NCBI GenBank assembly: GCA_949316235.1
Contig: OX438759.1
Location: 19,902,618 to 19,966,617 of the forward strand
Length of the DNA: 64,000 bases
Reading direction: 5' to 3'
DNA from: Oegoconia quadripuncta
Lineage: Eukaryota; Arthropoda; Insecta; Lepidoptera; Autostichidae
How positions within the stretch are numbered: the first letter of the stretch is position 1; the number at the start of each line of letters is the position of its first letter. The position numbers were made by a program, and so were the translations under genes. The notes under the pieces were generated by a model. It worked only from the letters and a program-made list of their open reading frames with translations. It searched no databases and was not told the origin of the DNA. Below are positions 1-64,000 of this stretch, piece after piece.

Positions 1-1596
1 TGCCAACAGAACTTCATTGAGGTCACTTCTCGAAACGTGACTGCTGAATCAATGACCTGCTTTATTTGTACTAGATGATGCGTTCAGCATTGCATCATGC
101 AGCAGTGTGCTATGATTGCGATTGCAAGTTTTGCATTTGTTTGTGGAACTGCAATCTTTGCCGTGATGACTGAATAGGCAATTTTTACATACACCCAATT
201 TTAGGACGGACTTTAACCTATCGTCCGGAGACATGTCCAAAAATTCTCTACAGTTATAGAGGCCGTGTTGTTTGTTACAGTTGGGGCATGTTATGACACC
301 GTTAAAAAATGTTTTTGGTAACCTTTTGTCAGCATGTACCATTTTCTGTTGGGGCAAATACCACTTTCTGTTGAATGTGTTAGAGTTTACATTCGATTGT
401 TTAGGTTGTTGATGTTTATCCGACCCACTGAATTTGGACTTAGAATTCGACTCCAGGGCTATGAATTTATTTTCTAGAAAACTAAGAAATTCTTCTAGCT
501 TAGGTATGTCTCTTGGATTTTTCAGTGACTCTATGTAATGTTGTGTTGTTTCGGCGTCGAGTTTTTGTTGTAAGATGTGCACAATTAATGGATCCCAGTT
601 AGCTGTATCAATTTGTAGGTTATTAATAGCATGTAGGCTTTCTAGAGTTGTATCGTGCATTTTTTTTATTAGAGCGGCAGAGGGTTGTTGTATCGACGGC
701 TGATTTAATAGTTCATTAGCGTAGTAGGTGAAAAGAAGGCGTATATTATCATACCTTTGCTGTAGAATGCTCCAACATGTATCATAATTTTCGGCGCTAA
801 TATTCAAATGTTGTACTAATCTTTCAGCCTCTCCCTTTAATTTCGATTTTAAGTGTTGCATTTTCTGCGCTCTAGAAATGAAGGAGTTTAGGTGCACAGT
901 TTCTGTAAATAAATCTTTAAATGTAATCCACTGCGCGTAGTTACCATTAAAAGTAGGGAGATCAATTTTTGGCGCCGATTTTTCTTGGTGTGTCTGAGTC
1001 CAAATCTTAGTATTAATAGCCGCTTTGGCATCTCGGTACATGTCCTCTAACCTATTGTAATCATTGTCATAAGCCTCAGAATCCGCTAACAGATTATCTA
1101 ACTTCCAATATAAAGCGTCTACCTTTTCCCATCGATTTTGTATTGTTTTTAATTGATCTTCTAAATGCCATCTTTCGGACGTCCCCTCCGTGTCCAAACT
1201 GTTTATAGACCTCTCAAAGGCCTTAATGTTAGATCTCTGCTCATTTAATAACTCTGTTAAATTTCTATCCCCAATTGCTGCATCACTTTCGCTTAGTTTT
1301 AATTGTTGTTCAAAGCACTGTATCATATTTTTTGTTGAAAAATAAAGGTCTTTCACTTTCGCGTACACATCATGCTCAAAATAGTCACCTTCCTGGGTTT
1401 TCCCCCCCAGCAAGGATAATAATCTCATGTTATTTAAATCAAACCTTTCCCAATTAAGCTCTAATCTCTCCAATCTCAATTGAAGATAGTCGAGCGTTTT
1501 GCGTTTCGCTCAGTCTTTTTTGAAGTTCGCGTTAATACTCTTAGTAGTCTCCAAGAGCTCCGACTGCTGGCTAAGTAGCTCCGCGAATTCCGACAT
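1..1596 (-). pseudogene. BEL/Pao retrotransposon gag-pol, 5' part, decayed, cut by window edge
   Basis: The long open stretch (minus strand, 1479 down to 49) reads as a BEL/Pao-type Gag. It has a coiled, charged N-terminal part, then a block of the DUF1759 type (LPTFNGNYAQWITFKDLF at about residue 175), and a cysteine/histidine-rich C-terminus (CPNCNKQHGLYNC) like the family's zinc knuckles. The natural start is probably the ATG at 1596. From there 28 codons run in the same frame to a TGA at 1512-1510, after which the frame continues into the long ORF. A second in-frame TGA lies at 51-49. Beyond it the frame stays open to the window edge with text like the start of the protease region. The element lies antisense in an intron of mtIF2. 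Two in-frame stops in an otherwise open frame indicate a fairly young but inactivated copy. Family assignment is from recognition of the DUF1759 text. Confidence 0.8.
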
Positions 1597-2150
1597 TGTA
1601 AATTGAGAGTTGTAAGAAAATAAGCAGGAAAAAATGGAAAGATCTCACTTGGTTCTCAGCTACCGCCTGTCTGCTACTCTCCTGTTAATCTTCTTGGCTC
1701 CTTACCGCGATGTCACCTTTTAATTTATGTGCTTATATTGCGATACAGTTAGCTGGCACAATTGTCACTTATCTGTTCTTATTTTCGCGAGTGAACACTT
1801 CACACACACGCACTGGTTCGTTTATTTCGAAGGACCAAATGAAAGGGATAACGACCCTTACATATAATTATCCGTGGTACGCGCGCGGCGCTTCACAGAT
1901 AGGCGGGGATTTGTGGAATAAATGTAAAATGTTACAGTTAATAGTTTACTGACTTATATACAGATGGGTATGTTAATGATATTTTGTAATTAATTGAGAT
2001 ATATGTTGAATAATAATTGTATGTTTATAAGTAAATTGTTTCAAAGTAATGTTAAAGAGATGTTAAATTGTTGGTGAGTTATACGTAACTAACTTAAAAC
2101 TATGATATACTTGGTAAGGCCACGCTTAGTCAGCGGAATTACTTTAAGAT
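1597..2150 (-). other. Probable leader and 5' LTR region of the BEL/Pao copy (boundaries unresolved)
   Basis: This AT-rich stretch lies directly upstream, on the minus strand, of the Gag start, where the leader and 5' LTR should be. I could not find a convincing primer-binding site or LTR ends, and the partner LTR would lie outside the window. The small ORF inside it has no recognisable content. Confidence 0.3.
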
Positions 2151-2217
2151 TCAGGTAATTAGGCTGCACGCGCCGGCCGCATCGACCAAGGTCCAAAATG
2201 TACGTGTTTGACCGTAC

Positions 2218-2448
2218 ACGATGTTAAGGGAAGACGAGGTCGAAGGGGGAGGCGTCCTGCCCCCGAAGACCTCATCTCACCTGGGGGACCGGCCATCCTA
2301 TCCGACGACCGGAACACAACAACACTATTCACTTCGCTCTACCTGCGGCAGACTTAGATAAGATGGGGGAGATAGCCGGGCGGTCATTTATAATGCCCGA
2401 CCACCAACCGAACCGAGTGCCGGACACGTTTCCCGCGGAGGCGGTCAG
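2218..2448 (-). mobile_element. SINE family A, diverged internal copy
   Basis: The stretch shows the same order of blocks as the complete SINE A copies in this window: GATGTTAAG, GACGAGGTCGAAGG, a CCGGAACACAACAA block, and CCGACCACCAACC. It is unusually GC-rich and diverged. The tRNA-like head is only faintly visible and the poly-A tail is missing. It lies just upstream of an mtIF2 exon. Confidence 0.65.
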
Positions 2449-2510
2449 TAATACGATGGAGCTAGCCAACGATCGGCAGCAGCATAAAGCCCGCGGCGGT
2501 CGGCCCACAG

Positions 2511-2736
2511 AAACGCGCGAGCGAAGTGATGCGATGGCGGCAGGCGCAGCGCATGCGCGAGAAGCAGGAGGCCTCGCTGCCGGCCGTGCGCGCGCGGGGG
2601 GAGGAGCAGCGCCGCCGCCACCGCGCCGAGCTGGCCGCCCGCCGCGCGCTGGGCCGCCTGCGCCCGCGCCCCGCCGGCCCGCGGGAGAAGATGCTGCAGC
2701 ACGACGCGCACCCCACGCTCGGAGTCGTCGTTAAAG
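2511..2736 (+). CDS. mtIF2: mtIF2 exon: Arg/Ala-rich linker leading into IF-2 domain 3
   Basis: A plausible acceptor (CCCACAG) precedes 2511 and a GTGAGG donor follows AAAG at 2736. The exon reads as a highly basic helix rich in R, E and A, then LQHDAHPTLGVVVKG. The last codon is split, with G here and GC in the next exon. GC content is extreme. The 5' boundary is inferred. Confidence 0.75.
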
Positions 2737-5700
2737 GTGAGGCTATCGCCTCCTCGTATTGCAGCATTCGATCACCGTGTTGGACCCCTCGCCTCCCTTC
2801 GGTTCGGTGGTCGAGTGGAGTGTGCCGAGCGCGAGTGGGGTGACCGATCGATCGAGTGAGCTGATCGAGGACGAACGAGAGCGGAGACAAAGCGTAGATT
2901 ATGACTGGTGAGGTGACTGAACGAGTGAGTGAGGTGTCGAATGAACGTCGATCTCGCCTCGCTCCTAGAAGTATCCTCGTCGGAAAGCTCGAGATGGGCT
3001 ACGAGGAGGGCGACGCTCGACCCTTCCCTCCGAGATCAAATCGAAAATAAGGAAATTCGTAAAAGAACAAAAGTAGATGTAGTCGTGTGGATTGGTGGGT
3101 TGGTGGCTGTGGGCAGAGTATTTAGCTCGAAAAACTGATGGCATCAGTAGATATCCTGAGGTCGATATGATGGTCATTAGTGATCCCATCAACCATATTA
3201 GTTTTTGGAACCGAATCTTGAGGGGTACTTACTAAGTCTCTCCACACGCAGTGTTTATGACTTTCCACAAATGTTTTTATTCTACGTCTTTGACTTGCAC
3301 GGCGATTTGACGTCCAGATTCGACAATCCCCTATTATAAAAGCGACAAATAATTGAGTTGTATATGTCTCGCAGGCGACGTGGACGGGTCTGTGGAAGCG
3401 ATCCTGGACATCCTGGAGACCTACGACGAGCACGAGCGTGTGCGGCTAGACCTGGTGCACTACGGCGTGGGGCCAGTCACGCCCAACGATTTGGAGGTGC
3501 TCCCATTTATAATGCATATTACATTAAAACGCGAGAAAGTGTTGCCTGATTCTTATGGCGCAAAGTGTCCTAGTAGACCAGCACTAGGAGCATGACGGGC
3601 GCGATAAATATTTATGTCACGCGAAATAATATTTATCCTGCTCATTCGTTTAAACGAAATATACAACAATCCCACTCTCATGTCGCGTCGCACACAACAA
3701 ATAATGCTATGCTACGGGGGCAGGCAATTAAAGACGCGCGGGGAGTACGGTTGCCAAGGTACGTTTCAGCTCTATTATATGTGACGTATTTAAACTACTT
3801 CCTTCCGCTGTTCGCAGATAGCCGAAGCGTTCAAGGCGATAGTATACACGTTCAACGTGGACTGTTCGCCGGAACTAAGTACCAGCGCCAAACAAATGGG
3901 CATCCCCATCAAGCACCACAACGTCATCTACCGACTAGTAGACGATGTGAAGCAGGAGGTCAGCGACAGGATCCCCAAGCGGCAGGAGGAGGAGTCTATC
4001 GGTGAGTCATAGCCTCTCACGTTGCCAGGAAGCCAGGTGTGGCACAGGGATCAATATTGGGTCCTTTTTTGTTCCCTTTTTACGCCTATGCTTAATATTC
4101 ACGCGAGGGTCGACCGAGACAGTACTTGGAAAAATGATGATAACTCGATACTTTAGACACCGATTTATTTATATTAATAACTACATGTGTTTGAATAACT
4201 AGTACATGTATGATTACTATAGCTAAATGACTTAAGGCCTCGTATTTTGGGGAAGTGCCACGGATGTGAATTGTAGTTTAGTTCTGCAAAAACGAGCGGT
4301 TCGTACTATTTACAAATTGCACTCCCGAGTGTCTCTTAGTAATAAATTTAAAGAAATAAATATATCAACATTAGTATCGCAATATGTTTACGAAAATTTA
4401 ATGTATGTTAGAAAAAATCTAGAATTTAGAAAGCCGTTTACAGAAAGTCACCAAGTCATTGAAGGGGCGATTTATATAATTTTTGATTTTTCTAGGGAGT
4501 CAGCTTTGTGAATGAGCAGTAATATTAACAATTTTGAGTTTAAGTTAAAAAATGTGACGTTTTCAAGTCATATTTTTATCTTACGAAATAAGATAAGAGA
4601 CAACGTTCTTGACGAGCCGCGACGGGAGGAGCGTTGCCCGGCTAAAGCGCTTATTACACTATCCTTTATTTAGGACCACTCTAATTAGGAAATCGGAAGT
4701 TAGAGAGCGCTTATTACACCATCCGAAATGCAGAAACTAATTCGGCATACATAGCTGGTTGAAGTGAGGATATTTGAATTAACAGCACCAAACGTCCCAA
4801 AAATGTCTGAATTAGTCACTGCTTTTAGGATGGAAGTAGTGCGGTCGGGACTTTGCAATCCTCTAAATCGGAATCTAACTATTCCAACTTCGATTACACT
4901 TTCCTATGTCCTATTATTCGTATTCGTTGGCGGGCTGGTTTCCGCAACTCGACGTTTAAGTACGCCTATTTTGCGTACGGGGGAATACTTAATACTGCCG
5001 CCCAAGCTCCTGAAGGAAGCCGAGCAACTTTGTGATGTCACAGGCTTCGGGGAGAGACTCCAGTCTTCCAAGATGGGTGGCTCTGTGTGGCCACCTCCTC
5101 GCACTCCAAAAGCACGTGGGCGGCTGATTCTTCGGCCTCCATGCACGCTCTGCATAGGGGGCTGTCTGTGACACATATACAGATACAGATAGACAGATAC
5201 AGATAGACAGATACAGATGTTTGTTGTAATGTCCGTGACCTGTTAGTGTACCTGCTCAGGACCCTGAACCATCATTGCAGATCCCCTTCTCGCCAACTCG
5301 TCCGCAGCGTCGTTGCCCCTTGATCCACTGTGTCCCTTAATCCACTGAGGAGTTATGTCGTTTCGCGAGCACACCTCCATCAGAGATTGGTGACATTCTA
5401 AGATGAGCGCAGAAGTTATGCTATTGCAGTTCAGGGCTTGTAAGACCGCCATGCTGTCAGATAGTGTTGTAAGATGTGATACTGGCCATATTAGAACTAT
5501 TTTATTTTGAATTTTTAGTATAGAACATCTGCTTTTACTGTGACAATTACTTCCAAATATACATTTGCCATGTAAACATCTAGTGTTCTTACTTTATATT
5601 TTCCCACACGTTATCAGCACGAAAAGGTAAAGAACACTAAATATTTAACACGTGCTTGTAAAAGATATTTGTTGAAAGTCGCGAAAATTATAATTTCGCT

Positions 5701-8700
5701 TATTTTTCATTTTTTCGTCTTTGACATATTAGCTGTGAAATAATGTCAAGTTCAATTTCTGTAATAAAACCGCTAGTAAACAGAGACGGTTTTGGTGTTT
5801 GGAAATTCAAGATGCGTATGTACCTAATACACGAAAATTTATGGGAAACTGTTGCCGGATACCCTGAAGGTAGTCAAATTACCGCTGAGAAAAGGTTGCG
5901 TGACGATCAGATTGCGTTATCGAAAATTTGTCTCACAGTTGATGGTATGGCAATCACCCTTCTCAGACCTTGTGAAACGGCTAAAGCTGCGTGGAAAGCC
6001 TTGTCCTCTGCGTATGAAGACAAAGGCTTAGGACGAAGAATAAGCCTTGAACGGAAGTTGTACAGGTACTGTCTAGATGATTTCAACGATATAGAAATGT
6101 ACATTAATGCTGTTATGTCAACAGTCCAGGACCTTGCCGATATTGGCAAGATCATAGAAGATGCTTCAATCGCTGCTATTCTTCTTGGAGGTTTGTCTCC
6201 ACAGTATGCCCCTCTTGTTATGGCATTGGAGAACTCAAATGTAGAAATTACTGTTGACTTGATAAAGACGAAATTGTTGAATGAATTGAATAAACCAAAG
6301 GAGAATAACCAGGATACTGCCCTGAAAACACGGACTAATCAGAAATCTAAGCCATCTTCATCAAAAACTAAGAAACAGATTATCTGTTACGACTGTCGGG
6401 AGCCAGGCCATAAGAGTCCAGACTGTCCCCATAAGAAGGACAAGAAAAAGAAATCTGAGAATCATAGAAACTCTTTAAGTGCGTTGAATGTCATTGGTGA
6501 CGTGGAGAGTACTAAATGGTACATAGATTCTGGGGCGTCGGCCCATATGACTTCAAGACGAGAATGGATGGAGAACGTGAAAGGATATCCCACCGGCAAA
6601 GTGACAATTGCTAATGGAGAGGTGTTATCCAGTGAAGGCGTTGGCGATATTTCTATTACGATGTGTGATGAGGTTACGAAGATTAGTGACGTTGTTCATG
6701 TACCTAATTTGAACGCTAATCTTATTTCAGTAAAGAAAGCAGTTGATAACGGTTTTTGTGTGGTTTTTGATAAATCTGGTTGTAACTTTTATAACTCTAG
6801 TGTTTTTTCTTGTACAGGTATTTCTTTGCTACATGGTTCGATCTGTGGTGGGCTGTATTCTTTAGATTGTACAGTCAATGTACCACGTCAATTATCTGCT
6901 TTTGATGTGCACTCTGACGTGTCCAGGTATCAACTCTGGCATAAACGTTTAGGTCACCTATGCCGCATTGGGATGGATCGCTTAAAAAAGGACCACGTAG
7001 TAGGCATAGATTATTCAACAGTTGACAAGGAACCATGTGTGGCCTGTGTAGAAGGAAAACTGAGTCGGAAGCCTTTCAAAAGGATTCCGTATAAAAGGGC
7101 AACTTCAGTTTTAGAACTTGTCCATTCTGACGTTTATACATTATTAGAGACGTCTTTTCAAGGAAGTAAGTATGTCTTATTTTTCATAGATGACTTTACT
7201 CGTATGATCTTTGCATTCTTTATTTCTTCAAAAGCTGAAGTAAAGGATAAATTTCGTATTTTCAAATCCCTAGTGGAGCGTGAAAAGGGATTAAAAATAA
7301 AAGTGTTGAGGAGCGACAACGGGACAGAATATGTCAATACTGACCTTACAAATTACTTACAGATGGAAGGAATTCAGCATCAGACGACAGTGCCCTATAG
7401 TCCGCAGCAAAACTCCATTGCTGAAAGGATCAACAGAACGATCATAGAGAAAGCTAGGTCTATGCTCTCTGGCAGTTCTCTTTCTCCAGCATATTGGCAA
7501 GATGCGACGGAAACTGCAGTCTATCTTAAGAATAGGACTCCTCACCGTGCTCTCGAAGGTAAGACTTCTTTTGAGCTGTGGTATGGTAAACAGCCGAACC
7601 TATCACACTTAAGAGTCTTTGGATGTCGAGCTCTGATTCATGTCCCCGATTGTAATCGGAAGAAGTTGGACGTGAAGGCAACCGAGCATATTTTTGTTGG
7701 CTATTCTGACGATCCCAATAGTTATTACTTCCGAGATGCAAAATATCCTAGACGACTTGTCAAAAGTAGGGACGTGGTTTTCTTTGAAGACACTTTCCGG
7801 GATTTAGAGGAAAAAGGAAAGGGTGTCAAATACCAGTTAGCGCCTGGTGCGCTCAAACCGGCACGTGTACCCTTATTCCTTAGTCCTCAATCACGGGTGG
7901 ATGTGCCACAACCGGCACGTTTACCTTTATGTTCACAGATCGACTCTACAACAAATAGTAGAGAGGATCCGATACCTGGACCAAGTATTGTTGCCGACTT
8001 TGAGCCGAGTCAACTTGGGTTTGCCCCGTCACCAGAACAATTAGAAGAAAGTGATTCTGATGTTGAGGTTGCAGAACCACGCTATAATCTGAGACCTAGA
8101 AAAATCCACAATACTGCCGCCAACTGTGTTTGTATGCAGACTATATCCTCTCAAATGAATGAACCGACTACTTATCAACAAGCGGTGAATGCAGTAGATA
8201 GAGATAATTGGTATCATGCTATGAGAGATGAATACCAGGCTTTGCTGGAAAAGAAAACGTGGATTCTGGTGAATAGGCCAGATAAGAAGGTTATACCATG
8301 CAAATGGGTTTACAAATTAAAAAAGAATGCCCATGGCGATATAATCAAATATAAAGCTAGACTTGTCGCGAAAGGCTATAATCAAGTTCATGGTGTCGAT
8401 TACTATGAAACCTTCGCTCCGGTAATTCGGAATTCCTCCTTACGCGTTTTGATTGCTTTAGCAGCAGAAATGGGCCTGAAGATGCGACACTTAGACGTCG
8501 ACACCGCCTTTTTAAATGGCGATCTTCAAGAAGAAGTCTACATGGACCAGCCTCCGGGTTTTAAGAGCAAAGGTGACGAAGATAAAGTGTGTCTGTTGCA
8601 AAAGTCCCTGTATGGCTTAAAACAGGCTCCTCGCGCGTGGAATATTAAGCTCAATGAAGTGTTGAGTAAAATAGGTTTTATTAGATTACCTACCGAACCA

Positions 8701-11700
8701 TGCGTATATAAAAAACTCCTTGGTTCAGAATTAATCCTGTTAGCAGTCTATGTGGATGACATCATTGTTTTTTACCAGAATGAAAAGTCATTCGACGCTG
8801 TCAAGTGTGACTTACAAAAATATTTTACATTAAAAGATTTAGGTCCACTGAAATATTATCTGGGATTAAATATCTCAACGGAAAATGGTGAAATACGAGT
8901 CAATCAAAAGTCATATATTGAATTCCTACTAGAAAAATTCAATTTAGGGCAGGCAAAAGAGTACGACACTCCCTTGGCGAATAGCAAAATAGGTGCTCTT
9001 CAGGATTCGGATTGTAAGAATAATCATTATGCCTATCTGAATTTAATAGGTTGTCTAATGTACCTTGCTGTCAATACTCGACCTGATATTGCTTTTGCTG
9101 TTAGCTATCTTAGTCAGTATAACAACAAATATAACAGCACGCATTGGGTGGCAGCGAAACGAGTACTTCAGTACCTAAAAGGCACTATAGATCATTCTAT
9201 TATTTATAAGAAGACAGGAGAACTTCTCGTAGGTTATACGGACGCGGATTTTGCGAACTGTGTGCATGATCGTCGTTCCTACACAGGTTATTGCTTCAAA
9301 CTGGCAAATGGACCTGTCTCGTGGACATCGAAGAAGCAGCCTACAGTGGCGCTGTCTTCTACCGAAGCTGAGTACATGGCGTTGACTGATGCTGCGAAAG
9401 AGGCTATTTACTTACGTCGTTTGATATCCGAGGTATGTGATATTAAATATCCTAGTATAACCATTTGCAGTGACAGTCAGAGTGCGCAGAACTTAGCTCA
9501 TAATCCTATACACCACGGCAGATCGAAACATATTGATGTTAGGTACCATTTTATTCGCGAAAAGGTATCTGAAAATGTGATTGTGCTTCAATACACTAAG
9601 TCCAGTGACCTGTTAGCTGACGTGTTGACAAAATGTCTTGGGAAAGTTGCACATCAAAGGTGTATCAATAGTATAGGTTTAGTTAAGGCGTAGTTACTTT
9701 ATGTTACAATGTTTTTCTTTATGTTACAGTGTTTGTTTGTTATTACTAAGGCTTCTGAACATGGTCATTACGGGTGGATGTTGTAAGATGTGATACTGGC
9801 CATATTAGAACTATTTTATTTTGAATTTTTAGTATAGAACATCTGCTTTTACTGTGACAATTACTTCCAAATATACATTTGCCATGTAAACATCTAGTGT
9901 TCTTACTTTATATTTTCCCACAGATAGGATTCGGATGGAGTAGTTCTGCACCTGTCTGTTGGCGATCGCTTTCGCTGCTTGTATGATGCCTATACACTCG
10001 GCCTGGAAGACTGTATTAGGGGCACCAAGAGGCGATTGATTTGTTGACTTGTAGGTCCTCTGAGATAGTCCCAGAGCCAGTGCCGTCCCTTGTTTTAGAG
10101 CCATCCGTGAAGACCATGTGCTCCTTGGAATGCAACTGCGACTGTGATGGAGGTTGATTTGTACGGCCTTAGTCGGTTGAGAAGGGGACGCCTGCGCTAT
10201 AAAGCAGTGGATCCTCTTCGTCACGCTTCAACCCCCCCAACTCCGAAGACCAGGCCTCTTCAGGACCGGCGTCAGAGGATAAATCCTCCGCATCTACCAG
10301 TCCTTCCGAGGAGCCTCCAGCGCGTGTCGCCGTAACCGTCTCGACAGCAAGCTGTGAGCCGGAACTGGGCGTGGGGGTGGTGTCCATTGTCTCCGCCGAC
10401 CCCTCGTGGAAGGGGCCAGGAACAACGTTGGACTCTGGTTCTGGGAGGGTGGTGTGAAACTGGCCTCTTTCACCACGAAACGTGATGTAGACTGACCCCA
10501 AGTGAAAGCCCAGCCTTCTCTCCTGGGCTGCGATCTTCTTCGCTATGTCCTCCGGGATGCTGACAACCACGAACGTATCCTTGTCCGTGGCGTCCATCCT
10601 GTGGAGTAGCCATCGATTTACGCTGCTCCCAGCTGATCCCAGCTGTCCTGACACAGCAACAGACGTGCTATGACGTTCTGTGGCATGGTTCCGGGCACTA
10701 GGATACCACAGATCACTTTTCGGGGCAAGTCTGTCTGCCGTATGACAGCCAGTTTCCCGTCCGGGTGGTCTATCCTACCGATAGCTGTTTTAAGTCAATC
10801 CAAGGTACCACAGTCTCAGGAACCCTTCCCATATGCAGGGCTTTCCCCGAAACGTTGGTACGAAATCACTATTGAGATCGCCAGTTCGACGATCATTCAT
10901 TGCAGTTCCTCCAGTACCATGTGGGCCTGATTTCCTAAGCTGTCTGTCGTTGCCAATGTTATGGCCACAACAAGGTCTGCTCTGGTTGCTTCACTGAAGG
11001 TGGCGGGATGGGGCCGTTCCAGGCACGTCCGTCAAGTCGAGCACGTTTGGCCGACCTCGAGGCCGCCGAACTCGCATTCGATTGGGAGGGGCACTCATTT
11101 CTCGCCTCGTTCCTGAACAAGGGCGCTTCTTAAGTTTGATACGTTTCCGTAGGCTTGGCTTCTGCCGCTTTTTTGCAGCAGCACCCGCGTCACCGCTTTG
11201 GCGAGGCTGTGATTTACGCGCACCTCCCTTTCGGGGGGGGCTTAGACCCATGGCGCCGAGGTTGGAAGGTCTGCCAGGTGGAGTCAAAGCCTTGAAGGGT
11301 TTCCGCCATATAGCTCCGCGGAGGGCGACCTGCTGCGAGTTCGCTTTGACGGGCTCCTTCCAGGCTTTCCTCTGCGATTTGCTACTTGCCGCGATTGAGG
11401 ACCCATGCTTAAGTGGGCCATTCGTTTGCAACAGGTCGCCGATTTTTGGTGGGCCCCTCATCTCAGAAGGTTTCCTCTTTCCTACGGCGGCTTCCTCTTC
11501 CTTAATAAGAAAGTAACAACGTCGATGACTCTTTGGTTTGCCTCAAAAAGGTCCTTATCTGTGCAGGAAATGTTACCTCGCTACTTTCCGGGCCAAACTA
11601 CTTTATAATTTTTGCCATCGATTCGAAAAGAAGAAGATTCCCTAATTAGATTTCCTGCAAGTAGGATAGGGTAATGAGCGCTCGAGGGGTGGGGCCCACT

Positions 11701-12183
11701 AACGCAGTCCGTGGTTAGGCGAGGCCAACGTGCTGCAGCAGTTCGTGGTGAGCGAGGGCCGGCGCCGCGTGGCCGTGGCGGGCTGCCGCTGCGTGCGCGG
11801 GGCGCTGGCGCGGGCCGCGCTCTACCGCGTGCGGCGCGGGGACCAGCTCGTCTACCAAGGTAACCGCCACGCTACACGCTACACGCTACACGCTACACGC
11901 TACACGCTACACGCTACACGCTACACGCTACACGCTACACGCTACACACTACACACTACACACGCTCCATTACCATAAATGCTCCCCTAACTCCCGTTTT
12001 TATTCTCCAGGTAAACTGGCTTCCATGAAGCACCTGAAAGAGGAAGTGAACACGATAAAACGCGACATGGAGTGCGGGTTGCGCTTCGACGACCCCTCCT
12101 TCGAGGTGCAGCCCGGGGATACGGTCATATGCTACAAGATGGTGGACAGCAGTGACGTCACCGGGTGGGACCCGGGCTTCTGA
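2511..12183 (+). CDS. mtIF2: Mitochondrial translation initiation factor 2, C-terminal half (5 exons)
   Basis: This gene encodes the mitochondrial GTPase that delivers formyl-Met-tRNA to the small mitoribosomal subunit. Only the region after the G domain is in the window. The joined exons 2511-2736, 3375-3496, 3818-4001, 11719-11859 and 12011-12183 give one continuous frame. It contains an arginine-rich linker, the IF-2 domain 3 signature (VVVKGDVDGSVEAIL and IKHHNVIYRLVDDV) and the C-terminal domain with its conserved ending (CGLRF...GDTVICY...WDPGF, then TGA). Every junction has GT/AG and matching phase. The GTP-binding exons must lie left of the window. Intron 4 is about 7.7 kb and holds a copia element and LINE debris. 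The exons are strikingly GC-rich against AT-rich introns. An AATAAA lies 15 bases past the stop. Identity is firm from the domain text; the first exon's 5' boundary is the weakest call. Confidence 0.92.
2737..3374 (+). other. mtIF2 intron, no recognised element
   Basis: This intron between the first two visible exons holds GC-rich sequence and short spurious ORFs on both strands. I recognise no gene or element in it. The next intron (3497-3817) is also unremarkable. Confidence 0.6.
3375..3496 (+). CDS. mtIF2: mtIF2 exon: GDVDGSVEAI domain-3 core
   Basis: A TCTCGCAG acceptor precedes it. The text GDVDGSVEAILDILETYDE and LVHYGVGPVTPNDLE is diagnostic of IF-2 domain 3. The donor GTGCTC after GAG at 3496 is weak, but it gives phase 0 continuity with the next exon. 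Confidence 0.88.
3818..4001 (+). CDS. mtIF2: mtIF2 exon: domain-3 end
   Basis: The acceptor is TTCGCAG and the donor is GTGAGT. The exon encodes IAEAFKAIVYTFNVD and GIPIKHHNVIYRLVDDVK, then an acidic tail ending in a split glycine codon that the exon at 11719 completes. Confidence 0.92.
4200..4620 (+). mobile_element. Jockey-like LINE, 3' fragment
   Basis: Frame +3 carries the C-terminal text of a non-LTR retrotransposon ORF2 (LVLQKRAVRTIYKL, then VSLSNKFKEINIS and VYENLMYVRKN). The closing stretch with GGGAGTCAGCTTTGTGAATGAGC also occurs in the related copy at 30720-30845. It is 5' truncated and internally shortened, and lies in mtIF2 intron 4. Confidence 0.75.
5163..5218. repeat. CAGATA/GACAGATA microsatellite
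   Basis: Repeats of ACAGATACAGATAG run for about 50 bases between the LINE RNase H segment and its C-terminal knuckle segment, so the simple repeat interrupts the LINE reading. Confidence 0.85.
5460..5464. repeat. Left target-site duplication of copia (GATAG)
   Basis: GATAG immediately precedes the 5' LTR and recurs directly after the 3' LTR at 9923-9927. This is the 5-bp duplication expected of a copia integrase. Confidence 0.92.
5465..5608 (+). repeat. Copia 5' LTR
   Basis: This 144-bp repeat starts TGTTGTAAGATG and ends TTTTCCCACA. It matches 9779-9922 base for base by eye, and is short for a copia LTR. Confidence 0.95.
5611..5622 (+). promoter_or_regulatory. Putative copia primer-binding site
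   Basis: TTATCAGCACGA lies 3 bases past the 5' LTR. It is not complementary to a tRNA 3' end in the usual TGG form. Its complement resembles the anticodon-stem region of an isoleucine tRNA (GTGCTGATAA). Copia-type elements are known to prime from internal half-tRNA sites, so this is plausible. The tRNA identity is from memory and uncertain. Confidence 0.5.
5743..9693 (+). CDS. Copia Gag-Pol polyprotein (1316 aa, intact)
   Basis: One uninterrupted ORF encodes all copia functions in copia order. It has a Gag region (about residues 1-205) and a CCHC knuckle CYDCREPGHKSPDC at about 215. The protease motif WYIDSGASAHMTS is at about 258. A pre-integrase GAG block (YQLWHKRLGHL) and an HHCC finger follow. 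The integrase has D-D-E residues in HSDV (about 462), LRSDNGTEY (about 522) and SIAERINR (about 559). The reverse transcriptase has KARLVAKGYNQ and YVDD at about 1002. RNase H has GYTDADFA (about 1164) and SSTEAEYMAL (about 1205). RT following integrase is the copia arrangement, not gypsy. The length is near the family norm and I see no stop or frameshift, so it is a candidate active element. It would be transcribed from the 5' LTR. Confidence 0.96.
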   Translation: MSSSISVIKPLVNRDGFGVWKFKMRMYLIHENLWETVAGYPEGSQITAEKRLRDDQIALSKICLTVDGMAITLLRPCETAKAAWKALSSAYEDKGLGRRISLERKLYRYCLDDFNDIEMYINAVMSTVQDLADIGKIIEDASIAAILLGGLSPQYAPLVMALENSNVEITVDLIKTKLLNELNKPKENNQDTALKTRTNQKSKPSSSKTKKQIICYDCREPGHKSPDCPHKKDKKKKSENHRNSLSALNVIGDVESTKWYIDSGASAHMTSRREWMENVKGYPTGKVTIANGEVLSSEGVGDISITMCDEVTKISDVVHVPNLNANLISVKKAVDNGFCVVFDKSGCNFYNSSVFSCTGISLLHGSICGGLYSLDCTVNVPRQLSAFDVHSDVSRYQLWHKRLGHLCRIGMDRLKKDHVVGIDYSTVDKEPCVACVEGKLSRKPFKRIPYKRATSVLELVHSDVYTLLETSFQGSKYVLFFIDDFTRMIFAFFISSKAEVKDKFRIFKSLVEREKGLKIKVLRSDNGTEYVNTDLTNYLQMEGIQHQTTVPYSPQQNSIAERINRTIIEKARSMLSGSSLSPAYWQDATETAVYLKNRTPHRALEGKTSFELWYGKQPNLSHLRVFGCRALIHVPDCNRKKLDVKATEHIFVGYSDDPNSYYFRDAKYPRRLVKSRDVVFFEDTFRDLEEKGKGVKYQLAPGALKPARVPLFLSPQSRVDVPQPARLPLCSQIDSTTNSREDPIPGPSIVADFEPSQLGFAPSPEQLEESDSDVEVAEPRYNLRPRKIHNTAANCVCMQTISSQMNEPTTYQQAVNAVDRDNWYHAMRDEYQALLEKKTWILVNRPDKKVIPCKWVYKLKKNAHGDIIKYKARLVAKGYNQVHGVDYYETFAPVIRNSSLRVLIALAAEMGLKMRHLDVDTAFLNGDLQEEVYMDQPPGFKSKGDEDKVCLLQKSLYGLKQAPRAWNIKLNEVLSKIGFIRLPTEPCVYKKLLGSELILLAVYVDDIIVFYQNEKSFDAVKCDLQKYFTLKDLGPLKYYLGLNISTENGEIRVNQKSYIEFLLEKFNLGQAKEYDTPLANSKIGALQDSDCKNNHYAYLNLIGCLMYLAVNTRPDIAFAVSYLSQYNNKYNSTHWVAAKRVLQYLKGTIDHSIIYKKTGELLVGYTDADFANCVHDRRSYTGYCFKLANGPVSWTSKKQPTVALSSTEAEYMALTDAAKEAIYLRRLISEVCDIKYPSITICSDSQSAQNLAHNPIHHGRSKHIDVRYHFIREKVSENVIVLQYTKSSDLLADVLTKCLGKVAHQRCINSIGLVKA
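9779..9922 (+). repeat. Copia 3' LTR
   Basis: This is identical by eye to 5465-5608. A short purine-rich run (GGGTGGA) directly before it may be the polypurine tract. The target duplication GATAG follows at 9923-9927. Confidence 0.95.
9923..11500 (-). mobile_element. Decayed LINE, RNase H start and ORF1-like region (5' part, split by copia)
   Basis: The minus strand from about 11461 to 10991 encodes a basic, Pro/Lys/Arg-rich stretch like an ORF1 tail (PSLRKRIKLKKRPCSGTRR). The stretch from about 10930 to 10169 encodes a second ORF1-like block (IGRIDHPDGKLAVIRQTDLP, then SIPEDIAKKIAAQERRLGFH). Finally 10150-9923 encodes the start of RNase H (HMVFTDGSKTRDGTG, then PNTVFQAECIGIIQAAKAIA) up to the copia junction. 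Endonuclease and reverse transcriptase are absent between the ORF1-like and RNase H parts, so the copy has a large internal deletion plus frameshifts. Confidence 0.7.
11719..11859 (+). CDS. mtIF2: mtIF2 exon: start of C-terminal beta-barrel domain
   Basis: The acceptor is GTGGTTAG and the donor is GTAACC. The exon encodes EANVLQQFVVSEG, VAVAGCRCVRG and GDQLVYQG, matching IF-2 domain IV. It is very GC-rich. A heptamer array starts 12 bases after the exon ends. Confidence 0.9.
11871..11961. repeat. GCTACAC heptamer microsatellite beside the mtIF2 splice donor
   Basis: Eleven perfect GCTACAC units (11871-11947) are followed by about two ACTACAC variants. The array begins 12 bases after the 5' splice site of the exon ending at 11859 and fills most of the 151-bp intron. 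Confidence 0.97.
12011..12183 (+). CDS. mtIF2: mtIF2 terminal exon
   Basis: The acceptor is TATTCTCCAG. The exon encodes KLASMKHLKEEVNTIKRD, CGLRFDD and WDPGF, then TGA at 12181-12183. The WDPGF C-terminus is the usual end of mitochondrial IF2. Confidence 0.93.
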
Positions 12184-12197
12184 GCGTTGCAAATGTT

Positions 12198-12203
12198 AAT
12201 AAA
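12198..12203 (+). terminator. mtIF2 polyadenylation signal AATAAA
   Basis: A canonical AATAAA lies 15 bases after the TGA at 12181-12183. A T/G-rich stretch follows, as expected for the downstream element. Confidence 0.75.
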
Positions 12204-12492
12204 ATGTATTGTTAGTTAATGTGGTGTTTCATTTCGGTCGATGCGATTTGATATTTGTAATGATGTTATGCACAAACAAATGCAAACATGTTACTAGCTA
12301 TGTACAGTCGGCAACACAATTAAGGTAGCAAGCTTAATTTTTATATTGTTTGGAGGGTCTGGTTGTATTTTGTTTATTTTACACCATGTCATCATGTGAC
12401 AGATAAATTTCAGTTAAACTTGAATAACGATTTTCTTTTATGAGAATTTCACCTACATACCGGATGAGTTTTTTTACCGTAAGAAAAAGAAT

Positions 12493-13141
12493 AATAGGTA
12501 AGTGAATAGAAGTTATTGGCATAGGTAGTTTAATATGAAATTTATTTGGAACTCATATTTTCTCTAAGTTTTCTTTATTTCATTTAATGATGTAATTATA
12601 TGGAATATACAATGTGATAGGGGTGGTACTTCTAACCCGTTAAGGCTAAATACTACATCCAAATCCATCGACAAAAAAAATAATATGGGGGTCCAGCCCC
12701 CTTCCCCCCTAAATTTATGACCATTTTTATTTTATTTTCAATGTACTGCGGCGCGCTCGATACTTTATGCGATATCAAAGGTTTCATACGTCGTAGAAAC
12801 ATGAAAAAAATGGCAAACGGTACCTAATGATACTGGCTAACTAATCAATTACTTTGTTTTGTATGTTTGAGATTATTTTGGTAAGAAAAAAAAATATTAC
12901 TTAATTATTTTGTGATTTAAAATCACTTTTTTTATGTTTTCACAGATATGTTTTCACCCCCCATATTATTTTTTTTGTCGATGATTTTGGATGTAGTACT
13001 GAGCCTTAACGGGTTAGAAGTACCACCCCTATCACATTGTATATGCTACAAACGCGACCGTCAAATGACAAAAAGCTATATTCGATGATAGTTTAAAAAA
13101 AAAATAACCTATGCCAATACCTTCTATTTCACTTACCTAAT
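12493..13141. mobile_element. Second, nested inverted-repeat element
   Basis: About 37 bases at 12494-12530 (AGGTAAGTGAATAGAAG, then ATTGGCATAGG) recur inverted at 13104-13140 with few mismatches. They enclose the inner 434-bp element and lie inside the outer element. The duplication at its ends was not resolved. Confidence 0.65.
12608..13041. mobile_element. Inner 434-bp MITE with long TIRs
   Basis: The termini TACAATGTGATAGGGGTGG and their exact inverse extend with good pairing for roughly 90-100 bases on each side (to about 12700 and from about 12945). They are flanked by TA on both sides. There is no coding capacity. It is non-autonomous and probably mobilised by a mariner-type transposase elsewhere. 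Confidence 0.82.
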
Positions 13142-13430
13142 ATGGCATTCGAGATGTGGTGCTGGAGACGAATGGAGGGAATAAGCTGGACCGAGAAGAG
13201 AACAAATAAAGAAGTGTTAGTGATGGTAAAGGAGAAGAGATGCCTGTTAGCCACAGTTGAGAACCGAAGAGGAAAGATGATAGGTCACTTGATACGACAC
13301 GATATTTTTTTGAAGAACATAATTGAGGGAAAGATTGAAGGAAAGAGAGGAAGGGAAAGACCTAGGCGTAATTACTTTGACCAAGTGAAAGCCCTATCAT
13401 TCAAAAAAAATGCCCTATTTTTTCCTTGCG
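13142..13430 (+). mobile_element. LINE ORF2 C-terminal fragment
   Basis: The frame reads AFEMWCWRRMEGISWTEKRT, then RRGKMIGHLIRHD and IEGKIEGKRGRERPR. This is the recognisable C-terminal text of a common insect LINE. It is truncated at both ends and lies within the outer MITE. Confidence 0.75.
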
Positions 13431-13499
13431 GTAAAAAACTCACCGGTATATTTATAAATAAAAACCTGCAACCTTAATTGTATTACCGACTGTATATGT

Positions 13500-14228
13500 C
13501 TACTATTCGGTTTGGTAGGTAATAGGACATATATACAATGTGCCCCTGACTAGCAACAACCATCCAAGTTTATTGCCAAACAGCTATATTGATAGTTTTG
13601 TAGTGTTTCCACTGTTAAAGATAAAGTCATTCCCGCAAACTTGCACCTTCATCCATAATTAACCCTTCCACGTGCAGTGCATTTATTACCACTTGGTCGG
13701 ATTCCCATTTCGCCGGATTCAGTACAGACATATAGACGATATCTAGTGTATTAACAAACAAATACAGTAAACACAATACTTATCCTAACGCATTTTCCTG
13801 TAGGTATACAATCTTCATAGAGGAAAATTAATATACATAAATAAGCAGTCTTTTCGAAAGATGTCACGTTTGTGATGTTCTTTTGTTCTAAATGCCATTG
13901 TTATAAATAAATTCTGTTCTTGGGTTGATTTTTGATATAAGTTTATTGAGAAAAAAACTTGAAGAATATTAATTTACCAGGGCCAAGTATTGATCAACTT
14001 TGTTTTATTGAAAGCAATAAAGGCAGACATAATAGATTTTTTATTGTTTATAAGTGTTCAGTGTCTGCGAAAGTGTTAAATGCGCTTATCATTAAGCGTT
14101 ATCACACATTTCGTCATCGAAATGTGTTATTTTTGACATGATACTCTTACAAGTCTGAATTTCTGACCACAGATTTTTCAGACCCATCATCTGTTCTTGT
14201 AGCATTCCAAAATTTATATGTTACTGTG
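13500..14228. other. AT-rich intergenic DNA, nothing recognised
   Basis: I see no conserved coding text, repeat head or hairpin in this stretch. The short ORFs are random in content. Confidence 0.6.
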
Positions 14229-14536
14229 TTTTTTTTTTATGCACATCGGGTTGGTACTAGACCTCAATCACACCTCATGTTAAGTGAAGATGAGATCGAA
14301 GGTGGAAACGTACTCACCCGGAAACCCCAACACATTTGGAGTACTGGCTATCTTATCTGACGACCGGAACACAACAATGCTATTAACATTGCTGCTTGGC
14401 GGCAGATTCAGATAAGATTTAAAATGCCCTACCACCAACCAAACCGAGTACTTAAACATGTACCCCGCTGGGGATCGAACCCGCGACATCCGAATCGTAA
14501 ACCCAATGTTGTTTACATTGAGCCACGGAGGCGGTA
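14229..14536 (-). mobile_element. SINE family A, near full-length
   Basis: Read on the minus strand, it has a tRNA-like head with a box A-like segment (TGGCTCAATGTAAACAAC) and a box B-like segment (GGGTTCGATCCCC). A body with the TGGTGGTAGGGCATTTTAAA block follows, then a poly-A tail (poly-T at 14229). It is the same family as eleven other copies and fragments here. Its head abuts the LINE fragment at 14537. Confidence 0.9.
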
Positions 14537-14985
14537 CATCGTTCCAGCAGCGTTTCATATAAATTTTACTACATTTAGTCAAGATTTTTACAAATCGTGT
14601 AAAAAGTAACACCGCGGCTGAACAAGCTCAAAGTAACAGTATATATGCGTCAATCTCTATAAACCACGAGTTTGCGGCGCTTGCAGTGGAGACATTGGGC
14701 CCGTGGTCTTCTGACACGAAACAATTTGTAAAGGATTTATCCGTTAGACTGGTCCACGCCTCTGGAGATGTGAGAGCTGGTGCCTACTTTGCTCAGCAGC
14801 TGAGCTTAGGCATTCAACGAGGCAATAGCGCTAGCGTACTAGGTACTATGCCTCACGGAAGCGAGTTGGACGGCGTATTTTTTCTATAAGATATAGGTAT
14901 TTTTAATTGTGTTTTATAAATTTGTTGTTTCATGTACATACTTAAGAAATGTTGTTATATAATAAATAATAAAAATTAACATCGT
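14537..14985 (+). mobile_element. LINE 3' fragment with ETLGPWSSDTKQF reading
   Basis: The + frame from about 14605 to the TAA at 14887 reads AEQAQSNSIYASIS, then VETLGPWSSDTKQFVKDLSV and SLGIQRGNSASVLGTMP. I recognise this as the C-terminal tail of an RT-encoding element found in many animals. A short AT-rich 3' end follows. The whole SINE plus LINE block is duplicated at 43545-44145. Confidence 0.75.
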
Positions 14986-17900
14986 GTAAAAATCGTCTTG
15001 ATTTTGTCACATCACGAACTCCGGAAATAAGGGTCCGGTGCCGCAGTTATATCTCAATAATTGCAATACATATCGTAAATCTGATTACACAAGATTTTGT
15101 CATTATTTCTACCATTAGCACAATTTGTACACCGTTCCATTCTGAAAGGTTACAAATACATATGACTTCATTGCCTTGTTTCAGGTTCAAATGCGTTAAC
15201 TATTTTTTAAAGTTTCAGCAAAAGGGAATCAAATAAAACCACACGATTTTATAAAGAGAATCCTCTATTTAAATATTAACTTGATAGGCTTGCAGTTCGT
15301 GTCTCACTATAGTTCTCAACTTAGTACTTGCATACAATAAATAATAATGACCCATTAAATTAAATGCACCTGCCTCTTCTGTTACAAAACTAATACAGAA
15401 ATGTGAAACGACTTGCTAAGATCACGTGGAAGTCGTTATAGGACATTTGTAGACCAAACACTGTCCAAAACCGGTATATCACAGTCAAGACCGTATTAAC
15501 AGCGATCTCAATTTTTTAACACACAACCGTGTCTCACTATTCAGCTAAGTTCATCTCAATGTTAAGATAGTTACATTACTAAGTATCAATGCAAAATTAA
15601 TGTATTGCCTTTTTGTACAATAAAGCGTTTACAAACAAACAAACTATCTTGAAAAACTTCAATAGGGTAAGACATCGTTCTCATTTGATACAACTCAATT
15701 GTGTCATATAATATTTAAATTAATTTTATTGGCCATTTCACGACACGTTTGTTCAAGGCCTTGCTAGCGTACTGTCACACAGAATAATTGGTACAGTGGC
15801 TAAATTGAAAATTGTTTACATTAATTCCGAGCTTTCCTGCTTTCTAAACTTCACATTACGAATAATACTTGTATAGAAGAGTAACTCTAAAACTACCGCT
15901 TACAACGAAGCACTCACACTCTCATAGACAAAGCTTGCACGCGATTGGTCACGACAAGTTCACGACGCTGCCCCAAATTGTACGCCCCGCCCACCGCGGG
16001 TTCTATTTCGTGAAACCATTTTTTGGCCTTAGTTATGTACGTTTCTGTACAATTATTATTTGTAGACTTCAAAGGAAATGTGAAAAAGTTGATAAACCCC
16101 TTTGTTCTGTACTGTACGGTTTACGCACTTCAATCATTCTATTTACATGGAAAAAGGCACGTTACATAAGCTATAATACCATCTGCCGTTATTTTTATAC
16201 ATTTTTATGGATGAATTATTTTGCTGATACTAATCATAAATTAGTAGAGGCAATTAGTAGTGATACTTTTCCTTTTCTTGGTAAAATCGATATACACAGG
16301 AACAAATGAACTACGCACATTATTGCTGTGTGTACGGTCCACGTACGGCCACACAACCACAAATACTTCTAGTGATAACTCTGGAGACCACAAGGAGCAA
16401 ATACTGTTCTGTGGTTACTTCAGATCACGGTGTCCAAATATTAATAAATATATTGGTACGGTGGCACGTTCTAACAAAATTATTGTTTTTTTTTTTATAA
16501 ATTGTTGTTCATTATTTATATCTACATGTAACTATATGACTTCACGTGATCTTGGCTTGTTTCAAATTAATTAAATTTAAATAGTGATGTAACATTTTGA
16601 CTGTTATTAATGAGCCTTCCCACACACATTTGTATTTTAAAGAAAGTTTCTAGGAATAATATCGTGCTTCTGAAAATATATCTGATAATGCACTAGTTTT
16701 AAGGCAACATAACAGTGGGATCCCAAGTGTTCTACAGGACTATCTATTCTATTGTTCACCGTAATTTATAACAAAAAAATAATCGATTAACAGATAAATT
16801 TTCGATGTACACGTTTCTTTGCATTTTGCCGATATAACTGTGAACAAAACTATCATGGTACACTGTGGGTCCTCAAAGATAATTACCACATATTTTGTGT
16901 GCCGACTGTCGCTGGCTCCTGAACTACATCGTTCATTTAATAAATAAAAATCACGGAATGAATGCCTTACCATTGTAAGTGACGCCCTTTTTATAAAATT
17001 AATTGCTAACCAGAATAATGAAAGACAATAGGCGCCTCACAAATTTTTCATTACTCATACTCTGAACGTAGGTCTGAAATTGCCTAAGGAGCGCATTGAA
17101 AGTAATACTTTTCAGGCCTAGAGAGAATTGATTTCAACTGACAGCTGTGAAATTAAAAAAACTAGTTCTTTATATTCAAATTTCTATTGAACCATGTTCC
17201 AACTTTCTCTACAGCCACTCAATCAGCGCGATGTAAAATTGATCTAACAAAGTTAGGTACCTATTAAATCAAAGAATATATATTTTTAAATGACTTCAAC
17301 TATTTCTTTAAAATAACATAGATTTGGGCAAAATATTTACCATTTATTCACTGATGAAAATAAGGATGAGAAATAAGGCTGAATAGCTGGCCGGCCACAA
17401 AAAAAAAAGCAATCCGATCTGCATTTGTTTTTTCAAATTGTAGAATTTTGTTATCTCGTATAACAGTTATTCGTGGTTGGATTTAAAAATGTAAATTCTT
17501 ATAATGAGGGCGCCATGGAACGGTGAAATAATTAACAGCTCTCCGCTCGTAACTCATTAACATTACGGACTATCTATTGCTAATCCGATCTATTGCTAAA
17601 TAGAAATTAATGAGTGATGCAAGGCAGTCGCAGACTACAGTCGGCACACATCGTCATTGGAATACTCGAGGCATAACAGAGCTACCATGACTTCACGCAA
17701 ACTACTCTCGTTACAGTAATCGTCTATCACTGTCACTCACATCGGCAACGAGCAGCATTACCGATATATTTCAATAACGTGATTCGTCCGCGTAAATTCA
17801 ATGTAGACTCAGAAATATTGGCGCCTAGTGTTACGTCACAACCTAGAAGTCGGTCAAAGAACTATACACGTTATTGCTAAATAACACAAATTACACACGT

Positions 17901-18289
17901 AATCCCAACCACGCATTGGTTCTGAATTTTAAGAACTAATATTTGACAATCAGGCCCGGTAGGAACAGAACCATACCCAAGTCATGATCTTTACTTAACA
18001 CAGTTAAAAAGGAATAGATAAATTCATATTTTTTGCTGCGAGACACTGATGACAAAATACTCGACTTAAACTTCGTTCTGTAATAAGCACCTTAGGCTAG
18101 GTTCAGATGAGAAGCCCTAAGCGCACGTTTACAACTTCTCAGTAATATTAAATATGCTAATGTTTGTTATGAAGCTTGATCGGAGTTCTACGAAATTTGG
18201 TACAGAAATTCACCATATCCTAGATTAACATATAGGGTACTTTTTGTCCCGAATTTCATATAAATCCTGGGGTACGATATGGGGAGTGG
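14986..18289. other. About 3.3 kb of AT-rich intergenic DNA, nothing firmly recognised
   Basis: No conserved exon or complete repeat is visible. A CTTTTTGTACAATAAAG block near 15610 also occurs near 35430 and looks like a retroelement tail. The longer ORFs (for example 15869-16309) have no family resemblance and are interrupted by low-complexity sequence. Near 18190 the text AAATTTGGTACAGAAATTC resembles the tail of a common moth repeat. Confidence 0.5.
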
Positions 18290-18610
18290 AGCAGGTGGAA
18301 GGTTATTATCATATCAGCCAGAGGACGTCCACTGCTCAACATAGGCCTCCCCATAGAATTCCAGAGTGGATTCCTTTATCAGGTCGTCTGACCATCTTGT
18401 GAGTGGACTTCCTACGTTGCGCTTGCCGGTGCGTGGTCTCCACTCGAGAACTTTAATGCCCCAACGGCCATCAGTTGTTCGAGCTATGCGCCCTGCCCAC
18501 TTCCACCTGCTAACGCGCTGGGCTATGTCAGCGACCTTCGTCTGCCTACGGATTTCTGAAACGCCGAGCATCGCCCTCTCCATAGCTCGTTGTGACTTTG
18601 AGGTTTCTTA
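18290..18610 (-). mobile_element. RTE-like LINE, 3' end
   Basis: The minus strand reads MERAMLGVSEIRRQTKVADI, then WKWAGRIARTTDGRWGIKVL and EWRPRTGKRNVGSP, ending in EQWTSSG. This is the standard C-terminus of an RTE-type endonuclease/RT element. The untranslated tail (GACGTCCACTGCTCAACATAGG on the + strand) is also typical. It is 5' truncated. Confidence 0.82.
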
Positions 18611-19189
18611 TGAGGCCCATAGGACGGAAGGTTAGTCATTAAATCCTTATGGTTGTAAACGCGCGTTATTAAAGGGATTCAAAAGTACTCAACATTGTCA
18701 TTGTACGCATGAATAATAATAGGTAGAACAATTTTTATTACAAGTAAAACTTGGCGAAAATCTAAAAATTATGCATCCGGACTGACTGCCCAATGTTATA
18801 CTGCATTCCCTTTTTTCTTTGAAAAGAACGCAAATTGAATTTAAAAAAAAATAACTTTGATCTTAACTATAAATTACAACCGCTTGTTTGCATGATATGA
18901 AGTATGCTATATCAAGTGTCAATAACTAGTTCTTATAATTGAGAAGATAACAATTATTACAGTAGGGTGCGTGGTAAAGGTGAATACCTATGTACATACA
19001 CCAAGTACTGGGACAATTTACGCGTTTTGACTCTTATTTGTATTTGCTTTTAGCTGTCTTAGGCTTCATTCAAACTCGATTCCTCTGCAATGTCCGATCA
19101 TAAGCTTGCGGCCAGTCTATACAGGGTGTTAAAGGTGTCATGCAGTATCGCTAACAGAAATAATATTAAAAGTTTTCTTTTATTCAGTA

Positions 19190-19690
19190 TTAAATGTGTT
19201 CTTTAATAAGGTTTCTGGGACTACATGTGACCCACGCATGCCTCTGAAACTCAAGGGGAAAATTTACAATGTCACCATGTATGGATCTGAATGTTGGGCA
19301 ATGAAAGAGACTGATGAAAGTAAAATGCATGTGGCAGAGATGAGAATGCTAAGATGGATGTGTGGTGTGACTAGAATGGATAAGATCAGGAATGAGTATA
19401 TCAGAGGAAGTCTAAATGTGGCGCCAATAACAGAAAAGTTGAGGAGGTTAGCACGGTTTGGGCATGAGGAGTGATGAACGGCACGGAACAAGACGGGTGT
19501 TAAGTATGAATGTGGAGGGATACAGAGGTAGAGGAAGACCAAAGAGGGTGTGGATAGACGCGTGAGGAATGATATGTATGTGAAAGGGGTGAGTACGGAG
19601 ATGACGGCTGATAGAGGAGAGTGGAAGAGGATGACATGTTGTGCCGACCCCACCTAGAGTGGGATAAGGGCAGAAAAATGATGAAATGTG
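19190..19690 (+). mobile_element. LINE ORF2 C-terminal fragment (RTE/craTA-like)
   Basis: The text DPRMPLKLKGKIYNVTMYG, SECWAMKETDESKMHVAEMR and MLRWMCGVTRMDKIRNEYI is a common insect LINE C-terminus. A frameshift follows near 19475, then decayed tail sequence ending with CCCCACCTAGAGTGGGATAA. Confidence 0.8.
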
Positions 19691-19729
19691 TTCTACAATA
19701 GATGTACACGCGGCTGCATGATGACGGTA

Positions 19730-19963
19730 AATAAATAAATATTTCGGACACTGACACCAATCACCTAATCCCAAACTAAGCAAAGCTGGTAATATGGATA
19801 CTGGATAACGGATAAACATACATAAATATTTATATGAACATCTATGACTCGGGAATAAATGTTCGTATTCATCACACTAACATTTACCTTCCTCGGAATT
19901 CGAACTCGCAACCATTGGTTTCGCAGACAGGGTCACTATCCACTACACCAATCGGTCGTCAAC
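19730..19963 (-). mobile_element. SINE family B, near full-length
   Basis: On the minus strand a tRNA-like head begins GACGACCGATTGGTGTAGTG (box A region). A box B-like GCGAGTTCGAATTCC segment and a body with TTATCCAGTATCC follow. It shares its layout with copies at 34645, 35755 and 63818. It is a SINE, not a tRNA gene: there is no acceptor-stem pairing or compact 72-nt structure. Confidence 0.85.
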
Positions 19964-20188
19964 GTCGTAACACTTCCAGTATAAGGTACCTTTTTTTTAT
20001 TAATTTCTACGTAAGATACATGATACCATTTGTTGATTGACAATTTAAATCTATTGGAAATAATAAGAGTGTAAGCATTTCTGTCAGTCAGTATGTTACT
20101 ACTACCGCGTCAAAATTTCCTTCCATACTAAAGGTGGCTTCAGAAATGTCTCAACATAAATGGTATTTCGAGCAAAAACCTTTTATAT

Positions 20189-20245
20189 TGTCAGGATCAT
20201 AGCCAATGAAAATCTGCCTACCCCTCCGGGAAACAGGCGTGACAT
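20189..20245 (+). mobile_element. LINE C-terminal scrap (GGATCxTAGCxA...GGGAAACAGG)
   Basis: About 55 bases match the end of the LINE at 30960-31240. Further scraps occur at 36655-36716 and 57590-57640. The coding sense is the AYPHGK-like C-terminus. Confidence 0.6.
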
Positions 20246-20249
20246 TTTG

Positions 20250-22500
20250 TATATTCTGTAAGCGATACCATAGTACACTTTAACCCTGTATATGTGCCAG
20301 TTGGAATAAACAATAACTGTCCAATATCCCCTTAAACTAGCGCTGTCATCGGGATATACTTGCTTTGTAACAACAAAATCACATGTAAACGAAAAAATGT
20401 CCGAGAAATTCAAAAGTATATAAGTAAATACCGTGTTTAATATTTTGCATTTTATTCTCGTAGTGTTCGTTGCGTGGACATTTTTTATTTTTATATTAAC
20501 CGATAGCATGTCTACATTAATGCCGCCATCTTGTCTTTTCGCGTCAAGTTCTTAACACAATTGGTTGACTTTGTTCAAATGGCACAGTACCCGGCGGTAA
20601 ATATAGCACATCGACAATCATCGCATACAAACGAATGATAATTTCCATGTCCATCAATTATTAGATTTATCGGTTATCATAATTTTAATACAGAACTAAG
20701 CACTTTATTGTTTTGATTCCCGCGTGAACTATATAGAGCTGTAAAACGATTTTCCTTTTTAAAATAACATTGACTCCTTTTCAACAAGTATGTACCGACC
20801 GGGGGACATCAATCAATACCATCGTACTTTAAATGATTTAAAGTTTAGGGTTTTAACAACATAAATATATATTTTAAACTGGATGTGACTGCACTCCATC
20901 GCATTAGAACCACGACTAACAAACGTCATATAGTCATAGATATAACATACGTCACACACTACTGTGACAGAGATAACGCTCTACGATGCCGAAAATAGCC
21001 GATTGTCTCTTTCAAAAGGTCGATGTGCAATATTTATCGCCGGGCACTGTGACATAGTGAATGCAATCGGTTAATATAACAAATACTTGAAGCTCCACGT
21101 GCCAAGTACAGTCGAAATCAGTTGTACAAACAACCCAAAAATAATTACGTTATAATTTTGGAATACAATATAGCGACTGATATTATCTATAAAGAAATAT
21201 AGAACCAAGGTGCACGTGTCGGTTTGAAAATGGGCAATACGGTGTTCCAAATGCAACTGTACAATACCTATAGTTCCGTTTGTCCCACCTTCGAACCGAC
21301 CGCCGCATCAATAACACGACAATTGTCTATTTATAAAATAATTTCACTATAATACACTACCTACTAGTAACTAAACAGCTGTATGCGATAACAACTCAAG
21401 TCTCACCAGTTAAGGTACGGATAAAACTCTGCAAGTCTTACAGACGCAATTGAATCAACAACATTTAAGAGGGTTCATCCCGCACGGTATTCCACACAAA
21501 CTTTCAATTACAAATTTTTCGAAAATAAGAAACCGATTTTAATTAAACCTTATACGCACAAAGCACGTACATAGATCTGGAAAGTTAGTACAGAAGATCT
21601 TCGTGAAACTAAATTAGGGCGACTTTAGGTTTTCTTAGTAACAAAAAAGGTTTACATTCGATATTTTGAAATTTTTTTCTAAAATATAGCAAGCAAAATT
21701 ATTCCAACTCACTTTAAATAACCTAATTAAAATTTCTTTGACATGTTATTAGAATTATATTATTTTGTTTTGCTACGATCAGTTTTTATTTAAATTAGTT
21801 TATACTGAAATAAATTTTATCTTATCTTTTTAGATCGATGTATCCTGCTTATACTTAAGTCTCATTAGAATTGGTCTATTCATTTCGAAAAAAATGGTAA
21901 GCCGTGTGGAATAAACTCTCATAAGAAGAAATCTAAATAAATAAGTTCCCCGCGGAGGTCGGAAAGCACACAGGTGCGGTTTGTAAGCGATCTTTGATCG
22001 CTTCGAACTTAACACTATATGTACAAAGTGAGCCGAGAAAAACATTTTGTCTCCTTACAAATATAATTTACAATTGTCTATACAGTAAAATCTCATTGCT
22101 ATTGCTATCTAAGTCCGTCGTGATTGTATTCACAAGTATACAGACGCGGAACGACTGCGGCCCTGCTGTCGCAGCAGCCAAATAAATACCTTTACAGGTA
22201 TAATTGTTTTTAAAATCAGAAATAAATGACGCGACGAATTTGGAAACGATGGTTTCGATTTTCGAATTAAAATTATCGTACATTGTAACGTTGACTGCAC
22301 ACAGCAGGGCTGCGGTAAACACAATACGACATCTCACACACACATACACACACTTGGATCAACAATTGTCACATGGAATATTTGAAGAGGCCCCGCACTG
22401 TCACACCTCTGTGTCTTTAAAGTGTCACTTGCGTGTCAGTTCGGATGAGTCCCATAGAGTTATACAACAAGCTTACAAATAGTAGCAGCCCAAATACAAG
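20250..22500. other. Intergenic DNA, nothing recognised
   Basis: This is AT-rich sequence with no conserved coding text on either strand, no clear TIR pair and no tRNA-like head. Overlapping short ORFs near 22070-22480 look random. Confidence 0.5.
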
Positions 22501-22600
22501 TTGTTTTTTTTTTTTTCTAATAATTATGGCTTGGCAGTAAAGCCATCAGCCTAAACACGAAAACATTCTGTAGTAAAGGCTTGAGAATCTGTTGCATATT
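22500..22600 (-). mobile_element. Poly-A-tailed repeat fragment
   Basis: On the minus strand, CTACAGAATGTTTTCGTGTT, then AGGCTGATGGCTTTACTG, is followed by a poly-A run. The same text occurs in + orientation at 47836-47912. It is a retroposed repeat of unknown family. Confidence 0.6.
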
Positions 22601-23149
22601 AAAATAGTATCAAAAAGAAGCGTTAAATAGGAATCATATATTGGTTTGATTTAATTAAAAGTAATTACAAGGCCCTAATTTATGAGACCTGATTCATTGA
22701 GCACATATCAAAGTATTCCAAATAATAAATTTGTTTATAAAAATAACAATAAAATAAGTATTTAATAAAAACCAAAAAACCCGACGGCACATTTTGCGGA
22801 CGCAAATTTTGGATTTTTTAAAATAAAATGTATCCTGGAGTGTCCAGACGAATCTAACGACACCATGAAATTCGAAATCGTTCAAGACAAACGTCAAAGG
22901 CTACACATGCGCCAAAAGAACGGAAATACATACAAACAAACCTACATGCATACCTTCGAAAATCATTACTCTCCTTTCTTGGGCAGTCGGTTAAAAAATA
23001 GCGAATAGCTAACAATTTGAGTGCTGCACCAGTATTTTTTTTTTAAATATTTGGAATACTTTGGACCTCAGAGGATCTGGACTAAAAAATTAGGACCTCA
23101 TTTATATAGCGGTATTCCCGAACGAGTACGACATTGGAACCTTCAAGAA

Positions 23150-23285
23150 ACGAGCCTAAACCTTCCTCAAAGGCCGGCAACGCATCTGTGACCCTTTTGG
23201 TGTTGCGGGTGTCCATGGGCGGCGGTGATTGCTTTCCATCAGGTGACCCGCATGCTCGTTTGCCGCCCTCTCATATATATATATT
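23150..23285 (-). mobile_element. Dispersed moth repeat (GAGAGGGCGGCAAACGAGC family)
   Basis: The minus strand has GAGAGGGCGGCAAACGAGCA, GGTCACCTGATGG, CACCGCCGCCCATGGACACC and GATGCGTTGCCGGCC. A near-identical + copy lies at 57307-57430. I recognise this as a common lepidopteran dispersed repeat; its class is uncertain. Confidence 0.75.
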
Positions 23286-23689
23286 TTCCAAATAAAATTA
23301 CAAGGCTTTAGATGTGGTATTAATAAATTCGCAACTTTAGACAGATAACTAAAAACCATTTCTAGACATTTTGTTCATAATGTCAAAGCCTAAATATAGC
23401 TAATACAATGTATAGAAACCGACTACGCTATTTAGTCCTTATGGTCGGGTCTGCTATTATTTATAGGTCTGTAATTATTTCACATAATTGAGAATATAGA
23501 AAAATACAAATTTTTATAACAGACGTGTAAGTAATATCGTAAAAATTATTGTGACCACACATAACGAATATTGGATATCGTCTGTTAAAAGTGGAAAGTG
23601 TTTTTGGGTTTTTATAAGGTTAGTCGGGAAGGAGGGGCACTAAATCGGATTGAAATGACCTTAAGTTGACGCTTGAGAATTTGTTGTAT

Positions 23690-25778
23690 ATTACAATACA
23701 ATACAATACAATACAAATACTCTTTATTGCGCAAAATAATTTACAATAATTTTGATGATAACAATAGAACACAATTAGGCGGTCTTATCACTAAAAGCGA
23801 TCTCTTCCAGACAACCCACAGCTACGGGACATTTGTAGGTAGAAAAACAGGTAGGGTGCATGCATAAATATAATAATAATATCATATTAATTGACTTAAT
23901 TATATAAATATATACATAATACATATAAATATATACATAAATAAATAAATATATATATATAAATAAATATGTAGAAATACTTAATATATAGTATAAAACA
24001 CAATCACTAGAAGCACTTATAGATAGTCAACTAATGTTCACGAGGCGGGAGTCAACGAAAAGAAAAAATTCAGAGACCTAAGTAGTGGTTTTTGACTTGA
24101 CATTTAAAAATATTTAATGATTGAGCTTTCCTAATAGATTCCGGCAAAGAGTTCCACAGACGAGTGGCTTGCAGTCTGAAGGACTGGCTATAGAATTTTG
24201 TTAAGTTAGGAGGAACGTAGAGACGAAGATTTTCGGAAGAACGGAGAGGGCGATTATGAGAAGCGGAAAGTAATTTGAACCAATTTTTGAGATAGAAAGG
24301 TGTCCTTGGATCGAACAACACTGAATAGAGAAGAGAAACTATATGCAAATCCTTGCGACGCCGGATTGTGAGCCATTTGAGTTGAGCCCTGTATTCAGAA
24401 ACATGGTCATACTTGCGTAAGCCAAATACGAATCTGATAGCAAGATTTTGGAGTCGCTCAAGTTTGTTTAGAAGGTCAACTGTAAGATCGGCATAACAAG
24501 TGTCAGCATAGTCTAATATAGGTAAAAAAAGAGATTGGGCAAGAGCAATTTTGGTGGCAGTGGGTAAAAAATTTCGTAAACGTCGCAAAGACTTTGCAGT
24601 AGTGAACATCTTTCTGCTAACCTCGGCAACTTGTGGATTCCAAGACAAGGTATTATCAAAGTAGATTCCTAGGTTCTTTACTTTGTCACTATATGGAACA
24701 CAGATTCCATCAAAAACAATAGAAGGTAGTAATGTTAGATTAAGCCTAGATATATACGATGGGCTACCAATGATAATAGCCTGCGACTTAGCAGGGTTGA
24801 CAATGAGGCCGTAATTTTTGCTCCAGTCTAAGACACGGGCAAGATCGTCATTTAGAGTCTCAATAGCATCAGAAAGATCCTCAAACCTAGCCTGAGAATA
24901 AATTTGAAGATCGTCTGCATAAAGGTGGTAGGATGAAGAAAGATGAAGGCTGATGGAATTTATAAAAATAGCGAAGAGAAGTGGAGATAGCACGCCACCC
25001 TGCGGTACACCGGCTGATGTAGTACACCAAGACGAGAAGGAGTCATCAATGCGGATCCTCTGCCGGCGACCATGCAGGTAACTATGAAACCAGTCAATTA
25101 CTGTTGGAGATACGTTAAGAGAACTCAACAATCCTAGCAATATGTCAAAATCGACAGTATTAAAAGCATTACTGAAGTCCAGTAAAGTTAAAACTGTAAG
25201 GTGTTGTTTTTCCATACCAAAGCGAATGTCATCAGATATTTTGACCAAAGCTGTAGCCGTACTATGACCAGGACGGAAACCAGATTGGAAAGGACTGAGG
25301 AGATCGGATTTATTCAAGTAAAGGCTGAGCTGGTGGTGAACTAGCCGCTCAAGGACTTTTGAAAGGAATGGAAGGATGGAAATGGGGCGAAAATCGGACA
25401 GGATGGACGGATTAGGTTTTTTTGGTAAGGGAATGATTTGTGCACATTTCCATATTTCTGGGAATGTGTTAGACGCGATTGAGTTATTAAAGATTTTGGT
25501 AAGGATAGGGGCAATTATGTCAAGTAAAGGAACGATCATATTACGGCTAACACTGTCATCACCTACTGCATTAGAGGCTATGGAAAGAATATTCTTCTTA
25601 ACGTCACAATCAGCAAATTGAGTAAAGACGAATGGAGTGGTATCTGGGGTCGGAAAATTTGACAGATGTCTTAAGGTATTCGCTTTGATATCACGATCGA
25701 GCGCAGAAGTAGTGGAAAAATGTTTATTTAAGAGATCTGTATTTACATCTTTTGGAAAAACGTGATTTTGAGACTAAA
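23690..25778 (-). mobile_element. CR1/jockey-group LINE, 5'-truncated, with pentamer tail
   Basis: The element runs on the minus strand from a stop near 25775, through a 1.7-kb open RT region, an AT-rich 3' region, and ends in a TTGTA pentamer run (ACAAT repeats at 23690-23712). Ending in a short tandem repeat rather than poly-A is typical of CR1-like LINEs. The endonuclease domain is missing, as expected from 5' truncation at insertion. Confidence 0.88.
24070..25539 (-). CDS. Non-LTR reverse transcriptase, partial ORF2 (489 aa from first Met; frame open to about 25775)
   Basis: The motifs appear in order. They are FRPISILPFLSKVLERLV (RT block 2), GFRPGHSTATALVKISDDI, TLLDFSNAFNTVD (with the catalytic Asp), SAGVPQGGVLSPLLF, and YHLYADDLQIYS (the ADD box, about residue 205). 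The thumb region follows, then a C-terminal part with LQNLAIRFVFGLRKYDH and LWNSLPESIR. The frame extends upstream of the first Met to a stop near 25775, but the endonuclease is absent. No stops or frameshifts occur within the RT, so this is a young copy. It cannot be autonomous without its 5' part. Confidence 0.9.
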   Translation of the reverse strand: MIVPLLDIIAPILTKIFNNSIASNTFPEIWKCAQIIPLPKKPNPSILSDFRPISILPFLSKVLERLVHHQLSLYLNKSDLLSPFQSGFRPGHSTATALVKISDDIRFGMEKQHLTVLTLLDFSNAFNTVDFDILLGLLSSLNVSPTVIDWFHSYLHGRRQRIRIDDSFSSWCTTSAGVPQGGVLSPLLFAIFINSISLHLSSSYHLYADDLQIYSQARFEDLSDAIETLNDDLARVLDWSKNYGLIVNPAKSQAIIIGSPSYISRLNLTLLPSIVFDGICVPYSDKVKNLGIYFDNTLSWNPQVAEVSRKMFTTAKSLRRLRNFLPTATKIALAQSLFLPILDYADTCYADLTVDLLNKLERLQNLAIRFVFGLRKYDHVSEYRAQLKWLTIRRRKDLHIVSLLYSVLFDPRTPFYLKNWFKLLSASHNRPLRSSENLRLYVPPNLTKFYSQSFRLQATRLWNSLPESIRKAQSLNIFKCQVKNHYLGL

Positions 25779-25886
25779 CAAAATAGCATATAATAAATAG
25801 CGTATATTAAAACAGTACCAAACAAAATAGCATTGAGACCGCGACGCGCTTTCAATCTCAAGATCGATTTATTAATACGGCCTGTG

Positions 25887-26027
25887 GGTGCGTTTCCACC
25901 AGAGCTGTGCGAGGAAAATACCCACCAACATCATTACCGGATCAGGAAAATGAAGTAATGCTATTGGTTGATTTCTTCCTCGCGCACCGTTTAGCTACCT
26001 CCGCATAGCGCTGGTGGAAATGCAACC
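25887..26027. mobile_element. Small MITE with TGCGTTTCCACCAG termini
   Basis: The left end TGCGTTTCCACCAGAGCT and the right end AGCGCTGGTGGAAATGCA are imperfect inverted repeats around a 100-bp core. The element has no coding capacity. Confidence 0.7.
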
Positions 26028-26044
26028 AAAGAATCAGGGGTTCT

Positions 26045-26177
26045 ATTACATAAATTCATCATTATCGTCATCGGTTACGTTCTGACATGTGATTGGTTGG
26101 CACGTCGCTCGTTCGACAATTTGACGGTTTGTCATTGGTCACCGTAATCGATAACGATACTGATGAAGTTACATAAT
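26045..26177. mobile_element. Small palindromic MITE
   Basis: The arms ATTACATAAATTCATCATTA and GATGAAGTTACATAAT (inverted) extend through TATCGTCATCGGTTAC and GTAATCGATAACGATA. They give about 34-base arms around a 65-base core. Confidence 0.7.
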
Positions 26178-26207
26178 CTAAAGGCTATTATGCGAGTCAT
26201 TTAGCGA

Positions 26208-26230
26208 CACACACACACACACACATACAC
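26208..26230. repeat. CA dinucleotide microsatellite
   Basis: About ten CA units occur, with one TA interruption. Confidence 0.9.
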
Positions 26231-26234
26231 ATAC

Positions 26235-27193
26235 ATGTATAAGTGTAAGTAGATATTGAACATAAACAAATGGGAATTGAAAATAAGGTAAACAATCGTA
26301 CCTACCACAAAGTCCTTAACAATGTTGTAAGATAAAAGGTTTTCTATTCGCGATATCTAATAATTTCCTTACGGCTTAGTACTTCCTTTCCGACTAACGT
26401 TGAACACGATAAGAGGTTGCATGGTGGACCATGACAAACACGGATCATATACAAAGAGGAATTGTTGACAGCGACTGTGCAGGGTGATTTCGATTGAGCA
26501 ATGACGTCACGAAGGGCGTGGCCTATTTTGCCAGTCGGCTGCCGTCGATTACGAAGGCTACAAGCTGTTCCGCGGACATTCGGCTCGATTTTTTTTCACA
26601 AATTCGTGCAATTTACAATCAAATATTTATACTTATTCATCAAGGTTTGTTGTAAAACTTTGTCATATTAATTTATGTTATAAGTATTTACAATAACTAT
26701 TGCGAAAATAATTAAAAAGTTTTGCTAGAGCACCACATATTGTAGGTAGTTTAACATAATAGATCGATGGTAGTTCTGAGCACGTTCCTTACTTTTTTTT
26801 AATTACAAAGTACAATTGATGCGACGTACTGAAGGAGTACATTTTGCTAATCTCCGCTAGATGGTGTATTAGGCTCCGCCCCAATCTCCGTCATACGAGC
26901 CCCTCTCACCCCGCTCAATTGCCACACGTAATAATACCAGAAAAATATATTGCGCCAAGTTCTCTTTGTACATGATCCGTTATAAGAAATGACTAAAATT
27001 ACATCTACGCCGGACGACAACACAAAAGTATTATCTACATGCCTCGCTCCGGGCGTCGAACGAGAGCATCCGGTCAAAATTCCTTCGGCTCCATCTCCGA
27101 ATAAAATAAATAAAGAAGCGTCGACGGCGCGGGGCCGAGGAGGAGCGACACCGTCTCACTGCCGGGCACACACACCGCGTCCTCACTGTCCTG
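26235..27193. other. Region downstream of WDR20, nothing recognised
   Basis: This is the 3' flank of WDR20 on the minus strand. It has no coding text that I recognise. The short ORFs at 26847-27312 are shadows of low-complexity sequence. Confidence 0.5.
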
Positions 27194-27549
27194 CTAGTCC
27201 TGCGGCTCGGGGGGGCCGGGGGGGCCGGGGGGGCCGGGGGGGGCCGGGGGGGCGGCGGCGGCGCGGGTGGGCCGCGCCCAGGTGGAGACGCAGCCGTCGG
27301 CGCAGGCCGTGAGGAAGGAGTCCCCGCGGAACAGCAGCGCGGTGAGGCGCTCGTGGGCGATCTTCTTGCACACCAGCGGCTCCAGCACGGGGCACTCGTC
27401 GAACCGCGGGCAGGCCGGGGAGCCCACGAGGCGCAGGGGGTCCCCCGCCCCCCCGCCGGCCCCCCCGGCCCCCCCGGCCCCCCGCGCCGGCAGGCTGGCC
27501 CGGTCCCCGCCCGCGCGCCGCTCGCCGAACGAGAACCCCGCCAGTCGCG
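27194..27549 (-). CDS. WDR20: WDR20 exon 7 (terminal)
   Basis: It encodes ARLAGFSFGERRAGGDRASL, a Gly/Ala run, then CPRFDECPVLEPLVCKKIAH and ERLTALLFRGDSFLTACADG, the conserved closing WD blade. It ends in a Pro/Gly-rich tail before TAG. The last ~55 bases are nearly pure CCCGGC-type repeats, and the protein end would be low-complexity. Confidence 0.92.
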
Positions 27550-30500
27550 CTGCGGACCGACATTGGATATCGTTCATTATGTATGCAACGGAATACAAAC
27601 TGTTATTTTTTTTTCACGACCTGTCAGCACTTGACCTCTTGACTTTGAGTATTTTTCACGATTCCTAAGGATTTGGCCATGCACGAAAATACAGATTGAT
27701 ATTTCCTGGAATCCAGCTTTCGGTATAAGTAGGTCTCGCTGCGTTCACATTGCCGGTAGCGTCACGCGGCCATCTTACACTGGCTGTGTTACAGTCATCG
27801 CGTTATCGACTACGCAATTGTAAATACAATATTCATAATCAAAAAATTGTTTACTCTTTTCGCTCTGGATCGCACTTTTCCGCCTCCGTGGGTCAATGTG
27901 AACAACATAGGGTTTACGAATCGAAAGTCGCAAGTTCGATCCCTGGCGAGGTACATGTTTAGTATTTAGTACTCGGTTTGCGTGGTGGAAGGGCATTTTA
28001 AATGTCCACCTGGTTAGATATCACCATCTTGTCTAAATCTACCGCCACACAGCAATATTTTAATAGCATTGTTGTGCTCCGGTTGTCAGAGATAAAACAG
28101 CCAGTCCCCCAAATAAGATAGATTTCGGGGTCAGTACGCTTCCACCTTCGATCTCATCTTCAGTTAACATCAGATGTGATTGAGGTCAAGTGCGAACACG
28201 TTGTGCATAAAAAAAAAACTTGTTTGTTGCTGACGGTTATACAATAAAAGATTAAGTTCACTTGTATGCCAGTCATATCAAACATTAAAATCGCCAAATA
28301 ACTGCTAGTTCTAATTTTTTAATATGTTGTTAGAATCACTACCAGTAGCGTATATGCAAGCTTGCAGCTTCGAAAGACCTGAGCTAACTTTGCAGCACTT
28401 GGGAAACCACCACATTTTCCCCCTTTCAATATAAGTCATAAACCATGCGTTTTTTAAAAAAAATATTTTTACATGATTTTAAAGTAGACTAAAATTGCTA
28501 CAATTTGAGTCTGGAACCACCTCTCTTAAAACTACTACCTACTTCTTTAAAAAGGACAACAGCACAGATCCATACATCTTTGGGCCAGTTTGTTGTCACT
28601 TCAATTAATAAATATAGTCTTAAACTCTTAGTATCAGACGTGCTAAAAACCTAACACATATATTTTTAAAGGACTTTAGAAAAGAACAAAACAGGTTTGA
28701 AATATGGTTTGGGGAACTTTGAAATTATATACTGGCAACATTAACCACATGCATTCTCACGCATGGAAACAAGATGCTAGACCAAAGAAAAATTGTTTTT
28801 TCTTTTCAGAGTCGTCCGTCGCTCGCTCGCTGTTGCTGTTATCCCCATGGACGTAACAGTTTGATTGTTACGTCCATGGTTATCCCTACTTAAATTATAA
28901 CCTCACAGTCAAAAATGTCAGTTGTCAGTTGTCACTTGTCTATTTTTTTTTTTTTTTTGGAAAGAATTTAGTTTTTGTATAGTTTGTGAGCCAAAATGTT
29001 TTCTGAGAGCGATATTTTCAAATATTTCTTATAACTATACTAAGGTTCCAAAAATTCTTTTGAATAGCTAAGTTGATAGTCTTTAGTACCGGCTTTTTTT
29101 AGGTGTACCTTTTATTAGGTGACAAAACACTGGCCCAAAAATGCGGATGTCTTTTGCATAGTTTCCTAAAAAAGTGAAATTGTAAGATTTTCTTAGCGCA
29201 CATACTAATTTTAAACTCGACCTATTTTCTACAACCTCGCTTCCAAAATTGAACTTATTGTGATACTTATGCCTCACGGCCTATTCGGCCACTCAAATCA
29301 GAACTAGCCGTGAGTTTGCGATTTTAGCGATTTTAGTGTCAAATACGACTGGTGTAGTGGGTCAGCCTACGCACCTGTCAAGGACGTCCCGCCGTCCTCC
29401 CGGCCGCGGCCGCTCAGCGTGCTGCCCTTGCGGGCGCGGGCCGCCAGCTTGCCGCCGCCCCCCGGCGCGCCATTGGCCAGCGGCGCGAGGGGGGGCGGGG
29501 CCGGCGCGCCGGGGGGCGGGGCCGGCTCGGGCGGCGACAGGTGGGTGGAGGCGCGGGGCGCGCGGGGGGCGGGCCGCAGCACGTCGGCCGTCAGGTCCCA
29601 CAGGCACAGCTGCGTGTCCTGCACGGGGGGGGGGGGAGGGGGGGGGGACTGGCATATAGCATACGTAGAGCACGCCCCCGACCACTGGAGCTCCCCCACA
29701 ATAATCTCCCAGCCCGTTGGTGTGCGTAAAATTTACTTTACCAAATGTTAAACACCTGTCTCCTGACATATTTGGACGAGGTGATAAATTGGACCTTGTA
29801 GACACTGCTGTCTTTTTAGGACTGACATTGGATGCTAAGCTTCAGTGCGGGCCTCATATTGAGAAACTTGCGAAAAAGTTTGCTCTGCAGCATATGCAGT
29901 CAAAAAAATCAGAAATTTAGCAGACGTTCATACCGCAAGGCTGGTTTACTTTACAATTTTCACAGCTTGATGTATTATGGCATATTGTTGTGTGGAAATG
30001 CTGCTGACATACATATCATTTTTGTTCTGCAGAAGCGTGCTATTCGTGCCATTTATAAATTACGACCTAGAGTGTCTCTTAGAGATAAGTTTAAGGAAAT
30101 TAATATTTTGACAATGGCATGTCAATACATTTATGAGAATTTGTTATATGCAAAAAAAATATAACTTTATTCACTAAAAATAGTGATAGGCACAATGTTA
30201 ATACAAGGAATAAGAACCAGTTGTCAGTTTATGTTAGCCGACTTCACAAAGTTAGTATATCCTTCAAAGAGCAATGTATACACTTTCATAATAAGATTCC
30301 AGGAGACATTCAAAATTTGCCTTTAAATAAATTTAAAGCACTCATAAAACAGAAATTATTAGCAAAAGGCTATTTAAAATCAGTGATCTTCTTCTTCTCT
30401 GTCTGATCTGATCTGTCTTATTATTGACTAGCTTTCCTCCCGCGACTTCGTCCGCGTGGAGGATTTTATCAAAATACAAACAACAAACTTTCATCCCCTA

Positions 30501-33500
30501 TTTTATCCCCTTGGGGGTAGAATTTATCAAAATCCTTTCTTAGCGGATGCCTACGTCATAACATCTACCTGCATGCCAAATTTCAGCCCGATCCGTCCAG
30601 TGGTTTGGGCTGGGCGTTGATAGATCACTATGTCAGTCACCTTTGAGTTATATATATATTTAGATATAATTATCAAATCACAAATTGTAACCCATAAGCT
30701 GTTTAAAAGAGCAACTCTAGAGTTTCTTGCTCGTTCTTCTCTGGGGAGTCAGCTTTGTGAATGAGCAGTAAATTTAAATGTAATATTAATAGTGTCGTCT
30801 TCAAGTGATAATTTTATCCTATGAAATAAAATTTGATTTGATTTGTGGTCTGCTCTGGTTTGTTAATTTTAGATATCATATATGAAAGCTCACAATTGGA
30901 TTTTGGATATAATAATGTATAATTATTATTCAAATATAACGTACTGACAAAGATTTAAAAAAGGTATGGTGAGATGGTTTGGAGATGTGGAGTGGATGAA
31001 TGAAAGAAAGAGATATACGAAGCGAATGTTGATGGTAAAGTTGGTAGGAGAAGACCACGACGAATATACCACGATCAAATCGGGGACATCTTAAAGGAAA
31101 GCCAAGTCAAGAGTACCCTTAAACCGATGAGCATGTATTAACAATCCATGAGAATGTATGACTCAAAATAGCTGTCAGGATCGTAGCAAGTGGAAGTCTA
31201 CAGTCTCGGCCTACCCCCATGGGAAACAGATGTGACTTTATGTAGTACTTACAACTATGTTTTCCAAATAAAGATTTAATTCTTCAGACTCAAATGTTAT
31301 TACTCCTACGCCAGATTTCGGCGGCTCGTTTCGTGCAACACTAGCGAGCATACAACATACCTGCGACACGCTGCCCAGGCGGTAGCAGGGCAGCTCGTCG
31401 CTGGGGCGGTAGGGGTCGAAGGCCACGACGGAGACCCAGGAGCGGTGGCCCTGCCCGCGTACAACATACCTGCGACACGCTGCCCAGGCGGTAGCAGGGC
31501 AGCTCGTCGCTGGGGCGGTAGGGGTCGAAGGCCACGACGGAGACCCAGGAGCGGTGGCCCTGCCCGCGTACAACATACCTGCGACACGCTGCCCAGGCGG
31601 TAGCAGGGCAGCTCGTCGCTGGGGCGGTAGGGGTCGAAGGCCACGACGGAGACCCAGGAGCGGTGGCCCTGCCCGCGCGCCACCACTCGCCGCTCGCCCA
31701 GCGACCACACCGTCACCAGGTCGTCCTCGCCGCCCACCACCACGTACCTGGTTGGGGCAATGGTCATGGTAGGTACAAAACCAGTATGGCATGCAGTTTA
31801 TTGCATAAAAGAAAATATGAAGTTTGTTAAACTTATAATCCATCAAAGAGGTTCCAGTTGTAATCTTCTGACTCTATCATGGAAGCAAAACAAATTAGCT
31901 CAAATTCGCTATCTTGCCATTTGCCATCAGGGAGTTCCAGTCCCTACACACCGGGTCCATCATCAGATCAGCGCAATGGTAACTTACATAAATATTCAAA
32001 ATTTCAGCTCAATCAAGCAAGTGGTTGATAAAAAGGTTTGCAAATATTGAACCGGACAACTTAGTTACATACGAACATTGCAAGCTAAAGCTTTTAAAAA
32101 TTGTCTGTCATTTCACAAGGGGCGGTCCGAGTGACCAGTGCTGGTGACAAACCTGCCGTCGGGTGCCCAGCAGACGCAGAGGAAGCCGCCGAAGTAGGAC
32201 CTGGCGCGGCCCACCAGCTCCATGGTGTCGTAGTGGAACACGCGTAGGAAGCCGTCCTGCGACGCCACGGCCAGGTTGGTGCCGCACGGGGAGAACGAGA
32301 ACTCGTTGATACAGCTGCCCTCCGCGCCTATCACCCACCTGACCAGCACCAACAAACATTCAGGGATCACCTGGTGTATATCCTTGGACATACACACAGC
32401 GCGAATTTGTTCCACAATATTTTTTTTTTTTATGCACAACGGATTGGTACTTGACCTCAATCACACCTGATGTTAAGTGAAGATGAGGTCGAAGGTGGAA
32501 GCGTATTGACCCGGAAACCCCAACACATTTGGGGGACTGGCTATCTTATCTCTGACAAAGTGGATGGCCAGGCGGACATTTAAAATGCCCGACCACCAAC
32601 TAAACCGAGTACTAAACATATACCCCAATGAGGATCGAACCCGCGACCTCCGAATCGTAATCAGATTAATGTAATTAAGAGTATTCGTAGTTTGTGGACA
32701 GAAGGTTCAAACTGGAAAGAGCCATGTTTAAGTTCTTTTTTTATGCACAATGGGTGTTGACAGTGGCACTTGACCTCAATCACTCAATGAGGCCGAAGGT
32801 GCAAGCATACTGACCTGGAAACCGATTAAAGCCGGCAGATGGGAGTGCAGCAAACGGGATGTCAGTAGAAGGCTACCGCGAGTATAAGTGCCAATAATAA
32901 GAGTGAGTGTGCTAAGGTTGGATTGTGTTTTCATATTTATTTAGTGAAGCCTCAAATAATAATAAATGTCTTAGCACAAACACACAGCGCCATCTAGGTC
33001 CACAGTAAGCATCTAGGCTCGTGTTATTGATACTAGATGGTTGATAAACTACACAAATACATTTTTTTTTTGTAAATAAATACATGTATAAATGAAAAAC
33101 ATCCATAACTCGGGAACACATGTCTGTATTCATCATACAAACATAGCCCCTAGCGGGATTCGAACCCGCGACCATTTGGTGTAGTAGCAGAGTTTCTAAC
33201 CACTACACCAAACAAGTCGTCACATAATCTCTCTTCTTATAATTGTAACGCCACAATTTTTAAAACAATACTTCAGCTGACCTGTAGAGTGGGTTGCGAG
33301 TGGACTTGGTGCGACAGGTGTGGATGGAGTAGCCATCGCCCTGCTTGAAGAGCTGGTAGTGCGGCGTGGCACCAGCCGGCAGCTCCTCGTTGTAGACGTA
33401 GAGCTGCCCTGATGCATGCGCTGCCACAAACAGGTTGGATGACCCTGGCACCCACTTGATGCACGTTACTCGCGTCTTGTCTATCAGTCTCTGGAAATAT

Positions 33501-36500
33501 AATTTTTTATTTTTCTTTTCATGCATTCAGTCAACGTTTACTGTAGTTGGGAGACTGTGTTATTTTTTAGAAATGGTATGAAGTTATAAAATCAATTAGC
33601 CTTATACTGTACCAATATCATTGTATTGTATTGTATGTGTGTGTGGCTGTTGCAGGTCATCGGAGACCTGTATCACTGCGACCGTTGCCGATCTATTGTG
33701 ATCGCCATTAACCTACAGTTCGTTGCTCAGGTTTGCCTCTTTGAGGAATTGGATAATTTTCCTGGCACCGATGGTTTTTATCTCATCCGGGTGTAATAAG
33801 TGGCTGCCCAGGTGGATATTACGTTTACGCATTAGCGGGCCACATTCACACAGCAGATGTGCAGGTGTTTCCTCAGCGAGGAGGCAAAGTCTGCACATTC
33901 CTGTTTCTCGGAGCCCTATGTTGAGCATGTGTTTGCTCAGACAGCAGTGTCCCGTTAGTGCCCTTGTGAGAATGCGTAAATTGTTCCTACTGAGTGGCAG
34001 CGCTTCGCCGGCCGCCTTCTTGTTGAAGGCTTTGATTAGTGATTTGGAGTGTGTTAAACCTGGCGTGTTCGTCCAGAGTTTAAGAGCTGCTTGCGTGCAC
34101 CGGTTCCTTAGGGTAAAGCGAATTAGGCTTTTTGAGATACCGCAGAAAGGCTCAGGGCCGTACTGGGATCCGCTAGCCCCCAATTTCGCTAGTACCAATA
34201 TCATACGTAACTATAAATTGTAAATTTAAGATGTGGCGGAAATTAAATGGATTTAGCAAAAGTTCTTTGGAACATAATGTCCATTATGGGTACAAGCTGC
34301 ATACCGGTTTGGGTATTATTATATGTTTCTCAATAATTAACTATACTATTATTATGGTAACAGTTGTAGTTGTACTTAATTTTTGTTTTTATTTTTATTA
34401 CTGTGAATTAAGGCTACATTTCGCAAGAATAACACCAAGCAGAATGATTGTTGCGGTCTAATATTTTTGTATGTGTTTCTGTAATATGTAAAGAAAACGC
34501 TTTATCTATCTATCTATTAATTTAGCATTGTCATTTTCCATTGGAATTCTAAATATTCCTTTCTACTATAGAAACATGATTACAAAAGCTTCTTCATTGA
34601 CTTCAATTCGTATATCGATTTCATTTCGTTAGGTACATTATTAATATAAATATTTCGAACACTTACCACCCATCATCTATTCCCAAACTAAGCAAGGCTT
34701 GTACTTTGGATACTCGATAACGGATAAACATATATAAATATTTATATAAACATCCATGACTCGAGAATAAATGTTTGTATTCATCACACAAACATTTACC
34801 CCTCACGGGATTCGAATCCGCATCCGTTGGTTTCGTAGACAGGGTGACTATCCACTGCACCAATCGGTCGTCAACCACATACACATATTATAAATGTGCA
34901 GACGTATAAGCAGCATATAACTAGTAGAGGATGCATAGATAGATAAAAAGTTTGATAGCTGAGTGCACAAATGCCCATTAAAGGGGCAAGCCAATGGGGA
35001 TTTGTAGAATAAGTCTTTATCCAGCTTATTCATAAAAAGAGTGTCGTTTGACATTACTTTCTTAAAGTGTTCTTTTCCGTTTAGGTGCTGCATAGCACTT
35101 ATGTATGACTCACCTCTTCATTGTATAATTTACTTAATTCCTTCTTAATTGGGTCTATCAGTTGTATTTGTCCAGTAGAAAATCCTATAACTAGTGATAC
35201 ACTGTCGGCCGTCATGGTGACAGCATTGAAGTCATGGCTCGTCGGATTCGTGCCTTTGTACACCTTCTTATCCACAGGCTTCGTGAGGTCCGCCGCCTGA
35301 GGACAATTACAGATCTGCTGAGGATCATTCAGGAAAAAATAAGAGATTTGTTCCTGACAATTCGGAAAAAAAACGAGGTGAAAAATAGTTTACAAGAAAG
35401 CATGAGCTCTTAGTATGTAATGTATCGCCTTTTTGTTCAATAAAGCTTTTACAAACAAATACTCTTTGTTTTACAGAACAGTACAGACTGATTCTCATGT
35501 CATGAATATTGATTAGAAAAGTACAGATAAATTAATATTTTTGCAGAAAGAAAAACAGACAAAAGAGAGATAAGAGCCCCATTTTTACCTTTTCAAGAAC
35601 AATTCCCTATAATTTATAGGAACAACATTCTGGTGGGAATTAATAAAATTAATTCCTTTCATGTGAATAGCTTGGCCAATTTTGACTAGCGTGTGAGGCT
35701 AGCATGACCACAGTCTGTTACCAAGTTCTTATAATGACACAAGACAATAATAATATTTTGGATATTTCTTCTACGCCCAAACTAGACAACGCCTGTACTA
35801 TGGCTGCTAGATAAAAGATAAACATACATAAACATCCATGACTTGGGAATAAATGTTCATATTCATCATTCAAGCATTTACCCCTTGTGGGATTCAAACC
35901 CGCAATCATTGGTTTCAAAGGCAGGGTCACCTAAATTCATTAAAGAGAAGCCAAGTGCCTCTCTTCTAGCCTTTAGCACAAATAAGATAGCACGCTCTTT
36001 CCGTGGTGAATTGTATAGGGATTAGAAACTTGGCTAGCCCCATTGGAGTATTGTTTCCTACTCAATCTAGAATAATCATTTTTTTATTTAATTACATAAT
36101 CAAAAGCCTTCATTTAACACAATTTCACCAAAACAAAGCACTCGACTAAACCAATATTGAATTATAAATCATTGTGTTTAGTGTAATTAATTTCGGTTAA
36201 AGGAAAAAATATAAGGAATATGTATTAACATATTATATAAGTATATTATGTAGGTACACTAAAAAAGTACCCTTAAAAAATATATGATAGAAATAAATAC
36301 ACCTGTGATAGTAACAAACATGTTGAACATGATTCAAATATGCTATCCCACAGTTTTCGTAGATCTGCCTCGGTACAATCCATTAAGAATTTTGTTTATG
36401 TTATTCTTTAGAGCATTCAAGTGATTAGAATGATACGTGGGATCAATACACTGAGATATATCTTTAGGAAAGAAGTGATAAAGTCGAGGTGCCATTACAG

Positions 36501-38125
36501 TGAAATGCCTGCATCCAACATTGGAATGTTTAAAGGGCGATTTATTGTCAGTTGTCAGTGGGAAATCCCAGCCAATTTCCATATGATTCTCTGAGAAATT
36601 AAGACCTTACAAATTTTAAAAAGTTGTTTGGTGGGAAATGTACAATATCATAAAGTCAAGCCTGTTTCCCGTAGGGGTAGGCAGAGACCACAGACTTCCA
36701 CTTGCTACGATCCGGACACACCTTATACAATATCAGTCTGCAATAATGCACCTATATGATTATTGATTACATTTGCACAAGTTGTATCAGTACAAGTTAC
36801 TGTATGAGGCTTATCAATCTGATACAGAACCATTGATAGGCTGACATAACAACTACAAAACCCATGTAAAACCATCCCACAATTTTTCCTTTTCTTTAAC
36901 AATTTCATAAACAATGTTAGTTATTTTTAATTCTGTATGTATAAACAAAAATTTATTTAATAAGTCATAAAAACTGTAAGGAATAAATTTTAGAACCAAC
37001 TGTACTTTCGTATTCATAATTCCGTATATTATTCTATTTGCCATATTTACTTGATAGTCATTTTTGCCTGCAAGCAACCATTGTTGTATTACTGATGGAA
37101 AACTAAACTGTGAAGAAAATGAGCTGTTACAATAAAAATGGTGAGTGTGGTTACGGCAGCAAAAAAGTTAGGAAATGCTACTCCAACCTTTCTTCCTTCC
37201 TCACTACACTATAATCCTATCTAGTTATTCATGATGTTTGAAATTTTTCAATCTTTCCATTGGACCACATTTACTACACTCCAACTCAACATCGCATTGT
37301 TTCTAGCTTACATATACTATTACTTTTAAATCATAGAGTCATATGAAACAAAGCTGCTATCCACATCTATTTATTTGTATGCTTAATTCCTCTAAACTAT
37401 TGAACAGATTTTGATACAGTTGAGAATTTTGATACACTATAAGAACTTAACTTTTATTTAACAAGAATACTCCACACACATTGCTTTTCTCCTATATTAT
37501 ACTTCATCCTTTCCCACAGATGAATATCCCGTTCAGAACTGATGGTAGGTTCAGACATACTGACACACTAGGAGCATTATTTACTTAACGATAAATTAAA
37601 GTATTCATCAAACGGGGAGTGATATGGTGTGGTGGACGTCATCAGGGACGCCGCTGCCACTCCGCGCCGCCCTCAATGTGGATTCGCCAATACACTTCCA
37701 CAGAACACAGCGTCGCTGCGCCGTTCGACGCCCTCTACTTGATTAAGGGCTTGAAGTTTTATATTATAACAATGGAAGCTGTGCCTGCTTACCTTCTTGA
37801 TCCCTCTGTAGACGTACACATAGAGCTCTTTGCCATGATTAAAGCAGATGCGGTCGTCGGCCGGCGGCGAGTCGGAGGGGGCAGGTGCAGTGGCTGTCAC
37901 AGTGGCGGGCACGGTAGGCACTGCGGTAAGGGCGGGCACTGCAGCCACGGCGGTCGGCAGCGACACCAGCGACACGCGCACATGCGAAGAACCCGCGCCG
38001 CTCGTGTAGCCCACTCGATTCGGCCGCGAGTATTCTGACAGCGTCATCAGCCTGTAAGTGCCCTCGCGTGTCGCGAACTGCGTCTTCACGTCGTCCTTCC
38101 CGCCGGAGTCCGATTGCACGGCCAT
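27194..38125 (-). CDS. WDR20: WD repeat-containing protein 20 homologue, complete (7 exons, 559 aa)
   Basis: WDR20 is a beta-propeller activator of the USP12/USP46-UAF1 deubiquitinases. The minus-strand exons are 37793-38125, 35114-35296, 33282-33490, 32153-32338, 31579-31747, 29375-29618 and 27194-27549. They total 1680 nt, one frame with consistent phases and GT-AG sites. Family-specific text runs throughout: KTQFATREGTYRL, SEYSRPNRV, SVSLVIGFSTGQIQLIDPIK, RVTCIKWVPGSSNLFVAAHA, CRTKSTRNPL, FSPCGTNLAVASQDGFLRVF, YFGGFLCVCWAPDG, YVVVGGEDDLVTVWS, WVSVVAFDPY, DTQLCLWDLT and ICKKIAHERLTALLF-like text. Exon 1 carries an Ala/Pro/Thr/Val-rich insert of about 30 residues. The last two exons are GC-rich and low-complexity (Pro/Gly/Ala). 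Exon 5 and its donor are tandemly triplicated; only the first donor keeps the frame. The assignment is firm. Confidence 0.95.
27205..27255. repeat. GGGGGGCC-type G-run array at the WDR20 C-terminus
   Basis: Five G7-8CC-like blocks on the + strand encode, on the minus strand, the Pro/Gly tail of WDR20. Several G runs of six or more make this a strong G-quadruplex candidate. Confidence 0.85.
27881..28219 (+). mobile_element. SINE family A, full-length
   Basis: The head is CCTCCGTGGGTCAATGTG, with box B-like AAGTTCGATCCCTGG, then the GGTGGAAGGGCATTTTAAAT block, and it ends GTGCATAAAAAAAAAA. It lies in the WDR20 intron between exons 6 and 7. Confidence 0.9.
28220..29374. other. WDR20 intron 6 remainder, no other element recognised
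   Basis: This is AT-rich sequence with the hairpin at 28844-28882 and a poly-T run near 28945. No other recognisable content was found. Confidence 0.5.
28844..28882. repeat. Perfect hairpin: CCATGGACGTAACA arms
   Basis: CCATGGACGTAACA and its exact inverse complement are separated by 9 bases in a WDR20 intron. No flanking element was recognised. Confidence 0.85.
29375..29618 (-). CDS. WDR20: WDR20 exon 6
   Basis: It starts DTQLCLWDLTADVLRPAPRA and continues with a Pro/Ala/Gly-rich linker ending in GGTSLTG. The acceptor is preceded by an almost pure C tract. The donor is GTGCGT. Phase 0 in and phase 1 out match its neighbours. Confidence 0.9.
29622..29650 (-). promoter_or_regulatory. C-homopolymer polypyrimidine tract at the WDR20 exon 6 acceptor
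   Basis: On the minus strand, two runs of about 10-12 C separated by one T lead directly into GTGCAG, the 3' splice site. The tract is almost pure C rather than the usual U-rich mix. Confidence 0.8.
29735..30406 (+). mobile_element. Jockey-like LINE ORF2 fragment with frameshifts
   Basis: The text DLVDTAVFLGLTLDAKLQCG, FVLQKRAIRAIYKLRPRVSL, RDKFKEINILTMACQYIYEN and FHNKIPGDIQNLPLNKFKAL is the C-terminal half of a jockey-like ORF2. At least three frame changes make it a pseudogene. Its 3' end resumes at 30720 after a nested repeat. Confidence 0.82.
30425..30665 (+). mobile_element. ACTAGCTTTCCxCCCGCGACTTCGTCCGCG-type moth repeat
   Basis: The text GACTAGCTTTCCTCCCGCGA, then CTTCGTCCGCGTGG and CAAATTTCAGCCCGATCCGT, is a common lepidopteran retroelement 3' tail. 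It interrupts the jockey-like copy. Related copies are at 45108-45245 (+) and 42600-42830 (-). Confidence 0.75.
30720..30848 (+). mobile_element. Jockey-like LINE 3' end with TTTGA tail
   Basis: CTCTGGGGAGTCAGCTTTGT and the closing AAATTTGATTTGATTTG tandem tail match the end of the copy at 4200-4620. It is the continuation of the fragment at 29735. Confidence 0.75.
30960..31245 (+). mobile_element. LINE C-terminal fragment (GGRRPRRIYHDQ...)
   Basis: The text KVGGRRPRRIYHDQIGDILK is followed, after decay, by a segment ending in SAYPHGKQ. This is a common insect LINE C-terminus. The terminal ~60 bases recur as scraps at 20189, 36655 and 57590. Confidence 0.7.
31351..31677. repeat. Three perfect 109-bp tandem units spanning WDR20 exon 5 and its splice donor
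   Basis: Units begin at 31351, 31460 and 31569 and are identical by eye. Each unit contains 99 bases of the 3' end of exon 5 and the first 10 bases of the intron, including GTATGT. 109 is not a multiple of three, so inclusion of an extra unit shifts the frame. Confidence 0.97.
31579..31747 (-). CDS. WDR20: WDR20 exon 5 (first donor of a triplicated unit)
   Basis: It encodes YVVVGGEDDLVTVWSLGERR and WVSVVAFDPYRPSDELPCYR, ending LGSVSQ before GTATGT. Use of this first donor joins SQ directly to DTQLCLWDL of exon 6, as in the family. The later donors at 31470 and 31361 would shift the frame. Confidence 0.93.
32153..32338 (-). CDS. WDR20: WDR20 exon 4
   Basis: It encodes WVIGAEGSCINEFSFSPCGT, NLAVASQDGFLRVFHYDTME and YFGGFLCVCWAPDGR. 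The donor GTTTGT is non-consensus at +3, but the phase match to exon 5 is exact. Confidence 0.92.
32420..32660 (-). mobile_element. SINE family A, head-truncated
   Basis: A poly-T run, then TATGCACAACGGATTGG, GTCGAAGGTGGAAGCG and GACCACCAACTAAACCGAG blocks, and a box B-like GAGGATCGAACCCG. It breaks off in the head at GAATCGTAA. It lies in the WDR20 intron between exons 3 and 4. Confidence 0.88.
32735..32823 (-). mobile_element. SINE family A, 3' end only
   Basis: Poly-T and TATGCACAATGGGTG, then GAGGCCGAAGGTGCAAGC. Only the tail-proximal ~90 bases remain, 75 bases from the preceding copy. Confidence 0.8.
32962..33222 (-). mobile_element. SINE family B', near full-length
   Basis: On the minus strand it has a head with TTGGTGTAGTGGTTAGAAAC, a box B-like GGTCGCGGGTTCGAATCCCG, then GAGTTATGGATG and a body containing AGATGGCGCTGTGTG. 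Related segments lie at 45252-45420 (+) and 56840-56996 (-). Confidence 0.85.
33282..33490 (-). CDS. WDR20: WDR20 exon 3
   Basis: It encodes RLIDKTRVTCIKWVPGSSNL, FVAAHASGQLYVYNEELPAG and YSIHTCRTKSTRNPLY, with a GTCAGC donor. Confidence 0.93.
33590..34204 (-). mobile_element. RNase H-type LINE, ORF2 C-terminus
   Basis: An open 163-codon frame reads RFTLRNRCTQAALKLWTNTP, then LTRALTGHCCLSKHMLNIGL and CRLCLLAEETPAHLLCECGP. This is the zinc-knuckle C-terminus of an RNase H-bearing LINE, the same broad type as the one split by copia. A short 3' region ends near a TTGTA-rich stretch at 33612. It lies in the WDR20 intron between exons 2 and 3. Confidence 0.82.
34501..34519. repeat. ATCT tetranucleotide microsatellite
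   Basis: About four to five ATCT units follow an AAACGCTTT context. Confidence 0.8.
34645..34875 (-). mobile_element. SINE family B, full-length
   Basis: On the minus strand the head is GACGACCGATTGGTGCAGTG with a box B-like GGATTCGAATCCCG. The body contains GAGTCATGGATG and TTATCGAGTATCCAAAG. It lies in the WDR20 intron between exons 2 and 3. Confidence 0.87.
35114..35296 (-). CDS. WDR20: WDR20 exon 2
   Basis: It encodes AADLTKPVDKKVYKGTNPTS and HDFNAVTMTADSVSLVIGFS, ending KKELSKLYNEE. The acceptor CCTCAG and donor GTGAGT are good, and the phase is 0/0. Confidence 0.93.
35755..35935 (-). mobile_element. SINE family B, head-truncated
   Basis: It has the same body and box B region as the other B copies, cut within the head at AGGTGACCCTGCC. 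It lies in WDR20 intron 1. Confidence 0.75.
35936..37792. other. WDR20 intron 1, otherwise unremarkable
   Basis: About 1.85 kb of AT-rich intron. The only recognised content is a LINE scrap at 36655-36716 (minus) with GGGGTAGGCAGAGACC. ORFs at 36343-37077 look random. Confidence 0.55.
37793..38125 (-). CDS. WDR20: WDR20 exon 1 with start codon
   Basis: The ATG at 38125 opens MAVQSDSGGKDDVKTQFATR, and SEYSRPNRVGYTSGAGSSHV follows. It ends CFNHGKELYVYVYRGIKK before GTAAGC. The start fits the short acidic N-terminus of the family. An Ala/Val/Pro/Thr-rich insert occupies about residues 58-88. Confidence 0.92.
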
Positions 38126-38520
38126 GTTACCATATCGTCCTCCTGTTTCTCATGGAGACGGCGGAGAAGCCCCGATGTGCCAAGAGCGCGCCGAGCAGCG
38201 GGCCGTCTTCCCTCCGCTCATGTGAGACTCCCGTGGCTCGCGGACGTTTCGAGATTTACACAACACATTTGTGTGAAGAACGACACACGTGGAGCTGTAT
38301 GTTTTCAATTAAAAATCGGGAATTGGATGCTCTTGTGTATGCAAAGTCAGGTGTCAGTCAGACGACGACATGACGGCTCAAGCGCTTTTTTAAAAAGTTT
38401 GTTCCTTTGGACAGGCAAAAGGGACTAAGGCCAGACAGCCCGCATATTACCTACCTCTTTCAAGAAAGATTCCGTATTGTTATGGTCATTCGTTAGCGAA
38501 TTCATTTGATTTCAAAGATC
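38126..38520. other. WDR20 5' flank
   Basis: This stretch upstream of the WDR20 ATG presumably holds its 5'-UTR and promoter. It is GC-rich near the gene. No clear core promoter element could be fixed. Confidence 0.4.
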
Positions 38521-38612
38521 TATTTCATCATTATTAGCCCGTAAACATCCCACTACAGGAATATAGGCCTTCCCTCGTATATGAGGGACTATAGGCCGTA
38601 GTCCACCTCACA
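38520..38612 (+). mobile_element. RTE-like LINE 3' tail scrap
   Basis: The text CATTATTAGCCCGTAAACAT, CCCACTACAGGAATATAGGC and TATAGGCCGTAGTCCACC follows the pattern of the CCACTGCTGGxxAxAGGCCT tails common in moths. Confidence 0.6.
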
Positions 38613-38870
38613 AAGATCTATTAAAAATACTTAATTCCACTAAAAATATTTTGAATTCAAGACTTTTATATCCCCAAACTCTACAAGCCTTAACTTTACA
38701 AACCCTTTTGGTCAAAATGTATGGCATAGCCATTTCATTTTGTGTGTATATCCTATCATGAATATAACATTTCCACCTTCCAAGACTTCGGGAAATACCC
38801 GAGAGGTTTGAAGAATGAGTGAGCCAGTGGCAAAATCTAAAGTATTTTATGTAGGTACATCAAATCAAAA

Positions 38871-38986
38871 GTTTTTTTTAATGCGCAACAGGTTGGTAAT
38901 TCACTTCAATCACACCTGATGTTAAATGAAGACGAGGTCGAAGGTGGAAGCACACTGACCCGGAAACCCCAACACATTTGGGATAA
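38871..38986 (-). mobile_element. SINE family A, 3' end only
   Basis: Poly-T, then AATGCGCAACAGGTTGG, GACGAGGTCGAAGGTGG and CCCCAACACATTTGGG. It is truncated after about 115 bases. Confidence 0.85.
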
Positions 38987-39952
38987 CCTATAAAAGCTAG
39001 ACAAATGAGTTAGAGTGTTTGATAAGTCTGCTCTAGTATTATTTAATGCCGAAGCTATAAGGGTTTGAAAATACGAATCAATTCGAGAAAAGGTAGTTGG
39101 TAGTGCTCCGCTTTTGTTTTGGCTCGTCCTGATAGGCGCACTTCCATGCCCCCAGATTTCGTCAGTTATCTATCAATGCAATGATTATCACTTATCAGTG
39201 AAGACGTTTATGGTTATCAATGATAAAGGCTAGGTAAATGCAGCACTCAAATTGAATAAACCCTGGCTTTATACGATTTGACACCGCACCACATGACAGG
39301 AATGGCGAAACAATGGCCCTAAAATATATTATAGGTATATATAAAAATATAGACTGTTCTAATGCATTTTTTTGGTTATAAATGAAGAGTTTTGATTATG
39401 TATATAGTAGGTACCTATATAAGTTTATTTTTTTTCCCAATAACCACGAAGTCAAAGTTATTATTTTTTTTTTAGAAAAAATGGCACTAATCTTGGAATA
39501 TGATAATCGTTACGCTAAATATGTCTTCAAAACGGCTTACTAAACATGGCTTCCTCTCTTTTCGTTTAGTGCTTTAAAAACCGCACTCAAATGAACATCG
39601 CATTAATTCCTGAGATACATCTGGTTATAGAATGAATGCACATCAAACACATAACACTCGTTTTTCGTCGGTGGCAAAAAAACCGGTTTCCAGCTCGTAC
39701 CAACCGTTTGGACGTTAGACGCGTGACAGAACCATAAACACAAATAGGCTTCTTTCTTTATAACACCCTCCATTTGTGTTATCACATTTTTCATTGATAA
39801 AACCTGTTAACTTCTGAGAAAAGTGCATTAGTTGGTCACCGGAAATCTTTATCCATATCTTTAAATGGTAAAAAGCTATAGAAGTTATAATCCATAATTA
39901 CGTAGGTAATAATAATATAAACAATTGAAGGACACACAGATACAGACATGTA
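38987..39952. other. Intergenic DNA, nothing recognised
   Basis: AT-rich, with poly-T runs near 39430 and 39465. No conserved coding text or element ends were found. Confidence 0.5.
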
Positions 39953-40222
39953 TACAGGACGTCCCAAAGTTATGGGACATGAAGGGGAAGTACCTTAAAT
40001 ATTGTAGATAGTGAATTTTGCTCAAAGAAGACTTTATGTTATTTTTAAAAGTTAGTAATTCTGCATTCATAGATTTTCTAAAAATTACTTGCTTCGGCTG
40101 GGAATCGAACCGACTTAAATGTGAAAAAAAAAACACCCTACTTTTATGATGCCAATCGAAAGAATAGCTAAAAAATAATAACTCTGCCTAAGTAACATAG
40201 TATTTTAAAAGAAAGGAACAAC
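39953..40222. repeat. Left 270-bp TIR
   Basis: It pairs with 41807-42076. The outermost bases are TACAGGACGTCCC and the innermost are GGAACAAC. Confidence 0.92.
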
Positions 40223-40666
40223 ATAAAATGATTGAGTCAAATTTCAAGAAAGTTATTTATTGCCGACGACGTTCGAAAAGTAGCGATATTATCATTCCAA
40301 AGATAGCATTGATTATTCGTAAATAAGTACCCACTTCATAAAATAGGTACTAACATAGTTTTCCTTATTATAAGTGCACGTGTAGATGAAATGATAAAAC
40401 TTGTATTTCAATACGTCCTCTGTAAGCTAGACAGAAGGCAAATTAAAAACAAAAATAAATAATTTATAATTTGAAAATGGAACAGTTTATGACAGCGTTT
40501 GTTTGAATGCATACTTTTTAAGATATTTTAAAAAGAAGTGATATTTTTAAATGTTGTTCTTAAATTTGAAAATGGAACAGTATGTGCGAGCGTTTGTTTT
40601 TCGGATATTGATCTGTTTAGTCTCAATTCACTTACACAAGTGTTATTGTGTTAATTTATTGCGAAC

Positions 40667-41728
40667 ATGGCATATCAAGTAAGTTTTGATCTAATGGAAG
40701 CATATTTTTTGAACGATAAAGATATCTCTAGAAGTTTGCGGTGGTATGGCGTAAAATATCCTGATAGACAAATACCGTCTCGTAAAGTTTTGAAAAGGCT
40801 TGTGAACAATTTGAAAACTCTGGGACGTTTCGATAAACGCCCAAGAGAACCACAGCAAGAAAACCATACGATCAACGACGAAGAACTTGGTATTTTAATT
40901 TACTTTTCGGCTTTTCCGAAAGCATCGGTGAGAGAAGGAGAACATGAAATTGGAGTTTCAAAAAGTAAAATACACCGTGTATTAAAAAAACACGGTTTTA
41001 AGAGTTATGTTGAAGGACGATTGGTTCAAAAATTACTTCCGGGCGATACAGAAAGGAGAAAAAATTTCTGTCTTGATATCCAGGCACGATTGCTCGAAGA
41101 TCCAAATTTTTTGGATAATATTATTTGGACAGACGAATCTAACTTTAGCAATAACGGTATGTATAACCGCAACAATAATCGTATTTGGTCTAAAGAAAAT
41201 CCCCTACGAGTGACTGAAACTAATAACCAAGTGCGTTTTTCACTCAACTGTTGGTGCGGACTTTTAAAAAACCGGGTTTTCTTAATCCATTTTTACCAAG
41301 GAACCTTGAACACAGAAAAGTATTTAGGAATACTTCAAATTTTAAGGGATAAGATAAGAAACCATTCCGCGGCGGAGCAAGAAAACTTAATTTTCCAACA
41401 AGATGGAGCTCCGGCTCATAATAGTCGGAGAGCAGCAGATTTTCTAAATGAATGTTTTCCTACATGGATTGGTACAAATGGACCGATTAGATGGCCGGCC
41501 AGATCCCCGGACCTCACACCATTAGATTTCTTCTTTTGGGGATACGTGAAAGATATGCTATACAAAAAGCGATACGAGAACGTAGGCGAGTTGCAAACAG
41601 AATTGTGCCATATCACATCGAGTGTTCACCATAAAATGATTAGAAAATCAACAGGCAGCGGGCTCATTAAAAGATTGGCGATTTGCGTAAGACAAGAGGG
41701 ATCACATTTTGAGCATTTAATTAATTAA
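40667..41728 (+). CDS. DDE transposase of the long-TIR element (353 aa)
   Basis: The N-terminal ~110 residues contain two helix-turn-helix-like parts for TIR binding (SRSLRWYGVKYPDRQIPSRK, then GVSKSKIHRVLKKHGFKSY). The catalytic part has IIWTDESNF with Asp156, FQQDGAPAHNS with Asp246, and SPDLTPLDFFFWGY with Asp287 (or Asp282). The spacing from the second to the third Asp is 40 residues if Asp287 is catalytic. This is longer than mariner DD34D. The protein resembles insect transposases often labelled Tc3-like with a DUF4817-type N-terminus. There are no stops or frameshifts. The ORF lies centrally between the TIRs. Confidence 0.92.
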   Translation: MAYQVSFDLMEAYFLNDKDISRSLRWYGVKYPDRQIPSRKVLKRLVNNLKTLGRFDKRPREPQQENHTINDEELGILIYFSAFPKASVREGEHEIGVSKSKIHRVLKKHGFKSYVEGRLVQKLLPGDTERRKNFCLDIQARLLEDPNFLDNIIWTDESNFSNNGMYNRNNNRIWSKENPLRVTETNNQVRFSLNCWCGLLKNRVFLIHFYQGTLNTEKYLGILQILRDKIRNHSAAEQENLIFQQDGAPAHNSRRAADFLNECFPTWIGTNGPIRWPARSPDLTPLDFFFWGYVKDMLYKKRYENVGELQTELCHITSSVHHKMIRKSTGSGLIKRLAICVRQEGSHFEHLIN

Positions 41729-41806
41729 TTTACAAAAAAATACCTACTTAATTGACTACGGCAGTTTCATGTATGTTTTTTATTTGATTAAAATGATTAA
41801 TTTCAC

Positions 41807-42076
41807 GTTGTTCCTTTCTTTTAAAATACTATGTTACTTAGGCAGAGTTATTATTTTTTAGCTATTCTTTCGATTGGCATCATAAAAGTAGGGTGTTTTT
41901 TTTTTCACATTTGAGTCGGTTCGATTCCCAGCCGAAGCAAATAATTTTTAGAAAATCTATGAATGCAGAATTACTAACTTTTAAAAATAACATAAAGTCT
42001 TCTTTGAGCAAAATTCACTATCTACGATATTTAAGGTACTTCCCCTTCATGTCCCATAACTTTGGGACGCCCTGTA
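41807..42076. repeat. Right 270-bp TIR
   Basis: This is the inverse complement of 39953-40222, ending GGGACGCCCTGTA before the flanking TA. Confidence 0.92.
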
Positions 42077-42599
42077 TATCAGTTCGAGTCTTGAGTCAAT
42101 TGGTCGTGTAAGTAGGTATTTAGCAAAATAATTAAAACCTAAAATAGTTTTTGTCGGGTGACCATTATTAGTACAGTGCTATTTAGGACAAAGACAAAAA
42201 ATATCCATATCATAATAACGCATTGTTTTGTGTGTCGGTTGTTATATATAACACTAGATGAACAGTACCTACCACCGAAAATATCCGAAAAATCAATTCG
42301 ACAAAATACTGTTAGCTCTAAAAATTCTAAATGACATTCGTTCCAATTTATTTTCAAAATAAAAAGAAAGATAATAATGTATTTATGTACCACAAGTAGA
42401 CACACACAGGACATTTTACAAATCAAGCTTACATATGTCTGTTTACTAAAAAAAAAACTTGTTTTCTTAATATAGCGTGGTTATTGTTATTATAATATTT
42501 GAAATTGTTATTACAATTTCTACCAATGAAATATTTTAGTCGTCCGAAACACTGTTCCGGATATAATTTACGGCTATGAACAGAGTTTTTGAAATCTAA

Positions 42600-42830
42600 C
42601 TAATATTATATATGCGAAAGATTTGGATGTTTGTTCATTTGTTGCTTAATCACGGCGAATCGTATGAACGGAGTTAGATGAAATTTGGTATATGGGTAGA
42701 ACATACCCTGTATTAAAATATAGGATAATTTTTACCTCGATAAAGAGTGAAATTCCCGCGGGATAAGCAAATTAAACATGTCCGCGATAAAGTCATTTCA
42801 CGCAAGCGAAGCCGCGGCCCTTAAGTTAGT
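42600..42830 (-). mobile_element. Moth retroelement 3' tail (GCCGCGGGC...family)
   Basis: On the + strand it reads TAATATTATATATGCGAAAG, AACGGAGTTAGATGAAATTT and GCAAGCGAAGCCGCGG. This is the inverse of the ACTAGCTTTCC-type repeat family at 30425 and 45108. Confidence 0.7.
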
Positions 42831-43039
42831 ATTCAATAAACTATATATTATTGTTGGGGAAGAAATTGAATTTATTAAATGAACAGGTGCAGTCGACCGG
42901 CACATCTCGTAGGTATTAGTGTTTGAACCTTCAGTAAAATATTTGATAGGTACAGTCGGCAACACAATTAAGGTAGCAGGCCTTTATTTATAAATATTAT
43001 GTAGGAGAAAGTCTAAAGGGAAATTAAGTTAAAATATAA

Positions 43040-43275
43040 CAAACCACTCTCTTCCCGTGGGAGTCGTTAAAGGCGACTAAGGGACTTTCCATCAAATAAT
43101 AGCTAGAGGTTTGCCTTTACCCCCTGTCACGTGTGCATTTCTGTAAATTTCATAAGGTGGATGAACCGTGGATGTTGTTACAATCATTAAACTTTTAATT
43201 TCTGGAATACCCAACACTGTTGTTTGGAATATCTCTGCCCACCCCATTTGGGATAGATGTCGAGACGTTATGTAT
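43040..43275 (+). mobile_element. CCCGTGGGxGTCGTxxxxGGCGACTAAGGGA-type repeat
   Basis: The text CTTCCCGTGGGAGTCGTTAA, GGCGACTAAGGGACTTTCC and CCACCCCATTTGGGATAGA is a common lepidopteran retroelement tail. Further copies: 62450-62670 (+), 56545-56830 (-) and a fragment at 58640-58690 (-). Confidence 0.7.
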
Positions 43276-43391
43276 TTATGTTTAGTAATTTCTATAATAT
43301 ATTTGATTTAACAATCTGATCTGAATGACGTTATGTATGATGCATGTTATATTTAGGTTTAACTGAAATTTATTCAACAAATGATGATGAT

Positions 43392-43441
43392 TTTGTTATA
43401 TTTTCTTTTACACCGATCGTGATGTAAAAGAAAATATAACT
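43392..43441. repeat. Near-perfect hairpin, TTATATTTTCTTTTACA arms
   Basis: TTATATTTTCTTTTACA and its inverse complement are separated by about 10 bases (CCGATCGTGA) within the 42953-43527 element. Confidence 0.85.
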
Positions 43442-43544
43442 AAATCTAACCAAAACTTTCCAAACATATCATATCATCAAACATATCATCAAAGTTAAGC
43501 ATGCTACCATAATTGTGTTGCCGACTGTACTAATTAGATTTTTC

Positions 43545-43869
43545 TTTATGCACACGGGTTGGTATTTGACCTCAATCACCTGATTTTAAGTGAAGATGAG
43601 ATCGAAGGTGGAAGCGTACTGACCCGGAAACCCAAACACATTTGGGGGACTGGCTATCTTATCTCTGACAACCGGAACACAACAATGCTATTAACATTGC
43701 TGCATGACGGCAGATTTTAATAAGATGGTAGTAGCTAACCAGGCGGACATTTAAAATGCCTTACCACCAACCATACCGAGTACTTAAACATGTACCCCGC
43801 TGGGGATCGAACCCGCGACCTCCGAATCGTAAACCCAATGTTGTTTACATTGAACCACATAGGCGGTTC
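43545..43869 (-). mobile_element. SINE family A, full-length
   Basis: It has the same structure as 14229-14536 on the same strand, with the tRNA-like head abutting the same LINE fragment at its outer edge. Confidence 0.9.
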
Positions 43870-44145
43870 ATCGTTCCAGCAGCGTTTCATATAAATTTGA
43901 CTACATTTTGCCAAGATTTTTACAAATCGTGTAAAATGTAACAAAGTAACACCGCGGCTGAACAATCTCAAAGTAATAAGCGTCGTAAATATGCGTCAAT
44001 CTCTATAAACCACGAGTTTGCGGCGCTTGCAGTGGAGACATTTGGCCCGTGGTCTTCTCACACGAAACAATTTGTAAAGGACTTATCCGTTAGACTGATC
44101 CACGCCTCTGGAGATGCTAGAGCTGGTGCCTACTTTGCTCGTTAA
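43870..44145 (+). mobile_element. LINE 3' fragment, duplicate of 14537-14810
   Basis: GTTCCAGCAGCGTTTCATAT and CACGAGTTTGCGGCGCTTGC match the first copy closely. The reading VETFGPWSSHTKQFVKDLSV corresponds. It is cut off after GCCTACTTTGCTCG, so it is shorter than the first copy. Confidence 0.8.
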
Positions 44146-44149
44146 AATT

Positions 44150-45107
44150 TTTAAGACTATAGTGTTAGGAAATGAATTTATTATTTGATACCAATTTTAA
44201 ATGTCACCTCAATTATCATGTCAATAGATTTTCAAAACTCTTCAAAACTTTTTTTAAACGTGCCTCACCGTCAACCAACCTATTTATTATTTTATATATC
44301 CTTTCGAACCTTTCCTAAGTTTACCGACACGTGAACGTTGTACAACTTTACAATTTATCATAAGTAACTCAATCTATGATAATGTCCTAAATAGCATGGG
44401 ACTGATGGTCACCTGACCAATACTATTTTAGGCATAAGACTCGAACTAAATCAATCAATATCTGTATGGAAAGCGCATAATATTGCTGTAAGAAATTCAT
44501 ATAATATTTAAAGAGATAATATTTAAGCGAGACTGTAAGGGCCGGGCGGGCCAGAAAAAGTCTATATTTTTATAATAAATGCATTCTAATGGGGAAGTGC
44601 TGCCAACTCCAACCTGGAAATATTACAACGATTCCAGTCCAAATAGCAGTACCACTGCACTGGGTGCTGCTATAAAACTAAGTAAAGGAAAATGAAGCCA
44701 GGGAGTTAAAAACATGAGGCTTGTCTGGCAGCCTTTTTGCTTAAATCTCTCTTATCAAAGAGGTACATTGAGATTCATATGATCAGGTAGAGTAAATTAG
44801 ATTGACACACATCTAGCAAGCCAGCCATGAGGAAGGGCCAGCCTAATGGACATGTAAAATTAATACCTACCTATTAAACATATCAACATTAAAAAGAGCA
44901 TGTGTTGGGCTTGTAAATTTCTGAACATCTGATACTTTCATAAAAGTTCCTAGTTTTAACTGATATAAGGATGACCACTCCACCACTCTTGTTTCACAAC
45001 ATCTTTCCTTAATTTTGCAAACAATGGATGGTTATCTATTATCATGTCAAGCAGTCATGGTTATTTATGGCATTTATGTACATCAGGGAGGGATTAGATA
45101 TTTATTT
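44150..45107. other. Intergenic DNA, nothing recognised
   Basis: AT-rich. The GAAGCCAGGGAGTT and TAATGGACATGTAAAATTAA contexts were checked without finding family text. Confidence 0.5.
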
Positions 45108-45245
45108 AATACTAGCTTTCCGCCCGCTACTTCGTCCGCGTGGACGATTATAGTCGGTTCAGCAAAAAAATTAGCCTCTGATCTGGTAAAATCTGTCTAC
45201 TTACCAAAATTCATCCGAATCCGTCCAGCCATATGGGCATGAAAT
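45108..45245 (+). mobile_element. ACTAGCTTTCCGCCCGC-type repeat, truncated
   Basis: ACTAGCTTTCCGCCCGCTAC, TTCGTCCGCGTGGACG and ATCCGAATCCGTCCAGCC. This is the same family as 30425-30665. Confidence 0.72.
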
Positions 45246-45251
45246 TTGTAT

Positions 45252-45420
45252 GATGAATACAGACATGGGTCCCCGAGTTATGGATATTTTTCATTTATAT
45301 ATTTATTTACAAAAAAAATATGTATTTGTGTAGTTTATCAACCATCTGGTATCCATAATACAAGCCTAGTTGCTTAGTGTGGAACTAGATGGCGCTGTGT
45401 GTATGTGCAGAGAATTTATT
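45252..45420 (+). mobile_element. SINE family B', body part
   Basis: GATGAATACAGACATGGGT, GAGTTATGGATA and AACTAGATGGCGCTGTGTG match the B' copy at 32962-33222 in the opposite orientation. The tRNA-like head is missing. Confidence 0.78.
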
Positions 45421-45604
45421 TATTCTTATTCTTTGCAATTTAAAATTAAAAAAAAATATTACACTGTCTGATGGAGAAATTACAATAGTTTTAGAATTGG
45501 ATCCATTTTAATTTACAGTTTTTACATATCCTTACTTATGATTTAACATGTATATTACACAAGAAACACTAAGTCAACTTATTATTATTATAATATAATG
45601 ATAA

Positions 45605-47302
45605 TTAACCTTTCTCACATTCCAACGCTTCTGAAGTGGAGTCACTTTCCACAGAGTGACTATCTGATATTGACTTTGCTGTTATAATACCTTCTGGAAT
45701 AGAGTTGCTTTCTTTAAATTGACTATTGGGTATATTCTGTGGCAAGGTCTGACTGATTTCTGACATCTCAATTGCCTTTGCACTGGTATCCTTGTCCTTA
45801 GGTTCCTCTTCCTTCCCATCTAAGAATTTACCCCATTTGTCAATCCTTTTGCTAATATCTGCATCTGTTTCAGCAATCCTATACTTAGTCCGACCATCCC
45901 ATATTTCAGCTGTGATCTGCCTTTTTCCGAACCATCTGCCATTGATTAGTAATACCACAGCATCTGCTTGCTCTGGTTCCTTCATGGTGATCTGAGCAAC
46001 ACCCTCGGGATGTCTATCATAAATAACCACTTTCCTGACATCACCACATTTTCCGCATTCCTCTCTCAGATCTTGTTGATAGTCCAGGATGAGTTGGACA
46101 TCCTTGTCAAAATCTGAAGGAAGAAACAAGTTCTTAACAATCACAACTCTTTCATGTTTCGATCTCTCTCCAATAAATTTTTCTGGACGCCAATCAAATA
46201 ATTTCTGTTGCATTTTCTTGAGTTTGTCCAATTCCTTCTTTTTCTTCTTCTTTGGCTTAAGTGCAGGATTATATTCCCCTTTCTGCTGAAAATGTGCACG
46301 TTCAACTTTAATTTTATTGCCTTTGTAATCACTACCATCCAGTAATTTTAAAGCCAAATCAACAGACTCAATTTTTATGTAAGTACATAAGGCATCTCCT
46401 TTGAAACAATCCTGTTCTTTGTCAAAGTACAATTTAACTTTCATTTTTTGTGTACTCATGTCTCGTTCAACAAGACCACACTTCTGCATAAAATTCACAA
46501 ATTCTTCTTCAGTTAGATCAAGTGGTAAATTAGAAACATAAACTTTGGTGTTAGTTTCTTCAGTTGGTTGAAACCATTGTGGTTCATTTTTCCTTTTAAT
46601 GCCTGCAGCGTCAAGTTGTTTCGCAACATCTTTCTTTTTCCGATCATAACTTTCTTCAGATTCTTTTGATGTGTTATCAACAAAGCCATAGGACATTTGG
46701 TAGTATGCTAGGAAATCATCATCCACTTTAGGAATCCAAGCCTTCTTCTCTACATCCCAGAAAGACTTTGAACCATCTGGTTCTGTGTAAATATGAGTGT
46801 CATTTTCATAACTGTACACTCTGCCCGCCAAATCATCTTGTGCCGATTTTGGATCCCATTCATTTGATTCTTTATTCCATGTGTATTTCTGCTGCGTTGA
46901 AGGATCTGTATAAATAACATTTTCTCCTTCATACGTAATGTATGGAGCATAATCTCCCCAAGAAGTTTCATTGGGATCTTTACTTGGGTCACTTACAGTC
47001 TGAGATTTATGTTTCGTTGCACTATCGCTAGGGCTTCTGTCCGATTTAGGGTTGAGTTTTTCTTTGTGTTCAACTTCAGTATGATCACCAGGCACTGCTT
47101 GTTGCTCACTGTTCAGTGGAGTGTTTTTTAAATTTTCATCAGTTTTGTCTGCTCTTTCACTTAGGACATTACTTACCACATTTATAAGAGGCTTATCCTT
47201 TTTACTCTTAGACAATTGCTCTTCTTCAGTCAATTTCTGCACAGTTTCACAGGATAGTTTAATTACAAAACCAGGCTTCAAATTTTTATCTGACTTAGAC
47301 AT
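45605..47302 (-). CDS. HTATSF1: HTATSF1/Tat-SF1 (yeast CUS2, fly barc) homologue, single exon, 565 aa
   Basis: HTATSF1 binds SF3B1 of the U2 snRNP and couples splicing with transcription. The N-terminal third is charged and carries two short aromatic repeats (YTDPSTQQKYTWNKESNEWD at about 132 and TEPDGSKSFWDVEKKAW at about 172). RRM1 starts at about 252 (TKVYVSNLPLDLTEEEFVNF). A lysine-rich linker (KPKKKKKKELDKLKKMQQ) follows. The C-terminal UHM runs about 387-470, with the RWF core in NGRWFGKRQITAEIWDGRT as in the UHM R-X-F loop. A low-complexity acidic tail follows. The start is the first ATG of the frame. It is intronless and AT-rich, unlike the intron-rich GC-rich neighbours. It is divergent from NUDT14, 902 bases between starts. 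The family call is firm. Confidence 0.93.
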   Translation of the reverse strand: MSKSDKNLKPGFVIKLSCETVQKLTEEEQLSKSKKDKPLINVVSNVLSERADKTDENLKNTPLNSEQQAVPGDHTEVEHKEKLNPKSDRSPSDSATKHKSQTVSDPSKDPNETSWGDYAPYITYEGENVIYTDPSTQQKYTWNKESNEWDPKSAQDDLAGRVYSYENDTHIYTEPDGSKSFWDVEKKAWIPKVDDDFLAYYQMSYGFVDNTSKESEESYDRKKKDVAKQLDAAGIKRKNEPQWFQPTEETNTKVYVSNLPLDLTEEEFVNFMQKCGLVERDMSTQKMKVKLYFDKEQDCFKGDALCTYIKIESVDLALKLLDGSDYKGNKIKVERAHFQQKGEYNPALKPKKKKKKELDKLKKMQQKLFDWRPEKFIGERSKHERVVIVKNLFLPSDFDKDVQLILDYQQDLREECGKCGDVRKVVIYDRHPEGVAQITMKEPEQADAVVLLINGRWFGKRQITAEIWDGRTKYRIAETDADISKRIDKWGKFLDGKEEEPKDKDTSAKAIEMSEISQTLPQNIPNSQFKESNSIPEGIITAKSISDSHSVESDSTSEALECEKG

Positions 47303-48204
47303 GGTTATATAGATGGAATTACGATAAAAATAGTATACTAATTTTCCATGAATCGTACAGGATTATCTCAGATGACAGAAACGTAAATCTGAGACGATAA
47401 TCAATCAATGAATTTAGTCTTTTTTCTGCAATGAATTATGATACGTGATAGGAACGCAATATTTTAATTTCACTTGACAATTGACATACTGGAAAATATG
47501 TCATGTCTCTCTCTCACTCGTACGCTCCGCTTATCGAACAAAAGAAACAAACGATTATTTTTTAAATGAGTTACGGTCCTGGATTCTAGTCTTTCTCAGC
47601 CAGAAACGAATCGTTCAGATTCAGGGTTATCTCGTAAAATTATCTGCCAAGAAAAGAAATGCTAACAACGTCTTGTTTTTAGGGGTATACCTTATTAGTT
47701 GAGAATACAAGTAGGTAACCCTTGTCATGTCATGTGTCAAGGTCAACTTGTCATCTATCTCAATTTGGCTTGGCAATTTGGAGGCTAAATGGCATGCCAA
47801 AATAAAAGGCCTGTGTACTTTACTGAAGAATTACTACAGAATGTTTTCGTGTTTAGGCTGAGGGCTTTACTCCCAAACGGCCAAACCATAATATAAAAAA
47901 AAACACAAAAAATGTCAGTGGTTTTTCAATTCCCTTTTTTCATTCGTGAATATTACAATAAAACATAGTAATATTGATAGGGAAATATCCCTCAAATCGA
48001 ATTAATGTTATTACATTGGTGGTGATTTCCAGAGAAATTCACAAGATTCGGAGCAGAGTACAATCAGCCGCGTGACTGAGTTACGTGAAGTGTCTCGCTC
48101 GTTTATTTTATTTACGGTTGTGCCGCGCGCAATCTTATCAATATACTCTCTTTATCAGTTCCGCTGATTACTTCTTTTAATTAATTAGCTTAGTTTGTGC
48201 CAGC
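47303..48204. promoter_or_regulatory. Shared 902-bp divergent intergenic region of HTATSF1 and NUDT14
   Basis: Both genes start outward from here, so it must hold both promoters. It also contains a poly-A-tailed repeat fragment at 47836-47912 (+), the same text as 22500-22600. A GC-rich patch (GTGCCGCGCGC) near 48120 precedes NUDT14. No TATA box could be assigned. Confidence 0.5.
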
Positions 48205-48394
48205 ATGGAGGACCTACGAGACGTGTACTTCAGTCCGCTGCCGGACTCTCCTTACGTGAAACCGTTCCGTTTTAATTACACGCAGAGCGGCAAGGAAAAG
48301 ACCTGGGACCTGCTGGAGGTGCACGACAGCGTCGCTATCATAGTCTTTAACATCACCAGGAAGGTGTTGCTCTTCGTCAAGCAGTTCCGACCAG
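48205..48394 (+). CDS. NUDT14: NUDT14 exon 1
   Basis: MEDLRDVYFSPLPDSPYVKP starts the protein; the exon ends KQFRP before GTACTC, with a split alanine codon. Confidence 0.92.
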
Positions 48395-51300
48395 GTACTC
48401 AACTGAAGGTGGTTCAGAGGGAGTGCAAAAACGGCAAAAAATAAGACACATTTGTGCCTATGAATACTGATAATATAAACCTCCAATTTTGATCTCTAAA
48501 AAAAGGTCTAGAGTGTTGACTCTAGACCCTGTTTTAGAGATCACTTGAGAATGTTGAAACAATAGAAATTGCCTAAATGTTTTACCTCTGAGTCCCCTTA
48601 ACTACCTCCTAGCCTAATTTAATTACATCAGTAATATTATTTAACACAATAGTGATTGTGAGAATGATACAAGCAAATAAAGATACCTAGCTACCTACTG
48701 CATTATTTTATTGTGCAGCAATTTTAGCTAACTATACATTTAATTTAATGTTAATGTTATCTACTGAAGATTATTTCCTTACTAGTAATAAATTCAATTT
48801 TTACAATTATTAGCACCTATAAAACGTTAATATAATTGGATATTATGACTGCAATAGGAATTAATTGTGGAAAATTTTAATCACCATCCATAAACTTTAT
48901 CAACTATTCCATGACAAAATAGCAGTAAATGTAGAATGGCTGAAGATGGAGAAACTAGGCCCGTATTAATAAACCATTCTCAAGATTGAGAACAGTCTTG
49001 TGACCGGTCTCAAGTAAATGTGTTGATAAATAAACCTAACTTGATACGCAAAATAGGCGCATCCAGAAGTCAAGTTGTGGAAACCGGCCCGCCAACGAAA
49101 ACCTAACTTGAGACCTGAAACGCCGAATTTCACGTATTAATAAACAAAACTCAAGACCATCATTGAGTTGAGGTGAATACTTGTGAAGTTATCTCAGCTG
49201 AGTAGACGTCAAGATTGGCTTATAAAATAGCACGAAGCTTGAGATAGCGTCAACTTCTTAAGACTCATCTCGGGTGATACAGCCTCAAGACTTGTATTGA
49301 GATCGGTTTATTAATACGGGCATTAGATCAGTATTAAATAGTAATATATGTCCAGTGCGGACGGATACTGATAGACGAATATAGGCTGAATGAGCTGAAT
49401 ATGAAATATTCCTTTATTTCTCATCTACAACCTTCATCCCACTCCTAATATAGACTCCTTTTACCCAGTGCAGATTGTTGGATTTGTATCAGACTAGTGA
49501 CTACTTGATGATCAGTGTTTACAAGCCACCCCTTCCTCCATAGGCTTAGCTTAATAACCTTCAGTTGAAAATAGCCAGGATCGACTGCTTAATATATTTA
49601 GTACTGCCTACTTTGTGTTCTTAGTATTACCAATATGAGGTGCTCTCTTGAATCTATTTATTACATTGTGAAGTTATTTGGTATTAAGACCCAGTTTCTC
49701 AATGAACTTCAGGGTTTTGGGTTGCTGCACCTCAACTTACAGCCTCATCTTAATATCAGCACAATGTTTCCAGGCAATTTTTTCCATATAAAATAACTAC
49801 AGTAAGTCTTCCAACACTGACAAGCATTAATGCTGCTTGTCTATAATAATATAAAATAAAATTATTTCAGCTGTGTACTTCAATGCCATCAGCCCCGCAG
49901 ACCGCACAGCGGAGTACATAGACACAGTAAAGTACCCCGGGTCACTGGGCGTTACTCTGGAGATGTGTGCTGGCATCATTGACAAGAAGTTGTCCGTAGA
50001 GCAAATTGCCTGTGAAGAGGTGCTTGAGGAGCTGGGCTACCAAGTTACAACTGATAACTTACATAGGATTATGGCTTACAGGTAAAACAATCTGATGGCC
50101 CTTTTTCATTACTGATACAATTAAATTTTGGTTTGCTTTTTTCCTTGAGCTTAATGTACCTAAGTCAGGCAAGTAATGCCATCAGCCATTTTGTGTGTGT
50201 ACAGTATAACAATAACTCCAGTGGTAAGTTATTTTAGTTTGATTAAGAAATGACTCAAAGGAGGATATAGACTATGTGTGAGCGGGAACCGAAGCGATAT
50301 CTTCAGAAACTTATTCAGAGTGTTTAGTGAGAAAACATACTAAAAATCCTGATGTCTAAGAGGCGAGGTGGAGGGAAGGGGGGGCAAAGGTCTCAATATT
50401 AGGTTTTAAATATCCCAAAAACGGTGCGTTGTAGCAACAAAAATCTAGTATAAAAGCTTATAACTTTGAGTCTATATACTTTTTCCATATTCCCAACCGT
50501 TTTTGAACGACAAACTCCAGAAATGTAGAAAGAACGATAAACTCCAGAAAGTTATTCAAGGCTACATGATTCCCATACATGGTTGGTGGTAGGGCATTTT
50601 AAAATGTCCGCCTGGCTAGCTACCACCATCTTATCTAAATCTGCCGCCAAAGCAGCAATGTTAATAGCATTGTTGTGGTCCATTTGTCAGAGATAAGATA
50701 GCCAGTCCCCCAAAAGCACCCTATTAAGTTTCTGAATAAATTACTTAGGTTCCGGTCTAATCCCAGTTTGTGGTCTGACTCTGGGCAGATTGAGTAATAA
50801 TGACATTATAATCATTGTACATACTTATTGTAAATATCCAAATGCAGGAAGTTTATAGAAGAATGCTATATGACTTACCCACTTAATTCAATGCCTTGAT
50901 GCAATTTCTTTGGTTGTGAACATACTTATTTAGTATTCTCCATGTAATAATTTCTAAATTGTAAATCTGGTGTAATCACTCACCACAGATCTGGCGTAGG
51001 TGTCCAGGGTTCCACACAGACACTATTCTACTGTGAAGTCACTGATGACATGAAATCTGAGCATGGTATGTATTCTACTAATACAATCTACATACAATAT
51101 TTCAATTTACAAGTAATTACAAGTTGTACTACGTTGTAACAGCTAAATATATATTGTATATGGTTTTATGGTGTTTGGGGTCTGCCCCAACTCATTGAAA
51201 AAAGTAAGAAAATATTTATTTTATGGTAGGATGGATTTGACCATAATTTAATGTTCACCTCCAATCATGTGGAAAGTCAAGGTCTTTTTCAATTGCTGCT

Positions 51301-52355
51301 TTATCTTTCACCCATCAGTGAGGGTGTGCGTTAGCTACAACTAGAGATAAGATCCCATTGGGCATGATTATCATTATACAGCTTAGCTCTTGACTATACA
51401 CGGATTCAATCCAAATAAATAGTTTTGGAAGCCAGTCCTTGTGTATCTGATTAAAATTATATAAAGTCTGTCTTCCACTAATACCTGTGGTATTGCCAGC
51501 AAAGAAATAACAATAGGATTATAATATGTGGGTGTTGTTGTGACAGACAATCCAAGGCTTATTGACTACATCATTGGTGAAGAAATTAGCAGCAATATAA
51601 ATTTTTTAGTCGAAAAATTCCTGACATGTCAGTAGTCTATAGAAGTCCACCACTGGACTTCTGGATAAAGCTTTCCCATGGCTCGATTTGTATTGCTTTC
51701 CACAGGAGGTTTGCTAGGGCTGGCGGATTACGATCGCCTCCGTGGCTCAATGTAAACAACATTGGGTTTACGATTCGGAGGTCGCGGGTTCGATCCCCAG
51801 CGGGGTACATGTTTAAGTACTCGGTTTGGTTGGTGGTAGGGCATTTTAAATGTCCGCCTGGCTAGCTACCACCATCTTATCTAAATCTGCCGCCAAGCAG
51901 CAATGTTAATAGCATTGTTGTGTTCCGGTTATAAGATAGCCAGTCCCCGAAATGTGTTGGGGTTTCCGGGTCAGTACGCCTCCACCTTCGACCTCATCTT
52001 CACTTAACATCAGGCGTGATTGAGGTGAAGTACCAACCCGTTGTGCATAAAAAAAAAAAGAAGTCTTGCACCACTGTAGGAGACCCGTGCGTAGATACAC
52101 TTTCGTAAAGGCTTCATTGGGCATTTGACTTGTATGTAACTGCTCCACAAATGATTATTATAAGCTAACGCTGTCGTGTCTGTCGCAGCCGGCGGTGGCG
52201 TAGATGACGAGATCATCGACGTGGTGGAGATGACGATCCCTCAAGTTGAGAAGATGCTTGAGACTCCAACGCGACAGCCTTTGCCCAGCCCGCCCAGCTG
52301 TCTCTTCGGTATAATGTGGTTCCTGCACCACAAGGCCGATAAGTTCCGCAAGTAG
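48205..52355 (+). CDS. NUDT14: NUDT14-like Nudix hydrolase (UDP-sugar pyrophosphatase), complete, 4 exons, 214 aa
   Basis: Mammalian NUDT14 hydrolyses UDP-glucose and ADP-ribose. Exons 48205-48394, 49871-50081, 50989-51065 and 52189-52355 join in one frame of 645 nt, with GT-AG sites and matching phases. Family text includes WDLLEVHDSVAIIVFN, LLFVKQFRPAVYF, LEMCAGIIDKKLSVEQIACE and EVLEELGYQVT, plus SGVGVQGSTQTLFYCEVTDD, IDVVEMTIPQVEKML and FGIMWFLHHKADKFRK. The Nudix box (about residues 97-119) keeps EExGY, but its usual R/K before the first E is Glu in EEVLEELGY. The length is close to the ~220 aa of the family. The start ATG at 48205 fits the short family N-terminus. Introns hold MITE and SINE copies. 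Substrate is inferred from the family. Confidence 0.93.
48958..49322. mobile_element. MITE-like element with CCCGTATTAATAAACC termini
   Basis: The left end GGCCCGTATTAATAAACC and the right end GGTTTATTAATACGGGC are inverted. The ~365-base core is full of TCAAGACT/TCTCAAG-type internal repeats. A fragment with TATTAATAAACCGTTCTC occurs at 61630-61690 in DDB1. It lies in NUDT14 intron 1. The remainder of that intron holds nothing recognised. Confidence 0.75.
49871..50081 (+). CDS. NUDT14: NUDT14 exon 2 (Nudix box)
   Basis: The acceptor is ATTATTTCAG and the donor is GTAAAA. It encodes VYFNAISPADRTAEYIDTVK, the Nudix box, and NLHRIMAY. Confidence 0.93.
50581..50714 (+). mobile_element. SINE family A, body fragment
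   Basis: GGTTGGTGGTAGGGCATTTT through GATAGCCAGTCCCCC. The head and tail are missing. It lies in NUDT14 intron 2. Confidence 0.85.
50989..51065 (+). CDS. NUDT14: NUDT14 exon 3
   Basis: A 77-base exon encodes SGVGVQGSTQTLFYCEVTDD and MKSEH. It is flanked by CACCACAG and GTATGT. It is too short to stand out as an ORF and was found by phase and family text. Confidence 0.9.
51735..52060 (+). mobile_element. SINE family A, full-length reference-quality copy
   Basis: The head GCCTCCGTGGCTCAATGTAA, a box B-like CGGGTTCGATCCCCAG, the GGTGGTAGGGCATTTTAAAT body and the GTGCATAAAAAAAAAAAG tail are all present. It ends about 130 bases before NUDT14 exon 4. Confidence 0.93.
52189..52355 (+). CDS. NUDT14: NUDT14 exon 4 (terminal)
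   Basis: The acceptor is TGTCGCAG. It encodes GGGVDDEIIDVVEMTIPQVE, then FGIMWFLHHKADKFRK and TAG at 52353-52355. Confidence 0.92.
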
Positions 52356-52999
52356 GTCTCCAACAGAATCTGAACTTTAAGGCAACAATGGTGGGTTGGT
52401 TCTCAGTAATCTGTGATGATTTGTGAGAACAAGGATTGAGAGAGCTTTCTGCGGAAGGGTCATCTTTAGGAAATTTTAATTTTGGGGCAGTTGGCGATAG
52501 ATTCTTTTTGCTTAAGGGAAGTTGTAGGTGCATAGGATATATCTCCATCATTGTTCCTCACAGATAAAAAATAAATATTCCTCATTACTAAGTGAATGGT
52601 CTACACAGGCCTTAGCAAGGAAGGTGCTCTACAGTCTACAAATTTATTGTAGTTACAAAAACCTGATCATTATAAGATGATCTCTGACAGATGGTTTCAA
52701 AGGACACCATTATTGGCATGAACACAATCTTTAAGTTCGCGTCAAGCGAGGATGTCGAACTTTCAGAGTAATAAAATTGTTGCTATTGCAACTTGAACTA
52801 ACAAACTGGTAGCAACTTAGTTATCAGACTTGTCAGTCAGGGGTCATATTACAGTTCCTCAAGTGAGATGCTGTGGAGCCAATTGGTTATAAATTCGCGA
52901 CGTTAGCAAATAACGATCTATTTTTATAATGTGATGGATAACTGACAATGTTGTCGATTCGGTTGGTTACACGCTTAAACTAAATTTAGTTTTCCCACC

Positions 53000-53330
53000 A
53001 CCTCCGTGGCTCAATGTAAACAACATAGGGTTTACGATTCGGAGGTCGCGGGTTCGATCTCCAGCGGGGTTCATGGTTGGTTGGTTATTACTCGGTTTGG
53101 TTGGTGGTAGGGCATTTTAAATGTCCGCCTGGCTAGCTACCACTATCTTATCTAAGTCTGCCGTTAAACAACAATGTTAATAGCATTGTTGTGTTCCGGT
53201 TATCAGGGATAAGATAGCCAGTCTCTCAAATAAGATGGGGTGCCTGGGTCAGTACGCTTCCACTTTCGGCCTCATCTTTACTTAATATCAGCTGTAATTG
53301 AGGTCAAGTGCTAACTCATTGTGCATAAAC
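53000..53330 (+). mobile_element. SINE family A, full-length
   Basis: It has the same head (CCTCCGTGGCTCAATGTAAA), box B-like GGGTTCGATCTCCAG and terminal GTGCATAAAC. A small extra GGTTGGTTATTA step lies after the head. Confidence 0.9.
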
Positions 53331-53479
53331 AAAGGAGGTTAGTCTATCGTTTTTGTCTACGAATATACAAAAAGGACTACATGAAATTTCAATCCTGTCA
53401 CTTCGTTCAGAAATCGTGACCTCAAAAGATTTTAATCGTTTTATTTGTCATGCATGTCATATGAATGCTGTCTAAAAAT

Positions 53480-53600
53480 CAAAATCAAAAATATTTTATT
53501 CAATGTAGGATACAAAAATATCACTTATTGAAAGTCAACATGTTATTTTTTTTTAAACTACATGCTTTTTTTTTGGAAAACTTTTGAGGACGCTGTTTAC
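53480..53600 (-). mobile_element. Jockey-like LINE 3' tail
   Basis: On the minus strand it ends CATTGAATAAAATATTTTTG followed by ATTTTGATTTTT, a typical tandem-tailed LINE end. Confidence 0.6.
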
Positions 53601-55660
53601 CCGACTGCTCTAAGAAGGATGGCTATAGAGTGCATGTAGATTTCTATGTTACCCCTTGTAGCCTAAATGGCTTGACCAATATTGAAATGCAAGATGTCGT
53701 TCGATTCGTCTTAATCCCCAGATTGTTATCGTATACATTTTAGGGTAAAAATCCAACATGAAGCCCGCAAAATACGCTGTCGGGTTTTTCGGATTTTAAA
53801 TACATAATTATTTGTAAGATCTAAAGTGATTGGACTAGAGTTCTGTCGTCCTTTTTGTGTACTATTTGACGAAAAAGGATAGACTAGCCTGTTATAAGTT
53901 GGTGCCAACTGACTCAACACCAGTGCAATACTCATGTATTTAACACATCGTGCATTTTCTTTGATCCCTTCAGACCTGAGATCATAAAAACGGGAGATAT
54001 GTCAAGTGTCGCGTCATTAATGTGTATATAGTTTTCTCACAAATGCGCTTCATTTTTGTACACATGATTGGCTTGTGTGAGTGCTAGCCTCGTCGCACAA
54101 TACACACGACATGCTTTAAACGCGGCGACATTAGAGCCCATACTAATTTACAATACATTATCTCCCTTGTTTTTATAATTTGAGATTGGGAACTTAATTT
54201 GTACAATAAAATTAAATATTACAAATTAATAATTTGTAAGTGTACTACCGCAATGTACTGCCAAGGAATCGGAGTCACGTACGGGCTTCAGTTATTTGTA
54301 TTCATTATCTAAAAAATTACATTAAATACATATATGGTATGTGTTACAAAAGCCTCTTTTTGGTTTGTCCGAACAAGGTTTGTGTCATCACATCAATAAC
54401 AGATGACAAACCAAATGGTGTAGTCACGAAACTGAATCTATTTCAGGTACAAAAGAAAAACAAGGAAAAAGCCTTATTAAATACAAACTCGATATTGCAC
54501 TATGCTCTATCGTTTCGAAGGTTTCAAACACAGACCTAGTTGCTCTGTGGTTTCAAGCAACAAATGTTTGCAGAAGTGGCACGCACGTGACTCAGATTCT
54601 TAATTCTATATTGAGAATCGTCTGTATGTATTTATTATTATTATTAAATTCTTATTGCATACAAAAATAAAATACAAAGATAAAATTTAAATATAAACTA
54701 GAACAAATGTAAAAAATTGGGGCCGCGAGGCAAGGTACCCAAAACGCTGGCGGCGTTTCCTCGTTGTATGCAGATACTTAAGCGTTGGGCGAGGACACAA
54801 CCAGCTCTCGGGTCACCGGTGACGTCGACTAAGCGCTTTGAAATATCAAAGTAAAATTTACCTACCTAAAGTTTCGACTCCGAAAGCTAGGAAAATGTAT
54901 TCGGAACCGATGTCTCTATATTTGTTAATTTTGATGTTTTCCGCCGTCTCGGCGGCTGCAGCTGGCCTCCTTGAGGTTCCTTGGAGGTGAAGTCCAAGTG
55001 GCATCCCACACTAAGGCCCGACCCATACTCCATATTGAGAATTGAATATTGCTCAATAGTGATATTTAAAACCAGAAACTTTAATGAATGAATTTCAATG
55101 ACTTTACATTCTATGTACTTATAGTATGTCGGACATTTCACAACCAATTCCGGTAGTATTTATATGTGGCATTATGCTATCTAGAAGTCATCTAAGCATT
55201 TTTGTTTTTAAATTTTTTGTTTGTCTCTTTGAATGTCTGCCCAGAATACTCTAAAATTAAGGGGCTATTGGTCATCAGAGCTCCATCCTTGTCTATCGCT
55301 TACGTGTTTGTATAAGTCCGAGCTTCTCGCGCACGCAATAATTCAGGTATTTTCTTTTTATTCCGAAACTAATATGTATTTTGAAATGTAAAACATCTAA
55401 ATCATATTTGGTTTATCAAAGTTTCGTGAATGTACCTAAAGTATTTATGTAATGCCAAATGTATTTGCACTTTCAGACGTAACTTTGGATTTTTATATTT
55501 TATCGAGAAAATTTCAAGGATTCGTGTTTCTGAAACATATGATCACAAGCATTTCCCGTTTTTTATTATGTAGTCAATACAAATTGAGTGCTTAACGCAT
55601 TGTTGATAAAACTGGGCTGGTCCTAAACCAAGTGAGGTCTAATCGACCCTAAACAGGTGT
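53601..55660. other. Intergenic DNA with a possible retroelement tail near 54640-54860
   Basis: An ATT trinucleotide run at 54634-54650 borders a GC-rich block (GGGGCCGCGAGGCAAGGTAC) that looks like an antisense retroelement 3' end. Nothing else was recognised, and no conserved exon text was seen. Confidence 0.4.
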
Positions 55661-55667
55661 TGATAAC

Positions 55668-55767
55668 TACTGGTGTCGATTCGTATGTATACCAACTAAA
55701 CTAAAGAGCCAGTACTACTTTAAAACTGGTTTTAGTTTAGTTGGTGTACATCCGAATCGACACCATT
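55668..55767. mobile_element. Short palindromic MITE
   Basis: TGGTGTCGATTCGTATGTAT, ACCAACTAAACTAAA and the inverse TTTAGTTTAGTTGGTGTACA, TCCGAATCGACACCA form arms of about 35 bases around a 30-base loop. Confidence 0.8.
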
Positions 55768-56544
55768 GTTACAGAGATAGACTATATCCTGCGTTTTGAT
55801 TCGTAGGTCGATAAACTAAGCCGCGCGCCGCGGCGTTACCTAATTAATGTTATATAAAGTATGTTGTGGCACAGGTCCTATGAACTATATTGTGGCGAAT
55901 GCAGGAAACTAGAGGAGGATGATGGTGATGATGACGATCGAGTATGTGTTTTTTCCTCCCGTGTAAATTTTTACTAGTAGTTAGAATTTAAAGTGTAATT
56001 CAATGAGTCATCATTACGTCCTAATGTTGGAAAGGAAGAAACGAAATTATTACAATTATACTGTAGTTTATCAGAAGTTGTTTATCAACAATTATGTTAA
56101 CACTCCCTTTTATTTTTTCAGTTTATAATCGAAGGTAAGCAAGAAATGAAAGGTATTTCTTGTATATTATTTGGAATAGTATAATTGGAGACTTAACGGT
56201 ATTGGCTCGGTTGTAAAGATGGTTAAACGTCATAATAATGCAAATGAGGGGGGGAGCTCCGCACACCTGTCAGAAATGACGCAATTGCAGCCGCAGTAGT
56301 AATTTTTATTTTAAAGCAATATAACCTTGTGTTACCAAGCTAATAATAACATCATTCTTGGTATTCCCTGAGTGCCAAGGCTTTTCCACCCTGTATAATC
56401 TCCTACAGTGTGCGAAGCTCCCTCGTGTTCCTTAAAATAATTATTTTTATGTTAGTATAATTCTAAACTGTGATTAAAATAATGCCTTTCTATGATTAAA
56501 TCGTAGAAAATTTTATAATCGTTTTATTTAATAGCTTTAAGGAG
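55768..56544. other. Intergenic DNA, nothing recognised
   Basis: It contains a GATGATGGTGATGATGACGA simple patch near 55917. No genes or elements were recognised. Confidence 0.5.
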
Positions 56545-56830
56545 GGCTCGGCACAAAGTCACGACCTTTATCCCAAATGGGGTGGTCAGAGCTATCCCAA
56601 ACGTAAGCGTTTAGGTGTTCCAAACAAGTTCACCCACGGTTCACCTTACGATATACACAGATATGCACATGAGAGCCCACCACCGCTCAAACGTGCAATG
56701 GATGTTTTTTGTGGCAAGTCCCTTATTCGCCTTTTACGAGACCCTCGGGAAGGGACGAGTTGATTCTATTCTTTATATGTGCCGAAACACACGGCATGGC
56801 ATAAAGACATTTAGTTGCACAGGCCCTAAT
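56545..56830 (-). mobile_element. CCCGTGGG...GGCGACTAAGGGA-type repeat, antisense copy
   Basis: On the + strand CACGACCTTTATCCCAAATG and AGTCCCTTATTCGCCTTTTA show the inverse of the family at 43040 and 62450. Confidence 0.68.
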
Positions 56831-56839
56831 TTATAGTAA

Positions 56840-56996
56840 TAAATATCTTTGCACATACACACAGCGCCATCTAGTTCCACACTTAGCAACTAGGCTTGTA
56901 TTATGGATACCAGATGGTTGATAAACTACACAAATATACATTTTGTAATTAAATACATATATAAATGAAAAACGCATCCATAACGCGGGAACGCAT
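56840..56996 (-). mobile_element. SINE family B', body part
   Basis: It matches the B' body (ACACAGCGCCATCTAG, CCAGATGGTTGATAAACTAC), ending near AACGCGGGAACGCATG. Confidence 0.78.
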
Positions 56997-57306
56997 GAAG
57001 TGAGATTCCTCGAAATAAAACCTTTTCTTTACAATTACGAAAGTGACGTCATTGTTATTGAAAGCATTCTTCAATCAGGCGCTTCTTTACAAATGGCAGT
57101 TATATTTTAATATAATTAAAGAATTAATATGTAAAATTATTTTGTGTGTGGACATTTCAAATGTATTTGAACCTATTTTTTATTTTAATTCAAATATACC
57201 GACGACACGGCGAGCGTGTATGAACGACTTTATGAGTGTGAATGAAGCGTAACTATAAATTGAAAACATTCATTAAATAAATTATGTCGTCCAACTATTT
57301 TTTTTT

Positions 57307-57430
57307 ATATGAGAGGGCGGCAAACGAGCATGCGGGTCACCTGATGGAAAGCAATCACCGCCGCCCATGGACACCCGCAACACCAAAAGGGTCACAGATG
57401 CGTTGCCGGCCTTTGAGGAAGGTGTAGGCT
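57307..57430 (+). mobile_element. Dispersed moth repeat (GAGAGGGCGGCAAACGAGC family)
   Basis: Inverse of 23150-23285, with near-identical sequence from GAGAGGGCGGCAAACGAGCA to TTGCCGGCCTTTGAGGAAGG. Confidence 0.78.
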
Positions 57431-57836
57431 TAAATACATAGTATTAAAACATGGCTAAGAACGTATTTCCAGGTTTATTAAATATAAAAAAAAATATATA
57501 GTATCACCGAAATACACCAAGAAACTGTGTGAAGCTAAATATCTCATCGAAACCCGTTGTTTATCGTCGGGGGTAAAAGTGAGTGTGTCTGGTAGGATCG
57601 CAGCAAGTGGAAGTCTGGTTGCCTTCGCCTATCCCTGCATGTATGTATGTTTACATACATATTATAAAAGTCACTAGACGTACAAAAACCTTAAGGTGGT
57701 TTGTTTTTGTTCTAAACAAATATCTATTGGGTTCACTTTTTTATTTATTCTGCTTACATTACGGAGGGTTGCTACTACAGAGAAGTAATGTAATTATAGT
57801 ACCGGTGGGTGTAGGGGTAATTCCTGTTTACCCGTG

Positions 57837-58067
57837 TACAGTTCTCGAGGCGTAAGATCAGCTTTGCATTTGTGTGAGTGCACACAGATAGAGATACGGC
57901 TTGTGGCGCAGCGCGTCCCGCGCATTGTTTAAACGCGGCCTGAGGCGCGGCGTGTCCGCTGCGCGTCGCTTCCCTGCCGCGCACATGCCGCACTTCACCT
58001 CTTGTACCGCTAGCAGCTTCACGTCACTCACACAAATGCAAAGCTGAGCTTACGCCTCGAGAACTGT
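57837..58067. mobile_element. MITE with about 42-bp TIRs and a GC-rich core
   Basis: TACAGTTCTCGAGGCGTAAG, ATCAGCTTTGCATTTGTGTG and the inverse arm bound a core rich in GCGCAGCGCGTCCCGCGC-type sequence. There is no ORF with family text. Confidence 0.82.
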
Positions 58068-58469
58068 ACCCACTGCGATATGGTTGGATTCTACAGTGAT
58101 AATGTTTCTACAATAACCCTGCAGTATAATTAAAAAAAAAATACTTGAACAGCCAAAAAGTTAATGTATTGATAAGATGTATTATATATTTATCAATTAC
58201 ATCGATGAAAGCTCAAAGTTACGCAGCGAAATATATGTTTCACTAAGAGAACGAAATAGGAATGAGGCAATCCGTAGAAGAAACGAGTCATCGACATAAT
58301 TCAACGGATTAGTAAAAGTGGCAGTACTCTGCCGACCTCAGACGGCCTGCTGTAATCTCGCACAGGTAATTGAAAATTGTACGAGGATGGTGAAAGGAGA
58401 TGTAAAAAAAGGGCTTCATTTGGTAGTACATAATAATATTTAATTAAACCGAGAATGTGGCGTCGTGTG

Positions 58470-58497
58470 GGGGTCGGGGTCGGGGTCGGGGGGCGGG
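58470..58497. repeat. GGGGTC/GGGTCG run at the DDB1 stop codon
   Basis: Four G runs of four or more occur on the + strand right after the DDB1 stop (minus), giving a C-rich start of the 3'-UTR and a G-quadruplex candidate on the other strand. Confidence 0.8.
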
Positions 58498-58581
58498 CTA
58501 GTGTATACGGGTGAGGTCCTCCACGACCTTGATGAGGTCGTCCACCGTCGCGTCGCGCTTCATGCCGCCGCCGTCGTCGAT
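58498..58581 (-). CDS. DDB1: DDB1 terminal exon
   Basis: It encodes [20 protein letters not shown] and EDLTRIH, then TAG. The acceptor is CCGCAG. Confidence 0.95.
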
Positions 58582-61500
58582 CTGCGGCCAAACACCAACC
58601 ATGTTATTGGGGTCACTTTTACCATGTCATATATTACAGTCACGACCTTTCCGATCCGACCGATCCCATATGGGGTGGTCAAATAACCCAAACGAGATAA
58701 CGCTCAGGTTTGAATGTTAAAACTTTAATGCTGGAAACAATATCCACAGTTTACTTTTCGAAATATACAAAAATGCACACGTGACCCTTTGCATTTTTGT
58801 ATATTGGTGTTTTCACCAATGGTGAACTAGATTTTTAAATGTCTTCTTATAATTTATAGACTGACACATTGTTAGAGACATATTTCCACTGTAGCCCCCT
58901 GGGTCAACCCTATTTTCATAGATTTCCTTGTATCCACACAGATTCTCCTGCATTCCATTTACAGCCCCTTAAATTCCCCTGCAGCCTCACAAAAGCTGTG
59001 TACTTCCCTAGCTAGCTACAGATTCCTCTACATTCCTCACCTGCAGCCCCACAGATTCCCTTGCATCCCTATAGATTGTCCTGCATCTTAACAGGTATCC
59101 CTACAGCCCCCTGGCTTCCCTTTAGCTCACCTGTAGCCCCTGCACAGTCTCGTGTTGCATATCTCGCGACAGGTCGAGGAAGGACTCGACGAGGTCTCCG
59201 TCGATGAAGCCCTCGGCCGGCTCGGTCTTGATGTCCGTGTTGAAGGAGCGCCAGAAGGCGTGCGGGATCTTCCCCACGGACTTGATGGTGTGCGTCAGCC
59301 GCTCCTGCAGCTGGTGGAGGAACTCGAATAGCTCCTGCGATATTTGCACTACTAGACCTGTTCAATGGAAATTGAAAAGATTAGCTAACTAATGGCTTCC
59401 CCCTGTATTTTATATCTCACTTTGGCATTGTATTGTTTTGTACTCCACTCGTAGGACAACCTAGGAGAGGAGGCCTGGAGATTTGTAAAACAGGATTTAA
59501 CAAAACTTTATTACGGGTTCCTCAGTGTATTTTTCCATTCAGATTTTATTGTATTACAAGGGGAGGGGGCGTCGGCGGTATCGTGCCCCACTAGCGAGCC
59601 CGCCCTCATCACGTGGCCATGTGGCCGCTGGGAGGCCACCACCCCACACTCACAGATGGCGCCGGTGACGGAGGCCAGCAGCACGGGCGAGGTGACGGGC
59701 GCGGCCGTGTCCGCGTGCTGCCCCACCATGTGGCCGCTGGGAGGCCACCACCCCACACTCACAGATGGCGCCGGTGACGGAGGCCAGCAGCACGGGCGAG
59801 GTGACGGGCGCGGCCGTGTCCGCGTGCTGCCCCACCATGTGGCCGCTGGGAGGCCACCACCCCACACTCACAGATGGCGCCGGTGACGGAGGCCAGCAGC
59901 ACGGGCGAGGTGACGGGCGCGGCCGTGTCCGCGTGCTGCCCCACCATGTGGCCGCTGGGAGGCCACCACCCCACACTCACAGATGGCGCCGGTGACGGAG
60001 GCCAGCAGCACGGGCGAGGTGACGGGCGCGGCCGTGTCCGCGTGCTGCCCCACCATGTGGCCGCTGGGAGGCCACCACCCCACACTCACAGATGGCGCCG
60101 GTGACGGAGGCCAGCAGCACGGGCGAGGTGACGGGCGCGGCCGTGTCCGCGTGCTGCCCCACCATGTGGCCGCTGGGAGGCCACCACCCCACACTCACAG
60201 ATGGCGCCGGTGACGGAGGCCAGCAGCACGGGCGAGGTGACGGGCGCGGCCGTGTCCGCGTGCTGCCCCACGAGGGAGCCAGCCCTCATCACGTTGACCA
60301 TGTCCCCGATGTGGAACTGGCCCATGTAGCCCATCTGTTGTCTCTCCTCGTCCGTCGTCGCCGCGCTGCAATGTCACATACGATCGTTGTATTACATAGG
60401 CTGTTGTCGACCGATTGGTGTCGTGAGTAGTGTCCTTGTCAGCGAAAACAACGGTTTCGGATTCGAATCCTTCGAAATATTTGTGTCGAATACGAACGTT
60501 TATTCCCGAGTCATGGATGATTATACAGGGCTATAAAAGCTACTTAAAATTAGAATTTCAAGTTTACGATTTGAAGCTGTTTTTTTTGTCAAAATCAACT
60601 CGACGGGTTTACTAGTAACCACTGAAGAGTTGCACCATCCACCTCCTGACTCCATCATCAGATTAGCTCCAAGATACCAAATTATAATATACAAAGTTTC
60701 ATTGGTTGGTGGTAGGGCATTTTAATTGTCCGTCTGGCTAACTACCACCATCTTATCTAAATCTGCCCCCAAACAGCAATGTTAATCGCATTGTTGTGTT
60801 CCGGTTGTCAGACACAGTCCGTCAGCCAGTCCCCCAAATAAGATGGGGCTTCCGGGTCAGTACGCTTCCATCTTCGGCCTTATCTTCACTTAACATCAGA
60901 TGTGATTGAGGTTAAGTGGTAACTTTTTTTGCATAAAATTGTGCATAAAAAAATGTAGGTTAAAATTGACTTCCAAGATTTGTTAGTTACTAGTGCATCT
61001 TATATCTTATAAAAGCGTGTTAAAAAGTAGTAGAAAACATAGAAACTTTCAATATTTCCATGTAAATTTCTTTACATGGAAATATGTACATATTAAAACT
61101 GGGTCTGACAACCGGAACACAACAATGCGATTAACATTGCTGTTACACCCATATTTTTTTTTACTTTGAAATTATGTTAACTAAATAACTTACCTGTCCT
61201 TCTGACATACAAATAAATTAAAACTATTCTCTGCGCCTAGGAAAGTATCGTCATCTAGTATCTCTACCGCCGTCATCCAATTGGGGCTGTAATCTCGAGC
61301 TATTTCTTCGAAACTACCCTCCATCTGTAACAAAATTTACAAATCAACACTTCCTTTTCCACATCCGCAATAAATCAACTTGGAAATTAAGAGAGCATGC
61401 TCACCTGTTTATACTGCAGTAGTGACATAGAACGCATAAGATCGCCTACAAGTATAAAGTCTCCCTTAACTTTGAGATATAATGCTACTATATTATTAAA

Positions 61501-63012
61501 ATGACTACATTCTAGCCGGAGCTCTTTGTCTGAGGTCCATTCGAACAGCCGCACCTGGAATGCAACGAACATTGAGAATGATAGAAAAAGTATTGGCATC
61601 ATTATTTCTTCCATAACATTAAGACAAAGATATTAATAAACCGTTCTCAGGGTTGAGATGACCTTAACTTGACGGTTGAGGTTGACGTATTGGGACTGAG
61701 ACGCGAGCTATTTATTTAAACCCATCTCATGACACAAACAATCAGGTACAAATATTACACAGTCGAGACACATGCAAAAAATAACATTGTGTTTGCCATC
61801 TAATTGTCGGTGTCGCAAGGTGGAGTCAACAAGGTCTCCAACTCAGCATGGGTTGTAGCCGTTCACTACAATGCTGGTTTTCAGTGGAGCCTCCAAATGT
61901 CACCATCTCCCCTCTACCTGGGAGGCCGAGGAGATTCCTCACCGCCCCAGCCCGCAGGAGGAGCCGCGCTGGTGCGAGAGGAGGAACACGGTTGAGTAAT
62001 CAGTGGGTATGGCCGTCCTATGGAGGCTCCAGGTGAGCCCGGTTCCGTTCACCTTCACTTACCATCAGTTGTGGTCGAACTGACCGCACGCCATGACATA
62101 GTCGCTGAAGATTTGGACTAAGTTACGTAATAACCCCGCTGGTCACAATTACATACGGAACCTTCACCATTTATTAATGATTGCTGATACTCACCGTACT
62201 ATTGATAGAGGCTAATAACTTTCCATTGAACTCGACTAAGGTATAGCAGCCGCCTTTGATTTCTTTTTCAGCTACTTGCACTAATTTGCTTTCCGACCAG
62301 TGGAAGAGCAGAATCCGCCCCTAGTACCAAAAGGGAAAAAATGCTATTATTTCTCATATAAAAGTGATCCCCAAATAGTAAATAGCGAAGGACCTAATTA
62401 CAGAGAGCTCACATTGAATCATTTATCATGAACCGACCCGTCTCTTCCTGTGGGTATCGCAAAAAACGACTAAGGGACTTTCCCCCCCAAAAACATCAAT
62501 TGATTTGCACGTTCTAACGGCGAAGGGTTCAACCCGTGTCATGTGTGAAGGTGAATCGTGGAAGTTGTCTCAAGCATTAAACTTTTTATGTTTGCAACAC
62601 TCTAATTTCAATGTTTGGGATATTTCTAAATGGAGTGGATTTGGGATAAAGGTCGTGACGTTATATGTGAATGCGGTAACCTTTGTTAATTATTATTTGT
62701 ACATAAATATATATATTTTTTAACAGCCTTCGTGATTCAATGTAAACAACATGAGGTCGCGGGTTCGATCCCTAGCGGGATACATGTTTAGTACACAGTT
62801 TGGTTGGTGGTAGGGCATTTTAAATGTCCACCTGACTTGCTACCACCATCTTCTCCAAGTCTGGCGGGTGGCGAGTACCTGCTTGGGTTCGGACTCCTCC
62901 GGGTTGAGGATGGCGGTGCCCACGGCGTAGTAGTGGTTGGGATCGTCCCCGAGGCGGCAGGACACCAGCGCCATCGCGAACTCGCTCGCCATCAGCTGGT
63001 GCGCGTGCATCA
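58498..63012 (-). CDS. DDB1: DDB1, C-terminal third (7 exons)
   Basis: DDB1 is the adaptor of the CUL4 ubiquitin ligase and the large subunit of UV-damage binding protein. Minus-strand exons 62879-63012, 62195-62320, 61405-61554, 61194-61324, 60199-60365, 59131-59357 and 58498-58581 join with matching phases and GT-AG sites. They cover the end of propeller C and the C-terminal helical domain. Diagnostic text includes [116 protein letters not shown] and [16 protein letters not shown], then [19 protein letters not shown] and [20 protein letters not shown], ending TRIH and TAG. The N-terminal two thirds lie beyond the right edge. The exon ending at 60199 and its donor are tandemly repeated six times. 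Confidence 0.95.
58855..59130. repeat. Degenerate minisatellite in the last DDB1 intron carrying donor-like copies
   Basis: Blocks such as CCTGCAGCCCCACAGATTCC and TTGCATCCCTATAGATTG recur at roughly 25-35-base steps. On the minus strand one block reads GGGGCTGCAGGTGAGG, nearly the same as the true exon end and donor GGGGCTACAGGTGAGC at 59131. Confidence 0.7.
59131..59357 (-). CDS. DDB1: DDB1 penultimate exon
   Basis: It encodes [40 protein letters not shown] and [20 protein letters not shown], ending VQGLQ before GTGAGC. Confidence 0.95.
59560..59616 (-). pseudogene. Diverged partial copy of the DDB1 exon beside the array
   Basis: On the + strand the bases from CCCCACTAGCGAGCC to CATCACGTGGCCAT match the exon stretch at 60266-60301 at about 31 of 36 positions with one gap. 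The minus-strand reading [18 protein letters not shown] parallels [18 protein letters not shown]. Confidence 0.7.
59617..60271. repeat. Six perfect 109-bp tandem units spanning a DDB1 exon end and its splice donor
   Basis: The CACAGATGGCGCCGG anchor recurs at 59651, 59760, 59869, 59978, 60087 and 60196, exactly 109 apart each time, and units are identical by eye. The total is 655 bases (6 x 109 plus 1 shared base). Each unit holds 73 exon bases and 36 intron bases including GTGAGT. Confidence 0.97.
60199..60365 (-). CDS. DDB1: DDB1 exon with the sixfold-repeated 3' end
   Basis: It encodes [40 protein letters not shown] and [15 protein letters not shown], with donor GTGAGT. The first donor (at 60199) joins in frame to CLVVQISQ of the next exon. 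Confidence 0.94.
60398..60525 (+). mobile_element. SINE family B, head part
   Basis: GTCGACCGATTGGTGTCGTG (box A region) and GGTTTCGGATTCGAATCC (box B-like), then GAGTCATGGATG. The body is truncated. It lies in a DDB1 intron. Confidence 0.78.
60704..60953 (+). mobile_element. SINE family A, headless copy
   Basis: From GGTTGGTGGTAGGGCATTTT to GTGCATAAAAAAATG. The tRNA-like head is missing, as in 5' truncation during retroposition. Confidence 0.87.
61049..61085. repeat. Perfect hairpin, ATATTTCCATGTAAA arms
   Basis: ATATTTCCATGTAAA and its inverse complement have a 4-6-base loop (TTTCT region) in a DDB1 intron. A SINE A scrap (CCGGAACACAACAATG, minus) follows at 61103-61143. Confidence 0.85.
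61194..61324 (-). CDS. DDB1: DDB1 exon ([12 protein letters not shown]...)
   Basis: It encodes [40 protein letters not shown] and QKD. The acceptor is GTTACAG and the donor GTAAGT. Confidence 0.95.
61405..61554 (-). CDS. DDB1: DDB1 exon ([12 protein letters not shown]...)
   Basis: Exactly 50 codons, phase 0/0: [20 protein letters not shown] through [14 protein letters not shown]. Confidence 0.95.
62195..62320 (-). CDS. DDB1: DDB1 exon ([12 protein letters not shown]...)
   Basis: 42 codons: [20 protein letters not shown] and [20 protein letters not shown]. The acceptor is GTACTAG and the donor GTGAGT. Confidence 0.94.
62450..62670 (+). mobile_element. CCCGTGGG...GACTAAGGGA-type repeat
   Basis: TCTCTTCCTGTGGGTATCG, CGACTAAGGGACTTTCCC and GGATTTGGGATAAAGGTCGT match the family at 43040 in the same orientation. 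It lies in a DDB1 intron. Confidence 0.7.
62726..62864 (+). mobile_element. SINE family A, 5' head part abutting a DDB1 exon
   Basis: GCCTTCGTGATTCAATGTAA, GGTCGCGGGTTCGATCCC and GGTGGTAGGGCATTTTAAAT; it breaks off at TTCTCCAAGTCTGGCG, 14 bases before the exon at 62879. Confidence 0.85.
62879..63012 (-). CDS. DDB1: DDB1 exon, first in window ([11 protein letters not shown]...)
   Basis: It encodes [40 protein letters not shown] and EPKQ. The donor is GTACTC. Its intron begins 14 bases from the end of a SINE A fragment. Confidence 0.92.
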
Positions 63013-63084
63013 CTGCAACCGGGACACGCGCATATTTATCCTCTTTCTATGCTTTTGTATACATATATATTAACCGAGTCCAAA

Positions 63085-63300
63085 ATAGGTGGAGGTGCTA
63101 CGTTCGTGAGTATGTATTTTTTATGTATTTGCACCTCCCCACCTTATCAGGTTGTGACGTTGTGGAGCTTGAGTTAAAAAAAAAACACGAAAATTTTACA
63201 AATTTGCTGGAAGAAATCTCTTACAGAGATAAGCTCGCCTTTTGTGTATTGTAATTTCTGTATATGCAATAAAGTGTTAAATAAATAAAAAAAAGTATAT
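63085..63300 (+). mobile_element. Retroelement 3' tail with AATAAA
   Basis: TTGCTGGAAGAAATCTCTTA, GATAAGCTCGCCTTTTGTG and GCAATAAAGTGTTAAATAAA is a common moth retroelement 3' end. It lies in a DDB1 intron. Confidence 0.6.
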
Positions 63301-63817
63301 GGCATGAGAATATGGGAATATATGTTACCAGATATTTTAAATAGTATTCCTGCGGAGCAGCTATATTAACATAACATAAAAAAATTTAAAAATCCATTGA
63401 AGAATTACTTAATGCATGGATTTATGTGAGAAATGCCTTTCCAAATAATGTTATTTCTATTCGGTATCCCTAGATATTTAAGTTATATACGTAATAATTA
63501 TTAACGCGGCGGATCAATGACCTTATTCACACTACACGCACACCTTTACAGGTTTTCGTAGGCGTCATATAGTGTAGAATCTACATTACAAAACGCTGTA
63601 GATTGTCAAATAATATTTATATTGATAAATAAACGTTCACGTTAGCATCATTCTATTCATTCATTGCTAACCGATCTTGATGTTCGTATTTTATTTAATG
63701 TTACTCGGAACACCCAACAGCAGAAATAAAATAAAACATTTTAACAAAGCCATTAAAAGATATTCGCAGATACATTCTGAAACTGCAGATTTATATTATA
63801 CTATAAAATATATAAAT
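63301..63817. other. DDB1 intron DNA, nothing recognised
   Basis: AT-rich sequence with no conserved coding text on the minus strand. The next upstream DDB1 exon was not found before the window edge. Confidence 0.5.
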
Positions 63818-64000
63818 ATTTCGGACACTTACACCAATCATCCAGTCCCAAACTAAGCAAAGCTTGTACTATGGATACTAGATAACGGATAAACATACAC
63901 AAATATTTATATAAACATCCAAAACTCGGGAATAAATGTTCGTATTCATCATACAAACATTTACCCGTCGCGGGATTCGAACCCGCAACCGTTAGTTTCG
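63818..64000 (-). mobile_element. SINE family B, cut by window edge
   Basis: ATTTCGGACACTTACACCAA, TACTAGATAACGGATAAAC and CGCGGGATTCGAACCCGC match the other B copies. The head continues past the right edge. Confidence 0.87.

Follow-up and report, generated by a model that had tools for sequence, protein, structure and literature searches.

Perfect 109-bp tandem arrays across exon ends of WDR20 and DDB1, probably produced by assembly at a fixed k-mer length

Why would two unrelated genes carry perfect tandem arrays with exactly the same 109-bp period, both lying across an exon end and its 5' splice site? This question is raised by the window studied here, the whole 64-kb stretch of DNA that was analysed. 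Our answer is that both arrays are probably assembly artefacts, written by a short-read de Bruijn assembler running at k = 109. The arrays and the exons that they involve are the following.

31351..31677, minus strand: WDR20 array, three identical 109-bp units (31351-31459, 31460-31568 and 31569-31677)
31579..31747, minus strand: WDR20 exon up to the first donor, which lies in the rightmost unit; in-frame continuation in the exon starting at 29618
59617..60271, minus strand: DDB1 array, six identical 109-bp units, with a register free by 1 base
60199..60365, minus strand: DDB1 exon up to the first donor, which lies in the rightmost unit; in-frame continuation in 59131-59357
59131..59357, minus strand: next DDB1 exon, downstream of the array; in-frame join, with a PDB match

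Tandem Repeats Finder places the WDR20 array at 31351-31677 (period 109, 3.0 copies, 100% matches) and the DDB1 array at 59617-60271 (period 109, 6.0 copies, 100% matches). A direct scan of periods 5-1999 recovers them as unbroken matches over 218 and 546 bases, respectively, the next-longest tandem tract in that scan having a period of 7 and spanning 80 bp. Both methods thus confirm the perfect 109-bp arrays that the initial annotation had described in the two genes. The unit starts that it gave for WDR20 (31351, 31460 and 31569) were correct, whereas its DDB1 anchors (59651 and those following) proved to be points inside the units and not their starts. Among the arrays listed by Tandem Repeats Finder for the 64-kb window, no other has a unit longer than 30 bp. 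Not a single base differs from unit to unit, either in WDR20 (three of three identical) or in DDB1 (six of six), and the register, free by one base in DDB1, is unique in WDR20. Each array is made of a whole number of copies with flush ends and without any partial unit; its rightmost unit continues naturally into the exon, and the opposite end abuts a different sequence. By sequence comparison the two units look unrelated, their best local alignment being a 17-column patch with a score of 17. Both are very GC-rich, falling in the top 1.9% and 1.4% of the 109-mers of the window, which is itself gap-free (0 N characters).

Both genes are encoded on the minus strand, and the names given to them, WDR20 and DDB1, are borne out by matches of their spliced pieces to PDB chains. 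Joining 60199-60365 to 59131-59357 produces a 131-aa piece that aligns from end to end with DNA damage-binding protein 1 (E 8.6e-38) and matches the Pfam family CPSF_A. For the spliced WDR20 piece the match is to WD repeat-containing protein 20 (E 1.8e-27) and consists of two stretches, of which the second crosses the junction. The stretch of DDB1 coded by the unit is present once in all seven relatives aligned (of 120 hits listed), which include a fragment from Pararge aegeria with 86% identity. As had also been claimed, each unit of both arrays spans the exon end and the 5' splice site: the WDR20 unit consists of 99 exonic and 10 intronic bases, with the donor CAG/GTATGT, and the DDB1 unit of 72-73 exonic and 36-37 intronic bases, with the donor ATCT/GTGAGT. 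In both genes the first donor is the fitting one and, judging from frame and homology, would be the one used. Since this donor fits the normal DDB1 and WDR20 proteins, the extra copies would sit in the intron. The other donors were tried and rejected: in WDR20, donors 2 and 3 would change the frame and give the wrong protein; in DDB1, the frame is lost with donors 2, 3, 5 and 6 and regained with donor 4, where a stop codon intervenes. Adjoining the WDR20 acceptor that lies before 29618, the segment 29625-29647 contains runs of 12 G and 10 G and reads on the gene strand as all C except for one T.

How special, then, are the equal period and the position at the donor? Under two assumed null distributions, the chance that two periods are equal is 0.0036 (uniform between 20 and 300) or 0.0065 (log-uniform). 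Of all placements in which a 109-bp unit shares at least 30 nt with such an exon, 0.36 span the donor, and the chance that both units do so is about 0.13, so that donor-spanning by both units is not surprising. The initial annotation had considered that agreement in both period and position was unlikely to arise by chance; this holds for the period (0.004-0.007) but not for the position (0.36 per unit). Moreover, the intronic share of the unit is 10 bases in WDR20 versus 36-37 in DDB1, and therefore the splice site does not set the unit. Two readings had been left open earlier, an assembly artefact and the copying of a fixed-length segment at exon-intron borders. The second loses its main support, because the unit is out of register with the splice site and donor-spanning is common by chance, and the first is favoured.

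A false repeat of length k would show a fixed length at any sequence, no mismatch and only whole copies. In agreement with this, one fixed period, 109, recurs here at unrelated sequences, and perfect whole copies with flush ends make up both arrays. We propose that a 109-base word at a contig edge was written several times and that the genome likely has one copy. Each array would correspond to a join between two contigs, and its unit to the k-mer with which the contig on the exon side begins. During gap closing or joining, the flanking word would have been retained unmerged, two extra times in WDR20 and five in DDB1. The true WDR20 and DDB1 genes would accordingly contain a single unit apiece, and the additional copies would be biologically meaningless. 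Short-read coverage often falls in GC-rich sequence.

An artefact of a comparable kind has been described in the plastid genome of Quercus lobata. In the passages available from that account (PMC5100847), scaffold overlaps were all 127 bp long and an artificial tandem repeat occurred at two places, where contig ends had been concatenated unmerged. The oak case resembles ours in its perfect head-to-tail copies and in having a fixed overlap length (127 bp). It differs in that its repeats were caught by low read depth and corrected. The length and copy numbers found here are also distinct (109, with three and six copies), and the oak passages tie 127 bp to overlaps, not to k or to the repeat length.

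The value 109 is itself documented as a k-mer size. The chia genome is reported as a Meraculous 2.2.4 assembly at k-mer size 109 (PMC10757625), and in the assembly passages of four other papers 109 was among the values of k profiled before Meraculous: 19, 31, 49, 55, 79 and 109, with assembly at 55 (PMC8034707); 25, 55, 85 and 109, with assembly at 55 (PMC6893191); 19, 31, 49, 79 and 109, with assembly at 49 (PMC10484055); and 19, 31, 49, 75 and 109, with assembly at 55 (PMC10542157). As described there, the chia genome and those of the four profiling papers are Dovetail/Meraculous assemblies, k = 109 being profiled by one assembly service and used by it at least once. They are five of nine such papers examined for k; eight of the nine were chosen for containing "109", and the frequency is not a rate. 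In the other four, corresponding passages give a k of 79, for genome size, in the Meraculous-assembled butterfly Zerene cesonia and of 51 in the Andean bear, and those on a ctenophore and on ragweed do not have 109 as k. By its HTATSF1 protein, the window belongs within Lepidoptera, with no family supported and a best identity of 71-73%; at 73% in this protein, Zerene cesonia is not its source. In Meraculous, the k-mers on either side of a gap are described as serving the gap closer as virtual primer pairs (PMC3158087, in part).

Several points weigh against this proposal. Four of the five papers that give 109 among their values of k assembled at 49 or 55. A single failed merge yields two copies, versus three in WDR20 and six in DDB1. 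The gap-free window, with its intact Copia and terminal inverted repeat (TIR) elements, fits long reads at least as well, and outside the arrays two sequences longer than 109 bp recur exactly, one of 144 bp in direct and one of 118 bp in inverted orientation. Our literature searches found no description of such an artefact in Meraculous, nor any work linking Meraculous, 109 and Lepidoptera. Finally, an assembly artefact does not predict the motif TCGTGCNNCACTAGCGAGC that flanks both arrays, listed here with a diverged exon copy that lies beside one of them.

31331..31349, plus strand: motif TCGTGCNNCACTAGCGAGC beside the WDR20 array, at a distance of 1 bp
59581..59599, plus strand: motif TCGTGCNNCACTAGCGAGC beside the DDB1 array, at a distance of 17-18 bp
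59584..59614, plus strand: older diverged copy of the DDB1 exon sequence 60264-60294 (28 of 31 bases), in the intron beside the array

The two 19-base copies of the motif, identical at 17 of 19 positions, lie on the same side of both arrays, and no further copy with up to 3 mismatches was found elsewhere in the 64-kb window. Shuffles gave a mean of 0.07 copies, and two copies appeared in none of 100. Among 4264 segments, the best match of the WDR20 flank outside itself is the DDB1 flank; reciprocally, with its own sequence and its own exon set aside, the DDB1 flank matches the WDR20 flank best. With 60-bp flanks, the score of this pair, one of 10 pairings examined and of 3 shuffled, was reached by 0 of 5000 shuffles; with 140-bp flanks, it was reached by 2, 1 and 0 of 3000 under three scorings. 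Among GC-matched pairs of real 60-mers, transposon copies included, 42 of 40000 scored as high. The 11-base core of the motif is weaker: with up to 1 mismatch, two copies occurred in 3 of 100 shuffles, and with up to 2 mismatches there are 10 matches versus 7.4 expected. The likeness between the flanks ends after ~32 bp. The score of the remainder was reached by 45-253 of 3000 shuffles, and it ranks 164 among 3196 real segments.

Several candidate sources for the motif did not hold. A transposon was rejected: the window has no further copy even when 3 mismatches are allowed, no exact match to TCGTGCNNCACTAGCGAGC was found in viral contigs, a collection that may omit records near the window, and the likeness is confined to the flanks' first bases. 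Folding gives no support for a hairpin there (z of -1.28 and +1.61). Derivation of the WDR20 flank from its own exon is likewise unsupported, 4030 of 5000 shuffles reaching the score. A separate search of Rfam matched no family at the gathering threshold. The DDB1 copy of the motif lies within the diverged exon copy, which makes a common origin of the two motifs doubtful. Contig ends often fall at repeats, and TCGTGCNNCACTAGCGAGC could in this way still come under an artefact of assembly. The diverged copy, which forms a 69-column alignment with the end of its own exon, is not something that an assembler would invent, so a real duplication likely took place there before.

Such an earlier event would be in keeping with an unlikely alternative, namely that two independent, real tandem duplications, each spanning a donor and later expanded, share their length by chance. 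Copies past the first donor would be spliced out with the intron, so both duplications would survive. Tandem duplication across exon-intron borders is moreover described in parts of two papers (PMC4974935, PMC3443670), and a real tandem duplication of precisely 109 bp is reported in part of another, for the Vrn-D1 intron of Aegilops (PMC10610194); the phrase "109 bp tandem" also occurs in a paper on an aphid mitochondrial genome. Like the splice-border duplications of the intron-gain model (PMC3443670, PMC4974935, in part), the segments found here cross the exon-intron border. Unlike those cases, as far as these papers describe them, they have a fixed length common to unrelated genes, and they show no new intron. 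The AGGT of the classic form of such duplications is found in the WDR20 unit and is absent from the DDB1 unit, although it is not needed in all the cases described in that part of PMC4974935. We found no literature on splice-border tandem duplication in Lepidoptera. The head-to-tail units of about a hundred bases also recall minisatellites, from which both arrays differ in having neither a diverged unit nor a partial end unit. What stands against independent duplications is the equal period, expected in only about 0.4-0.7% of cases under the assumed nulls, together with the presence within a single 64-kb window of two perfect arrays of several copies each, which we judge unusual. If the repeats were real and short-read assembly or gap closing was unable to count their copies, the numbers three and six would be arbitrary. 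Usual short reads are shorter than 654 bp, and for a perfect array of that length in a short-read assembly the count would indeed be a guess. The equal periods of 109 would be left unaccounted for, and we regard this explanation as improbable.

A more speculative possibility, to which we give very little credence, is that a real process in the insect copies exactly 109 bp beside the shared motif TCGTGCNNCACTAGCGAGC. Such a site-directed process would lay 109-bp units by the motif at GC-rich exon ends, and use of the first donor would hide them from selection, a scheme as doubtful as the process itself. The occurrence of the motif on one side of both arrays and at no other place in the window, and the reciprocal likeness of the flanks, speak in its favour. 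The likeness is nevertheless short and its core weaker, the distance between motif and array differs (1 bp in WDR20 versus 17-18 bp in DDB1), and the DDB1 motif lies in the diverged exon copy. We are aware of no enzyme that works in steps of 109 bp. Least probable of all, the arrays might come from a long-read library whose reads contained false tandem repeats that were then built into the assembly. Artifactual tandem repeats of nanopore reads have been reported in a chromosome assembly (PMC10589936), but the part of that account concerned with them gives no single fixed length, and yet both loci share 109. The weights that we attach to the five readings are judgements and were not computed. 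If long reads show real arrays, fixed-length copying at exon ends would be new. If, as we favour, both arrays are artefacts of assembly at k = 109, assemblies of this type are likely to contain numerous false tandem copies of length k at exon edges rich in GC, and gene annotation, intron-length studies and repeat surveys would be misled. Plotting how often each period occurs among perfect tandem repeats would be a cheap test for such false copies.

The window contains other repeated elements. A Copia-type element at 5465-9922 has identical 144-bp ends and a 1322-aa open frame. At 39951-42078, a TIR element has 279-bp inverted ends, 97.8% identical, around a 357-aa open frame with weak matches to DDE_3 (below the Pfam cut-off) and to DUF4817. 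Finally, the 7-mer CACGCTA forms an array of ~13 copies at 11868-11961.
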